Positions 1 through 64,000 of a DNA stretch of 64,000 nt are shown piece by piece (the first letter of the stretch is position 1; the number at the start of each line of letters is the position of its first letter). Both the position numbers and the translations under genes were made by a program. The DNA comes from Asterochloris sp. CNOR1 (Eukaryota > Chlorophyta > Trebouxiophyceae > Trebouxiales > Trebouxiaceae). Location of the stretch: assembly GCA_963969365.1 (NCBI GenBank), contig OZ017762.1:1736001-1800000 (forward strand), given 5' to 3'. The notes under the pieces are model-generated. The model had not been told where the DNA came from, did not search any database, and saw only the letters and a list, made by a program, of their open reading frames with translations.

Positions 1-1229
1 CTGCATGTGCACGATCAGGTGTACAATGTGCTCACCCAGCGACCCTTTCCCGCCAGCATCCTTAGTGCCCCTCTTGCTACATACTTGTGTCCCACACCTT
101 CTCTCTCTCTCTCTCTCTCAGCCCCCTGTTCTCCTGCAGGCTGGCCACTGCAAGCAGCTATCAATTGACTGATGCCCATGACTCACCTGACCTCCGAATC
201 TGCTCTGCAGGTGCGCGATCAGCTGCTGCGCATCAATCTCCACGGCTGCCGCTTTAACAGCGCGCCTGGTGGTGATGAACTCCACACTGGCTGACACCAT
301 GACGGCAGCGAAGCCCTCGCGGGGTATCTGGAAGGGTGAGGCTGGAACAGCATCCCCGGCTGATATGCGAAGGTACTGCAGGTAACATGGGCCAAAGTGA
401 GCGGATTCTCGGCAGAAGCTTGCTGCTGCCAGGCCATCATGGCAGACGCGACAAAGAGCTGCTAGAAGGAGCTGCAGGGGTGAGGCGCATGATTGTGAGG
501 GCAAAGGGAGGGCAACATTGTAGTGACAATGGCATCACTGCACTGCAACAGATTGGGCACAGCAACCTGCAGGCAGCATTGTGAGGCAGCGCGGCGCAGG
601 GGCCGCCGCTTGAGGGAGCAGACTGCAGGCGCCAAGCACATGACTCTAGCAGCTGGAGCTCGTGAGGGCATGACAACAAAGCTATGCTGTGGCCAGAACA
701 CAACAGACATGCCTGCAGTGCAGTACTTGACAGAGAAGTATGCTGCAGGCGGTCTGCACATGTCTGGAACAGCTGTTTGAGGTGAGAGGATGACCGCAAG
801 TAATGACGTGGATGCCTGTGGTGCATTACATCAATATGAAACATGCTGCAGGCACCAGGAACATTCCCAAGAGGCTAGACTGCAGGCTCAACATGATGCA
901 GGTCAGGCAGCATGAGCCAAGTCGAGAGGTTGGTGCCAGGCAGCTGTGGCTGTGACGGCACGCCACTGCAGACTGCCCAGTCAGCTCACCCAGCGTGCTC
1001 ACTTGGCCAGACCAGACCTGACCAGGCCTTTCAGAGACGCTGATAGCTAGCCGACTGGCAGCAGGCCACTATGCCCAGCCAGCAAGCAAACCCTTTCAAC
1101 TTATCTTTTGCTGCATAAACTCAGCGCTCACAGCTTGCGGTGGAGCCCGCGCAGCTCACCTTGCGCTGCACAGAGTTCAGCCCCACACATGCTGGCTCAA
1201 TGGAGGGGTCAGCGCGGACTGTGAACACT
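1..1229 (-). CDS. NSF: NSF/Sec18 vesicle-fusion ATPase, N-domain exons (partial)
   Basis: NSF is the hexameric AAA+ ATPase that, with alpha-SNAP, takes apart SNARE complexes after membrane fusion. Two minus-strand exons are supported. Exon 1160-1229 encodes FTVRADPSIEPACVGLNSVQRK. Exon 187-375 is exactly 63 codons and begins YLRISAGDAVPASPF. Joined, they give the N-domain pattern known from the family: a beta-rich segment, then an '(Q)R(K/R)..(R/L).S.G(D/Q).V' turn, then an acidic-hydrophobic strand followed by an amphipathic helix (here AVEIDAQQLIAHLQSRF). Both donors are gtgag and both acceptors are ctgcag. The next acceptor lies at the window edge, so both AAA domains are outside. I did not find the start-codon exon; it should lie between about 1.23 and 2.8 kb. 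The identification rests on remembered plant and animal NSF sequences. Confidence 0.8.
101..119. repeat. (CT)n microsatellite
   Basis: Nineteen bases of uninterrupted CT/TC dinucleotide lie in the NSF intron between the exon ending at 187 and the window edge. On the coding strand this is a purine (GA) run, so it is not the polypyrimidine tract of that intron. Confidence 0.85.
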
Positions 1230-2779
1230 CTGCAGAACAGACATCCGTGCTGAGAGGCAGCTTGAGATGTTGCTTGAAGCCAGCATGCTCTGCGATGGAG
1301 TACGAGGGTGCACTGCGACATTCTGCAACGTGCAAGGCAGGGCTCAGAGGCAGCATCACGGTCTGTGAGGGCCAAGAGTACACCAGCAGTGAGGGCGGGG
1401 GTTACATGTCAGACAGCTGCAGTCAGCTTCGCAGAGGTGGGACGCACCCGCCAGCAACCTCTGCATAGCCTGTGCTGAGAAGGCGGTCCCCTGGAGCCAC
1501 AAAGGCTTGATTGGTCTTGGCCAGGTCCTGCAGAGCAAGGAGCAAGCTGAGGTTCATCATTGCACAACTGGGAGATTGCTGCAAGCCACCCTTGCCTGTG
1601 AAGGGCAGTTCACTACCCTATAGGACATGGCTGCCAGCGCTGACAGCGGAAATCAAATGAAGCGGCCCCTCCTTTGTCCTTGATTGATGTGTACCAGGCT
1701 GGGTTGCGATCGGAGTCGAAGTTAAAGACTCACTGTCTGCTCGGAGCTTGAGCAAGGCAGGCCACAGCAAGTCAATTGTCAGATGGGCTCCATTGTGAAT
1801 AACTTGGCCAGTGATGCCGGTCTGATGCTGGCATCTTGACTCAAAGTTGTTCGTGCCAAACATATTCTGGGCTTCCTGTGAAGTTCGTAGGAAGGACATT
1901 TTCAAACTTAGAGATGTCGGCAGCGGCTGGCACTGATGGATGATGTATGGCCATACGGTTGCTGCAGGGCATCCTCAGCTGCAGCAGCATCTCACCTGCT
2001 GATCCCCAAGCCATGCTGAGATCACTTGGGGCTATTTCGCGGACTGCTTTCGGTTTGTGCTGTGAAGCCTCCACAAGCTCATACCGCAAGGTGAGGAAAG
2101 AAACCCATTGCGAGTAGGCAGGCATGCTGACCGTTTGCTCCCCGTCTGCGTCTCAATGTATGATCTGCCTGATGAGCGCCGTCCTGTGTCACAAGCATCT
2201 ACACAACATGCTGGAATCTTTCAGCAGGACGTGGGCCCCTCCAACTGCCGAGCTGTCCTGTGTTGGTGTCAGAGCTGCTCTCACTTGTGGAGCAATGCGA
2301 CATGGCGTATCACTTTGCAGCAAGGCTGTCAGGTGGTTTTCTGGTAGTCAGTGAGCTCCTCATTTCCTATGGCTGGTCAGACTTGATCTTGCAGGGTCGT
2401 TTGACAGGACTGCAGCTGACCACTGTGGAGAGTCTGGCACAGTGTCAAACTAAGGGCAGGTGCCTCACTGCGGCAGCACAGGCACGTAACCAAGCTATCA
2501 GAGCGCTCAGGAGAGGTCCTCGAGCAGCATAATTAACCATGACAAGCTCCAGCGTACAGTTCAGGCTGCGGCCCAGCCTGAGATTGCTCCAGAACTGCAG
2601 TAGGTGTGCAGGTATGGGACCTGCAGATCCAACTGATGCATATGGCTCAACAATCTGTTTGCATTGGGAACAACAACAATAGGTCAATCAACAGCCATGT
2701 CTGGAGAGCAGGGGCAGCTTCTTTGCTGTTTGGCTGTGGCTTCTGCTCCCTGATGGATGTTGTCTAAATTTTCGAAACA
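1230..2779. other. Stretch without a resolved exon (NSF 5' side)
   Basis: No exon could be supported here. The first exon and promoter of NSF are expected in this interval on the minus strand. Open stretches exist on both strands, but none reads like the conserved NSF start (a short N-terminus followed by a 'LTN.A' motif). Confidence 0.4.
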
Positions 2780-4062
2780 CGAAAGTCATGTTGATTGACC
2801 TGCCAACCTGCGAACTCGTGTCACAAAGCAGTTTTAAAGATGATCATACCAGACAAAGCAAGGCAGGTTGCAGCTGTGCTACAATCAAGTGGTCAACCGA
2901 GCATGAGGACCCGTTTCAGAAGTATTTCAATCATGTCCCGAGTCAGGCCCAGAAGCTTTCAGCACGTTGTGGCCAGCAGCAACTCCTCAGCAGCAGTCAG
3001 ACAACAGGCTGGCAGTCTGCACCCCTTGGTTCCCAGGCCAGACGAGCTTGTTTTGGGATGGCTGCCGGCATCTCTGCTGCTCATGCTGCAGAAGTTCAAT
3101 GCACTTGGGGTATTCAGTGAGCGGCTGCTTTTGTTTCTGGAAGTCAACACTGGGTTCACCTCTCACCGGCATGTCTCACTTGTGCTTGCTTGCAGCTCAA
3201 TTTGCCATCTGCTGTGGTGGCACCGCCTTGTACATCTCTGCAAGCATTACCGCGGTTGCATGGTACTACTGGTATCATACCCAGCAGGCTAGAGGCCTGA
3301 GCAGAGGGTATACAGAGCTGGCCTGTGTTGCAATGACAGTTGTACTTGCTACTGCTGGCTTTATGTTGGCCGACTTGGCTTACAGAATGTGGCCCATGCT
3401 GTCACTCACTGGATTGGGTCAAGCGGTGAGCTCAATTTCATCGATCCTGCCTGACTTGGTGGAGCGCTTCCCTGCACGTCAGTCATGTGTCTTTCATGGC
3501 CTGTGCTGGCCCGCTGTGCATTGCCGCACTCCAGCAGCTGACATGAGACCTGCTGGCTGCAGGGCCTCATTGCAGCAGCAGCCTGTGCCAGCTGGGCACT
3601 TGTGGCAACTGCATTGCGGGTCTGGCAGAGCATACGTGTCAGGGCAGGCGCCAGGTTCCAGCAGCTGGGGCTCAACATGAAGGAGGCAGAGCCTTTGGCG
3701 GAAGCTCTCGACCAGGCAGAGCTCAGAGCCTTTGATGACAGGCTTGGTCCAGACAGCCAGGCCGCACAAGTCGCACTGCCTAAGCTCAAGCACTAGTCAC
3801 ATGCAGAGTCAGCCCCCTCACACTCACGTCAACAAAGGAGAGGGACCTCAGGCGTAGCCAGCTGGCGGCCTCGAGGCTAAGGAGGCAGAGCAGCGCTGAG
3901 AGGCGGCAGAAGGCAAGCAGTCAGCAGAAGACAAAGCAGAGCCCATTGCAGCAAACAAGCAGCCGCAGGTTTTGGCTCTTGCAGCACTTGATCAGGCCTG
4001 CACTTGAGCTCGCAGCAACCCCTGTGACGCCACTCATCTTGATCGCCGGTCTTGTGTATATC
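2780..4062. repeat. Tandem gene duplication, unit A
   Basis: This unit aligns along its whole length with 4211-5515 (unit B). The shared sequence runs from a coding block around 'LLSSSQT.GWQSAP', through identical splice landmarks, to a shared tail ending in the pattern cgccggtcttgtgt. It covers a complete gene copy plus flanks. Divergence is clear but moderate, and both coding and intron parts still align, so the duplication is neither very recent nor ancient. Confidence 0.8.
2840..3796 (+). CDS. Unrecognised three-TM protein, tandem copy A (shorter C-terminus)
   Basis: I do not recognise the family. Three exons are inferred. Exon 1 starts at the ATG at 2840 (MIIPDKARQVAAV), is rich in Ser and Arg and could hold a targeting sequence; its end near 3117 is uncertain. 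Exon 2, 3196-3425, encodes two hydrophobic spans, one around TALYISASITAVAWYYWY and one around LACVAMTVVLATAGFMLADL, and ends at caagcg|gtgagc. Exon 3, 3563-3796, starts GLIAAAACASWALVATALRVW, a third hydrophobic span, followed by a charged soluble tail (NMKEAEPLAEALDQAELRAF). Exons 2 and 3 join in phase 0. The frame stops at a TAG after PKLKH. In copy B the aligned codon is CAG and the protein continues, so copy A looks C-terminally truncated. Confidence 0.55.
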
Positions 4063-4210
4063 AAGCTAAGGGCATGTGCCTCAACGTGGCAGCCTAGGTA
4101 CAAAGTGAAGCATTCAGAGCACGCAGGAAGGCTGTTAAGCCGCACAAGCATCCATGCCGAGCTCCAGGCTACAAAACCAGGCTACTTTATGCCATCTGTA
4201 ATCTTGAAAA

Positions 4211-5515
4211 ACAAAACTCATGGGGATTGTAACCTACCACTCTGCCGACTCGTATCACAGAGCGATCTCAAATGATGATCACAATGGACAAAGCCATGCA
4301 GGTGGCAGATGTGCCAAAGTCAACCTGTCTGTCGAGCAGGAGGACCTGTCTCAGCAGTGGTTCACTTGTGTCTCGAGCCAGGCCCAGAACCTTGCAGCAC
4401 ATTGTGGCTTGCAGCAGCTCCTCAGCAGCAGTCAAACAGCAGGCTGGCAGTCTGCACCCTTTTGTTCCCAGGCAAAATGAGTTCCTCTGGGGATGGCTGC
4501 CAGCGTCTCTGCTGCTTGTGCTGCGAAGCTTCAACGACTTCAATTGGCTCAGTGCGAGAGTGCCTGTGTTTGCGGAAGTTGATACTGGGTTCACCTCTTG
4601 TTGGCACATCACACTTGTGCTTGCCTGCAGCTTCCATCTGCCATCTGCTGGAGTGGCATCATGCTGTACATCTGTGCAAGCATTTACATGGTTGAGTGGT
4701 ACTACAATGCCCAGCAGGCCAGAGGCCTGACCAAAAAAGTGCTGGCCTGTTTTGCAATGACAGCTGTACTTGCTTCTGCTGGCATCATGGTGGCTGACCT
4801 GGCTCACAGAGTGTGGCCCATGCTCTCGGCTGCAGAAGCGAGTCAAGCGGTGAGCTTCTGCCTGACATGGTGCACTGCTTCCTTGCCACCTCAGGAATGT
4901 TCCCCCCTTGGCCGGATCTGGCCTGTTGTGCATTGGCGCAATCCAGCCTGACAGTGAACTTGCTGGCTGCAGGGCCTTGTTGCAGCGGCAGCCTGTGCCA
5001 GCTGGGCAATTGTGGCAACTGCAATGGGGGGTTGGCAGAGCATTTGTGTCAGGGCAGGCGCCAGGTCCCAGCAACCCAAGCCCAACATGAAGGAGGCAGA
5101 GCATTTGGCGGGAGCCCTCGACCAGGCAGAGCTCAGAGCCTTTGATGACAGGCTTGGTCCAAACAGCCAGGCTGCACAACTTGCATTGCCTGAGCCCAAG
5201 GACCAGTTGGTTGCAGAGTCAGCTTCTTCACAATCTCGGCAATCCAGGAGGGCCATCTTCAGGCGTATGGACAGGAGGGCCATCTTCAGGCGTAGCCAGC
5301 TGGCGGCCTCGAGGCCAAGGAGGCGTAATAAGGCTGGGAGGCAGCAGAAGGCAAGCAACCAGCAGACACAGCAGAGCCCCGCGCAGCACACTAGCGGAAG
5401 CAGGTCCTGGCTCTTGCGGCACCTTTTCAAATTTGCAAGATGACAGCAAGTTATGGACTTCAGCTTGTGTCATCGTCTATGACGCCAGTCATCTCAAGCG
5501 CCGGTCTTGTGTGTG
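4211..5515. repeat. Tandem gene duplication, unit B
   Basis: Second unit of the duplication that starts at 2780. The donor after caagcg and the acceptor ggctgcag|ggcct are conserved in both units, which supports the exon model. Confidence 0.8.
4272..5443 (+). CDS. Unrecognised three-TM protein, tandem copy B (long basic tail)
   Basis: Paralogue of the gene at 2840-3796. Exon 1 starts at 4272 (MMITMDKAMQVADVPKS). Exon 2, 4631-4849, carries two hydrophobic spans (SAICWSGIMLYICASIYMV and LACFAMTAVLASAGIMVADL). Exon 3, 4973-5443, begins GLVAAAACASWAIVATAM and continues through the conserved helix NMKEAEHLAGALDQAELRAFDDR. Where copy A stops, this copy adds about 80 residues rich in Arg, Lys, Gln and Ser and ends at LLRHLFKFAR. 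The tail contains a local duplication, RRAIFRR twice. Near the start of exon 2 there is a one-base length difference from copy A, so either the exon 1 junction differs or one copy is frameshifted. Expression of either copy is unproven. Confidence 0.55.
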
Positions 5516-6258
5516 ACAACAGCTGCATCATGTTGTTGAACAGATCCTGGAGCTGAGCAGAATGTTCTATATCTGCAGCCTTGATGAGCACGCTGCATGT
5601 CAAGTGGCAAATTCTCAAGCGCAACAACGTGTCTTCTGCTGTCTTCAGAGAAGGAGTTGCGTTCTGCCTCCGCATGATTTGTGTTGCCTGCAGATGGCCA
5701 TGTTGCGGATGTGCTGCTTAGCCTCCCTGAAGCAGCAGTTCTGATGCCACCTGGTTGGAAGCAGTCAGCTGGGTGGCTACAACAGGCCCAAAGCAAGCCT
5801 GCATGGGATATGACATCTTGCAAGTTGCCTGAGGGCCCAGCTGCCTGTCCGGTGCTGAAGAGCTCTTGTCAGTGTCTGCAAGACATGACCTGCCCCTGTG
5901 TCGTAATTGCAGTACTTACGCTGACATGAATTTTCAAATGGGGTGAGCAGCTGAGAATGCCCAGCCGGAACATCTGTTTGCACCTGTACCCGCCAGAGGC
6001 AGGCTGCCTGATTGCCAGCTCTTGGGACTGGTCAGCTTCTAAGGCAGGGAGCTGGCGATGTCACTCGAGTACAAACCCACACTGTGCTCTGCAAGATTGC
6101 GCTTGCTGCCTGAAGAAAGAGAAGTCCACCTGCATCAGAAGGCATGGTGGCTCATGTCTTAGCTGGAGCCGGCATTGACAGTCACCCATCAACCCAGATT
6201 GCAATGACAAAGGCTTGAGATCCAGCATAACTTTGATCAAGACTCAGCAGCATCTGCC
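5516..6258. other. Spacer upstream of PI4KA
   Basis: No exon with a family match or consistent splice phase was found. It should hold the PI4KA promoter and 5' UTR. No TATA-like or repeat element stands out. Confidence 0.4.
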
Positions 6259-6742
6259 ATGCAAGCACTGAATGCATGGGCAGAGGTGCTGGCAGACAGG
6301 CCCAGCCAGGCCTCTGCAGAGCAATCGCTTAGCTTGCTGATTCAGACGTGTCGGAGCATTGCTGGGCCTGGCCAGGCAGAAGCGGAGCCCTCCAGCTCGC
6401 CACGCAAATCCATCTTCAGCAGCCTGCAAGCCCCCTCCCTGTTCAGCCATGCAGCTAGGGGTGCAGGTGCGGGATACCTTGTCGATGTTGAACGTGTGAT
6501 GCTGCCCAGGTTTCTCAATGTCAGAAGCAGAACTGGACGGACGCAGTAGTGGCTGACTTGTTTGATTTATGCTGTGCTGCGCAGATGTGTGTCCTGCAGC
6601 ACTCGGGCAAATGGCTCAATGTGCTCCAGTGCCTCGATGCTGCCGTGCAGAGGCACAGCCTGCTGCGTCAATGGCCGACGGTGAGGCGTACATCAAGGCG
6701 GCCCTGCCAATGTGCGGCTACCTGGTGCGCTCCAACGGTCAG
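6259..6742 (+). CDS. PI4KA: PI4KA N-terminal exons (tentative)
   Basis: The ATG at 6259 opens MQALNAWAEVLADRPSQASA, which resembles the short amphipathic start of plant PI4K alpha. The exon probably ends at gcag|gtgcgg (6466). A second exon starts at gcag|atgtg (6585) or ctgcag|cactc (6600) and reads SGKWLNVLQCLDAAVQRHSL. Further on, a different frame reads AYIKAALPMCGYLVRSNGQ up to the donor cag|gtaagc (6742). The two readings near 6680 are in different frames, so either a short intron or a sequence change lies between them. Confidence 0.5.
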
Positions 6743-9700
6743 GTAAGCCTAACAGTGGCTGCCAGACCTCAGGCGCAATTCTTAGGCGTGGAGGTGTTAG
6801 GGAGGCTCCAGCCCAGCATACAGCGCCAGGTGCCATGCCTGTCTGCCATCTGCAGCGTCACAGAACATCTCCTGTGGACTCAGCGCATAGCTTGCTCAAC
6901 TGGTAACGTGGCAGGAGATGGCTCACTTAGAGTATGGATACATATGGTGACTGCACGTGCAGCCTAGAGCACAGACAGAGTAGAGACACCTGGTGACCGG
7001 GCCTGCTGCAGAACACTGCAAAGCTCACCAACCCTGCGGATTGCACACCTGCCGCTGCCTGGTGGCATGTCTGCCCTGTAGCTGCCACTCAGCCTCTCTG
7101 TGTTGCAGCCTTCCTGCCCATGCTCCAGGCCAAACAAGTCCACGTCTTGCATGCCAACACTGCCTTTTGGCAGACACTGGCAACATCATGTTTATCTAGA
7201 TTCATTGCCTTTATGCTGCAGGGTGCCTCAGAGCTGGTCCCGCGCATCGCAGCCTGCTTGGCGGCGCTGCCTGGAGCGGCAGTGCACCACAGCGCACGGT
7301 TTGAGGGCGCATGCATGCGCCTGACCGACGCGCTCCAGCAGCTGATGCAGCTGCCCACCCTGGAGGAGCCCCACAGGGCTCAGCTGAGCTCAGGGGTGAA
7401 GGCTCTGCTGGAAGTGGTGGTGGAGCAAGGCAGCAGGAACAGGGAGGTAGAGCAGGGAGCGACACAGAAGGGAGAGGGGAAGGATGGAGCAATTGCAGGA
7501 CTGCGGCGTGCCCTGTTGCACCAGAGCCAGACACAGGTGGGGCAGTCCTTTGTGGATGCAGGGATGGAGTGAAGTAGGAAGGGAAGGGTGGAGGGGTGCA
7601 GGGCTGTGGGGCTGCCCTGCTGCACCAGGGCCACTTGCAGGTGAAGCAGGACACTTCACGGGCTGTCTGAAATCGACAGAGGGACTTGCAGCTGCCCACA
7701 GCTGAGGCTTGCCCTGCTGCACATTGTCAGGTGAGGGCTGCAGATCAGGGGAAGAGACCGAAGGGGCCTGCTGGAGTGGCAGCTGGGTTGCGGCAGACCC
7801 AGTGGAGCTGTTGCATCAGAAGGAGTCAAGTACAGAGGTGACATTGCCCAAATCCTGCTTAATGGGGCGGAGAAGGCAGATGGTGACCCTGTGTGACACT
7901 GCCCTCCTGCTAGCTCAACATTCCCCAGCAGTTGGCCAAGGCTGTGCTGTGCCTTGCTGCACCAGCCGGTGAGGGCTGCAGATCAGGGGAATGGGCTGAA
8001 GGGGCTCCTTGAAGTGGCGGCTAGGCGGCAGCATGCTTGCAGGCATGCTGTGCCTGGTGCCTCTGCGTCAAGTCGAACTCTACCCAGAGGTGACATCAGC
8101 CACGCCCTGCTGGATGGGCCAAAGGAGGCAGATGGTGACCCCATACAGCACTGGCCTCCTGCTAGCTCAACATTTTCTCATGTTCCAGCACTTGAGCACA
8201 GGAGCCCAAGTACGTTGCCCCACCAAGAGGTTCCCAGCTGCTGCTGAATACCTGCCACACCTGCTCCATCACACAATCTGACGCCCGTCGCGCACCAGCG
8301 GCCGCCATGTCTTCTGAGACCTCACCCCCCGGCTGCTGCTGCAGCACACGGACCAGCTGCCCCTCCTACCCCAGCACGCAGCCCAGCTGATGCAGTGGCT
8401 GGCCCGGACGCAGCTGGGGCCCCGCAGGGCAGAGGGTCTGCCGAAGGGGCCAGGGGATGAGACGGCTCTGGCCCTGGCTGCAAGACTGGCGCCCTTTGCA
8501 GAACAGGAGGGCGGACATGTCAGGCTGGATGTCTGCGAGAGGCTGCTGGCGCATGCCTGCGGGTGAGGCAGTCGTTCCACATTGCAGACTGCACAGCGGG
8601 CTGCACAGCAGGCTGCTCACCGAGCAACAAGTGGCACCTTGCGCTGAAGAGGCGTGCCCAGGGCACGTTGCACCCTGTCTGGGCCAGACCGGCCACACGG
8701 TCTCAGCTTCCTGCTCTGTGTGCCAGGCAACAGCCAGTGCAATGACAGCATGACACCGGGTGCAGTGTGTGGTGGGCCACACAGCCTGGACGCCAGGCTG
8801 TGCAGCAGGGTCTCCTGCCACATGCATGCGCACCCATGTAGCAAGATGCCAGTCATCACAGCACCTACAGCGGTTGCGGGGCGCTGCAAGAGACCCTGCG
8901 GCTGCGTAACAGTATCTTCCGCTGTTCCCCACAGGGATGATGGGGTCAACTCAGAGCTGCCTGAGGTGCCTGTTGAGACCTGTCCTGTCCTGTCCATGCA
9001 GGGCGCCGTGCAAGGCATTTTTGTGTGCAACTGATGGTGCTGACCCAGCATCATCAAAGAAGTCCTGGTGCCAGCTGACAATTCCGTTCAATTTACATTG
9101 TTCTCCGGTGCCTGCAGGGCGCTGCGGGAGGCGCTGCGCCCCATCCTGTCTTCAGATGATGGCGCCGACTCAGAGGCTTCCTCAGACACTGATCTGGGGC
9201 GCATGCAGCGGCTGCCGGGGCAGAGTGTCATTCAGGCAGCAGCCTCCTTGGCAAGCGACATGGCTGTGCAGGTGAGCCCTCATCTGTTTTATCAGATCAT
9301 TAGATCACACACACTGAGGTGCACTGAGGAGGCATCTCGCAAGCCCACGCGTGTATGGACCCATGCTTGCACAATGCTCACGTGAAGGGGTGAAAGGGGC
9401 AGTGTCGTGCAGCTGAGCAAAGCGCTGCACGGTGGGCCTTTACCCAGTCTCCCAGTGGTGTACAACCTTGGCCTCACATGCGTCCAAGACAGGCCCCATC
9501 TGCACAGTTCTCACATTGAGGGCAACGGCTGCTGCACCAAGCGCTGCACAGCGGCCTCGTCGTCGCTGGCCGGGGCGGCTGCCTGGGACTCCAGCGCGGC
9601 CTCTGCCTGCGTAGTTAACAAACTTTGTCGGTAAAGAAATCTTGCTTCCTGTGGTACAGCCCAGTGATGGCTCTTTTCAAGTATTTGATTTGTTGATTAC

Positions 9701-12700
9701 CTGGCCACCTGTGTTCAGCAAGATTACATGCCTGTCTCACTTGTCTGTGCATGTAGACATGGCAGCTGGCCCAGAGCGGCTTTGCTGGTTGCTGCCAGCC
9801 CAGAGTTGACAAAGCCTGTTCACTGGCGGGCAAGAGCCAGCGACGGCCTGTGTGCTGGCTGGTCTTGCTGTTGCAGGCTCTTCCTGATGCCTGCAGACAT
9901 GGCATCAGGCCCAGAGCAGCTCTGCCAGCGCTCGCGAGCAGAGCCAGGAGCATCTGGAGGACGTGACCACTCTCATGATGGAGGCCACCGAGTCCTGTGT
10001 CTCCTTCTGCTGGGAGCTGGGCGCAGGTGGGGGCCCCTGCCATCAGCACAGCCAGTGCATTCCATCTTGTTCTTGAGGGTCCCACATGTCCCACTGGGAG
10101 CTGGGCGCAGTTGGAGACTGCCATCACAGTTTCTTATGCATTTTGTTTTTTTCTCCTGAGGGTCCCATATCTCCTCAGGACAAAGAAATAGAAATGCATT
10201 GATTGCTGGTGGGAGCTGGGTGCCGGAAGGGCATGTGAGGGGGTTCAGGGGGATCAGCAGGCCCACCCTCAGCAACTCACATCACGGCTTTCAATGCAGG
10301 GAGCAGCTGCTGCACAGCTCCGGCTCTGGTCATTGCTGGCCTAGGGCTGCAGCACTCATACACGCAATGAGTTCGCAGCCCCTGTTGCCATAGGCCTGGG
10401 AGCGGAGGCTGTGCTGGCACAAACCCCTGAGTTGATCGTGAATGCAGTGTCTGCCATGGGCACATGTCATGGAATCCAGCACTCTAGGCCAACAATGATT
10501 TGTAAGCTGGTCATGGCCCCTGTGTGCCGATGCACCTGTGTGGTAGCCCGTTGAGACCATCAACAACTGAGGTCATGCCATGCAGGTGAAGCAGCCTCCG
10601 CACAGGTCATGTTGCTGGCCAACGCAGTCATCCGGGAGGCGCAGCGCCTCTGGGTGACCTGCACAGAGGCGCGCCTGCCCCTGCTGCCTGATATGGTGTC
10701 CCGTCTGCGAAGCCTGATGCTCAGCGTGGCCCGCCTGTCCGAGGGAGAGCTGCTCAGGCGCACAGCCGACCTTCAGGTGTGCTGGGTCTGTGCCAGGCGG
10801 CACCCCTGTGCCGCCTGTGCAGCCTGAGTCTCAGCGGGGTTGGCCTGGCGGAGCAGAGATGCTCAGGCGCACCATCATGGACTTGCATGAGTATGATCCT
10901 GTACCATGTGGCACACGCCTGCCTGCGCAGCCTGATGCTTAGAGTGACCTGCCTGTCCAAAGGGGAGCTGCTAAGGTGCACAACAGACCTTCAGGAGTCA
11001 TGCATCGAGCGTGTGTATGTGTGTGGCCGACAGTTGTACTTTGCAGCAAGCGGTGGCCCGCTGCCTATGGCAGTGACAGAAGCAGAAGCATGATGGTGCC
11101 TGTGGGCACTTGTCTCTGTCAGTCTATTGACGACGGCCCCCACCCACCATGAAACAGGCCCCAGGCACAGCTTTCAGCTAGAGTTGTTGGCCCACACCAG
11201 CCAAAGCTGGCAGGCGGCAGCAGCGCAGATGTCCCCAACGAAATCAGCGTTAAGAGTGAGCGCTGACCACACCCTGTCCCTGCAGCCGGGACCAGCGGTC
11301 AACAGCGCAGCGCGGCAGGTGTGGCGATGGGAGCTGACCAACGATGCTCCCCCGTCACCCACTGGCCCCCGCCCCCAGGCCCAGCTGCTGTGCCGCAGCC
11401 TGTCAGAGGCTCTGTGCTCCATGCTGGCCGCCAGCTGGACCTGTGGGGGCAGGGCGAGCGTGAAGGCCAACTTCGCGCCGCTGACCGACATGAATGACTT
11501 CTCTGGGGCAGCCGTGACAACCGCTGAGCAGCAGGTCAGTTGGGCGGTCACAGGCGTGCAGCGGAGGCTGGCCCTCCAGCCAGGCTGGCTCAGGGCTGTC
11601 GTCACACAACAATGAGAGGCTTGACGGTCACAGGGGCTTTTGCCTCTACAGCTAGGCTGCAGGCACACACCGCAGTGCTAACATGCCAGCATCCCAGGAC
11701 CTGTGAGAAGTCCAGTCAAGGGTAGAGACATTGTAATTGGCCAGGAGAAGGCCCTTGTTTGCACAGTTATCCCATTGCAAAGAAATGCTGAGGGCAGCTG
11801 TGACCACCCGCATTGAGCAGGCGGTTGCTGGACTTCTTCCATGCATGGACTTGTTGCAACCCAGCAGCCGAGCTGCACAGCGTGCAAAGCCTCTGTATGG
11901 GCCTACATGATGACGTGGCTACCTGAGGCAATCCAGGCGGTGACACCACCAGTGAGGGCTGGCGCTGCCTGGCCATATGCTTGTACGTACCCACAACGTT
12001 TTGTTGTCTGGTGCAGGCCGTGGTCTTGACGCTGGGACGTCTCTGCTGCATCATTGAGGCCGCTCAGCGGGAGGCAAGTGAGCCGGACGAGGAGCTGGCC
12101 AGACTGGCAGTGCCTCTCCTGGTGGACACTCTTTCTGGAGAGGCCTCGGGATCGGTGGCCCACGTGCATGCGTGCGGGGTCTACGTGCTTGGCTGCCTCG
12201 GCGTGCTCTATGGCAATGGGCACTGCAGGTGCTCGAAGTAGTCACTCCAAAGTCTTTGCTGGCCCTTGTGCACGACGATGTCGGCGCTTGCAGGCTTGGC
12301 TGCCCAGGCAGCACAAGCATCCACAGACACACATGGGCGCATGCATAGGCGCTGGTGGCTGCAAGTTCAAGCATCAGCAGGCTGCTGTAAACAAAGCTGC
12401 TGTTGAAAACACTATCCAACGAAATACAAGAAATGTCATTGCCTGTGCTGCAGATGGGCCCATGAGCAGGTGGTGGAGGCTCTGATCAAGGTCTACAGGA
12501 ACCCTCAGGGCAGGCTGGCTCAGGGGCTCATGTTCAGCAACAAGGGTGCGCCCTGCCCTGGGGTGCTGGCGCAGGCCCTGCTGCAGATGGCTACAGAGCT
12601 GCAACACGATCGCCTAGACTTAAGGTGAGCGCGGCAAGACCCTGTTACAGCACTGAGCTGCTGTTGTCACAGTGCCTTCCTGGGGTGTGGAAGGCCTCTG

Positions 12701-15700
12701 AAATGAGTTCAAGGCAGGCAGACGGTTCATCAATCGATGGTTGAGCAGTCCAAGGAGCAGGCCCCTTGCTGCCTTCAGCACTGTCAACGCTCAGGCTGCC
12801 TGACGGTGTTAAGTGCCAGCTGCCATATCTGGGCCAAGTTGCAGAAGTACTGGTTGCCACATTTCCTCCACCTGGAATCTTGGCTGTGCACCATGTGGCT
12901 CTAAGGAGGATCAAAGAAAGTAAGACCTGCCCGAGAGCGCTGTCCTGAGCAGGCAGCAGCTGACCCCGCGTCTGATGTCTCTGTCAGCTGATTTTGGCCC
13001 TCGTGCTGCACTTACGCCTGGCCTCAGTGGTCCTGCAGCACGCTCATCGCATTGGGCTGCTGCTCCCTATATGCAGCATCTGCACACAAGTTCAAAAGTT
13101 TTGCCATCCCTGGCCGAGGGCCATGCATCTTGCCTGCTCTGCTGTCCTGCTGAGCTTGCTGAGCTGCCATGTCTGCAGACAGGAGCTGCGCATGAGCCTG
13201 CTGTCCCTGTGTGTTGACACTGACCACCTGCCCAGCAGGGTAGGCGGCACCACGCAACACCTCCTGACAAATCAGGGTTGCCTGTGCTGCAGGCAGGATG
13301 CTCATGCCTGCTGGTCCTCTTCACGGATTGTGGCTTGAGCACCATGCCTGGCAGCCCTGCTGAGCTCACTGAGCCGCTATGTCTGCAGGCAGGAGTTGCG
13401 CACGCGCCTGCTTTCCCTGTTTGCGGATTTTGGGTCCCTGGCACAGCAAGGTGGGCGCTACCAGGACCTGGGCGCTCTGCTGCCTGTGATTGCTGCCAGC
13501 TCAGAGGGGCTGCAGCCCATGAGCGGCGTGGCACAGTCCAGCCACAGCATGAGCTTTGACCATCTGACCAGCCTGAGGGAGGAGGACACCAATATTCTCA
13601 AGGTCTGCGCTTTGCAGGTCTAGGGTCTGGGGTTATGGCTTCCGTCTGACGGGGCGGCGCCTCAGGCCCAGCAACGCTCACATAGGCACAAGTCTGCTTT
13701 GGGGTGTACGATTTGTCACAGACACCATGCCTGCCCCCCAAGTTCTGCATGCATGCAGCTGTCGCGCCTGCTGCAGCTAAGAGAACGCGCCTTTCACCCA
13801 AACTGCATCATCTGGCTTCCCTGCTTGCGACGCGCTTGTCCTGCGCACCACTTGCAGCTGCCTTCTGCTGCGGCTGTGCTCGACCAACTAATACCTCTGC
13901 CTGCTGCCCTTGCTGTGTCACTGAGATTCACCATTGACCTGAAGCTCATTTCACCGATCCTGGCCTGTCCCTGATGCTTGCAGCTGCTCCCCTACGCCTT
14001 CCTGCTCTCGTTGCCTGCAGCTGTGTCCACCTGATGTGGGTCTGCTCCCTTGAAGCACAGAAACCCTCTATCTTTGTCCGTCCTCCCGCTGGATCAGTGC
14101 CACTGCATACAGCTGTTTCACCCTTCTTGCGGACCTGGCCTGTCCCCAGTGACTGCAGGTGTTCCGCCTCCTATGGCTGCACTTTACCCCGTACGAGCTG
14201 GCAGCTGTTTCCACCTTCTCATTGACCTGGCCCGTCCCTGCTGGCTGCAGCTGTTCCGCCTCCTGTGGCTGTACTCTACCCTGTACGGGCTGGCAGGCCT
14301 GGGCACCAGGGCAGACCAGTACCCATACCCTGAGAGCTGGCGCTTGGCGCTTGGCAGGATTGCAGCAGCTTCCCCCTTCCTGGTGGCAGGTCAGTCTGGA
14401 GCAACCTGCTCCCATCTGTTGTGGCATGACAGCTTGCTGGCTTGCCTTGAACCAAAGGGTTACATGTTCCTCAAGACGTGACGGTTGGCGCCAGGTAGGA
14501 GTGCAGTTGCCTGCCCTTCTCTGGTGGCCAGTGAGTCTGGATCGAGCTCCTCCCATTCTTCAGGGGTTAGGCAGGATTGCAGTTGGAATTCTCCGGCGGC
14601 AGGTCAATGTCAGGCATCTACAACGCCTAGTGACCTCTCTGTCTGGCGGCTGTTGCTGGGCTGGCAGCTCAGTCTGCCTACAGGCTTGGTAACGAAAGGT
14701 TTTGAAGAAGTCTGAGGAAAAACAATTATCATCCAGCTTAAGTCTCAACACGCCCCATCAAAGCCCTGGAGGATTCTTCTGCCGCCTGCATGCGGTGCCA
14801 ACAAGACCTTTCAACAAGCTGCGACCATGCTGTTGCCGTGTCTCTTACCCTTTTTATTGGGAGCAAGCACCTGCTGTCTGCAGGCGGTGCTGGGGAGACC
14901 ACAGAGAAGCTGGAGGCCGAGTTCGGGGAGCGCCTGCAGCGCTTGGGCTCCGCTGGAACGCCTGCAGAGCTGCACAGCATGTTGGTGGACACAGTCCACA
15001 TGCGGGTGGCTGCACCCTACATCCCCTCCGCTGCGCGGACTGCCCACCTGCTGATCACAGCGGCCATTAACCTCGTCCAGGTTGAGGTGGCGCCGCTGCC
15101 TGATGAGGCCGCGCTGTCGCCGCTGGCCCCCCTGCTGGCACAGCAGCAGGTGTGTCTGGGGTGCATGCTGCAGTATCCTGGACGGCAGATTTGAGATGGC
15201 GTCCCTGGCTGCAGAAGCTGCCATGTTGCTGCTGGCTGCCTCCCTAGGCGCAGCAGCAAGTGTGTCCCGCCTCTCAAGTGACATTCTCAAGACAGGGCAG
15301 CACAGAGCAGGCACCTGTCTCTGTAGCATCCTGTGGGCTGCATCCTGTGTGTCAGGCCGTGCTGTACTGGCAGCTGGGGGGACACAGCCAGGCCTTCACA
15401 GCAGCAGGCGCGTGTAGCGCAAGGGCAGATCTGCATCGGGCACAGCAGTACAGTCTACGCTAGACCTGTTTCCCTTCCTGATCGTTCACACAGCACAGCT
15501 GCCCTGTGACCATGGGATCCAAATTCCAAGTAGATCTTGTGTGCCTTCTCAGCTCCTCACATCCTGCATGCAGGTGCTGTCTGGCACTGCAGCCACCAGC
15601 GACGGGCCTTGGCTGGAGGCCATCACCGAGAAAGCGTTTGAAGTGTACTGCGAGCGCCTCAAAGGGTTCAGCTGGGCCTTCAAGGTAGGGTCTGTAGTAC

Positions 15701-18700
15701 CCTGATGCAGAGGCAGCTTCATTCTGATGTCGCATCTGCTGGATGCAACAAAGTGCGCGCCTTTGATGAAGGATCAGCCGGGACAGTCCCCGACGCAAGC
15801 GGATGTCCGGTCTCAATGTCTGGTGTAGAATTGTGACTCAAAAGTCACGGGCACCAGTTAATAGGGATCAGAACAACATTAGCAGCACCGGGAAGCGCAC
15901 ATCTAGAGGTCTGCCTCACCGTACCACTCCCCCACTTAGCAAGTCAGCAGTGTTTGACCTGTAGGCTTACGATGCTGAACAGCTGGAGCCACGAGTGGCC
16001 TGCTTGCCTGAATTGCAGCTTTAGACATTGCCGAGCAGCTGCTGCGCTGCTGCATCTACACTGCTACAGCTGTGCTGCCCGTGCAGGCCGACAACGCTGA
16101 GCAGCTGGTGCCCTGCCAGGAGGCCCTGGCCGAGGTGCTTGTCGAGAATCTGACGCGGCGCAGTGGCAACCAAGGCGTGGCACTCCTTTCCGACAGGCTG
16201 TTGAAGGCAGGTCAATGTCGTCTATCATGCCTTACTACTGCAGTCTGGTCATGGGCCGCGTCGGGCAGGTGATTCAGGGCAGCCTGGGTGTTTCTGGGGT
16301 GTACTGTGCTTCATCCTGCCGTGTGTCTGGGGGGTACTGTGCTGCATCCTGCCAGACAGCAAGATTGCTCATCTGAATTGCTCTAGCAGAGGACACTTTC
16401 TAACAGGCGCTGCTGGCCCCTGACGGGAGCCTCAATGGGAATCGTTGCATCCAGCTGCGCGCCCGGCAGCTGAGCCGTTCTGACTGCCTGCAGGCGCTGC
16501 TGGCCCAGTTTGTGGGCCTGCACTGGAGCCTTCGCATCCTGACCAAGCTCATGGAGGTGGTCCAGCTGGAGGAGGACACCCAGTTCCTGGCTGAGACTGC
16601 TGACCCGCTGCCGGCTTGGAAGTGGACACAGAAGGTAAGTTGTTTCACACATCGCAGCTACTCAGCCGTGTCACATCTCTGTTTCGAGACGTGCATTATT
16701 TTTGGCACTGTCCTTGGACGGCCTCGTGCTGCATGCTCTGCAGCCTCCCCCTGTGCAGGTGATGGGGCCGCCTTGGGACTGGGGGCTGCACCTGCTCCAT
16801 CCTTACCCTTGATCCTTCACAGAGTGTGCTGCCATAGCTGCAGATCGTTCAAGCTTGCGCTGATGCAGCCCAGAAGGTTCACCAGGCCTCGATTCACAAG
16901 CTGTGCTCAGGCAGTTGAGCTGCCTGTTCTGGGAGCTGTGCCTGCACATGAGCCCTGGATCCTCCCTGCATCCACTCCCAGCATGTGCTCACGTAGCTGC
17001 AGGTCATCGAGGCCGGCGCTGCCCTTGCCCCAGGCTTCACTCAGGCCCTGATTCACGAGCTGCTGCATGCTGAGTCCCCTCGAGCGATGGATGCTGTGAC
17101 GGTCCACGCAGCTGACCTGCTGGGCATGTATGACGCCGCCGCCAGGCTGCATGAGGTGGCCTTCCTCGAGGAAACCGTGGGGGGTGAGCACATCTTGGTA
17201 ACCTGCTGTGACACCACATGCCTTCGTCTGCAAAGGGGAGGCAGTGTTGCTTAGCCTCAGCCATCAATGGCTCCATGTGCCGTGCAAGGAGTACGGGAGG
17301 TGGGCACCAATGCATGTAAGTGGTCCTTCTCTGCGTACCATGCGCAGTGTGCCCAGGAGGGCCGGTGGGTAGTCGAAGCATGTGTCTAGGGGTGTATGGA
17401 CTTGCTGAGGTGTATACACCTGTTCTAAAGCCAGTGCCTTCGCGCAAGGGGTTGCCAGGCAGCGTCACTGTCTGGGCAGACCCTGGGGAGCTGAGCTGGC
17501 TATCACCACAACAGGGTGTTGTGCTGAGAGTTCAGGCTGCAACACCAGGCATCCAGGCCTGCAACCTCTGCTGAGAGAGTTTGTGAGGGCGTCTGCGGCC
17601 CTCAGACGCCACTTCCCTGGGGCCCTACTGTCTTGTTGCAGCAGCAATTTACTGCTGAACTCCACCTATGAACAGACGGACTCCTGAAAGTAGAAACCAA
17701 CAAAACTATCAGTATGTGCCACTGCTGCAGGAGTGCGGGCGCTGAACCAAAAGTCCCACTATCGCGGCATTGTGTCGGGGCTGCAGAGCCTGGCGGAGGC
17801 GCAGAGCATGCCCAGCTCCCAGGTGCCCCAGCAGGCGGCCGCTGCCCTGCAGGACGCTGTCAGGCAGCATGCCCCCATGAAGCAGGTGGAGGATCGGTGA
17901 GTGTTCCGCCCGCATTCCTGTGTTCTGGAGGAATGGAGGGGCAGCATGGCCATTACATGGCCGGAGAAAGAGGATCAGCTGGATACTTTGTACAGCTGCT
18001 TGCGGCAGCATTGCATTTGAAGCAGGTGCAGGTCTTGCCATGATGCAAGGCCGCCATTGATTGCCAGCCTGGGAGGACACTGTTGGCCAGCATGACCCCA
18101 CAGAGCAGGTGGAGCACAGGTCTGTGCCTTTTGCAAAGGCTGCAGATTGACCTTCAGCGCAGTGACAGCAAAGCTATTTTGCACGCATCCTGTGGCAACA
18201 CTGCAAGCATGCAACTGCCTTGCACCTGCCAGTCAACTTGGAGTTGCGCATGGAGTACACTGTTTATCCAGGCATTTCAAACTGCTTGCTTCCGGCTCCA
18301 GGCGGATGGTAAGATGCCACAGCCTGGATTCAGGCCCGTCAGACTGTCAGGCATGCTGTGCATGTTCCCTGACTGTGCAGCGCCAGCTCATTGCACTGAG
18401 GTTTCGCTGCTTGCTGGCCCAGCAGACAGCACAACCATGCTGTGCAGGTACCTGCAGGCAGCAGCTGCCCTCACAAGCTCATATCACCAATGTAGTGCCA
18501 CTTGCTGGCCCAACAAACACTGCACCCATGCTGTGCAGGTACCTGCAGGCAGCAGCTGCCCTCGTCCTCTATCCTGACTGCTCAGCGCAGCACCAGCTCA
18601 TGGCGCTGTTGTGCCGCGTGCCAGCCCAGTTCCTGACCCCAGCCATGATGCGCCTGGCGACTGCAGCCTGGCACTGGATCTGTGCAGCACAGCCCCGGCT

Positions 18701-21700
18701 GCAGGTGAGTCAAGTGCTGTTGGATGGGTGAAGCAGGTCGCGACAGCACCTCTATCAGGCACTTCCATCTGACATAGGCTGCTTGTGAGGCGTCTCAACT
18801 GGAGTTGACTAGGATGAAGCAGGGCACAACAGCATCTCTGCCAGGCACTTCTGTCATCAGACATAGGCTGCCTGTGAGGCGTCTTGAATGGAGTAGGCCA
18901 GTGTGAGGCAGGGCGCAACAGCATCTCTGCCAGGCGCTGTCGTCAGACATAGGCTGCCTGTGAGGCGTTTTTAAGGGAAGGCAACTGTCACTCTTTGCTG
19001 AGCAGGATTCAAGCGCCTCCACCAGGCCAGGAACACCACACAGCACATGCATGTCACAGCTGAGGCTGCAGCAGCCTGGCAATGGGTCTGTGCACCACAG
19101 ACTTGGCTGCAGGTGGGCTCCCTTCTGCGTAGCATTGCGCCTGCATGGCAAGGGCCAGAGCTGGCTGAGGCCCCCAATGTCTCCGGCTGCAGGTGGGCAC
19201 GTGTCTGCCTGACATTGTACCTGCCTGGTCCAGGCCAGGTTGCAATGGGAGCCACAGCAGCCTGTCCCTGAACGGTGCAGCGCAGCCTTGGTTGCAGCCA
19301 AAACCCTGGCTGGATTGCAACTTCTCTGCATGGCACAGACTGGATGTAGCTGGGCACCTGAGGCTTCACACTGCATGTATGCAGCATAGGCTGCTGGTGG
19401 GGATCTGTGTCCTCTCTGGGGCAGATTCTCTCTGGGGCAGATCCTCTCTGAGTATTCTCTCTGGGGCAGATCCGCTGTGGGGCAATCCTCTCTGGGACAG
19501 ATCAGGCCGACCTTAGAGGTTGCCAAAGCTTGCTGTGGATGGGAGGGTAACCCAGTCCTCTGCCGTACAGCTCTGCCTCTCTGCAGGCAGAGCTGTATGG
19601 CAGAGGATATAGGAGATGTCTGACTTGGCCTGCCTAGACATGCTTCACCCTACCACTGTGCACTCTCTGCAGGCGATGCTGATGTCAGAGATGGCAGAGG
19701 CCTGGATCGCAACTGTGAGCAACCGGCTAGGCCTGTTTGACTGTAGCTTTGATGCAAAGGCCTACAAGGAAACTCCTGCCGGGGACGCCATCGAGGACCG
19801 ACCCAGCGATCAGCTGCAGCAGCCACAACACAGTATTGTGGAGGCCACCGCGGCCCACCACATCTGGCTGGCCTTCCTCCTGCAGGCCTGGCAGGTGAGC
19901 TCTCCATAGGTCTTGAAATCTGCATTTAAAGCTGTAACTGGTGTAGGCATCCCCATGACGTAGTCACAGGGATATAGCAGCCTCGACCTACCTGCGAGCA
20001 CAGTCAGGCTTCTTGGGCTGTCGGCAGGCACGGAGCTTGGGCTGTCTCCGCAGGCTCTGAACCTGGATTGTCTGCAGGCACTGAGCTTGGGCGCCTCACG
20101 CCTGCAGCGGGCCGTCAGTGGGACCTTCACGCGCCTACTGCAGAACAGCATGAGCAACCTGGAGGGTTTGACACAGCACCCAGCCGCAACTGGTGAGTCT
20201 TCTCTGGGCATGTTCGTCTGTGCATCGTCAGCACACAAACTTTGCGGCAGCAACGCTGTGACGTCATGCAGCCTCTACTGGTGCACTCAGTGCTGGAAAC
20301 CTTGCCAGCTGGGTAGGGCACTGCTACCCAAAGCAGGAGCCAAAAGGCCTCCATATATGGAGGCCTTGAAGGGCAAAGTAGAAGCCAAATCTGCCTTCAA
20401 ATTGTTGAATTTGCACTTCAGTCTACCAGGGAAGAAAGTGACTGCTGCCGCTGGCTCCCTGCCACTGCAAGTAGAGCCAGATAGACGGCATTCAGCGCAA
20501 ATTTGCTGTGCATAACCACGAGTCAAGATGTTGCTTACCACTGAGCCGCGGGAGTGTGCTTCCACCTGCTGCCGCTTGCCCAGCGCTGCCAAAAAAAAAT
20601 TGATCAAGCTACTCTTTGGTGCTTCTGCAGGAGCTCACGCCTCAACCTGCTGCTGCTGGCCCATTGCCGCTCTAGGTTGCTTACATTCAGGAACAACTGA
20701 CTGATGGGCCTGTGGGCGCAAGGTCTGCAAATCACTGATCAGCCGATTGGTGCACCTGCAGGGGCACGATTCCGCCTGCTGCTGCTGGCACTGCGTCACT
20801 GCAAGCAGTGCCAGGCAGATGCGACCCAGCGCGGCGTGGCGGCCCCCTTTGCCACGACGATGCTTCTGGAGAAGGTGCTGGCCATCGCCCTGCAGTACTT
20901 CCAGGCGCCCCCAGCCTGGTATGGGCGCTGGACCAAGTCAGAGGCCAGGTCAGTTGCAACTTCCTGTTGCCGACAACCATGTGCCCATGCCAGCAGGGAG
21001 AAGCTGAAGCTTTGGTGCACGTGACATGGCCTTGGGGGTTGTGCTTGCTCACAAGTGATATGGCCATGCTGGCAGGGAGGAGGCAGAGGCGGTGACCCAG
21101 TATGCTGAAGAGGTGGCTCTGGATTCCATATGGCCCCAGCTGCCCCGGCAGTTCTCGCAGCAGGGCATGGCAGTCCCCTCGGCGGCGCAGGCGCACCCCG
21201 TCTGGGGTCGCAGCCAGCAGGGAAACCAGCAGCGGGTGGAGCTGCTGCACCTGCTGCTGCACAGCGAGGCTGAGAGGCTGGCCATCTGGGCAACCCCGCG
21301 GGCCAGCAAGCTGCGCTCCAGGGTGAGCGCCTTTGTGAGTGGTGGGCAACCAATTGTAAAGGATGAAATGGGCCAGGTATCTGAGGATGTCATAAAACCA
21401 GGTTGGTCTGGCCCCATAGAACTGCTACACACTGCGTCAGCGCGGCAGCAGTATGCATTGCAGGAAGAGCCTGCAGCTGGTGCTCTCCACATCCAGCAGT
21501 GGAGTTCAGAGGTGAGCCCGCATTGTGAAGATGTAGCTCTGTGAGGCTGGCCATCTGGGCGACTCTGCAGCATCTTTGTGCATGTTCATCAGAGCTGTAT
21601 GCAATCTCTGGTGAAGGATATCATGAGACAATCACAATTGGTCAGCAGCTGGCTGCCTGTCCAGGGTTGGTGGGTGACAGTGGGGCATGGCATTCCACCA

Positions 21701-24700
21701 TTCTGCTGCTCATGTCCTCTGCTGCACACAGCAGCAGAGTCAGGCTGCTGCGCGGAGTGGGCGTGCAGTTTGTGGCTCGGTATCTGCAGCAGACAGATGA
21801 TTTTGAGGTCAGGCTGCATCGTGGAGGCTGGCCATCTGGTCAACCCATTGCAGGCCGACCCCACCACGTCATCTGCCCCAGGTGTTGTGTGTGGAGGCAG
21901 CCCATTGCCTGCCAATGGCTGCAGGTGCACAGTGCGCACGTCAATACCCCAGCTACTCAAACCTTGCACTCGTCACATGTCCTGTCCCAGCTGCTGCACA
22001 TTGCAGTTCATCCTTTCATCTGGCTGCACCATCAAGACCCTGTGCGGCCCTTCCTTCTTCTGAACCTCTGCACCCCTGACCCATGTCATTGCGCGCCTGC
22101 CACAGGTGGTGCGCGTTGCGTCCCATGCTTCCCAGTGGCTGCACCTGGATGCCTCGGGGGACACCCGCATCCGCCTGAAGCACATTCCTGCCGGCGTCTG
22201 GCAGCAGCACACGCGCATGGCCTGGGACTGCGACCCCCGCATGGCCCTGTGCCTTCTGGACCGGTATCCCAAGGCAGAGGCAGTTCGTCAGGCAAGTTAC
22301 GCTGTGGGAGCTGCTGCTGTTGCTCTGGCCGCTGCTCCAGAAGGTCACTGCTGTCTGAAAGGAACACATCTGCTCAGCTTGGATCGCAATTGTTGCATGA
22401 CCCTGTGCCTGCTGGAGATCTGTCCTGGGGCACAGGCGCGCCCCAGGCAAGCTGCTGTGATGAATGCTGCTTTTTTTAGGAGGTGTTCTTGGTTGGAAGC
22501 ATGACATGTGGATGGGTGACCCTTCAGCCCACATGCCCCATGTGCCTGCATAGAAGCTGTCCCTAAAGCAGATCACTTGGCCACCAAATGCTTGCCACAT
22601 TGGTCACTTGGGCATGCCAGATGGAGACAGCCAGGCATCTTTGTGCCTGTCTAGTTTTGGCTGCATTTGCTGCTTGCTCCAACGTGGCAAGCGGCATTGG
22701 CAAATAGCTGTAGGTCACTGGCTGCTGCACCTGCTTTGCTGCCCCACAGCAATGCCCCCTAAGGGCAGAGTTTCTGAGCTGGTAATGCCTGGAAGGGTAT
22801 TTTATTTATATATATATATTTTATATTGTACTTCTGAACTCTGCAGGAGTTGGAGACGTTGGTGCTGAAAAATGCCCACCAGCCCTCCCTTCAACAGCTG
22901 GCTGAGGCTGCCACCATCCTGGCCACGCCTGGGGCAGCTGCCAGCAATGCTCCTGAGGTGCGCAGGGAAGCTCAATGCGTTGTTGGTGCACGGCAACTTC
23001 CTGCTCGAAGCACAGGTGCTCTTCATCATGTGTCAACTTGTTGCTCGAAGGAATTGCATGCATGAAAGGCATCAGGTAGGTGAAGGTGACGCCTCTCAGG
23101 TCCTGCAGACTGACATTGCCATAGGCTGATCATTGGGAAGCTCAGCACAGCACACTTTCAGATGCATACTGGATGTGCGCAATAGCTTAGCATGTTGTGA
23201 TGGGCAGCTGGACCCTTTTGAAAATGCAGTAGGGGCTAGCCATAACATGGTTGCCTGCATGGCTTCCTTTCAAAATCTGTGAATAGTTGCAGCCCTCGGT
23301 CGCAGTCCTGCTGTACTGTCTTCTGCACCCCTCTTGTCCCCATCTGAATGGAAATCCCCGACATTCAGCAAAACAGCAGAACACTGCAAGGCGTGCCACT
23401 TGGCAGCCTGAGCAGTCAGTCCCCTGCTGAGTGCCATGGCCAAGGTCAATCCGCTTCCATTGGTGTATGTCACCACTCTTGGAACCCCACCCATGGGACC
23501 AGTGCCTGTAGGGGGGCCACCTGGCAGTCTGGACAGGCAGCCGCCCGTTGCAGGCCACAGATAGACCCACCCCACTCACTGCCTTGTCTGGCTGCGCAGC
23601 ATGTAGACATCTGCTGTGAATGCATACCCTCCAGCAAGACAGCCCATGAACTGGTGCCTGCAGCTGAGCCACCTGGCGGTCTGGGCAGTCAGCCCCCTGC
23701 TCCAGGCCACGGCGCTCATGGCGGGGCCAGCCGGCGCCAACCACACAGTACGCGCCTACTGCTTGCGCAGTTTGCAGGCGACGCCCCCTGAGCAGGTGGG
23801 TCCTCCCTGGTTTCCCTGCGTGATGATGAGCCTGGTCTAATGGCTAATTCTTTCTATGTATCATGCGACAAGCAGACACTACTGAGAAATCTGTGTTGGC
23901 ATGCGTGTATGGTGCGTGCAAGAAGCGCAGTGCCTGGTGGTCAGCTTCTCACGGCTCAGCCAAAGCAGGCCAGAAGTTTGCCGCTGTGCAGGCGGTGGTC
24001 TCCCTGCCCCAGCAGCCAAGAGGGATGCCCCTGGATCTGCTGTGCAGGTGGCATTCTTCCTGCCCCAGCTGGTGCAGCTTCTTCGCGCCGACGAGGGTGG
24101 CATGATCCAGGACTTCCTTTTCACAGCTGCTCGACGCTCAACACTGTTTGGCCACAAGCTGATCTGCACGCTGCGGGTGAGACTGAGCGAATGGTGGTCA
24201 TGCTGGTCAGGCAGGACAGCTAGTCTGCGTGGGTAAAGGCAGTCAGGGCTTAGGGCTGGTTTGCACCTGAGGGTCAGAATGGCCAATGTCGGGGCAACAC
24301 ACGTCATTCTGTTTGGCCAAGAGGTCATTTGCCAGCAGGCGCTACTGCCACCAAGGATGCAGACCAGCTTCTGGCCAGATGGAAGTGACTTGTGTTGCCA
24401 CAGGTGGCCTGCTACTGCCTGCATTGTCAGCTGCACGTGTGAGGGCATTCCCTCTGGCAGAAGACAGGGCCAGCCTTCAAGCTTTGCCTGCAAGCTATAC
24501 ACGGGCTGCCAGTGCAGCTCTCAGCCTCGGGTCTGCATGTTGTCTCTGACAGATTGCAAGTCCCCACTGCTTTGCCGCCCGCAGTCTGAGGGCACTCCAG
24601 ATGCGGAGGAGATGTCTCCAGTAGTCAAGCGTTCAGGGTGGAAGCCTCCCAAGGACACCGGGCTGTGGGGCATTGCAGACAGAGTTGGCGAGCAGGTGGG

Positions 24701-27700
24701 CTGCTGACCAGCTGTACTGGCTGGGGGCCTCCTGCTACTTGCTGTGTCACACCAAGGTACCACTTGGATTGGTCAGTGGGTACTGTCTGTCTGCTGAGGG
24801 GCAGATCATTGCAGACAGGGCAACTGAAGGGCAGCGGAGTGGCAGGATGCAGTGTTCACATATGTGTGACAGGGATCGCTGCACGCTGCATTGCTGTCAA
24901 CATCAAGTCCTGGTAGATTGTGAGGTGTTGCACCCCACCCAAGCCAAGCTTGTCAGGTCACCTCGGGCACTGCCGACAAGCAAGATGAGGTGTCGTAGCA
25001 GTCTGCCATGTCAGCAAGCTTCTCCGCCACCCACAAGGATGCTATTAGCTTGCTACTGGCCCTGATGCCTGGATCGGATCAATCTGCTTGCCCACAGACC
25101 AGAGCCTCAACAAACGTCAAAGTGAGCCGTGCAAACACGCTGTGCCTGCAGGTCTGGCAGATCATGCCCAAAGACAAGCTGGAGTTCCTGCAGGCAGAGC
25201 TCAGCTTCTTTGATGAGGTCACCCAGGTCAGTGCGCAGTGCTGCCTCTCCAGAGGCAGGTGATTTGCCAAGAAGCACCCAGCACGGCAGACTTGGTGCCA
25301 TGAAGCCAGACAATTTCTGGCCTGAGGATGTCCACGGACACAGCAGCCTTGAGACATTGGGGCTGGGTACAGACAAGGCTCTGCCCTGACGGGCTGCACC
25401 CCTTGCATGACATGGCACCGCATCTCCTTGTCCAGGCAATGTCACAGTGGGGGGCACGCTGACGATTGCGAACCTGAGCATCGGCTCCATGACCGCAGCC
25501 TTCGCAATTTGCAGCCTTGATGAGCTGGCCAAGCGCTGGCTCTTTTGCTGCAGAGGTCTATTTCATTGTTATGATGATAAGCATCAGTGTACAGGTTGCC
25601 ACTGTCTGTGCCGGCTGCACGAGTCCCAGCAAGCTGCTGTCTGTTTCAGGTGTGGTGCGGCTGAGACAACGGGGTTTCCAAGGAACATGTGGATTGCCTG
25701 CAGGTGTCCGGCAAGCTGTTCCCCTTCAGCAAGGACGAGCGCAAGGCTCAGGCTGTGAAGATTTTGAAGGGCATCAGAGTGCCGCGAAGGGACCTGTACC
25801 TGCCCACAAATCCGGAGTCACGGGTGGTCTCTCTGGTGCCTGAGAGCGGGCAGCCCATGCAGAGTGCTGCAAAGGTGACCAAGTGTTGAACTGCGTGGTG
25901 TGCGCCAAGACATGCAGTTCAGCAAGGGCCTCTGGGTAGCTGCATGGCCTGCCGATCTGTCCTGAGTACTGGGGTGTCCCTAGAGTGCCTGAGACTGGGG
26001 ATCCCATGCAGAGAGCTCCTAAAGTGGGTTCTGCGGTAGTCTGCTTGAGCTACCTGTTGCCTGCGTTGACTGCCAGTCAGCCCTGAGCTTTAGATAGGCA
26101 TTTCCTGTGCACGAGAGCAGGCAGCTCATGCAGAACGCTGTTGAGGTGGGCATCGTTGTGATACAACAGAGTATTGTATGGCTTGCCCGCCGGCGCCGAG
26201 CCATGTTTGGCTTCTCTAGCGCCTGAGAGCGGTGAGTCCATCCAGAGCTTTGCAAACTGGGTCGGCTGCATGCTGTGTATTCCAAACGGGGTGCTTATGT
26301 TGCTCCTCATCTAGCTCCACAACTTAGGGTCCTCACCTCTGCCTGCCTTTCAAAGCACTGGACCAGGTGGCTGCAGGTAGCTTCTTCCGTCCAATGCCGC
26401 CAGCTTGGCAGTTCCAGGGCCGCTAGCATTGGTTTGCAAGTGATGCCTGCAGGTGCCCTTTGCTCGTGAAGCTCAAAAAGGGGAGGAGCGTCCATTGCCT
26501 GACACTCATATAGCATTACTACTTGTTTCCCTGGTGGAGCACTGCATGTGCCTTCAGGTGTATCGGTCAGCGAAGTCCCGAGCTGCCGCTGCAACCCTGT
26601 TTTCCCCCGTCTGCAGGCTCCTGCCGGCGGCAACATGTCCCTCCTGCTATTCACAGGGATCCGAGCAATTGGCATGCAGCTTGTAGAACCAAACAATCTA
26701 ACATTGCCGCCGTCATGCCTGCAGATGGCCCTGCGGGTGAAGTTAAGGTGGAGGAGCGTCATGGCCCTGCAGAGATTGCCTGCAGCTCTGTAGGCTGCTG
26801 CTTGATGTGGTCAACCAGTAATGATCTGCTTTCCACTGTAGGTGCCCCTGCTGGTAAAGTTCAAGGTGGATGAGCGCCGTGTCAACCAGCGCCCGGTGGA
26901 GCGGCTGCAGGCCTGCATCTTCAAGGTCGGGGATGACTGCCGCCAGGACGTGCTCGCACTGCAGGTCAGCTGTCCTGGCGGGTGTTGTTTGGTGTAGGTT
27001 TGAGCTTGTGGCCAGAGGCTGTGCTGCCTCCCTTGGAGTGAGGCTGCCTCCAGTCACCCACAGACTGGGCAATGTCTGCTGCCTGGACTCGCACTGCAAG
27101 TGGCCCTTGCCTATGCGGTGCTGCCAGCAGCACTACAGTGCGTGCAATACTGCCCGCATGGCCTCTCTGTATCGGCTGAGATTGACTCTCAATCACTCAA
27201 AGGGTTAAGGTGACGTCTGCCGCCGCGACAACCCACTGTTGCAGGTGGGCCATGGGCCAAGCCACCACACAGGGTCATTCACAGTGGATCTAGGGTTCAG
27301 AGATTGCTTGCTAGTTGTTGTTGAGGCCATCTCCTGCCTGGCAGTCCTCAGCTGGGTGACCGGCAGCAGCTGTGAGGAGGCTGCCTTTGACCAAATGCAT
27401 GAGTCAATGCTTCCTGCAGGTCATCGGCCTGCTGAAGGACGCCTTCTCCAAGGCTGGCTTGGAGCTCTACCTGGCGCCCTACGGCGTCCTGCCCACTGGC
27501 TTTGAGTGTGGAGTTGTTGAGGTGGTTCCAGAGGCCAACTCTCGTAGTGCTCTGGGGTGAGGCCTTGCATCTGCCTTTTTAGTCCAAAATCTGAAGTGGA
27601 GTTGTCGTCAATGTTCCAGAGGCTACCTCCTGTAGTGCTCTGGGGTGAGCCTCTGCATCTGCCTTGGTGCTCCAACACCTGGAATCCCATCATCAGCCTT

Positions 27701-30667
27701 GCTTGGCTGCCCTGACTGCATCGGCTGCATGCACGTGTGGGTGCCGCCACACAAATGCAATCTAGGTTTCCCTTCACAGATGCAGAACCCTGCTTCCGGC
27801 TTGCATGACCGCGCTGGTCAGCTCTTTGCGTGTTGCCAGAAAGGCATGATGCCGTGCGTGCATGTGCAGACCAGTGCAGGGGCGCGAGCCTACTTACACT
27901 GCCTGCCTGCTTCTGCTGCCAGCACCTGCAGCTGATGCCTGTAAGCAATTCCTGTCAATCAAATGCAGGCACTTGTCCCTGAACCCACTGTGAATGCCTG
28001 CCGTGCCTGCTGCTTTCCTTTGGAGCTTGCTGCCTGCATCTGCAGCTCAGACTGCTCATGTCATGCAGATAAAGCAATGGTGGATGCGTGAGACTAGTTT
28101 CGCAGCTGCCCTGCTTGCTTCATGCAGCAAACATCTAGGAGCCTCCATTTGCTTGCATGGCTGCCTTGCCTGCTTCCGTGTCTGCCATTTGCCTGCACAG
28201 CTTCTGGTGCCCACCCACGTGCATGTGCACGCAGGGAAACCACTGATGGAGGGTTGTATGAGATCTTCCAGCGCGAGTTTGGAGCCCCAGGAATGGAAAG
28301 CTTTGAGACTGCACGGCGCAACTTCATCCAGTCATCTGCAGGGTGAGGACGCTTTGTCCTTTTATTTATCTGACAGCATTCCATGACCTACGGGCTGATT
28401 GTGTGGGTGTGGATGAGTCGTAGTATGATGGTCAGAGCTGGTCTCCCATGGGGAACTCTCAGGATGGAAGTATTAGACAAGCAGTCCCGTGCCACCCGGC
28501 CCTCAGGAGAGCAGGGGCAGTATTGTTGACTGGTTGCCTTAATACGACGGCTGGAGGGGGCTGGCAGCACTGGCCCTGACAATGTTGGGCGCCCTTTGAG
28601 GCTGTTTGCAGCTTCTGTGGGGGGAGCAGTATGAGGCCTATATTTGGATTAGGCGCAACCTTCACTAGTCCTCTGCAGAGAATAGGACTTTGCCTTGTCT
28701 GGAGTTCAAGATGCACCCTGTGTCAGATGGGGTTCACACAAGTCACCCCCTCTTGCATATTTGGGAAAGATGCCCTTTGCAGGCGTGCACCGTTGCCAGC
28801 CGCCTCCTGCAGTCCGACGACCACATGCAGTCCACTGCAACCAGCTGAGGTGGCCCTCTGAAGGCTGCTCACACCTCCCTGCAGGTACGCCATTGCCAGT
28901 TTCCTCCTGCAGTCCAAGGACCGCCACAACGGCAACATCCTGATCGACACACAGGGCCGCCTGGTGCACATCGACTTCGGGTTCATCCTGGAGATCAGCC
29001 CCGGGGCCAACCTCCGCTTCGAGTCCGCCGCCTTCAAGCTGAGCCACGAGATGACTCAGCTTCTCGACCCCGGGGGCCGCCGCACCTCGCCTCAGTTCCA
29101 CCTGTTCCAGGACCTGTGCGTTCGCGGCTTCCTTGCGGTGAGAGCTGCTCGCAGCCACGCTGTGATTGGTGTTCCTGCATTGCTAGCCGCCAAAATTTTG
29201 TCTCACACTGAGGTACATGGTCCAACGGGCCGCCACACCTCCTTGCAGGTGCACCGTGCCAGCGCAGCGGCTGCCACACCAGCAATGCCTGCAAAGTGGG
29301 ATCATGCTGCAAAAGTCTCCATGCCTGCTCCTGCAAGCACGGGCAAGGCTGAAGGTGTCACAGCCTCGCCATCCCTCTGATGCCGGCCAGCTGCACTCTG
29401 CCCAGCTGTGGTTCCAGCCGCCTGGCCTGCACATCGCAGGCAGACTGCCTTGGCCACTTTCAGAGCTGCGGGTTCAGAGTAAGGCAGCCACAGCAGACCA
29501 CACCAGTTTTATTCTGCTGCCCACAGGCGCGCGGATGTGGCAGGGGGCATTGTAGCTTCAGTGTCCCTGCTGCAGGGCAGCTGCACTCTGCTGAATTGCA
29601 GTCAAGCCACCTGGCACGCAAGTCCCAGGCACACTGCCCTGGTCAGTTTTGCAGCTGCAGACTCAGCATGAGGCAGCCAGAGGCAGCCACACCAGGACAC
29701 GACAACAAGTATCCTGCCTACAGGCACGCGGCGTGGCAGAGGGCATTGTGGCCTCAGTGTCGCTGATGCAGGACAGCGGACTGCCCTGCTTTGGGCGGGG
29801 GCGCCCCATCCCCAACCTGAGGCAGCGCTTCCACCTGGAGATGAGTGAGAGGGAGGCAGCTGCATTCTTCCGGCGCACCATCCTGGATGCGTACGACAAG
29901 GTGAGTCGTGCACCGACGGCTGCTTGAGCCACAGCTTGGTGGAGGGATGTGACGCCACTGAGGAGGGGCTGTGCAGCAGCGTGGCTGCCTGTGAGGCCAA
30001 TTGAGGTGTCGCAGGAGTGCTTCTGCTTGAATGTGAGCGAGTGGGACGCTCCTCACTCGGCGCCCCTGTGGCTGCTTATGGCTTATGACAGGGTGAGTGG
30101 TGCGGCGATGGACCCTTGAGTTACACAATTGGCAACAGGCTTTGCAGCAGCCTGTGTGGCGAGTTTGAGATGTGGGGACATTGGTTCCACCTGGAGATGA
30201 CCGGTCAGAAGGCAGTTGCTTTAGTGATATAATATCCGGGACGCCTAGGACACAACGATTGCTCAAGCTGGTGCTGAAGTGGCATGTGGGGTATGAGAAG
30301 CATTGAGGCAAAGGCCTTCTCTGTCCTGGCAAGGTGGGGCTGGCGTGGGCCTCGAGTCCTGCATCATGGCAAGCTTGCTGGCACTGGCTTGTCAAACTAA
30401 TGTGGAAAGGGCTGGGCAATTGGTGTCATTTGAACTGTCCCACAGCTGTCTTGTGTTCTGCCAATTACTAAGCAGGGGCGCTCGCCTGTGCACAGCTGTG
30501 TCTTGTGCATCTTGCACAGCTACATCTCAGGGCTGGCTGGTGAGCCTCATATGCATGCGTGCTGCTGAGCTCCATTTGGACTGCGTCGACTATGTGCTCT
30601 CTGTCTGCAGTGGACGACTGGATTCTATGACTTTATCCAGTATTTGCAGAATGCCATTCCAAAGTGA
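6259..30667 (+). CDS. PI4KA: Phosphatidylinositol 4-kinase III alpha (whole gene)
   Basis: This kinase phosphorylates the D4 position of phosphatidylinositol to make PI4P; in other eukaryotes it works at the plasma membrane with TTC7, FAM126 and EFR3 scaffolds. Thirty-four exons from 7222 to 30667 join in consistent phase, and one or two more are likely at 6259-6742. The inferred protein is about 2,050 residues, the usual size for the family. Its order is a long alpha-solenoid, a PIK-type helical region, and a C-terminal lipid-kinase domain. Diagnostic blocks are CIFKVGDDCRQDVLALQ, PYGVLPTG, GETTDGGLYEIFQ, DRHNGN (28919-28936), HIDFG (DFG at 28973-28981) and the C-terminus WTTGFYDFIQYLQNAIPK. 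The match is closest to plant PI4K alpha1. Intron phases agree at essentially every junction, which makes this a strong model. Exons are listed in the entries that follow. Confidence 0.96.
7222..9271 (+). CDS. PI4KA: PI4KA solenoid exons, block 1
   Basis: Exons 7222-7536, 8345-8562 and 9118-9271. They encode alpha-helical solenoid sequence: ASELVPRIAACLAALPG and LSSGVKALLEVVVEQ in the first, TDQLPLLPQHAAQLMQWLA in the second, ALREALRPILSSDDGADSE in the third. The second exon ends ..TGC GG and the third supplies the G of the Gly codon, so this junction is phase-checked. The last 45 bases of the first exon (LRRALLHQSQTQ) also recur as decayed copies in the next intron, so its true 3' end may lie earlier than 7536. 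Confidence 0.8.
7718..8200 (+). repeat. Two ~240-bp tandem copies in a PI4KA intron
   Basis: Units 7718-7962 and 7963-8200 share cggtgagggctgcagatc near their starts and ggcagatggtgacccc and cctcctgctagctcaac further on. The start of each resembles the exon end LSSGVKALLEVVVEQ (second unit: QGNGLKGLLEVAARR). A short cassette, 'CTG.TGCCCTG(T/C)TGCACCA..CAG|GTG', occurs about four times between 7492 and 7975. Confidence 0.75.
9942..14389 (+). CDS. PI4KA: PI4KA solenoid exons, block 2
   Basis: Exons 9942-10026, 10586-10776, 11286-11534, 12017-12228, 12454-12624, 13389-13602 and 14251-14389. Junction phases 1, 0, 0, 2, 2 and 0 match on both sides. Family landmarks are VVEALIKVYRNPQGRL, RQELRTRLLSLFADFG (plant counterpart 'YRHRLLSLCSDVG') and LFRLLWLYSTLYGLAG (plant 'LFRNLWFYIALFGLA'). 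The introns between these exons hold several decayed exon copies, reported separately. An extra exon between 9400 and 9610 is possible but unsupported. Confidence 0.9.
10808..10995 (+). repeat. Two decayed copies of PI4KA exon 10586-10776
   Basis: Copy 1 (10808-10885) and copy 2 (10915-10995) follow the 3' half of the exon. The exon reads LRSLMLSVARLSEGELLRR; copy 2 reads LRSLMLRVTCLSKGELLRC and includes the ccttcag end. Copy 2 is still open, but its donor has changed from gtgtgc to gagtca. Confidence 0.85.
13120..13238 (+). repeat. Upstream copy of the PI4KA exon that starts at 13389
   Basis: A duplication of about 200 bp covers the intron 3' end, the ctgcag acceptor and the exon start. The copy reads RQELRMSLLSLCVDT where the exon reads RQELRTRLLSLFADF. 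Acceptor, phase (AG|A) and a possible donor (agg|gtaggc, near 13238) are all present, so it could be spliced as an alternative exon. Confidence 0.75.
14150..14215 (+). repeat. Decayed copy of PI4KA exon start 14251
   Basis: The copy, gactgcaggtgttccgcctc onward, mirrors ggctgcagctgttccgcctc at the true exon and continues for about 60 bases. In the exon frame it reads LHFTPYELAAV against LYSTLYGLAGL. Confidence 0.8.
14884..18704 (+). CDS. PI4KA: PI4KA solenoid exons, block 3
   Basis: Exons 14884-15149, 15574-15684, 16087-16206, 16407-16634, 17003-17183, 17731-17896 and 18539-18704. The third must end at ..CTG TTG AAG with a GC donor (gcaggt) to keep frame with ALLAPDGSLNGNRC; using the GT three bases on would shift the frame. 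The last exon reads LMALLCRVPAQFLTPAMMRL then AAWHWICAAQPRLQ, matching the plant block 'LLRLLCWCPAYISTPDAM..WTWLVSAAPQL'. Confidence 0.9.
18430..19303 (+). repeat. Copies of both ends of PI4KA exon 18539-18704
   Basis: Upstream, 18440-18475 repeats the acceptor and the exon start (ctgtgcag followed by YLQAAAAL). Downstream, 19060-19115 repeats the exon end: AEAAAAWQWVCAPQTWLQ followed by gtgggc, against ATAAWHWICAAQPRLQ and gtgagt. A third, broken copy lies at about 19250-19303. Confidence 0.8.
18731..18972. repeat. Three intronic tandem units of ~75-90 bp
   Basis: Units start near 18731, 18815 and 18905. Each contains gcatctctgccaggc or a variant, then cagacataggctgcctgtga and ggcgt. No exon is included, so the duplication process also acts on pure intron sequence. 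Confidence 0.85.
19403..19502. repeat. Short tandem repeat (tctctggggcaga-like)
   Basis: About six imperfect units built on ctctctggggcagat, in the intron before exon 19673. Confidence 0.85.
19557..19606. repeat. Inverted repeat, 21-bp arms
   Basis: Arms 19557-19577 (cctctgccgtacagctctgc c) and 19586-19606 pair with one mismatch around an 8-base loop. It lies in a PI4KA intron and would form a stable hairpin in the transcript. Confidence 0.9.
19673..22291 (+). CDS. PI4KA: PI4KA exons, block 4
   Basis: Exons 19673-19894, 20078-20192, 20762-20948, 21076-21322 and 22106-22291. They encode AEAWIATVSNRLGLFD, AHHIWLAFLLQAW, the TQHPAAT/GARFRLLLLAL junction (plant 'RHPAAAGTFFSLMLLGL'), HPVWGRSQQGNQQRVELL and DPRMALCLLDRYPKAEAVRQ. 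The last exon is followed by gcaagt, a consensus GC-AG donor. Confidence 0.95.
20344..20367. repeat. Perfect 24-bp palindrome
   Basis: aaggcctccata followed directly by its reverse complement, inside a PI4KA intron. Confidence 0.95.
22376..22446 (+). repeat. Decayed copy of the end of PI4KA exon 22106-22291
   Basis: It tracks the exon from the codons of AWDCDPRMALCLLDR through the GC donor. The copy keeps tgaccctgtgcctgctgg and ends ccaggcaagc, the same GC-type splice site. Confidence 0.7.
22847..25226 (+). CDS. PI4KA: PI4KA PIK/helical-domain exons
   Basis: Exons 22847-22957, 23664-23795, 24048-24176, 24585-24695 and 25152-25226, all whole numbers of codons and all in phase 0. Landmarks are LAVWAVSPLLQATALMAGP (plant 'LPHWAACSITQALEFLTP'), VAFFLPQLVQLLRADEGG (plant 'VTFFMPQLVQSLRYDDGR') and KLEFLQAELSFFDEVTQ (plant 'LDMFTREFDFFDKVT'). 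This is the helical region that packs on the kinase domain in PI3/PI4 kinases. Confidence 0.95.
23390..23565 (+). repeat. Two decayed copies of PI4KA exon start 23664
   Basis: Copies at about 23390-23450 (gcctgagcagtcagtcccct) and 23510-23565 (ggccacctggcagtctggac) match the exon's gagccacctggcggtctggg and cagtcagccccctgct. Confidence 0.8.
25704..27556 (+). CDS. PI4KA: PI4KA kinase domain, N-lobe exons
   Basis: Exons 25704-25874, 26842-26964 and 27420-27556. The first carries KLFPFSKDERKAQAVKIL and DLYLPTNPESRVVSL; the second RLQACIFKVGDDCRQDVLAL, with the phosphoinositide-kinase Lys and the DDCRQD motif; the third AGLELYLAPYGVLPTGFECG. The long introns 25875-26841 and 27557-28234 hold repeated decayed copies of these exons. 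Confidence 0.97.
25978..26260 (+). repeat. Three decayed copies of the end of PI4KA exon 25704-25874
   Basis: The exon ends with codons for VPESGQPMQSAAK and gtg. Copies near 25985, 26110 and 26220 read (VP)ETGDPMQRAPK, ESRQLMQNAVE and APESGESIQSF. Spacing is about 110-125 bp, so the intron is largely a ladder of this unit. Confidence 0.85.
26450..26770 (+). repeat. Two decayed copies of PI4KA exon start 26842
   Basis: Copies at 26450-26490 and 26716-26770 follow ctgcag|gtgccc..gtgaa. and gtggaggagcg.; the true exon encodes VPLLVKFKVDERRV. Copy frames are broken. Confidence 0.75.
27600..27656 (+). repeat. Copy of the end of PI4KA exon 27420-27556 with its donor
   Basis: The exon end VVEVVPEANSRSALG|gtgagg is repeated 82 bases downstream as VVVNVPEATSCSALG|gtgagc. 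The following intron bases (ccttgcatctgcct versus cctctgcatctgcct) are duplicated too. Confidence 0.9.
28235..30667 (+). CDS. PI4KA: PI4KA kinase domain, C-lobe exons and stop
   Basis: Exons 28235-28342, 28885-29137, 29724-29900 and 30611-30667. The catalytic loop DRHNGN and the DFG motif are intact, and the activation loop FKLSHEMTQLLDPGG is the PI4K-alpha type. The next exon carries QDSGLPCFGRGRPIPNLRQR. The final exon is only 57 bases, lies 710 bases away, and encodes the conserved C-terminal amphipathic helix ending in Lys before TGA at 30665. All catalytic residues I can check are present, so an active enzyme is expected. Confidence 0.97.
28780..28830 (+). repeat. Decayed copy of the kinase catalytic-loop exon start
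   Basis: accgttgccagccgcctcct and the following bases align with gccattgccagtttcctcct at 28889 and continue through cgaccaca opposite the DRHNGN codons. Frame and catalytic codons are lost. Confidence 0.75.
29525..29590 (+). repeat. Copy of PI4KA exon start 29724
   Basis: cacaggcgcgcggatgtggc to about 29575 aligns with tacaggcacgcggcgtggca. The copy still reads GIVASVSLLQ where the exon reads GIVASVSLMQ. The following intron bases (ggcagctgcactctgct) are themselves repeated near 29386. Confidence 0.85.
30010..30262 (+). repeat. Two decayed copies of the end of PI4KA exon 29724-29900
   Basis: Around 30075-30110 the sequence atggcttatgacagggtgag copies the exon end and donor gatgcgtacgacaaggtgag. 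Around 30185-30262 ttccacctggagatgaccgg copies the codons FHLEMSEREAA. Confidence 0.8.
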
Positions 30668-31036
30668 ACGCACACACAGTCAGTCAAGTGTCATAAGCCT
30701 TGCTCAATGCCCTGCTGTTGAGGAATTGAAGTACACTGATTCCCCCCTTGCATTACAATACACTGAGTTCAAACTGAGGACCTCGAAAATTGGCGACACT
30801 TCAAAATTCTGTTGAAGACTAGTTCGATGTTTAGCAGAAGCAGCTTCAGAAACAGCGTAAGGGGCTCTCAGTGTGCAGAGTGTGGTCATGAGCTGCTTCC
30901 CTGCCTGCCAGGGCATGGTGTGCAAGAAAGTGATGGTGTCTGCAGAGGCAGCCTATCTTGCACCAGTGGCATTTTAGGGCTGACAATGGAGCCAACAGTC
31001 GTGCGCAGACCATAGCACCAGATCTCTGGTGCAACG
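30668..31036. other. Convergent intergenic gap, PI4KA / VTT gene
   Basis: Only 369 bases separate two facing stop codons. On the minus strand a TTGTAA (30753-30758) resembles the green-algal UGUAA poly(A) signal and would serve the VTT gene. The nearest plus-strand TGTAA is at 31124-31128, inside the last VTT exon, so the 3' UTRs may overlap. No other gene was seen. Confidence 0.4.
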
Positions 31037-32916
31037 CTATGCACTCTGCTCATCCTCCTCCTCGACTTCCTTGAGGGCCTTTTGTGCAAGCTTGCCAATG
31101 TAGGCCACTGCCGCAACCGTCACTGTAAGGCCAACAGCAATCTGCCAGCCAGCAGGGCCGCCCATCGCCTCGTCGCTGTCAATCATCTGGCGCCCATAGT
31201 TCCCCGCACACACGTAAGCGATTGTACCTGGGAGCATGCCCAGCCAGCTCCCACCCACGTAGGAGGCCAGATCCACGCTAGTGAGCCCATACCTGCAGAG
31301 AGACACAGACGATGTGGTGAGCAGACGGTGCATCACAAGCCGACTGGGCTTGCAAAGCTTGCTCCCAGACAGCTAGCTGACCAGGTCTACATTGGTGGGT
31401 GGCCACACCTGCAGAGCCCAGAAGTGCAATGCAGGCTCCCATTTCATCAAGTGCGAGGGGCAGCACCAGCCCAGGCCAGGCCCCCTAGCAGGCCATTTTC
31501 CATCTCTCAGTCGTCAGCCAGGGACACAGAAGGACGTCATTGCAACTCACAGGTAGTTGCTGAGTGCGAGGGGCAGCAGGGGGCTGAGTCGTAGAAGGGT
31601 GACCACTTTGAAGCCCTGCTTGCCGATGGCCCTGTCAACTGCCTTGAACTTGTCATTGTCCTGCGCGAGCTCTAGAATCTGCAGGCATCGCCACCACACT
31701 GGCTCAGCTTGGTGCCTGCCTCAAGAGATCAAATTATTGCGGCAGCCTGGGCCATGAGGGACACGCCTGGCCTCCAACATAGAGGCCTCATGCAGCCCAC
31801 ATGGCCAGCAGCGTGCCTTATTGTTTTCAAGACAACCTCTAACATTGCAGGCAACATGCGCGGTCTAGCACCACACCCAAAAGTACGAGACAGGACCTGG
31901 ATCACGAAGGGACATAACACTATCTCACCTTGTCCCTGGCAACGTATCTAGCAATGAGAAAAGAGATGGTGGCAGCAGCTGTTGCAGACGCCGAAACCAC
32001 GATGGTCCCGGGAACTATGCCAAAAATGACGCCTGCTGTCATAGTCAGGGGGATGGCTGGCAGCGCAAGAACCTGCAGGAGTGCACGGAGAGGTTGTTGT
32101 GTGACTCTGGGCCATACCCAATTAGGTGGGTCTGCAGGCAAATGTGCAGGCAAACGTGTCTAAATTGATATACCCATGTACCCCCAGCTGCAGCCAGCCA
32201 GCAGAGTCTGAGATCCAATTCCAAATGCAAAGTCTGGAACACTGGCACACTCCCCAAGAAGCAACCTCAATACACACAGAAGGACGGAACCGGCACCCAG
32301 TTCATAGGAGCGCCTCTTACTGGGCCCTGGAACGATGCAGCATGCAGTCTGGCAAGCCGGTGGAGATGGGAACAGCAGAGGCCCACTTAAGCAGGTTGGA
32401 GACCAGTACAGAGAGCCCCACCACCAGCGCAACCTGCCATCAAACTCACAGCCTGCAAGGGTTGAGTCAGGCTCCCAGAAGGCGCAAAGTGAGGAGTGGT
32501 CGCCTCAAAGCAGGTGTGGATGACACCAGAGGCCACATAGTCCTCAAAATGTCCATGAGGTCCAAACAAGGTCTCCTCGCAACCAGAGGTCTCACCCATG
32601 CACAACACGCCTCCACTCGCAGAACTGGAAAGGGCCTGGCACCCAGAAAGCGCAGGCGAAATGCCTCACCTCGAGCAGGGTGTAGACGAGGCCATAGGCC
32701 AGATAGCCCAGAGGGCCCCACTCGTCCACAACTTCGATGAAGTAGTCTATGAAATGCCGTATCTGTCCCCGGAACAGGTAGCCTGCTCCCAGCAGGGCGA
32801 CTGCGCTGACTGCCAAGGCGATCAGGCCCAGGACGCTCTTTCCGGCGGTGCCGGACGTCTCATCCTTGCCGCCGTGCCTTGGGTCGGCGCTTTTTGCGCT
32901 GCGACCTCCGCCGGCC
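31037..32916 (-). CDS. VTT-domain (TVP38/TMEM64, DedA superfamily) membrane protein
   Basis: VTT/SNARE_assoc proteins are multi-pass proteins of the Golgi, ER or chloroplast; relatives include Tvp38, TMEM41B and bacterial DedA, with transport or lipid-scramblase roles. Four minus-strand exons join in phase: 32670-32916, 31929-32072 (exactly 48 codons), 31551-31678 and 31037-31292. The signature order is present: GLIALAVSAVALLGAGYLF (TM), YLAYGLVYTLLE|VLALPAIP, MTAGVIFGIVPGT, the helix ATISFLIARYVARDK, then FKVVTLLRLSPLLPLALSNY and SVDLASYVGGSWLGMLPGT. The C-terminus adds a TM span and an acidic tail (KEVEEEDEQSA). The N-terminal part is basic and low in complexity. The start-codon exon lies beyond 32916 and was not found; the ATG readings near 33075-33120 did not fit the required phase. 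Confidence 0.93.
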
Positions 32917-35640
32917 CTGCAGGTGGAGGAGGGGAAGGCTCAAATAGGCGCTGCAGGGTACTGTTCTGTCATGCCCAGAACATGGGGCTGTGCCACGGAG
33001 CTGCACCTAAGCTTAGTCCTACAATCAGTGAGGACACACGGTCAGGCCCAGAGAGCTCCTTCTGACAACGGCGCAGCTGGCTTGCCTTCGCAGAAGCGCC
33101 ATGGGCCCACGCCATTTTGAGCAGTAGCTGGGCCCTGCCCTGCAGCCTCCTGGAAGAGGCAGGCTCACATGAACACAGTGCCCCTTCTTGCGGCAGCGTC
33201 AGTCTTGTCTGTTTGTGCCACAGCTGAAGCCTGCCCTGCGAGTGCTAGCAGGAATGCCCAGCAGACATGGTTCTCGGCTTGCCGAGGCCAGCGAGCTGCC
33301 TGTCCTGTGGTGCGGCCGGAGGCAGCCCTGCAGACAGCCTGATTCAGGCGCCATTCAGTCCCCCCTCTGTACACCTCAAACGTCCCTAGCAGTCTGCTGG
33401 GAGGAGCTTGGAACCAGTGCTGGGAAGCCAGCAGTCCGAGCTGCTGCTGCTTGATAGCTCCAAAGCAGCCAGTCAACTGCTTCCACGAGCTCCGCTGCCT
33501 TGAGCCGCGCCCTAGGGCATGGCAATGTGGTTGGCCTGCAGTCTGGCTAGCACCTGAGGCTAAGGCCTCAGGTAAACCTGGGACCAGTCACCTCATCAAA
33601 AGCACTGCATTAAACTATTGTGTGCTGAGCCAGCGGCAATGTGACAGCCCACAGAAGCACCTTGTTTCAGCCTAAAGTGCGAGGCCACCTGCCTACCATG
33701 CACTTCTGCGAAGCAGCAAATATGCAGCAGCAGGGCCAGCCACTCGTGTGTAACTCGCGTCTGTGCTGTGCGCCACCAGCCTCTGGGCTGCTCCACTTGG
33801 ACAGCAATGCAGCTTGATCTGTGCTCTGGTCTGGCAGAGCGACCAACTAACTGTGCTGTAAAGCAATCACCACTAATCCAGCTGAGTTAGCTGCCACAGC
33901 CCAGTCACTGGCCTCTTGCCCTTGTGATAACCATAGTGGCTTGTGCTGCTCCAGGGGCACTACTGGCTGTGTACCTGTTCCCTATAACTGCCTGTGCCGG
34001 CTGCAGCGCTAACAATGATGCCGCAGCCTTGACGCCCTCTCATCGACCCCCCAGAGTGGGTTCAGACTGCCAAGTCAGGGCCGCGCTGGCCGAACATACA
34101 TGCAGCCGACAATCACCTGTCTGCTGCTCGTCCAGGCTGAGCCTCAGCCCTCCGGGACGCCAACGCCTCTTTCTGCTGCACCCAGGAGATGCCCTGTGCA
34201 CGCCTCAGCCGGCTCCGCTGCTGGCACATGCCATGGTGCCTTAGGAGAGCATACCCCTGCGGACAGGCAGCCAATGGGGGCTGTGCACATGAGCATGCAT
34301 TGCTGGCATGGGGCCCACAGGGACACATGTGATGTTTGCTGCGTGGTCAAAATCTGTCGCCATGGCAGTGCCATACATTGCCAAGGCAGCCCCCTAGCTG
34401 CAGGTGCCCACACATGACCTGGCGCAGGTGCAATGAGCTGAGCGGAGGTGCAGATTCATGCATAAGCTGCAAGCAGCTGTGCTTTGGCGCAACGGCCTGA
34501 AAGGCAATACAAGCATAGGCTTACCTGGGGCAGCTGTGCACCGGGAAGCCGCTGCTGTAGGGCTCCAAAGGCGTTTTGCATGCTGGACAGCAGTTGAAGA
34601 TACCCTCTCTGGCTCTGCCAACTGCAGATCGACTACTGAATCCACCCAGAATGGTCACTTCCAGGAATGCATGCGCACGCTATGCCGATGGACAGTTGGG
34701 ACAGCTTCCGTACACCAAGATCACTGTTGTGGCCAGACCCTTGCAGTTGCCCTCCTTACTAAGTCTCCAGACCTCAGGAGTCGGCTCGCCAGCAGCACAA
34801 CCATGCGATTCAGCACCACTCGTGTATACTGGCACATAAATTGCGAAGATGCACCATGATTCTGCAACGCAGGTAGGAAGGCGAAGAAGCCCATGGATAC
34901 ACTCCGGCAGCTGCGTGACAGGGTGCCTCTCGAGCTGTCTATAGTCTCTTCAGCCAGTCGCGTCCCAATGCTCTGCTGCCTGGCTGCTCATCTCCCCTAT
35001 GTAGTCACTAGCGTGCTGTCAAGAACTGTGAACCCGAACTGTTCATTGCCACATCTGTAGACATCGCCCTGGAGACACCTTGACTGGCTGCGCTGCTTGG
35101 CCTTGCTTTGCTTGCCATTTCTTTGATGGCAGAACCGTGCATGTGGCAGGCAGTTCAGTTAGCATCCACTCAAATGGAGGTTGTATCTGCACCGGCAGTC
35201 GAAGTCAGCTGAACAACGGGGTGGTGTTGTTGGCATGCTTCAGCCTCGTAGCATCCAGGATATTGCAGGGGTGCCAAGAAGAATTAGTACACACATGTAT
35301 GGGAGTGCTGCAACATGTCAAGGTGGCACCCTCCTCAATGATAACAGCCGTGTCCAAAACTTATATGCTAGCACCGGAGTGGTGAGTGGTGGCCACTAGA
35401 GGGCACTCGAGTCACAGAATTTGACCTAGGCATTGATGATTCTTGGACCTGAGCACCTGATCAGCATAAGTACATTTCGTGGAGACCAGTGTGTATCTGG
35501 CTAATGAAGAGTCTGTTGGGCTTAAAGACAAAGGCGCAGAACGCGGTGGGGACCAAGCGACATTGCGTATGCTGTCATACAAGCTGCACACCATAAGATA
35601 TCGAAGTAATCCTTGGGGGTGGACAGCTGGCTATGTTCAA
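32917..35640. other. Divergent intergenic region, no resolved gene
   Basis: It lies between the VTT gene (minus) and the 5-phosphatase (plus), so it should contain the first exon and promoter of the former and the 5' end of the latter. Open stretches of up to about 130 codons exist but carry no recognisable domain and no consistent splice phases. Confidence 0.4.
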
Positions 35641-36688
35641 TGACAGCTGCTGGTGTCAATCCCCTCTCCATGGATGCAGGCCAAGGACAATGTGGCACGA
35701 TCCAGTGCGGCAGCTCAGGGGCGCAAGCCATCTTTTGGGCTCAACATCAGCCAGTCGCTGCAAAACATTCACCAGGAGCCTGCATGTGAGACTCAAGACA
35801 GGAGCTCTCCAGGCGGATGTCAGAGCAGGCACTTGCAGTGCACGCGAACGCCAGCTGCTGCTCTCCATTCCCACACCAAGCTGGGCTGCAATGCCTGAAT
35901 GCACGCCATGCTCTCTGAGACACCCCTTGCTGCATTTGGCGCTGCAGGTGCTGCCCGATGCAGACTGCACTGCTGTCAGCATGGTGGTCCACTATGCTTG
36001 TGAAGGCTTATCATGTGGCCTGGCATGCGTGCAGCTTCAGCTGGATCTGGATCATCGGTGGGAGGCAGCCTTGCGGGGCGGCAGGAGCCTGGCAGCAGCG
36101 AAGGTGACGCTTGTGGGAATGCTTTCTGAGTCTGCAGCGCTGGCCATCCGACAGAGCTGCCAGTCCAAACTGCTCTCTGACAGAACAAGAGCAGCCCAAG
36201 CTCAGCCAAGCCAGGCAGGCAAAGCCGCTTACTGGAATTGCTGGAATGTGCCTTCATGCTGGGCTTGGGACATGACCTCAGCTGCTTTCCGTAACCCACT
36301 TCTGCACACTGAACCTGATCAGCATGTCACTGGTGGCCAAACTCGCACAGCAGCCTGAACCAGCGTTTGCTGCAGATCAGCATGTCCCAGTGTCACACAG
36401 CTTAAAAGGGGAATCCTGAAGCATCACAGCACAGCCACAATGCTGCAGGCCACACTGCATGTGTTGTGCCTGCCACTTCAGCAATCAGGCCTGGTTGCAC
36501 CCAGAGAATGCCAAGTTCCCCCTCAGGCCCAACTCTGGGTGGGCAACATCCCTCTTGAGAAAGTCAGGGCTCAACCTGATACTGGCTGCAGGTGGCACCG
36601 ACCCGCCAAACCCCCCTGGGTTAGTGGTTGCAACCACCCTGGATTCAGTAGTCTGTTTGTGACCACCTCAGTGCACCTGTCTGTGCAG
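35641..36688 (+). CDS. Possible N-terminal exons of the 5-phosphatase gene
   Basis: Two coding-looking stretches follow good acceptors. One starts at atgcag (about 35680) and reads AKDNVARSSAAAQGRKPSF. The other, 36035-36103, is 23 codons between gtgcag and aag|gtgacg and reads LQLDLDHRWEAALRGGRSLA. OCRL-family proteins carry an N-terminal PH-like or linker region that varies between lineages, so these could belong. The phase of the next sure exon (36689) does not join either directly. Confidence 0.3.
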
Positions 36689-39600
36689 GCAGCTCTGTGA
36701 GTCTGGGCATGGACCCTGTGCTGGTGAACCTTCTGGGCAATGCACGCAGTGAGGCAGTCAGGCGCGAGTTCCTGAGCACCCCCCCAGAGGAGTACACACA
36801 GCTGCACGACGTGACCGTGCTGGTGGGATACTTCAGATGCAAAGGCGGCCCAATGCTATTGTTCTACAGCACGCCGAAAAGCACCATGCTGCTGCATCTT
36901 GATGACCCTGTTGCCAAGCAAAGCAGTGCAGCGGAAGAGAATGCACTTCTGCACAAAGTGACGGTGCTGATGAGTTATGCAGCAGCATCAAGCTTTGTAC
37001 AGGGCTGCACAAGCTGCATGTCAGGTCAGGCAGCAGTGCCTAAGGGCAGCTTCAGACTGCACACATCGACAGTGCTGGTTTGGCTCAGCAGCTGTCTGGG
37101 ATATTGCATGCAGTTACACGACGTGATGCTTCTGGCGTGAAACCTGACACAGCAAAGGCAGCACACAGGCATGCTTCAGGGGTTCCTGCCTTATCGCAGG
37201 GGGGAATAAACATCAATCCTGAACAGCAAGCCAGCCCCTGACAGGCCAGAGACCATGGGTTCAAAATGCCGTGTACAGCTGCCTTGAATGCTTGCAGGTG
37301 GAGACGTACAACGTCAGTGACCGGCACCCTCCTGACAAGCTTGCTGACAGCTTGTGGGGAGTCCTTTGGCTGTAGAAGGGGACACACAACATAAACTGCA
37401 GGCGCCCATCAGACAAGCTGGACCTGCGCCCTTAGCAGGATGTTCATGCTAAGGGGTCTGTCGGCCGCAGGTGGGGACGTATAATGTCAACGGCAGGCGC
37501 CCACCAGACAAACTGGACCTGCGCCCTTGGCTGGATGTCACGCAGCACGAGCCGGCCATCGTTGCAGTGGGGCTTCAGGAGGTGGTGCCGTTGAACACGA
37601 CAAACGTGGTCATGGGTGAGTTGGGCTGCTCTCAACACTCGGGCATGACTGAGTTGGCTGCTAGGTCGCTGCTAAGAGGGCTCAAGGCGCTGCAGCCAGT
37701 ATAGGGTCTAGAAATGCAGGCAGCGCAAGAATTGTTGCCGCCAGGCTCCACATGAATGGCCAGGTGTTGAAAGAGCATCTGGAAGACTGGTGGTGTGATT
37801 GAATAGCCCATCTGCGGACTGCCCTGCATGGGCCCTCACTGTTGAGTCTGTCCAGCACATCTCAGGCTTGCATGCAACACATGTCTCTCAACACATGTCT
37901 TTGGCTCCTGCAGGGGCTGGCCTGGAGTCTGCCAGCGCGTGGGATGCTCTGATTGCTCAGGCGCTGAACTTCCGAGAAAAGTAAGCCGTACAACGCGTTT
38001 TGCCCTGAGGCAGTCCGTCTTTTCAAGAAAGGGGTGTCTGACATTACTCAGCTGCTCATGTCCAAGTTAAAAGTTTAGCTTACAAAGGCAGCATGGGATC
38101 AAGCTTGTTGAGCAGTTGCAAGCTGCATCAGCTGCTTTCCCCCCTGATTTGTTCTTCGCCAGCCATGTACGTCTCCTCTGCTGCAGGCCGTCTGTGGCAG
38201 CCCAGGCCGCCTCTGAGAGCTTTGCAGCCTCCCTGGTGGCCTCAACGGCAGCACCGCAGCAGGCAGGTCAGGCACTGCAGTGCCATCTGGTCTGCCAGCT
38301 GCGTCACCCCAAGATGCATCATCAAACTTACTTAGGCCTTACACTAGTCAGGCACCAAACTGATGCAGGCCAGGCATCAGCCTGATGCAGGCCAGGCATC
38401 AGCCTGATGCAGCTGCTGCGAATTGTGGTGTTCCGGCAAGGCTGGGTCTCAAGCCGTGTCCAGCCTACGATGCATGACCTGTGACACAGGTTTGTAATTC
38501 TGCCCGCAAGAATTAAATCTACAGGGGTCGCTGTGGCCCCTGCGGATCATCTAGCCGCTGGCAGCTGCATGCTGCACCTTAGCGCCCAAATGTTGAATCC
38601 TGCTGCTAGCAGACCCTGGCAGCCTGCAGGCTGCACTCTCAGCCATTGTGTATCCAGCCAAATTGATCATCCATGCGTAGCCGCGTTTTATGCAGGTAGC
38701 GTAAGCCCCTGGCAACCTGCAGACTGCCCCTGAGCATTCATCTGTTCAAGCGTCCAGGTCATGCAGGACATGCTTTGGCAGCCTGCAACATGCACACAGA
38801 GCAGCCATGTGTCAAAAGCTCTGCAGGTGAGGGAGACACTGCCAGCCTGCAGACAGCCCCGTCAGCCTCTACGATCTCAAATGAGGACGAGTACCAGATG
38901 GCCAGTGAGGAGCTGGCTGCCCTGGCTGAGGCATCATCTTCAGCGTATGTGCAGGTGGGTCTTGCGGCTGCACAGATATGTTTCCCCTGCTCACGTGGCA
39001 GCGCTGTAAAGGCATTTTGTATTTCACGCCTTTACAGCGCTGCCCCGTGAGCAGGAGGCAGCTGCTCCTGGGGAGCGGTCGAGTTGAGCAGATGTGCTGG
39101 GTAGGTAGGTAGGTAATGTACATGAAGAGTTGCCTTGCTGCCAGACAGCAGAGGCTCCCACGCTGCTCTTCTCTGTGCAGCAGGAGCTTTTGTCAGCACA
39201 CCTCTGGCCTGAAAGGAGAGGCAGGTGCGGGGGCTCTATTTGCTGCAGTGTTGTAACTTGGGGAAAACTGCGGAACTGTCGGCATTCAAATATGGCATGC
39301 AGAGGCGCTGTGCACTTGTCAAGTTCAGATCACACTCAAAGTCTCTCTTCCCTCTGAAGACATCTTCACATCATCGCGCTCATCAGTCTTCACCTCTCTC
39401 AGATAGCTGCCTCCAGGAGTCTCACTTGTGTGCACTGCTCAGGTGGCAGCCAAGCAGATGGTGGGTGTCTACCTGTCCATCTGGGTGCGTCAGAGCCTGC
39501 TGCCCCACGTGCACGGCACGCAGGTCACCTCTGTTGGCACTGGAGTGCTGGGCTACCTGGGGAACAAAGGTGGGCACTGCTCCATGCTGTGCAGGTCTGC

Positions 39601-42542
39601 TCGCTGGCACACTACCTTCCCCACTGCTCTGCAATATGTGGCAAAGGTGTGCCACACTATGTGCAGGCGCCGTGGGGCAGCGGCATCACTGGACACCTCT
39701 TTCTTGCCACTAGCCTTGCAGGCTGAGCAGTCGCCTGACTGTGTGTTCACTTCTAAGCAAGCCTTCCATATCTTGAGCCCCGAATGTGTGCTTGACAGGC
39801 GCCGTGACGATCCGCATGCGCGTGTTCGACTCAGGGGTGTGCTTCATCGCGGCCCACTTGTCTTCTGGGGAGAACGAGGGGGATGAGCTCAAGCGTAACT
39901 ACGACTACTCAGAGATCATCCGTCGAGGGGCATTCCATGGGGATGGCGGGGCACTTGACCCTGACAGCCTGGCAGCTGCAGCATCTGCGGCCTCTCTGCA
40001 GGAGGGAGTCAGTAAGGTGACCCCGATGTTTTCCTGTCTGGGAAAGAACTTTAATGGCCCGGCATATCAGCCTGGCAGGTGCACTGCCCCTGCCACCTCT
40101 CTGCAGGAGACATCCGTGAAGGTGAGCTGGCAGAGGAGATGGTGCAAATTCTTGATGGTTGCTGTTTGCTTAACCCTTGTTTGGCCACCCGGCCTGATGC
40201 AGCCTGTGGTGGGACCCTGACAGCCTAGCCAGCCGGTGCAGCGTCTGCCAGGTCGCTGCAATAGGGAGTGACTAAGATGAGGTAGAGCGGCTGCAGGGAG
40301 CTGCAAGTAGACGGCAGGTGCTGTGGCTGGGGTCAGGCAGCCAGGCAGCACAGGCTCTGCCTCCTCTTCGTGGAAGGGAGTAACAGATGTGAGCCTGGCA
40401 GGGGCTCTCTGTGCACCCATCCTATCAGCTGGCAGGACAAAGACAGAGCACCTTCTCTGCATGGTGCAGACACACAGACTCAGGCTGCCAATTTGAACCC
40501 AACAGCCAGTCTGAGACTGTTTTCCAGAGGCATGATACAACCATTTGGCTGCAGAAGTGATGCCCAGGCTGACAACAAAACAGTACAGGGGAACATGTCT
40601 GATTCTGGCACAGAGTGTAGGCAGCCTGGATTAGCTGCTGCTGCCTGATCCCACGACCTTCAGTCATGCACAGCTGTCTGCAAATTGCTGGCTAGCGAAG
40701 ACCTCTATTCCTTTAGGGTGAAGTTCGGCAATAGACAGCAAAGGCAGCCTTGCTTGCATATTAATGTCCTCGGTTGCCTGCAGGTGCTGCAAGGCATCAG
40801 CAGCAGCGGTCACTGGGGTACCCGCAGGGGGCTGCTGGACTCAGAGTACGCCATCTGGATGGGGGACCTCAACTACCGCCTGTCCATGCCAGATGACAAG
40901 GTGACGAACTGGAGCTTGTACCCTATTTGTTGGACTGCATAGCCATGTCTAGCATGGTGACCTCAATCGAAGTTTGGCCATGCCGGACAAACCGGCAAAG
41001 AACCCATATGTTGCATGCCGCTGGTTCATTTGAGGGGTATTTTCGTCTTGGAAGGCCTCATTTGTTGCCGATTCAGCGGGTGTCCTGCATCTGCACTGAC
41101 GGTGTCAAGCTGTATTGACAGCAACGGGCTCTGTCCAGGGACAAGCCCTCTGGCGAGTCCCTGCTGGATTGGCTCAGTGGTTGAGCAGTCTTGGGAACAG
41201 CTGTGAATGGATGTGGCAGCAAATATGGAGCACATGTACAGCGGCAGCGGCTGGCAGGACAGTGAGATGCTGCCGAGCAGCGTGCAGCTGCAGTCTACCC
41301 AAGCATGCAGGCTGCACAGGGATGTTGGCTGTGCGCCAGCTGTAGATGCTTAGCTTGGCAGTCCTCTTGCGGTGCAGCAAGCAGCTAATGGGTACACACT
41401 GGTCTCTCACCTGCAAGCTTGTAGCAGATAACTGCAGTCTGGCTGACATCCTCTCGTCCGCTGCTCGGGCTTGTTGAGCTGACAAGGCAGCTCCCGCCCT
41501 CCACACCCACAGCAGATATTTCACAACAGATATGGCAGCTGGCACGCCTGAGATGCTCGAGTAGCCTTGATCTGACACGCTGGCATCAGCTCTGCAGGCC
41601 TGCTAGTGCATCAGAGGTTGTGCTGGCCTGTCTGCACATGGGCTCTCCTGAGCTGACACGATATTCACCCACACTGCAGGCTCGCAAGTGCATCCGCAAG
41701 GGGGACCTAGAGAGTTTGATCAAGGCTGATGAGCTGGTCAACATGTTGAAGACCAGGCGAGCTTTCCAGGTGCGTGGCCATTTGGAGTGAAAGAGACCAA
41801 CGCACCACTTGCATACAAGCACCCAAAAGTGAGAGGTTGGCTTAGCGCCCAGGCCTGGGCTTGCTTTGTAGGCAGTACTGTGAGCTCAGGGTTGAAAATC
41901 TGTCACTCATTTACCAACCAGGCCCACTATGCCACTTCAGGGCTGGACCGAGGGCCACCTCAGCTTCCCTCCCACCTTCAAATTCAAGCGGGGTACAAAT
42001 CAGTACCTCGGAAGCACAGACGACGACCCACAGGAGGGGCCAGAGACTCCAGAGAAGGCTGATGCACTGGTGAGTGCCTTCCTGCAGGTGCCACATGTCA
42101 CATGTCTGCAGGGTCTGTCCAATTCAGGCTGACAAGGTGAATGAGGGTCTGCATGCCATCAGCATCATGGCTGAGAGGAAGGACTCAGTGCAAGGGCAGC
42201 TGCACACAAAGTGAACTCTCCAAAGCACAGGGGCAATAAGCTCCAAGGACTGCACAAGGCGGCAAAATTTTTACCCTGGCTGCCTGCTTTAGGCGGGCTG
42301 AAGGCAATGGTTTGTGTCTGCATCGCATTTGTGAAGGGCCTCACTGCAGCAGGTGTGGAAGAAGTTGTTCCCAGGCTCTCTCTCGCTGTGTGTGTATGCA
42401 GAAGGAAAAGCGGCGCACGCCTGCCTGGACGGACAGGGTTCTCTTCCGAGGGGGTGCACGCCCAGTCAAGCAGCTGACCTACACCAGTGCGAACTTGCTC
42501 GTCTCGGACCACAAGCCCGTCTGTTCCAACCTGCGCCTTCAG
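36689..42542 (+). CDS. OCRL: 5-phosphatase catalytic domain exons
   Basis: Exons 36689-36822, 37471-37615, 37914-37980, 38187-38266, 38827-38954, 39443-39569, 39799-40016, 40784-40900, 41680-41769, 41941-42069 and 42402-42542. Phases match at each junction. GTYNVNG lies at 37474-37494, then GLQEV, GTGVLGYLGNKG split across 39569/39799, FIAAHLSSGENEGDELKRN, GDLNYR (40862-40879), TEGHLSFPPTFKF, PAWTDR (42420-42437) and SDHKP (42504-42518). Between motif I and GVYLSIWVR the alga has a Ser/Ala-rich insert (38187-38954) longer than in animal enzymes. Confidence 0.95.
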
Positions 42543-45500
42543 GTACGGCAGTGGCACTGCTCCCTGAGATTTACTGCCTCAGAGCTTCCTGTCTGCAGAG
42601 CACCTGCCAGCCTGCACCTGGTCCTCAGGTAGACCCTATGCAAAAATTGAGGTGTACTACACGCAGTGCTTCACGCAGCCCTGTCTGTTGAATTTGTGCC
42701 CTCAGGTGGGCCCAAGAGGATCAATATCCCTGGCAGCACTTGCTGCTGTGATTTCAAAAAGGCCTGGTCGATCATCTGACAGCACTGGCTGCTAGCCAAA
42801 CCAACCAAAAAGGGCGGCTTGATGGCATGGTGTCCTGAATCAATGCAGCTCTGCACACAGACCCCGTCTTATGCTGGCAGCAGCCTCTCTGCCGTCACCT
42901 TGCCTGAATCTGTTCATGGAAGGCCCTAGTTGCCAGCAGGTTCTTCAAGCATGTGCATCTTGAGGTACAGGCAGCTGCTAGCATAATGCCTGCAGAGAGC
43001 CCAAGAGTACATCATGACACAGTAGTGTGCTCCACACCTGCAGCTGCATGACTACGTGCGTCCCAGATTGGAGGCTGTTGTTGACGCCCTGCCTGAGGGA
43101 TGCCCTAAAGTGATCTTTGACACATGTGTTTGTTGCACGCCTGCAGGTGCATGAGTACGTGCGTCTTAAGGTGGAGGCTGCTGTGGATGCTGCCCGGAGA
43201 GTGGTGGACTCGCGCGAGATGGCTTCGATGCCCAGGCAAGCTCGCTTACTTTTGCTTAAGAGTCCCGGCTGTGTGACGGGCAGATGGGATGGAGCGTGGG
43301 CAAGCTGTGCCCAAAATTGCATGCCCAGGCAATACCGATTTGGGACTCCTGGTGCTAAATGAGACCAAGTAAACACAGTCGTGTCTGTGCTGATCCACCT
43401 CCTATTCAGCACAAGCACCTTCCCTGTGGCAGACTTGAACAAGCCTGCATCCCTGCCCAGAGATCCTTCTGACTGCTTGACAATGCGAGTTGATGCAACA
43501 GCCGAGGTTTGCCCATTTGTTGGCCTTGCGGCCATGTTGAGGCCAGCTCAACTCCGCTTGACATTCATATGAGCTCCCGATGTCAGACTGATTCAGACAG
43601 GTAAAACTGGGTGTGTGCCACTCATTACTAGCTTTGCTTACATGGCAGGCATGCGCTGCCATCCGTGACCGGGCAAGGCTATCTCTGATCCTCCATTGAC
43701 GCCATCTTGTCTGGACAGGCAATGGTGGCCACACTTTAGCTTTTTGCCATCACCACACACAACAGGCAGTTCTTGCAGGCAGCCCCCTTGCAAACCTCTG
43801 CGCATGTCAGCTGTTTGGCTGCAAACTTCTGTTCTGAAAGCTGCAACCCAAGGCGGTTGCGAATGCTTGATGACAGGGTGTTTTGAGTTGATGACCAGAT
43901 TCTTGCCCTGGCACGCCAGCAACTGAACGTTGCTCAGGCTCTGCAGCTGAAGTTGCAACTGCAAGCACACGGCACATGCAACTGCAGCTGCTGAAAGCAC
44001 TTCTGCAGACATGGACATTGTGTCTTGTAAATAAACGCACTCAAACTCTCTGTGCCTGCAGGTGTGAACTGGAGCCCACGAGCGCGGATATGGGAAATGT
44101 CTTCTACGCCACCCGTAAGGAGCTACATATCCGCTTACTCAACCCTGGGCAGGTTGCAGCCAACTTCCAGTTCATGCCCCTGCCTGGCTCCATGTTTGGC
44201 AACCCTGGAGACAAGGAGTTCCGGTCAACTCCGCGGTGGGCCACTGTACACCCTGAGCAGGTGGGCCTAGGCAACCCTCGCGGCAAATTGATGAAAACAC
44301 ACTGCAATTGACCAGCAATCTCTACCAGCAGGTGAGCTGACATGCTGCTGGAGCTGTCTTGGTGTCCTGCAGCCTGCAGATGCAAGTGACATATCCCTTT
44401 GTGGGCCACCATCCCAACCTCATAGGCTGCTGGCTGTGATGGGCTGCCATTCATTCCAACAGGTGGCACAGACCTTTTCTGATTGCGGGCAGGGTCTGCA
44501 AGCAGAACCAGAGTATGCTGAATGCTGGGGCAGAGGATGCGCCAGAGTGCGGTGCATACCTTCTCAGTATTGACGCCGTGCAAGCACTGCACCCTCTTAC
44601 TTCTGCAGAGCCATGTGCACTGCAGGGTGTGCTGGAGCCTGGTGCCGAGGAGGAGCTTCAGCTCACTGTCTGGATCAATGGCGGTAGTGAGGGGACTGCC
44701 CAGCTGGTGGCGGGGACTCAGGTATGGGCAGCTAGAGTGTGGCTAAGCTGCATGGGCGTCAGAGCAAGGGTAGCAGCGAGGGAAGTGCTCAAATGTTGGC
44801 TGGCACTTGGGTGGCGGCAGCTGTTCTGTGGCTGAACTGCATGGGCTTCAGAGCAAGGGTAGCATTGAGGGGACTGCTTGACTGGTGGTTTGCACATGGG
44901 TGCTATCAGCTGGTCTGTGACTGAACTGCTTGGGCTTGAGGACAAGGTTGTCAAGTGAGTAGACTGCGCAGCTGGTGGCTGGGACCCAAGATGGGGGCAG
45001 TTGGGGTGTGGCCAAAGCAGTGAAGGCGCTGCTCTGCTGGGTGCGCTCAGAGCTGGCCGTCAACTTTCCGGCAGCCAATCCGAGCAGGCTGTCAGCCGGT
45101 CGCTGCTCACCGCATGGATGCTTCTCAGCACATGCGCATGCCACTATGCATTGCAGGGCTGCAAACTATTGAACACATGATCAGCAAGCGCATCATTGAT
45201 GAAATTCCATGATTATACCAGTAAAGAATCTGAAGGTGTTGAGGCCGTGCAGTCATAACAAAGGTGCCTCCAGTTGCTCTCCCCTTTAACTCATACCTGG
45301 CTGCTTGCAGGGTTGCAAACTGGACGCGATTCTGGTGCTGCGGGTTCAGAATGGCAACGACGTCTTCCTCAGCGTCACTGGGACGTACCGGCCATCCTTC
45401 TTTGGGGTGTCCCTGCAGACTCTGGCACTGCTGCCAAGGTGGGCCAGCAATGCAGCGGGACTGCCACGCCTGCTGCCAATCTGCACTATGTCTGCTTTAC

Positions 45501-48500
45501 TCCGCTGGTGTTATGCAATGATGATGTCGGCAGGCTGCTGGTTCCCCTGTCCTGCTCCTAAACTGTGGAGAGGCCTGTGCACACCAGCAGCCACAGCCTC
45601 TGATTGACAGAATGTGTGGTCCGTGCTGCTGCAAATTGCTGATCCTGTCAAGAGGTTTGGAGGTGCCTGTTTAGATCAGCTGCCCCTATCCTGCTCCCCT
45701 GTGTTGTACAGGCCTGTGCCCCACAGCCTTTGTTTGAACAAACCTGTGATTCTGTGCTGCGGGCTGCTGATCTTGCCAACCATGGAGGTGCCTGTGCAGA
45801 CCAGCAGCCACAGCCTTTGGTCGACATAAGTTGTGGTCTATGCTGCAGGGCCGCTGACACTGCCAACTTTAGGGGTTTCTGTTCAGCCCAGCAGCCGCTA
45901 ATCTGCTGCCCTGCTGTAGAGAGGCCTGCGCAGACCAGCAGCCACAGCTTTTGGTTGACAGAACTTGTGGTGTGTGCTGCAGGCCACTGGTTCCGCCATC
46001 CATGGAGGTGCCTGTCCCAACCAGCAGCCGCAGCCTGCAGGTGAATGTGCCGTCAGCCCCTGATGCGGAGCAGCCTGAGCATGGTGGTGGCGCCTTCTAC
46101 AGTCCTGCCTCCAGCTTGCACGAGGGCAGCAGCCCAGGTGAGACGTCCCCTGCTGAATGGCAGTGTGCCCAGTGAGGGCATCTGCTTGCGACAAAGCCTG
46201 GGCAGGCACGAAAGGATCACTGCAGAGCTTGCTGGGCTGCAGCACCTGCTGCTTGTTGCCACTCTCAGAAGCTTGCTTGGGCTGCGACAACTGCTGCCTG
46301 CTGCCACTCATACACCTGTCTTATATGAAGTCGTGCCCAAGGCAGCACAATTGTTTGGGGTTCAGGGCCGCTGCAGGATAGGAGAAGCCGGTTTCACCAC
46401 TTCAGCCCTTGGGGCGTTGACACTTAATTCCCCTGAATGCAGCCCTACTTTCACGAAACAAAGAGAATCTGCTCTGCGGGAAGTGTGCTGCTCCAATGTG
46501 TTTCCTGGGGTTGCAGGGCTGCCTCAAGGAGGTCAGGAGTTTTAGCTCTGCAGATGTGGTGACAGTGCAACGGTTCTGGGTGCAGACCTCCACCAGGAGT
46601 CATGGTTGTGAGGCAACTGTGCTGACATTGAGTTCCCTGGGACGCAGGGCCTCAACAACGGGGCACTGAGTTTGCACGGGACAGGAGCCATGATGACTCG
46701 GGGGCCCCCAGTCTGCCAAGCGCATCTGCACAGCCAGCTGCTGCTGGCGCTACAGGTGCTGGCAGGCAGGCTGCTGTCAATCTGATGGATTCAGACATGG
46801 ATGCTGCGGGTGAGGCACAAGAGAACACGTGGCTCAATCCCGCAAAACCAGATCTGGTACGCAGTCTGCCTCTAGGCTGATGAATCATGCATGCCAGCTG
46901 CGTCACGGGCGATCAGTCAAGAATGGTGGAGGGGTGCTCTTGTGCAGACCTGCTTGCAGCCACATAATCTATGCTTACGGTGGGGAACCCCCTGAACAAG
47001 ACCTAGTAGGAAGCTCTCTGACTGCACTGCAGACTTGCATGCATAATGCATGGCCAAGCTCTCATCAGCTGACTGTGGTTTGACACCCTGGTTGTAGGAG
47101 CCTGAACCCCAGTCTTCTGTGCAGCAGCGGCTTTGGGATGGCCACGTATGCCTTGCTTGACCTTCACAAATTGTCTTTGAGCAGCGCAGATGCCGTATCA
47201 ACACTGTGTTATGTCAGCATCTTGTACCACCTGCAGAGGCACAGGAGCAGTCCAGCAGCCCTGGACAAGGCTCGCATCAGCAGCAGCCGCCTGAGCAGCG
47301 GGAGGTGGCAGAGCAGCAGGAGGGTGCAGTGCAGGATGCGGGGCATCTGGACGTAGCACCTGCCACCAACAGGTGTGGCCGTGGTGCTGCTTGGGCGGTC
47401 TTGGTGCTGCATGGGTGGGCACCACCATCAGCTATCTAGAAAGGCCCAATTTAGTCAACTCTGACTGTCTGCAGCAGTCCCAGGGGAGCGTCCTTTTCTG
47501 TGGTGCTTTGCTTTGTCAGCTGGCATAGTCACAGTCGTGCTGCTAAGCAGATCATGCCCTGGGCACTGCATGCCTCCTAGCTGCCCAATACCGCTCTGTG
47601 CCGCTGTCAATACAGACAACAATCGAGACCACCCTTGAGCTGGATGTGCAATTGTTCTGGGGGAACTCGCTGGGGGAACTCGCTGGGGGAACTCGCTGGG
47701 AAGGGTGCTTCGCATTGTCGTCTGACGCTGTGACAACAGTGCTGTTTCACAGATAAAGCTTGGCCAGACAGTATGCCTCACAGCCGCCCACACAAACCCT
47801 TGCAGCGCTAGGATCCAGAGCACTCCTGCTACATCATTCAGATGAGCTTCTTTGACCAGATCTCATGTCTGCAGGGTACCCTCGGAGCTGCAGCAGTTGG
47901 CAGCCTTTTTGCGAGCTGAGCAGCGGCTGCACACCCCAGGCCTATTCGTCAGCAGCGCGGACCACGTGTTGGCGGCACCCCGGGATGCAACGAGCAGTGT
48001 GACCATGAAGGGCAGTGGGGCCGATGCCATTCGGCTGGTCAGGCAGGCACTTGATAAGGGGCAGCAGGTCCGCCCTTGATTCTCTCTACCTGCCTGAGTT
48101 TGCTGTTTGCTTTGGTGCAGATGGCTCCTCTGCATGAAGAGCTCGTGTCTCTGCTGTTTCCAAGCAGCATCAAGCTGTGCTCAGTCCTTCTGCTGAAATG
48201 TCCCTGGGCCCTCTGGCATTTGCTGAGATGTCAAAGTTCAACAGCAGGCTGCAGGGCTCAGCAACCTTTCTCAGGCTATGCACACACACAAAAGGTCTTG
48301 CTTGTGCTGCGACTTGCGCACTAGCAGCTGAAGGACCTCGCACAAGTTGGGACTCTGATGTCGATACCTTTTCTGTGGCTACCCTTGAGCAAACGCGAAG
48401 GCTTTGCATATTGAAATCGCTGCTACTCAATGCATGATTGTCACATGCTGTCCTTTCCTCTGCAGATACCTCCACAGACCAGCCCCCATGATGTGGCTGC

Positions 48501-49664
48501 TACCCTCCTGGCTTTCTTTGCCTCACTGCCTGTACCTTTACTGCCTGAGGCTGCAGCTCAGGTGAGCAGTCAACTGCCAGTACATCATCTGCCTGCTCTT
48601 GGATGCTGATGTTGCTGCCTCCCAGAATCTCTGGCTACAGTGCCTGGGGTTGCTGCCTTGGGCTGCCTGGGTACAGGCTTTGGGCCCAATGTGGGCTGCG
48701 TTGCTGCAGTGCCTGGGCTCGCTGCAACGGGCTGCCTTTGGCTGCTGCTGAGAGAAGCAAGCCTTATCTGAAGTACTAGGAAGCTTCCAGCCAGCCATGT
48801 CACCTGGCATGCCTGCAGAGCTAGGTTGGATTTGATATGCAGCTGCCACTCTGCTGGGCTGTCTCCCCGTCAGGCTGTTGCAGGTGTGCACAGCATATCG
48901 GCTCAAGCCCAGCACTGCTTGCAGCCAAGCAGGGACAGTCAGCCATCCTGGGACAGCAGCCAAGCCTGCTGGAGAGGACACGCAGCCGCCACCCACCTCA
49001 ATGTGTCAGCTGTGGCCATGCAGGTGTGCGACGTGTGCGTGCCCGACCCCAGCGCTGCCGCTTCCCTTCTGGCAGACGCTCTGGGGCCAGTGGAGTGGGC
49101 AGCATTCAAGCATGTGACCTCCCTGCTGCATGAGGCGCTGACGCCACCTGCCGCGACGTCCAATGGCCTGACAGCTTCTGCGCTGGCTGCCCTGCTGGCA
49201 GAGGTCTGGTTTTCCAAGATGCCGACGAGCTATGCCGCAGCAGGTGAGCCTGCACGCCTGCCAGTTGTGCAGAGTAGCAGCTTGTGATCAGCATGCCTGC
49301 TCCCTGCTTCTGTATTGAGCACGTCGTGGTCCTTGCAATGTCTTTCAGGGGCTACAGTGTAATCACTGCTCTTCATGATGCTTCCCAGTCTCTCCTTCAA
49401 TGCAACTGAATGCTGCAGCCCATCACTGCTCCCTGCTTTCGCCCCTGCACACAGTTCTGTGTGCTCCATTGGAGGGGCTGCAGCGCAGCATCTATCCCTT
49501 GTGGTGAGTTCCTTCAAGCTTTGAGCAGCTCAGTCTTACTCTTGCCTGGTGCAGGCCATGATCTGAAGCCCGAGAATGTCACAGAGCTGCAGAAACTGGC
49601 TGAGCGCATGACACTGGTGGCAGAGCGCCGGGCAGCCTTTATTTCTCTGTTTCTTGAGCAGTGA
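36689..49664 (+). CDS. OCRL: OCRL/INPP5B-type inositol polyphosphate 5-phosphatase (whole gene)
   Basis: OCRL-type enzymes remove the 5-phosphate of PI(4,5)P2 on endosomes, Golgi, clathrin structures and cilia, and bind Rab and Rho-family GTPases. Twenty-two exons join in phase to give about 985 residues plus an unresolved N-terminus. Domain order is that of OCRL and INPP5B: 5-phosphatase (36689-42542), ASH domain (43147-45438), a low-complexity linker (45983-47372) and a RhoGAP-like domain (47875-49664). Catalytic blocks GTYNVNG, MGDLNYR, PAWTDR and SDHKPV are intact. Plants lack the ASH-RhoGAP architecture as far as I recall, so its presence in a green alga with plant-like neighbours is notable. 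The terminal exon ends ISLFLEQ and TGA at 49662. Confidence 0.95.
37270..37440 (+). repeat. Two decayed copies of the 5-phosphatase motif-I exon
   Basis: At 37297 ttgcaggtggagacgtacaa reads VETYNVSDRHPPDKL; at 37399 ctgcaggcgcccatcagaca repeats the later part of the exon up to ctgcgccctta. The true exon at 37471 reads VGTYNVNGRRPPDKL. The copies sit immediately upstream, one after the other. Confidence 0.88.
38361..38412. repeat. 22-bp tandem repeat
   Basis: Unit tgatgcaggccaggcatcagcc is present at 38361 and 38383, with a partial third unit at 38405, in a 5-phosphatase intron. Confidence 0.9.
38987..39054. repeat. Inverted repeat, 27-bp arms
   Basis: Arms 38987-39013 and 39028-39054 pair with a single mismatch around a 14-base loop; the arm core is ggcagcgctgtaaaggc. 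It lies in an intron just after exon 38827-38954. Confidence 0.93.
40090..40395 (+). repeat. Ladder of decayed copies of the end of exon 39799-40016
   Basis: The exon ends gcctctctgcaggagggagt then cagtaag|gtgacc. Related blocks occur near 40096-40125 (cctctctgcaggagacatcc then gtgaag|gtgagc), 40240-40285 (gcaatagggagtgactaaga) and 40360-40395 (ggaagggagtaacagatg). Confidence 0.75.
40950..40990 (+). repeat. Decayed copy of the GDLNYR exon end
   Basis: tggtgacctcaatcgaagtt and the following tggccatgccggacaaa align with gggggacctcaactaccgcc and tgtccatgccagatgacaag of exon 40784-40900. Confidence 0.7.
43038..43095 (+). repeat. Decayed copy of exon start 43147
   Basis: ctgcagctgcatgactacgt then gcgtcccagattggaggctg copies ctgcaggtgcatgagtacgt then gcgtcttaaggtggaggctg, about 105 bp upstream of the true exon. 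Confidence 0.85.
43147..45438 (+). CDS. OCRL: ASH-domain exons of the 5-phosphatase
   Basis: Exons 43147-43235, 44062-44260, 44626-44721 and 45311-45438. The first ends CCC AG|gcaagc, a GC-AG donor confirmed by phase with the next exon (R CELEPTSADMG). Landmarks are ELHIRLLNPGQVAANFQF, LEPGAEEELQLTVWING and DAILVLRVQNGNDVFLSV followed by GTYRPSFFG, matching OCRL '[27 protein letters not shown]'. The ASH domain is an immunoglobulin-like fold that binds Rabs. Confidence 0.93.
44755..45010 (+). repeat. Three decayed copies of the end of exon 44626-44721
   Basis: The exon end (ggcggtagtgaggggactgc then ccagctggtggcggggactc) recurs near 44770, 44855 and 44950, spaced about 90 bp, each followed by the same downstream intron words such as ctgcatgggc. 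The third copy retains gcagctggtggctgggaccc. Confidence 0.88.
45490..45982 (+). repeat. Tandem ladder leading into exon 45983
   Basis: Four or five units of about 80-130 bp share 'ggag(a)ggcctgtgc.ca.accagcagccacagcct' and 'gctgctgatc.tgccaac.atggaggtgcctgt'. The last unit is exon 45983-46137 itself (CCATCCATGGAGGTGCCTGT). Confidence 0.88.
45983..47372 (+). CDS. OCRL: Low-complexity linker exons of the 5-phosphatase
   Basis: Exons 45983-46137, 46648-46809 and 47237-47372. The first begins RPLVPPSMEVP, fitting OCRL 'REPILDLPLE' just after the ASH domain, then turns Ser/Ala/Pro-rich. The second (PQQRGTEFARDRSHDDS) and third (EAQEQSSSPGQGSHQQQPP) are Gln-rich and probably disordered. Animal OCRL has a short linker here, so this is a lineage-specific insertion of about 140 residues. 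Confidence 0.8.
47657..47700. repeat. 13-bp tandem repeat, three units
   Basis: Unit ctgggggaactcg, perfect in three consecutive copies, in the intron before the RhoGAP-like exons. Confidence 0.92.
47875..49664 (+). CDS. OCRL: RhoGAP-like domain exons of the 5-phosphatase
   Basis: Exons 47875-48067, 48466-48561, 49024-49243 and 49555-49664. Landmarks are PSELQQLAAFLRAEQRLHTP, DVAATLLAFFASLPVPLLPE, EWAAFKHVTSLLHEAL and the end VTELQKLAERMTLVAERR. Where active RhoGAPs have an arginine finger (G.(F/Y)R.SG), this protein reads GLFVSSAD, so it probably binds GTPases without stimulating GTP hydrolysis, as in OCRL. Confidence 0.92.
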
Positions 49665-50516
49665 AAAGCATCAATTTATTTCAGACGCGTGCCATGCTTG
49701 GCTGAGATATTGCTGAGACATTGCTGAAGGCCCCCTCTCAGAACCAATGCAACACCCCCAGCAACATAAACACGCACTGAGGGTGTCTTCTAGATTGAGA
49801 ATGCTGTTAGACCTCCAGCATTGCGCTCATCAGTAGGCTCAGCTCACATGAGCAGGAAGTGGCAACAGCAGAGCGAATGTCAGCTGTGACTTGCTTCACC
49901 TGCAAATGGTATGTGCTCCCCTCCAGCAGCTTTTCAAGGTCTTCCACATGTCATATCTCCTGTGAGGTCTGCGAGAAGCCCGCTATAGCAGCCAATCTGC
50001 AACCCTGGGTTCTGCCGCTGGCTGCTTGCAGTTACCCTGCTTGCAGTTACCCTGCTGGTGCTGTCAAATTCCTGATGACAGGCTCAGCAAGACTGTGCAT
50101 GGCACAATTCACGGCTACGTGCTGATCGTCCCCCTGCTGGCCCTGATGGAGCAGCTGACGCGCAGCATCAGTGACCTGCTGCTCAACGATCACAATGAAG
50201 GCGCATCTGGCTGATCATTCTGGCGAGTGGGGAGCAGGAGATGCCGGCCACAAGAAGCTCCACCGAGTGTTGCCTGGTCCGACAATGTATCTTGACAGGT
50301 CTGAAGTGAGGTTGAACGGCCCAACAGACACCATGCAGCAGCAATTTTGCATCGATCCGGCACCTTGGCACCAAAGAGGCACCTCGCGCAGACAGCCCAT
50401 GAAAGGGGAGCAGGACATCTATCAACACGAGGCTGACTTGTCCTCGTCAGAGGACGAAGCACCACGAAAGCGCTGGACAGACAGGGAGCGCATGTCCTCC
50501 TAACTCTCGTGTCTGA
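49665..50516. other. 3' flank of the 5-phosphatase; unassigned open stretches
   Basis: The 5-phosphatase 3' UTR should start here. Further on, 50076-50213 reads HGYVLIVPLLALMEQLTRS, a hydrophobic coding-looking stretch, and 50200-50503 reads an acidic-basic stretch ending DLSSSEDEAPRKRW. Neither is recognised. Confidence 0.3.
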
Positions 50517-50548
50517 CTCCACCATTATATCATGATATAATGGTGGAG
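50517..50548. repeat. Perfect 32-bp palindrome
   Basis: ctccaccattatatca followed by its exact reverse complement. Its flank gtctgactccacc (50511-50523) recurs inverted at 50619-50630, so the palindrome sits inside a second, wider inverted pair. Confidence 0.96.
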
Positions 50549-50983
50549 CTGTTCAGCTGCCCATTTCGGCAGCTATTAAACACATTGTTAGCCATTGAAT
50601 TGGGCTAACTGCTTTGGCGGTGGAGTCAGATCAGGAAAGCTAGGAGGAGTATCCCCCAAGCTAAGTGTGGCGAAGGGACGGCCGAGGCAGCGCTGCAGTT
50701 GGTCAGGCTGCAGGTGACTTCCATGCGTCGTGCTGCGCTGGCCTCGAGTCTGACACTGCTTCACATGATGGCATGTGAGGCCTTCCTGAGCATTGGGCCT
50801 GCATGGATACAACCCTTCACGCCTGGCAACTTGTACTGCTTCACGAGGCAGCATTTGAGGCCCGCATGACTGCACCCTTGCAGGTGCAGCCACACCCAGC
50901 GTCTCTGCCAAGCCAGGGAATGTCAACTCCACATCTCTGCCAGGCGAGCCTGGTCCAGTGGCCTTGTATTGCAGTCTGGCTAA

Positions 50984-51100
50984 GTCTGCCTGTGTAGTGC
51001 CGGGTTACAGCGTCATTGTGTTGCAGACTTATTGGTGAGCACAAGCTCATGATGAGCTTGCCCCATCATGACGCTGTAACCTGGCACTACACGGTCAGAC
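50984..51100. repeat. Nested inverted repeat (MITE-like)
   Basis: The outer arms 50984-51017 and 51067-51100 pair with about three mismatches; their core, gtgtagtgcc.ggttacagcg, has one. Inside is a second palindrome, caagctcat-g-atgagcttg (51042-51060). No transposase is nearby. It could be a short non-autonomous inverted-repeat element. Confidence 0.88.
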
Positions 51101-51767
51101 CAATCAATAATACTGATGAGCAGCCCACACCTTGTTTTGTTTGAAAACTTTTGGTCTGCTGGTGGAATTGAGCGGGTTGCTGCAGCAGCTGGGTGATGCA
51201 TGATGTTGCGTGTGTGTCGGGAGGGCCCAGGGATCATGTGCAAGAGATGACTCAGCCTACCTGGGGCAAGGCCACAAGAGAATCAGCGTAGGTACAACTT
51301 CTCACTCAAGGTGCTCTGTTGCTGCTGTACAGGCTCAAGCTGCTGTTTGGCCCGCTAAGATCTGCCATGCAATGTCATAGACCGCTGACTGGACAGCAGG
51401 CCAATGGACTTGGGGCCTTCAAGATTGCACTAGCAAAATGACTGGCTGCATCTGGCGCACCACATGAACAACTGGGCTGTCTCAGCGCTCTTTGAAGCCC
51501 TCTGTGGAAACGATGCGCAGAGGCAACATCTGTGGGCTGAAAGCCGCCTGAGAGGACTCAGTGTGTCATTGGCATGTGCAGGCAGGAAGGGGTGGCCTGA
51601 AGGGGACAAGACAAGTGGATGTGATACATGCGTGCTTTATACACAGGCAGCACCTGTCGCCCAACTGACGGGGCGCGCTCTACCACATGCCTACACTCAA
51701 CCCACCTGCAGTGTCCTGTGGCCTGCAGACACAAAGAGCAACAATTCTACCTCAACAGTGCAAGTAA

Positions 51768-51871
51768 ATTTGTTGCCGGGCAGGGCTATGTGTGGACCCG
51801 CTGGAGCAGGTGTGCATTGATGTGAACACCTGAACCCAGCGGGTCCAGACATAACCCGCCCAGCAACAAAT
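51768..51871. repeat. Inverted repeat, ~36-bp arms (MITE-like)
   Basis: Arms 51768-51804 and 51836-51871 pair with about four mismatches and one indel (core tggacccgctgg / ccagcgggtcca). An inner pair, caggtgt and acacctg, extends the stem. Size and form resemble the element at 50984-51100, but the sequence differs. Confidence 0.85.
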
Positions 51872-54800
51872 GATACACTTCAATTGCAGGCTTTGCTCAA
51901 TTGCCTGGCAGTATTCTGCACATTAGGCTGTGCCATGGCCAGCTTCAGTCCAGGGTATCGTGAGCCTGCTAGGGTGGATCTGGTGCTGTGCAGTGATCCG
52001 TCCTTCAGCATCCATTCCTCAAGTGTGGCTTATATCTGCAAAGTCTTGCACAATGTGCGAGACGTGCGCTGGGGCAGGTGTGTGGAATGCAACTGCAGGT
52101 CTAGGTCATTGCCTGGCAGGATTTTGCACTTGGGCAAACCATGTGCACTATCATGCGCCTGCTGGGATGATTCTGGTGTGGCGCAATGATCAGCCTACAT
52201 GTATCTGCATGTCAAGTGTGGGCCTTGCTTGCAGAATGTTGAACAATATGCTAGACTTGCTTGGCTGTGACCTGGCAGACTGGCTTGTCATTTTCTCACA
52301 TGCTGTTGTGGCTGCAGGGCGGAGCAAGCTGCTGGGAGCCTTTGCTGTGGAGGCCGCCAAGAAGGGGTGTGAGTCCAGGTTCATGTACGGGGCCAGCTGC
52401 ATGAGGTGCAGTGGACTTCATCGATAGACTTGAATGCCAGGTCAGCTGCCTGCCTGAGAGCATGCGGCCCAGGGACAGGGGTTTTGTCTGCACAAGCTAT
52501 TGGTGATGCGCACGGCTGGCCTTTAGACTGAAAAAAGGCAACTCCAGCATTCAGTACACGTGGCCAACGCAGGTAGGGGTGAACATGTTTTAGCCAGCTC
52601 AGGTGTGTCAGCAAATCTCAGTGCATGTGCAAGTGATAAGCATTGATTACGGGCCTGCTGCTGGCTGGTCATTGTGGGCTGTGTCTTGCAAGCGCTGAGC
52701 TTGTGCAAGCCCTGCATGGCAATCCTCGCAGATGTTTCCTTGCTTGCGGCTCCAGGATGGCTGCAGCCAAGTGACTGCTATGGCGCCGCTGGCTCCAAAG
52801 CCAGCTACCAGCCAGCATCACTCACGCCCTGGCCTTTGTGCTGTGTGGAGGCACAGGCAGCATCCCCATCAGTCTGGTGCCACCAACACTTTGCATGCAG
52901 ACAAGCCTGAGAGGAGCCAGACAGCTTCAGTCACCAGAGGCGCCTGGGCAGCAGCAGGCCTGACATGGATTGTCAAACCCAGCTGCAGGTTGGAGTGATA
53001 AGCATCTGGGCTGGGCTGCCCATCATGCTGTCATGCCCTCAGCACATGACTGTGGTTGGCTGCAGGGAGCAGAGCGGCGCGGCATGGGAATTCGAGAGAT
53101 GGCCTGCATTGTGTGGCCTGGCGAGTACTGCATGCAGGAGCTCATCCTGATAGGTCTGGTTGGACCAACCAGATCTGACAGAGTGAGCTCCATGCATGGT
53201 GTACTTGCCAGGTCGCACAGTATGATGGACATGGCGGCTTTCAATCCAACCAGATCTGTCAAGATCAGCTCCAAGTGGGTCTGCTCCGCCAAAACGTGAA
53301 ATTGCTGTGAGTGGATGCAAGACATCATGCCCTTGGGTCGCCCAGTCAGCACGGGCATCACATCCCTGTGACGCATGAGGCCTCTTGGAGCCATCATGTG
53401 TAATGGACTGCATCACATTAGCCTCCCTGCAATGCCAGGTTTCAGCAGCAGCTCTGGGGGACTACCAGGGACGCATTGGCTCTGTCGTGCGCAGTGCCGG
53501 GGGCCATTGTCAAGTCTGCAATGTGGGTTGTTCACGGCAGCTGCATTTATGGCTTCTGTACAGGGACTTTGCTGCAGTCAAGGCAGCATGTGCCATGGAC
53601 CAGGCTGGCCACGGCATTGAAACCTCTTACCGGTGGGGCGCCTACTGCAAGCACTTCAAACAAGTCCTGGAAGCCTTGGCGACTGCCTCAGTTCCAGCGA
53701 AACGCTCCAGCTGAGGACCTTTCTGCTTATTGTCTCCTGCTGAGACTGCATGCTGAGAGTGTGCCTGCCCTGCAGGCAGTCTGGGCAGCCACAGTACATG
53801 CCCTGCACGGTGAGAGCTAATCCTGCATTGCCACTCTGGCTTGCTGAGTGTGATGCTCCTCAGGTGAAGCCATGCTGAGACGTGCAACTTTGATGGGCAA
53901 TGGCAACCATGGAGTCCACGCCTGCAGCACCTTGATTTGTCGGCTATGGAACTTGTGAGCGCTGAGACTCACTCTAAGGAGTGCAATTCTAGCTTGCCTG
54001 AATAGCAGCTTCTTGTTGCTCAGAAGGTCAGGCTGTCCATCCCTGCCCAGCCCTCCAGCTGGTCACATCTCTGTCTCTGCCTGTGCAGCTGCCATCAGAT
54101 GATGTGAATATTTACTCATCATCTCATGGAGATGATCTTTGGGGAAAAAGATGATGTACACAGATGTCATGCAGGTCGGCCTGCTGTTGCAGCTTCTTGC
54201 CTGGCAGCAGGTGCTGAGTGCCAGGACCAGGCAGTCACTGCAGGCCCTGCGGTGGGCTGTCAAGTGTGTCTCTGCAGGGTGGCAGCCCATGCATCTCCAT
54301 GTTGCCAGGGAGGTTCATGTCACGTCCAGACCACAGGCTTACACATTGGCAAAAGCTACAAGACAGGGTCTCACATTCCTGGAAGAGCCAAGATAATAAT
54401 TTTGAGCACCTGCTGCAGGCGACTGCTGCGCTGCCTGAGGCCCCAGAGTGGCACCCTCTACCGGTGGGGCAGCCTGCTTGCAAGCCTGAGTGGCCACAGC
54501 AGCATCCCCAGCTGGCAGACCCAGATGGTCGCCCTCTGTCTCAGCTCCGGACTCAGGCGCTCTCATAGATTGCTGAGCGTGCGCCCAGCAGTCTGTGCAA
54601 GATCCTGAACCCGCAGCTGAGGCAGAGGGAGACCCTGTGGACGCCCAGCAGTTTTATGAGTGCACCTGAGTCCAATGCTAAGGTCAATGCTGAGGCCAAT
54701 GCTGAGGTCAATGCTGAGGCCAATGCTGAGGCCAATGGACACCATCTGAACAGCTCCACATACCACCACCAACTGAGTCAGCAGTGAGTGGTGGGCTGCT

Positions 54801-55620
54801 TGGGAGGGCTGGCCTCTGTGTTTGCAGTCTGGCTTAAACAGAAACAGTTGAAGAGCCAGGCAGGTCTGGAGTCACCGCTGCCGTGCAGATCTGTGCTGCC
54901 TCAACAGGATAGCCCATTGCTGACTTGGCCCCATGTGATTTTGCTGCACCCTGTCCGCCAACAGATTGTCAGCAAACAGCTGGCGTCCACCTCTGTCTGA
55001 CGCGCTGCCCAGGCAGCAGAGCAGCATGGGACCGGCAATGTTCCCTGGAGTCTCTCCAGGAAACAGAGATTGAGCTTTGCCCTCATCTAATTCTTTGTCT
55101 GTCTGCAGGCAGATGCAACAGGAGCGGAAGAGCAGGCGGGACAACCCTGCCCAAGCTGCTTTGCCTGTGCACCCCAGTGGACCTGGGCCTTATGCCGCCG
55201 ATGATGATGCTTGGCAGCGTGTGCGGGGCTGGGCTTGACAGAAGACAGCTCAGGCTCCTCTGCTGACAAGGCTGCCCAGCTGCCTTGAGGAAGCTGAGCA
55301 GCGTGCCAGCGGAGGGGCCAGAGGTGCCCTCTCCCCCGCCCAGCCCCGCACAGGCTGCCGTCCTCAACAGCTTGGCCTGGTGAGCAGAGAGCCGCTCTTT
55401 GCAAGGGACCAGTACTTTTCATGTCGAAAAAGCGCGCCTGCACTGCACTGTGCCTGTCTGGTGTGCCTTGCTAGGGCTCTCTCTTGTGCTGTGCACAGGA
55501 GATCTGTCAGGCCCCTGCCATCTTGCGCTACTGGAGCGCACACTTGGTTCGGCGTGCTAAATGTCTGCAGCATGTGCAGGCGTTTGGCATGACTAGCCAG
55601 GTACGCGCTCCAGGAGCGTA
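51872..55620 (+). CDS. Unidentified exon-like fragments
   Basis: Several stretches look coding but I cannot join or name them. 52317-52410 reads SKLLGAFAVEAAKKGCESRF. 53065-53170 reads MGIREMACIVWPGEYCMQEL. 53440-53712 contains DYQGRIGSVVRS and GIETSYRWGAYCKHFKQVLE. 54130-54396 reads QVGLLLQLLAWQQVLSART. 55300-55378 reads PEVPSPPPSPAQAAVLNSLA. 55500-55603, between gcacag and cag|gtacgc, reads ICQAPAILRYWSAHLVRRAK. They could be the 5' exons of the gene at 59127-63897, a separate gene, or relics. Confidence 0.3.
53095..53235. repeat. Imperfect inverted repeat, ~60-bp arms
   Basis: The centre lies near 53163 (ggtctggttgg / ccaaccagatc). Arms run outward through gagctc and cctggc.agtac with perhaps 75-80 percent pairing. 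A further partial copy of ccaaccagatctgtcaagat lies at 53249. Confidence 0.7.
54673..54737 (+). repeat. 12-bp tandem repeat (Asn-Ala-Glu-Ala/Val)
   Basis: Five units of caatgctgagg(c/t). In one plus frame it reads NAEANAEVNAEANAEANG in a stretch ending STYHHQLSQQ and stop. The unit length is a multiple of three, so it stays open in all frames, which also creates open but meaningless minus-strand frames. Confidence 0.85.
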
Positions 55621-56470
55621 AGATAACAGGGGATGGCAGTTGCCAGGTGAGCTCATATTGCCCTACATTTGATGCAGGCAGTGCTTGTACACAGGTGTGA
55701 ACAAGAGGGAGAGCCTGATGCCTTGATTCACAGGCAGCCATATACTACTGCTTGACAGGGGACGATTGGTTGTACCTCTGGAGTGAGCTTGGCGGCAGCG
55801 CTTCAGCATGAAAGTGTGTCAGTTCACAGCTAAGCCCCTGTCCATGCAATAATGCAATTCATGCGCTCTCAGACCAGATCTGTTGTACCCAGGAACATCA
55901 CCAGCATGTGTGCATGGCCTTGGTTAGGCAATTACCTGCCCATGACTTCTTCAGCATTGCAATTGCACCCAGGGCGCTAAGAGGGGAATGAAGGCTTTGT
56001 TCTGCTGATGCACAGCCTTGCACCAAGGTCTGAGGGGTGACAGTGGTGTGCTGCACTGCTCTGCGTGCTGTGGCCCACTGTTGCACGCTTTAACACAAAT
56101 CTGAGGATGGTGTGCAGCTGCTTCATCGCTCTGCTTCCTGCACGTTGCATGTCTCCTGCTGGCTGGCTGGTGCACAGCCCAGTGCTTTGGCAACATGTGC
56201 CAGGCTGTTGACATTAATTGTCTATGGAGCTTGTCTCATGGACCATGCAAACCCAGGGCACAAGCTCTGTAAGTGCAGCTGCTAGCGTTCTGCAAGCTGC
56301 AAGTGTGGTGTACCGCGCAGTGGAGCTCACCCCATGGACCCTGACAAACCCAGAGCGCAAGATCCATAAGTGCACATGTCCTTAGTCCACAAGGCGCTTC
56401 TGCATTGCCCTGAGCTGGTTCTGTTCTGGCAACAACCGCTTCTATTGGCCAGAGTTGCCGAAAGTTGTAT

Positions 56471-56740
56471 CCCATCAGCACCTCAGGTACATGAATGGGG
56501 ATCACCGTTTGCAATCCCGGTCCTGAGCATGCTCACATCTCTGCCATGACACAATACAGGCTTTGGATGGACAAGCGCATCAGCATGGCCTCCAAGAGAG
56601 TCAGGTCCCATCATCAGCACCTCAGGTACATTAATGGGGATCACTGTTTGCGACCCCTGGCCTGAGCATGTTCACATCTCTGCCATACTATTTTACAGGC
56701 TTTGGATGGACAGGCGCATCAGCATGGCCTCCAGACTGGA
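56471..56740 (+). repeat. ~130-bp direct duplication including an exon-like end
   Basis: Units 56471-56597 and 56607-56740 match at about 90 percent. Each ends with tacaggctttggatggacag or a one-base variant, then gcgcatcagcatggcctcca, i.e. an acceptor plus exon start (in one frame LWMDRRISMASR). Confidence 0.9.
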
Positions 56741-56762
56741 CCTTGTCCTCTGACCAGACCAT

Positions 56763-57159
56763 GAGGGTCTTCAAGAACTCAACCTGAACGACCTGTCTGA
56801 CAAACACAAGCAGCTTGGCAGCAATGATGGCAGCCTGGAGGATGCTGTCAGAGCAGCAGTCGGGAAGGCTGTCACTCGCAGGGGTACCGCATCGAGCCAT
56901 TTGGCTGATTTTGTCTATGGACACACTAGCAAGGCCATGTCTACCTTTGAGATTTGCATAAGCAGCGCACAAGCCAGGCATTGACGAGGAGCTCTTGATG
57001 CTTGGCGAAGCCAAGTCCAGCTGGTCACGTGCTGATGTGGAGGTCTTGTTGCAAAAGCTTAGCAAGCTCACAAAGCGCCTCCTACTTGGACTCCTACTTG
57101 GACTTGTCGCTCCACCAGACCTCATGCTAGCAGGTGATGCCATCAACAATGCAGCTTAG
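56763..57159 (+). CDS. Unidentified 3'-terminal coding stretch (two frames)
   Basis: 56763-56977 is open and reads LQELNLNDLSDKHKQLGS and DFVYGHTSKAMST. From 56971 to TAG at 57157 another frame reads IDEELLMLGEAKSSWSRADV followed by a Leu-rich LLLGLLLGLVAPPDLM. The two are offset by one base, so either a tiny intron or a frameshift separates them. The composition is protein-like, but I recognise no family. The Leu segment contains a 15-base direct repeat. Confidence 0.35.
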
Positions 57160-57619
57160 AATGACCTTGCCCTTCTCCTATTGCATCACACAGTGGTGAA
57201 GGTGTTTGGTGGATGGCACATATTGCCTGAGGTCATTTCCATGGCAAGGGTTGCAGGCTGTCATCTGGTGGCACCAGCTCTGGACCACATTTTACTGATA
57301 TATGGTAGCACTGACTTGATAAAGACCCATGTCACCCACTTGCACCCCCACCTTAAATGTTACCAAATGAAGTGTGGTGGCCATTGTGACTCAGAACACC
57401 ACAAGGTGGGGACTGAAGCTCTGCCTGGAAGACACAGACCCAAAACAAGCCAGACACCACTGGCATGGTGCTGAGCAAGCAGCTCTTGTCTTAGCCATTC
57501 ACTGGTCGCAATCTGCTCAATTGCAACTGTCTGCTGCGGGACAGCACAAATCTTGGTTGGCCATAGGTGCGTATCGCATGAGCTGAGGCGGAAGGCAGGC
57601 AATTTGCACATGGCACACT

Positions 57620-57897
57620 GGCTGCATGCTGCATTTTGAGGGACTGCAGCGCAGCTGCTGCGCTACGGAGTTTTCATTCATCAATCTAGCTGAGTGGTAC
57701 AGCGCATCACTGCTGCCAGCTTTGGCGGCCAGCACAGCAGGCACCAGCTGCTGCAAGCTTCCAGGAGCTGACTCTTTTCTCCTGCCCAGGCCAGGCCACG
57801 ATTGCAGACTGCACAGAGTGTTACAGAGCTGCAGAAGATGGCTGAGCACATGAGACGAGTTGCAGAACGCCGAGCGCCCGTGGCTTCTCTGATGTTG
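57620..57897 (+). pseudogene. Decayed copy of the 5-phosphatase 3' end
   Basis: 57820-57897 aligns with the terminal RhoGAP-like exon at 49570-49650: VTELQKMAEHMRRVAERRAP against VTELQKLAERMTLVAERRAA. Upstream, gactgcagcgcagc and the ccaggccaggccacgat region correspond to intron sequence 49480-49565, so a genomic segment, not an mRNA, was copied. The Gly-His-Asp-Leu start of the exon is lost, and the end diverges after the RRA codons. It lies 8.2 kb downstream of the parent. Confidence 0.8.
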
Positions 57898-59126
57898 AAC
57901 TCAATCTGTCGTTGGATACGCTTAGCATAGAAGTCACTGAGCACCACACCCTTATTTGAGGGATTTAGGTTAGCAAAACAATTTCAGCGATCTGCACGGC
58001 CCAGGGCAGCCCATAGAAAGGCATGTCCGCTCCAATGTGACTTGTTAAGCTCACAAAACACTACATTGACCTTGCCCAGCTGGGAATCAAGCGGGCCCGC
58101 GTGTACTGCTGATCGCTGGGCGCCTCGTGAAGGTAATGGGCAGCCTTCAGCGTGTGCTTTAGCGCGCTCAGCCTTGGTGGAAGTCTCTCTGAAATGTTGC
58201 ATGGCCCCCTGGAACTGTGTCATGGCCTGCCCTTGACAAAGTCCTGAGTCACAGGCCCACGCAAGTAGACAGTCTTGTTCACTCAGCAAAGTGCAGAGCC
58301 TGCTATGTCATGCTGACTGGCGCGCTGGTCTGGGGCCGCTGCAGCCTGTGTGCAGCCTGCCTCCAGCACTCATGCCTCCCAAGTAGCAGCTTTGAGCATG
58401 CGCTGTGTGCCTTGCAGTTGAAGACAGCTCCTGGCAGCAGCAGATAGGGCGCAACCTGAGCAGGCCGCAGCCTTGGTCCAGGAGAGGCGATGTTCAAGCA
58501 GTCCAGCCTCGGTGCGTAAGGCTGCGCAGCTCTGTGCTGCATCTTGCTGGGCTGCACGCATGCTCAGAGGGTGCCTGCATGTCTGCCATGTCTGCGTCAT
58601 GTAGGCGCTGGCAACTTAGAGGAGATGGAAGGACAGGCCTGATAGGGCATTACCCTGCAACATTGGAGAGATGTTCCGCAGAGGTTGCACACAAGCATCC
58701 GGAGGGCAACTCTGTTCCTGCCAAGCAGCAAGGGACCATCTGCTGAGTTGGAGGGTGCTGCTTTGACTGTGATCTGGCGGCAGCAGAGCATGGCCACGAC
58801 ACGCCTGCTGCATGGCAGAGAATCTTGCAGCGCTTCAGTCCTGGCCAATGCAGGGAGCTGATGATATTTCCAGCCCGGGTTTGCAAGGCAGATTTGACTT
58901 GCTTGGGAGTTGAAGCTCACTGCCAGAGGCTGCTTGCTCCCTGGTTGGGTTGCAGCAAACTCTGACCAAGGCGTGACAGTGCCCACACCTGCAGGGGAGT
59001 GTTGTTCCACCCCTCGCCCTGCTGCAAAGCAGCCTGCAGAACCTCCTGGCTTGTGGGCCGCTCTTTGCCTGCTTTGCACAGCAATGTCTTTTCGCACATG
59101 CAAAAGACATGTCGATTATGCTGCAG
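57898..59126. other. No supported gene
   Basis: Only short open stretches without splice support. It may hold upstream exons or the promoter of the gene at 59127. Confidence 0.4.
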
Positions 59127-62100
59127 GCCAGAGCAGCCTGCAGGAGCTGTTGGTGCCCTCGCCGGGGTCGCCGCGGACTCTTGTGGGCAGCCCTAATGGG
59201 CAGAACGATGCAGAGCACCCCTCCCCAATCCTCAGATGGACCTCTGATGGCTCCATGATGGAGGAGCTGATGAAGGCGCTGGGGACCAAGTGAGCTGGGA
59301 TGTGGACCGACCTCAGGGCTGCCTTGCTGCCCGGCTGTGGGACCCTGTGGTCCAGGTCGCAGAGCGTTGGGCCGACTATGTACCGCACAGCACAGGACAG
59401 CTGGATGCATCGCTGTCTGGGGCGCAAACCTAGTCTGGGCTGTCCGCAAGGGGCAGCAACAGGTGAGGGCAGGCAGCCATGCACACAGACACTGCGGCCT
59501 GTGGAAAGCGGCAGCTGAGCCCACACAGATTGACGGTTTTGGAGAGTGGCGCCAAGTGCGTGAGGCCAGCAGCAGCACAGCATGCAATCCCTGCAGGAGC
59601 CTGGACAGCCTGCCCAGCTTCTCGCTGGGCCCTCGGGGTAAGGGCTGTGGTGTTACCAACCAGCATTGCCAGTGCACAGTCCAGGTTGTCTGCTGAGCAC
59701 TTCCTACCTCTGCTGCTGCAGTCCCAGCACCCCAACGTTTGGGGGCGGCGGGGGCAGCCTGTTCAAGGACGGGAGCATCACATCCAGTCTGCAGGCCGCC
59801 AAGGAGGCCGCTGCTGCGGAGCAGGAAGCTGCTGAGGAGAACGGGAAGGAGCAAGAACAGGTAGCTTTCCTGATAGACGCAGCATTCTGGGGGCCTACAG
59901 AGTTCAGTTGGCATGGGTCAACAGCAATGATGAGGCTGCACTCCCTGCAGCCTGTCAAGAAGGCGAACAAACCCTTCGCATTGAGCGCCATGGCCAGCCA
60001 GGCACAATGTCAGGGAACAGCAGGCGTGGAGGTTGTGCTTGCAGCAGTACAGTCAGAGAGGGGCAGGGACTGGGGCCATGTTCACCATGGCGAGACTTGC
60101 AGAGAGAAGGATGCTGAGGGCAAGAGTTGAAAGTTGGTGGGAGACATCAGGTCTGTGTCTCTGCAGCTTAGCTGCTGGGAGACATGCATCATGACAAATC
60201 TGGGGCTTGAATTGGCAAGCTGAGGTACCAGCTGCAGGCCCTGCTGCTCTTTGCCTCATGGTAGCGACAAAATAGTTGGAGGGCTGAGCGGACAGTGTAG
60301 TGGCATAGAAGGGGTCGCCCATGACAGATCATGAGAGGTGCACCATCTGGTGCCCTATCAAATTAGGGCCAGGTGTCCAACTTCACTGCATTGCTTGACC
60401 TAACCTTTGCCTTTTCAATCACTTTGCCATTGTGCACCCAAGGTGCCACCTGTGGCAGACTTTACTGTGCTGAGTGCTGGCTGCCGCTACCTATCATGAT
60501 GCCGCATCGGATCATCATATGGCTCCAGGTGGCGGTTCGACATGTCCATCACTTTTGCCATTTGGCACCCCTGTGCATCTGCTGATGGCCAGATGCACAG
60601 GCCTTGACTGCTGCTGTGCCTGAACGCATCGGGGAAATACGGCGCCAGCATTGTTTCTCAGCAAGTGGAATTAGTCTGCCCATTTGGGGTGCATTAGAGC
60701 TAGGGGTCTCCAAGCCAGGGTCTTTACATATGTGTATGCCTGTCGCCATTTTTGGCACAAAACACAAGCCTTCCTTGCCAGCTGCTTGCCAGCAGTCTTT
60801 GCTGGGTGCTGGCAAAACTAGGCAGGCACTGCTTGCTGGAGGAAGCCAGTGACTGATGCATACCTGGTCGTGCTGCTAGCAGCTGCTCGCTTTACATGCC
60901 CTGTCATCAGTCTCCCAACGACATTGCAGGGCTGTTGCCCACTGCTATCTCCATGCTAATAGTGATCTTGCCCTGCTACAGCCTGAGGAATTGCAGCCAA
61001 CCAGTGGCTCGGGGGGCGCCAGCTCTGTGGCTTCCCAGCCTTTCTCATTTGAGGCGCTGTCAGGAGTGGCAGCACAGGATAGGCCACTGAACAGTCCCAA
61101 CCTCGGGCCGCTGCAGGTGCGGCAAGGTAGCATGCTTAGCTGCATGTCGGCACCCTGATGGTGACAGCGCCCTGTGGGGATTGTCAGTCTGAGAAAACTT
61201 TAAATTCAGAACAGGGGCCGCTGCAGGATTGTGACATGTCGCTTGCGACTGGCCAATCCTGTGCCTGATTGTAAACTGCGCGCTGGGACTACAATACTTG
61301 CTGGCATCACCCAAGTTGTGGCGCCAGTCTTGGGACAGCAAACGTGGGGTGCTTACACAGACTTTGCTCTGGAATGCTATCAAAAGCTGGTCGCCTACGC
61401 TGCAAGGGACTGGAACCAGATTGAGTGTGGCCCTTTCAACGTCCCGCTCTACTGTCATCCTGTCAGGCATCCTGCGCTGTGATGGACACGCTCTGTGCTG
61501 CAGGGACATGGCAGCATCTCAAGCTCGGCTCTGTCTGAAGCCGGGTGGAGCTTTCAAAGTTGGTTGCGTGCACTGCAGGGACGTGGCAGCAGCTCAAGCA
61601 TGGCTCCCTCAGGCTCCAGCTCCACTCTCAGCATGCCCACCTTCAGCACTGGACTCCAGATACCAGATCATGGGCTGGTTTTCTCAGGGCTGCCTGGGCC
61701 GCAGCAGGTGTTCCCGCAGAATCTGTGCGGGGGAAGTCTGATGCCGGGAAGTTCGAGGGGCCTGCGTATGGGGACCGCCTTGCGGGCGCCGCATTCCATG
61801 AGCATGCTTATGAGCTCAGGTGGGCAGCTGCACAGCCGGGTCTGCTGCCTCCTTAGGGCACAGGAGGGTGTGCAACAATCAGTGCCGCTGCTTTGCAGTG
61901 ATGGGTTTGCTTTGGTTCAGGGTCAGAAGTCGCAACCTAAGCGCTTGCCATAGTACCTAGTGGGGCCTCCCACCAGGCTGCTGGTCAACACTGTCGCCCT
62001 GCTACAATTGGCACCTACCCTCTGGGCCACATATGACTTTTGCACGCAGCCAACAGGGTGTGCTGGCAGGCAGTTTCAGAGCACGTCTGCTCCACCCTTG

Positions 62101-63897
62101 TGCCTGCAGCTTGCTGCATACATGTTTCCCGGGCGCCTCCTCTCTGCAGGCCCACCACGACTTTCGCAACCACACCGTAAAGAAACCACTTGCCTCTGCC
62201 CTCGGAGAGCACCCGCTTCACGTGCAGGTCCCATTGTATCTGCCTCAGGCGGCGCCATGATGAACCTCCCACCTCTTTCAGGCCAGATGAGCGCTGATGC
62301 CTGGATGGGCCCCGGGGGCAGCATACCTGCCCTGAGGCCAGGCAGCACGCTCACCCCAGGTGAGCACTCTCTTGCTCTGGCCTGTGGCAGCAGCATTTCT
62401 GCCGCTAGGCCAGGCACTACCCTGTTGCCGTGTGAGTGAGCCCTCTTGCCTCATCTTGCCCCTGTCCTGTGCATGGTGCTGCTGTCACGGGCAATGGCAC
62501 AACGTTGTTGTTATGTGGGGAGGTCACCGTCCTTGTTTATCTGGACTTGAGAGCAGCTCCTCTACTAGCCGTTGTCAAGTCTCTACTGGGCGCCTTCATG
62601 TCTGCAGGGGAGCTGCTGTCACTGCTCAGTGGGGTCACAGAGAGAATTTGAGCTGAAGTGTGCCCCCTCATGCTGCAGAGGTGCCGCTGGCAGTCAACAC
62701 TACCCGCCTCCAGGCCTCCGATGGCACAGTCTCCATAATGCCAGGGATCAGTGTGTGGAGCCCATGGGCTCAGCAGCAGCAGCAGCAAATGCCACCGCCA
62801 CAGCCACTTGGGCAGGAGCAGGGTGACCATGTGAGTCATCTGTTGCAACTGCATGCAGGAGCACTGACGTCGCACTTTGTGGGCTTGCCTTTACTGTGTG
62901 TGGCCTGCTGTCAGCTCAGCAGGCTGCTGCTGTTCATTCCATCTCTCCCCGAAAGGTGTCATGTCAAGCCAGGCACATGCAGCTACAAGCTGCAACACCT
63001 GGGCTAGGTTGACCTTGGCCTGTGCAGGATCTGCAGCAGCAGCTGCTGCAGCAGGCCCGCCTCCTGGAGCAGGTGGCAAGCTCCCCTTCGGCGCTGCAGC
63101 AGGGGTTCAACTCCCTGCGCAGCAGGAGCGTCGAGGGGCCCACAGCATCTCAGCAACAGCATCATCAGCCGAGCTCACCGCGCAGTCGTAGCTTTGACGA
63201 AGCCGGGGGGCGCCCTGGGCAGCCTCTGGGGAATACCGGGCTGAGCCATGGCGGGCATCAGGGTTCCCGCCACTCTGGGTTTGACATGGCGGGTGCTGGC
63301 CACAGCCTGGCGGGCATCCTGGGCCCGGAGCAGGGGCGGGCGGACTCTGCACCCCCCACGCCCACTTGGGCCCACCAGCAGGCGGACTTTGGCCCCTTTG
63401 GCCAGCCTGCAGGCCCCCACATGGGCCCCCACCAGCAGCAACAGCAGCTGGATTTGCTGGGCAGCCGGTCTGCACCGGGCTCGCCAGCTGGGGGGCTGCA
63501 CCACCAGGGGACCTTTGGCCCTGTGCCAGGGCTGCATCAGCAGCCACTCCACCACCAGCAGCAGCATCAGGTGGGGTCCCTGGGCGGCAGCAGGTCTGCT
63601 CCAGGCTCCCCCATGGAGGGCATCGTCCAGGCGCAGGCTGCCTCACTGCAGCAGCAGCAGCCCAGCAGGTTCTTCCTGGAGCAGGCTGGGAGCAGGCGCC
63701 AGCAGCACGTGCCGGCACGAGCGCCGCCGGGAGGGCAGGCCAGGGACGGCCACCAGCAGGTTCCCTTCGACCATCACTTTGACCAAACCTCCAGCATGCC
63801 CATGTACCATCATCAAGGAAGCATGCTGCCCCTTGAGGTGCAGCGCCAGACGCAGCTGCCTGGGTCTCTCATGGTACCTCCCATGCTGCCTGCTCAG
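59127..63897 (+). CDS. Ser/Gly/Gln-rich protein of unknown function (3' end beyond window)
   Basis: Exons inferred from phase: 59127-59289 (LQELLVPSPGSPRTLVG..SMMEELMKALG), 59722-59860 (STPTFGGGGGSLFKDG then an acidic Ala/Glu helix), 60982-61116, 61504-61819, 62228-62359, 62679-62830 and 63028-63897. The last five join cleanly. Exons between 59289 and 59722 are uncertain. The protein is low in complexity: poly-Gln with Pro (WAQQQQQQMPPPQP), a coiled-coil-like DLQQQLLQQARLLEQV, then repeated SRS(A/F/V) boxes (LRSRSVEG, PRSRSFDEAG, GSRSAPGSP twice) and many His-Gln runs. Such architecture is common in RNA-granule and scaffold proteins, but I see no domain that proves it. The reading frame is open to cag|gtagga at 63897 and continues past the edge. 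Confidence 0.6.
61504..61590 (+). repeat. Tandem duplication at an exon start
   Basis: ctgcagggacatggcagcat then ctcaagctcgg (61498) is repeated 66 bases later as ctgcagggacgtggcagcag then ctcaagcatgg (61575). Both have an acceptor and both stay in frame, so either could be the true exon start and the two might be alternative acceptors. Confidence 0.8.
62366..62427 (+). repeat. Decayed copy of the end of exon 62228-62359
   Basis: cagcagcatttctgccgcta and ggccaggcactaccctg then tgtgagtg mirror cagcatacctgccctga, ggccaggcagcacgctc and ccag|gtgagc of the exon end. Confidence 0.8.
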
Positions 63898-64000
63898 GTA
63901 GGAACACAGCTTTCTGCATGAGCCAAAAACCTCAGGTCCATGAGAGCTTGATACACGCCCACCTGCCTCAAGCTGGCATGCTGCTTCCCATGCTGCCTGC

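What the first reader, a model, noticed from the sequence alone, without database searches (positions are those of the whole stretch)
7222..62427. Introns built from decayed copies of their own flanking exons
At least twenty introns in three genes hold one to four degenerate copies of the adjacent exon end or start, usually with the splice junction and some intron sequence, and always in the same orientation and close by. Examples are the PI4KA exons at 10586, 13389, 18539, 22106, 23664, 25704, 26842, 27420, 28885 and 29724, and the 5-phosphatase exons at 37471, 39799, 40784, 43147, 44626 and 45983. Copies range from nearly open to barely recognisable, as if produced continuously. I know of no organism described with this as the dominant source of intron length; that is a limit of my knowledge, not proof of novelty.
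Basis: partly seen in the sequence, partly recalled or inferred. Interest (0 to 1): 0.82.

Follow-up and report, generated by a model that had tools for sequence, protein, structure and literature searches.

The report
Introns swollen by copied exon edges
In this green-alga-like genome many longer introns contain worn-out side-by-side copies of the exon edge next to them, best explained by short tandem duplications across splice junctions that were spliced out and left to decay; each step is of a known kind, but the scale is unusual.

Summary
In two modelled genes (PI4KA, OCRL-like 5-phosphatase) 21 of 44 introns hold a decayed copy of their own flanking exon edge. Local direct repeats at lags 25-700 bp number 53 in the window and 65 in 18 other loci, against 0 and 0 at lags 3025-3700. 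All 31 mapped junction copies in the two genes follow one rule: donor copies downstream, acceptor copies upstream (38 of 41 in 14 loci). This fits head-to-tail duplications, mostly 75-300 bp, across a splice junction with the outer site still used. Steady production is unlikely: 0 of 92 pairs are at least 90% identical (simulations of steady production give 15-21%). Dominance is not shown: 18-22% of intron bases here and 7.9% of non-exon bases in 14 loci are detectably duplicated. Exon-targeted copying is not required. By sizes the genome may be Asterochloris. Seven topical literature searches showed no such bulk process, but key papers were not held.

The parts
10586..10776 (+). PI4KA exon; its 3' end plus donor is the parent of two copies
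10807..10998 (+). two copies of the 10697-10780 exon end and donor (lags about 109 and 218)
12949..13010 (+). copy of the acceptor and start of exon 13389 (lag 437)
13141..13252 (+). copy of acceptor and start of exon 13389 (lag 210, 76%)
14110..14204 (+). head-to-tail copy (unit 92) of acceptor and start of exon 14251
14474..14556 (+). copy of the end and donor of exon 14251-14389
15191..15266 (+). copy of the end and donor of exon 14884-15149
16755..16903 (+). copy of acceptor and start of exon 17003, mostly intron part (unit 156)
18067..18126 (+). copy of the end and donor of exon 17731-17896
18387..18472 (+). copy of acceptor and start of exon 18539 (unit 91; 90% over 63 bp)
18703..18978 (+). 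tandem array (unit about 86-89) beginning at the donor of exon 18539-18704
19064..19115 (+). copy of the end and donor of exon 18539-18704 (lag 408, 83%)
20442..20498 (+). copy of the start region of exon 20762
22353..22474 (+). copy of the end and donor (GC donor kept) of exon 22106-22291
23384..23558 (+). two copies of acceptor and start of exon 23664
25948..26256 (+). three copies (lags 149, 271, 383) of the end and donor of exon 25704-25874
26719..26763 (+). copy of acceptor and start of exon 26842; this intron holds copies of both flanking exons
27596..27681 (+). head-to-tail copy (unit 88) of the end and donor of exon 27420-27556
28780..28835 (+). copy of the start of exon 28885 (approximate limits read from the sequence)
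   Evidence: by eye; (score 24, best other exon 20)
29377..29598 (+). copy of the acceptor region and start of exon 29724 (lag about 190)
37294..37449 (+). two copies of acceptor and start of the 5-phosphatase exon 37471
40068..40280 (+). two copies (lags 104, 258) of the end and donor of exon 39799-40016
42987..43087 (+). head-to-tail copy (unit 103) of acceptor and start of exon 43147
44762..45015 (+). copies of the end and donor of exon 44626-44721 (lags about 90, 179, 268)
45544..45980 (+). array of copies of the acceptor region of exon 45983 (lags 133, 220, 348)

Best explanation
Short tandem duplications (detected at lags of about 60-600 bp, most often 75-150) arose within genes. Those wholly inside an exon were presumably lost to selection. 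A duplication crossing a donor leaves exon-end/donor twice in a row; one crossing an acceptor leaves acceptor/exon-start twice. When splicing keeps the outer site the mRNA is unchanged, so the inner copy becomes intron, the intron grows by one unit, and the copy decays. Repeats of this give arrays of two to four copies. The exon parent is held by selection while intron-only pairs decay on both sides, so old duplications stay visible mainly where they touched an exon. The rate of such larger duplications was probably higher in the past. Shown: the copies, their lag and direction rule, some clean head-to-tail units, the decay, the scarcity of very young pairs. Inferred: that the outer sites are the ones used (phase and homology, no RNA), neutrality, and the past decline in rate (the least certain part). 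Unknown: the molecular cause; lagging-strand flap or break repair is a guess from memory.
For: Excess only in direct orientation and at short lag: 53 against 0 and 65 against 0 at score 26 or more; lag spectrum falls near background beyond about 600 bp apart from a 1-1.5 kb peak in the window that holds the 1.3-kb duplication at 2767-5519. Direction rule 31 of 31 and 38 of 41, 29 of 29 in the earlier BLAST set. 15 of 110 pairs abut within 10 bp; length/lag ratios do not differ significantly from a simulated tandem process at decay 0.25-0.35 (KS p 0.10-0.21; p 0.004 at decay 0.15). Mismatch rates by codon position 0.235/0.201/0.292, exon-to-copy changes led by C>T and G>A (34 BLAST pairs, some overlapping). 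Exon side of copies more similar than intron side (72% and 64%, controls 58% and 57%). Introns with a copy are longer: median 602 against 402, p 1e-4; 12 of 12 introns of 550-700 bp, 0 of 6 under 250 bp; in 18 loci 0 of 54 under 250 bp, 16 of 83 above. In RuvBL2 (L015) two copies that my gene finder read as exons fall between residues 407 and 408 of a solved homologue.
Against: No RNA data. Models are mine: hand-placed in the window, ab initio in the loci. The window is richer than the rest (45% against 12% of introns by the same kind of test). Three of 41 junction copies in the loci break the direction rule. Head-to-tail fits exceed chance only modestly (15 against 9.4 by permutation, p 0.04), and the observed median length/lag ratio (0.55) is below all five simulations (0.68-0.77). 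The past-decline part rests on simulations with chosen, not fitted, parameters, and no setting fits everything: pairs at least 85% identical (7 of 92) lie between bursts (0-3%) and constant production (27-34%); intron-only families (11 of 59; 2 of 24 here, 9 of 35 in loci) exceed every burst setting (0-13%) and suit constant growth from short introns (22%); 15 of 16 burst settings predict more coverage than seen, and the one that does not has introns averaging only 264 bp.
Confidence: 0.8

Rival explanations
1. Exon-targeted copying: a process (for example RNA-templated or break-repair copying guided by the transcript) that preferentially copies exon edges into the neighbouring intron.
For: In the curated spans 29 of 37 pairs and 22 of 24 families include exon sequence; an earlier BLAST catalogue gave 32 of 34 pairs, 15.5 expected at random.
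Against: Random tandem duplication with conserved exons gives a comparable bias in several simulated settings. In 14 other loci 22 of 55 pairs are intron-only under the ab initio exons. The direction rule and the head-to-tail units follow from tandem duplication without targeting.
Confidence: 0.1
2. Alternative or mutually exclusive exons: the copies are duplicated exons in use.
For: Some copies keep splice dinucleotides (11 of 18 donors, 12 of 13 acceptors in the window; 9 of 17 and 15 of 24 in the loci); non-synonymous and stop differences are slightly below expectation.
Against: Copies are mostly exon edges, not whole exons; they differ at all codon positions; copy splice sites score below the real ones in 25 of 31 and 32 of 41; in the RuvBL2 case the homologue has no residues for them.
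Confidence: 0.05
3. Intron gain by tandem duplication of an AGGT exon segment, so that the intron itself is a copy of exon.
For: Same mutational class; documented elsewhere (PMC3443670, passages seen).
Against: The predicted anchored similarity (intron start to downstream exon start, intron end to upstream exon end) is not in excess: 0 of 195 and 2 of 195, 1.1 and 1.4 expected.
Confidence: 0.03
4. Same tandem mechanism, but produced at a constant rate up to the present.
For: Constant growth from short introns matches the intron-only family share (0.22 against 11 of 59). Short-unit repeats (12-15 bp) at 100% exist. Two young pairs (93 and 96%) lie in the mobile-element-like locus L013.
Against: 0 of 92 pairs at least 90% identical (2 of all 110, both in L013) and 7 of 92 at least 85%, against 15-21% and 27-34% in constant or equilibrium simulations.
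Confidence: 0.25

Closest known systems
Junction-crossing tandem duplication in the potato RdRp gene (Ma, Lan & Niu 2016, PMC4974935; abstract and Results section read)
   Same: Tandem duplication of the 3' end of an intron with the start of the next exon; splice signals duplicated.
   Different: One recent event in one gene that created a new intron and added exon. Here dozens of old events in which the inner copy appears silent and the existing intron gets longer.
[quoted passage not shown] Hellsten 2011 and Gao & Lynch 2009 known only from its reference list, not held)
   Same: Local tandem duplication inside a gene tolerated because splicing removes it.
   Different: No new intron made of exon: anchored test negative.
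Short tandem duplications as a mutation class (recalled; PMC2374710 and PMC6380325 seen in a search listing only)
   Same: Adjacent, same-orientation duplication.
   Different: Lags mostly 75-300 bp, kept across splice junctions in a large share of the long introns of this window.
Introners (PMC9860276, search listing and start of abstract only; their presence in algae is recalled)
   Same: Intron sequence made by copying.
   Different: Introners are dispersed and similar between genes; the five introns searched here are unique to their locus but for one 150-bp hit.

Membership tests
Tandem genomic duplication (mutation class) | direct orientation and closeness of the copies | tested here: met
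   direct orientation, short lag
Tandem genomic duplication (mutation class) | copies head to tail without a gap | tested here: inconclusive
   15 of 110 abut within 10 bp (9.4 by permutation of lags, p 0.04); most others are shorter than their lag, as decay would give
Tandem genomic duplication (mutation class) | source is the neighbouring sequence, not a dispersed repeat | tested here: met
Intron gain by AGGT tandem duplication | intron start resembles downstream exon start and intron end resembles upstream exon end | tested here: not met
   0 of 195 and 2 of 195 against 1.1 and 1.4 expected
Mutually exclusive or alternative tandem exons | whole-exon copies with frame kept by selection | tested here: not met
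   mostly partial copies, differences at all codon positions, weakened sites
Mutually exclusive or alternative tandem exons | copies appear in mRNA | not testable with these tools
   no RNA data
Introners | near-identical elements in introns of many genes | tested here: not met
   five introns searched in the own genome
Junction-crossing tandem duplication (potato type) | duplicated unit contains a splice junction | tested here: met
   29 junction copies mapped; 31 in the two genes, 41 in 14 loci
Junction-crossing tandem duplication (potato type) | a new intron is created | tested here: inconclusive
   phase and homology need only the outer sites, but no relative or RNA was available

The most novel reading that the evidence does not exclude
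A lineage of green algae lengthened many of its introns, mainly in a past period, by roughly 100-bp tandem duplications across splice junctions, with the outer splice site kept each time: a splice-junction ratchet that lets exons feed introns, a route to longer introns distinct from transposons and introners. (I lowered this from 0.45 on checking, because intron-only families and 85-90% pairs are commoner than the burst simulations give.)
Probability: 0.4. Interest if true: 0.72.

Novelty: new variant of a known kind. Interest (0 to 1): 0.55.

Why it matters
Intron lengthening is usually put down to transposons and small insertions (general knowledge). Here a plain mutational process plus the tolerance of splicing leaves a readable record in ordinary genes. 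It gives a simple prediction (donor copies downstream, acceptor copies upstream) that can be tested in any genome, explains false exons in an ab initio gene model (RuvBL2 here), and offers a way to study how a splice site wins against a duplicate of itself.

Tried and rejected
BLAST self-comparison was my first catalogue; one search showed that it missed a 63-bp, 90% pair at lag 91, so its counts are lower bounds and its shortage of short lags is probably an artefact. A first banded aligner chained separate pairs into long alignments; its simulation output is not used, and one search is cited only for one listed pair. The final catalogue is. The BLAST-based simulations are superseded. A strong claim that exon-crossing duplications are specifically favoured was dropped after the fuller catalogue and the simulations. 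Thresholds and rows dropped before counts: lag below 60 bp and score below 26 (score 24, score 22 for coverage; coverage marks both members of each pair); copies lying in exons; four loci with mobile-element-like genes (L002, L007, L013, L014) left out of the 14-locus counts (6 pairs, all in L013, two at least 90% identical); the window outside the two curated genes (12 pairs: 10 without curated exon, 2 with; 2 at least 85%, 0 at least 90%) is not in the 92. Literature: nine searches, of which searches were on the topic and on the organism; two searches found nothing and longer lists were capped. Trebouxia was set aside as the organism because its GC is about 50% (PMC12712428, passages); Coccomyxa viridis was looked at too (PMC10693582, passages).
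Full report
Where it lies. The window is bases 1736001-1800000 of contig 17 of a 56.38 Mb, 21-contig genome. Eighteen contigs are 2.0-4.5 Mb; two small ones are 43,319 and 110,056 bases, and by subtraction the last is about 215,390. GC of the window is 57%. Asterochloris glomerata is given as 56 Mb, GC 56-62% over 98% of the nuclear genome, mitochondrion 110,932 and chloroplast 217,546 bp, nine introns per gene (PMC6652019, passages seen). I therefore think this is an Asterochloris, from sizes alone; no name was available.

Gene models. I placed 43 exons by hand from splice signals and open frames; phases fit in 40 of the 42 listed comparisons, one of which spans the two genes. A small gene finder trained on them recovers 41 of 43 exactly at first and 37 in the last printed round of self-training. 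The proteins match PI4K_N, PI3_PI4_kinase, Exo_endo_phos2 and the OCRL-like ASH domain, and the PI4KA kinase part aligns to human PI4KA in two stretches without large insertions.

Is it more than chance? Yes. Windows of 32 bases with at least 24 matches are 36 to 14,303 times more frequent in the lag bins below 600 bp than at 2500-4000 in the window (a very small baseline), and 10 to 376 times in the 18 loci; the window also has a peak at 1-1.5 kb, where its 1.3-kb duplication lies. A banded local aligner with a drop-off gives, at score 26 or more, 53 pairs at lags 25-700 against 0 at 3025-3700 in the window, and 65 against 0 in the loci. By BLAST, reversed pairs under 1.5 kb number 0 in the window and 3 in the loci, against 48 and 78 forward.

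Is it the flanking exon? In 19 of 42 introns a flanking exon edge scores above all 42 other exons; reverse complements of the own exons do so in 3 of 42. Elsewhere it is 16 of 137, reverse 1, expected 3.2. 21 of 44 curated introns hold a copy.

Geometry. Mapping junctions through the alignments gives 18 donor copies, all downstream, and 13 acceptor copies, all upstream; in 14 loci 15 and 23 follow the rule and 3 do not. Fifteen of 110 pairs abut within 10 bp; permutation of lags gives 9.4 (p 0.04). Length-to-lag ratios are compatible with a decayed tandem process (KS p 0.10-0.21 at decay 0.25-0.35), though the observed median, 0.55, is below the simulated 0.68-0.77. Two introns have copies of both flanking exons, as expected if a duplication took in a whole short intron.

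Decay. Differences between exon and copy are spread over the codon positions (0.235, 0.201, 0.292), with C>T and G>A the commonest changes from exon to copy. Copy splice sites score lower in 25 of 31 and 32 of 41 cases. In L015, a RuvBL2 gene, two copies open enough to fool the gene finder lie between adjacent residues of a solved homologue.

Why exon edges stand out. In the curated spans 22 of 24 repeat families include exon, and 26 of 35 in 14 gene loci. Simulated random tandem duplication, with exons conserved and junction-crossing tolerated, gives families without exon in 22% (constant growth from short introns), 39% (longer growth), 53% (equilibrium) and 0-13% (past burst); observed 11 of 59, that is 19%. 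No exon-targeted copying is required.

Age. None of 92 pairs in the two genes and 14 loci is at least 90% identical and 7 are at least 85%; over all 110 pairs 2 reach 90%, both in the mobile-element-like locus L013. Constant or equilibrium simulations predict 15-21% and 27-34%; burst-then-decay simulations predict 0-0.7% and 0-3%. The data lie between, nearer to the burst, so I infer a decline in the rate of these larger units, not a clean stop. Parameters were chosen, not fitted, and no setting fits all measures. Young short-unit repeats do exist.

How much intron length? Detectable duplicated sequence, both members of each pair counted, covers 21.9% and 17.8% of intron bases in the two genes and 7.9% of non-exon bases in 14 loci (control 0). 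Two simulated settings with 14% and 30% detected coverage both had 23% truly duplicated, but with introns shorter than these. About a quarter in this window is my estimate; dominance is not shown. Longer introns carry the copies: 12 of 12 of 550-700 bp, 5 of 8 above 700, 0 of 6 below 250 bp.

What it is not. Not dispersed repeats or introners in the five introns searched. Not AGGT-type intron gain. Not, as far as sequence shows, alternative exons.

Known work. Junction-crossing tandem duplication is on record in potato, where it made a new intron (PMC4974935, abstract and Results read), and tandem duplication is an accepted route of intron gain (PMC3443670, passages). Seven topical searches of the held library listed no report of intron lengthening by this route on such a scale; only titles and abstract beginnings were seen for most, and Gao & Lynch 2009 and Hellsten 2011 are not held, so this is weak evidence of novelty.

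Limits. No RNA, no relative, no other eukaryotic genome to compare, one genome sampled at 18 points plus the window, which is richer than average.

Noticed in passing
window 2767-5519: A 1.3-kb tandem duplication (2767-4064 and 4200-5519, 75% identical), the largest direct repeat listed in the window.
   Followed up: no
window 49397-49649 and 57613-57891: Direct repeat pieces about 8.2 kb apart, 73-80% identical, unlike the local copies.
   Followed up: no
window 12767-12918: About 150 bp of this PI4KA intron matches contig 6 at 75%, reverse strand: a dispersed element beside the exon copies.
   Followed up: no
L002, L007, L013, L014: Four of 18 sampled loci carry mobile-element-like genes with shared reverse-transcriptase-like or recombinase-like stretches (named by eye); three of the four have no local duplications at score 26 or more with lag 60 or more.
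   Followed up: partly
L014: Lower GC (52%) with a gene that looks like a viral primase-helicase; may relate to the low-GC viral insertion reported in Asterochloris (PMC6652019, passages). Named by eye only.
   Followed up: no
window 38985-39055: Intronic inverted repeat around a GCAGCGCTGTAAAGGC-like arm, seen by eye.
   Followed up: no
L013 545-744: The youngest local duplication seen: unit about 67 bp, 96% identical, at a predicted exon end in a mobile-element-like locus.
   Followed up: no
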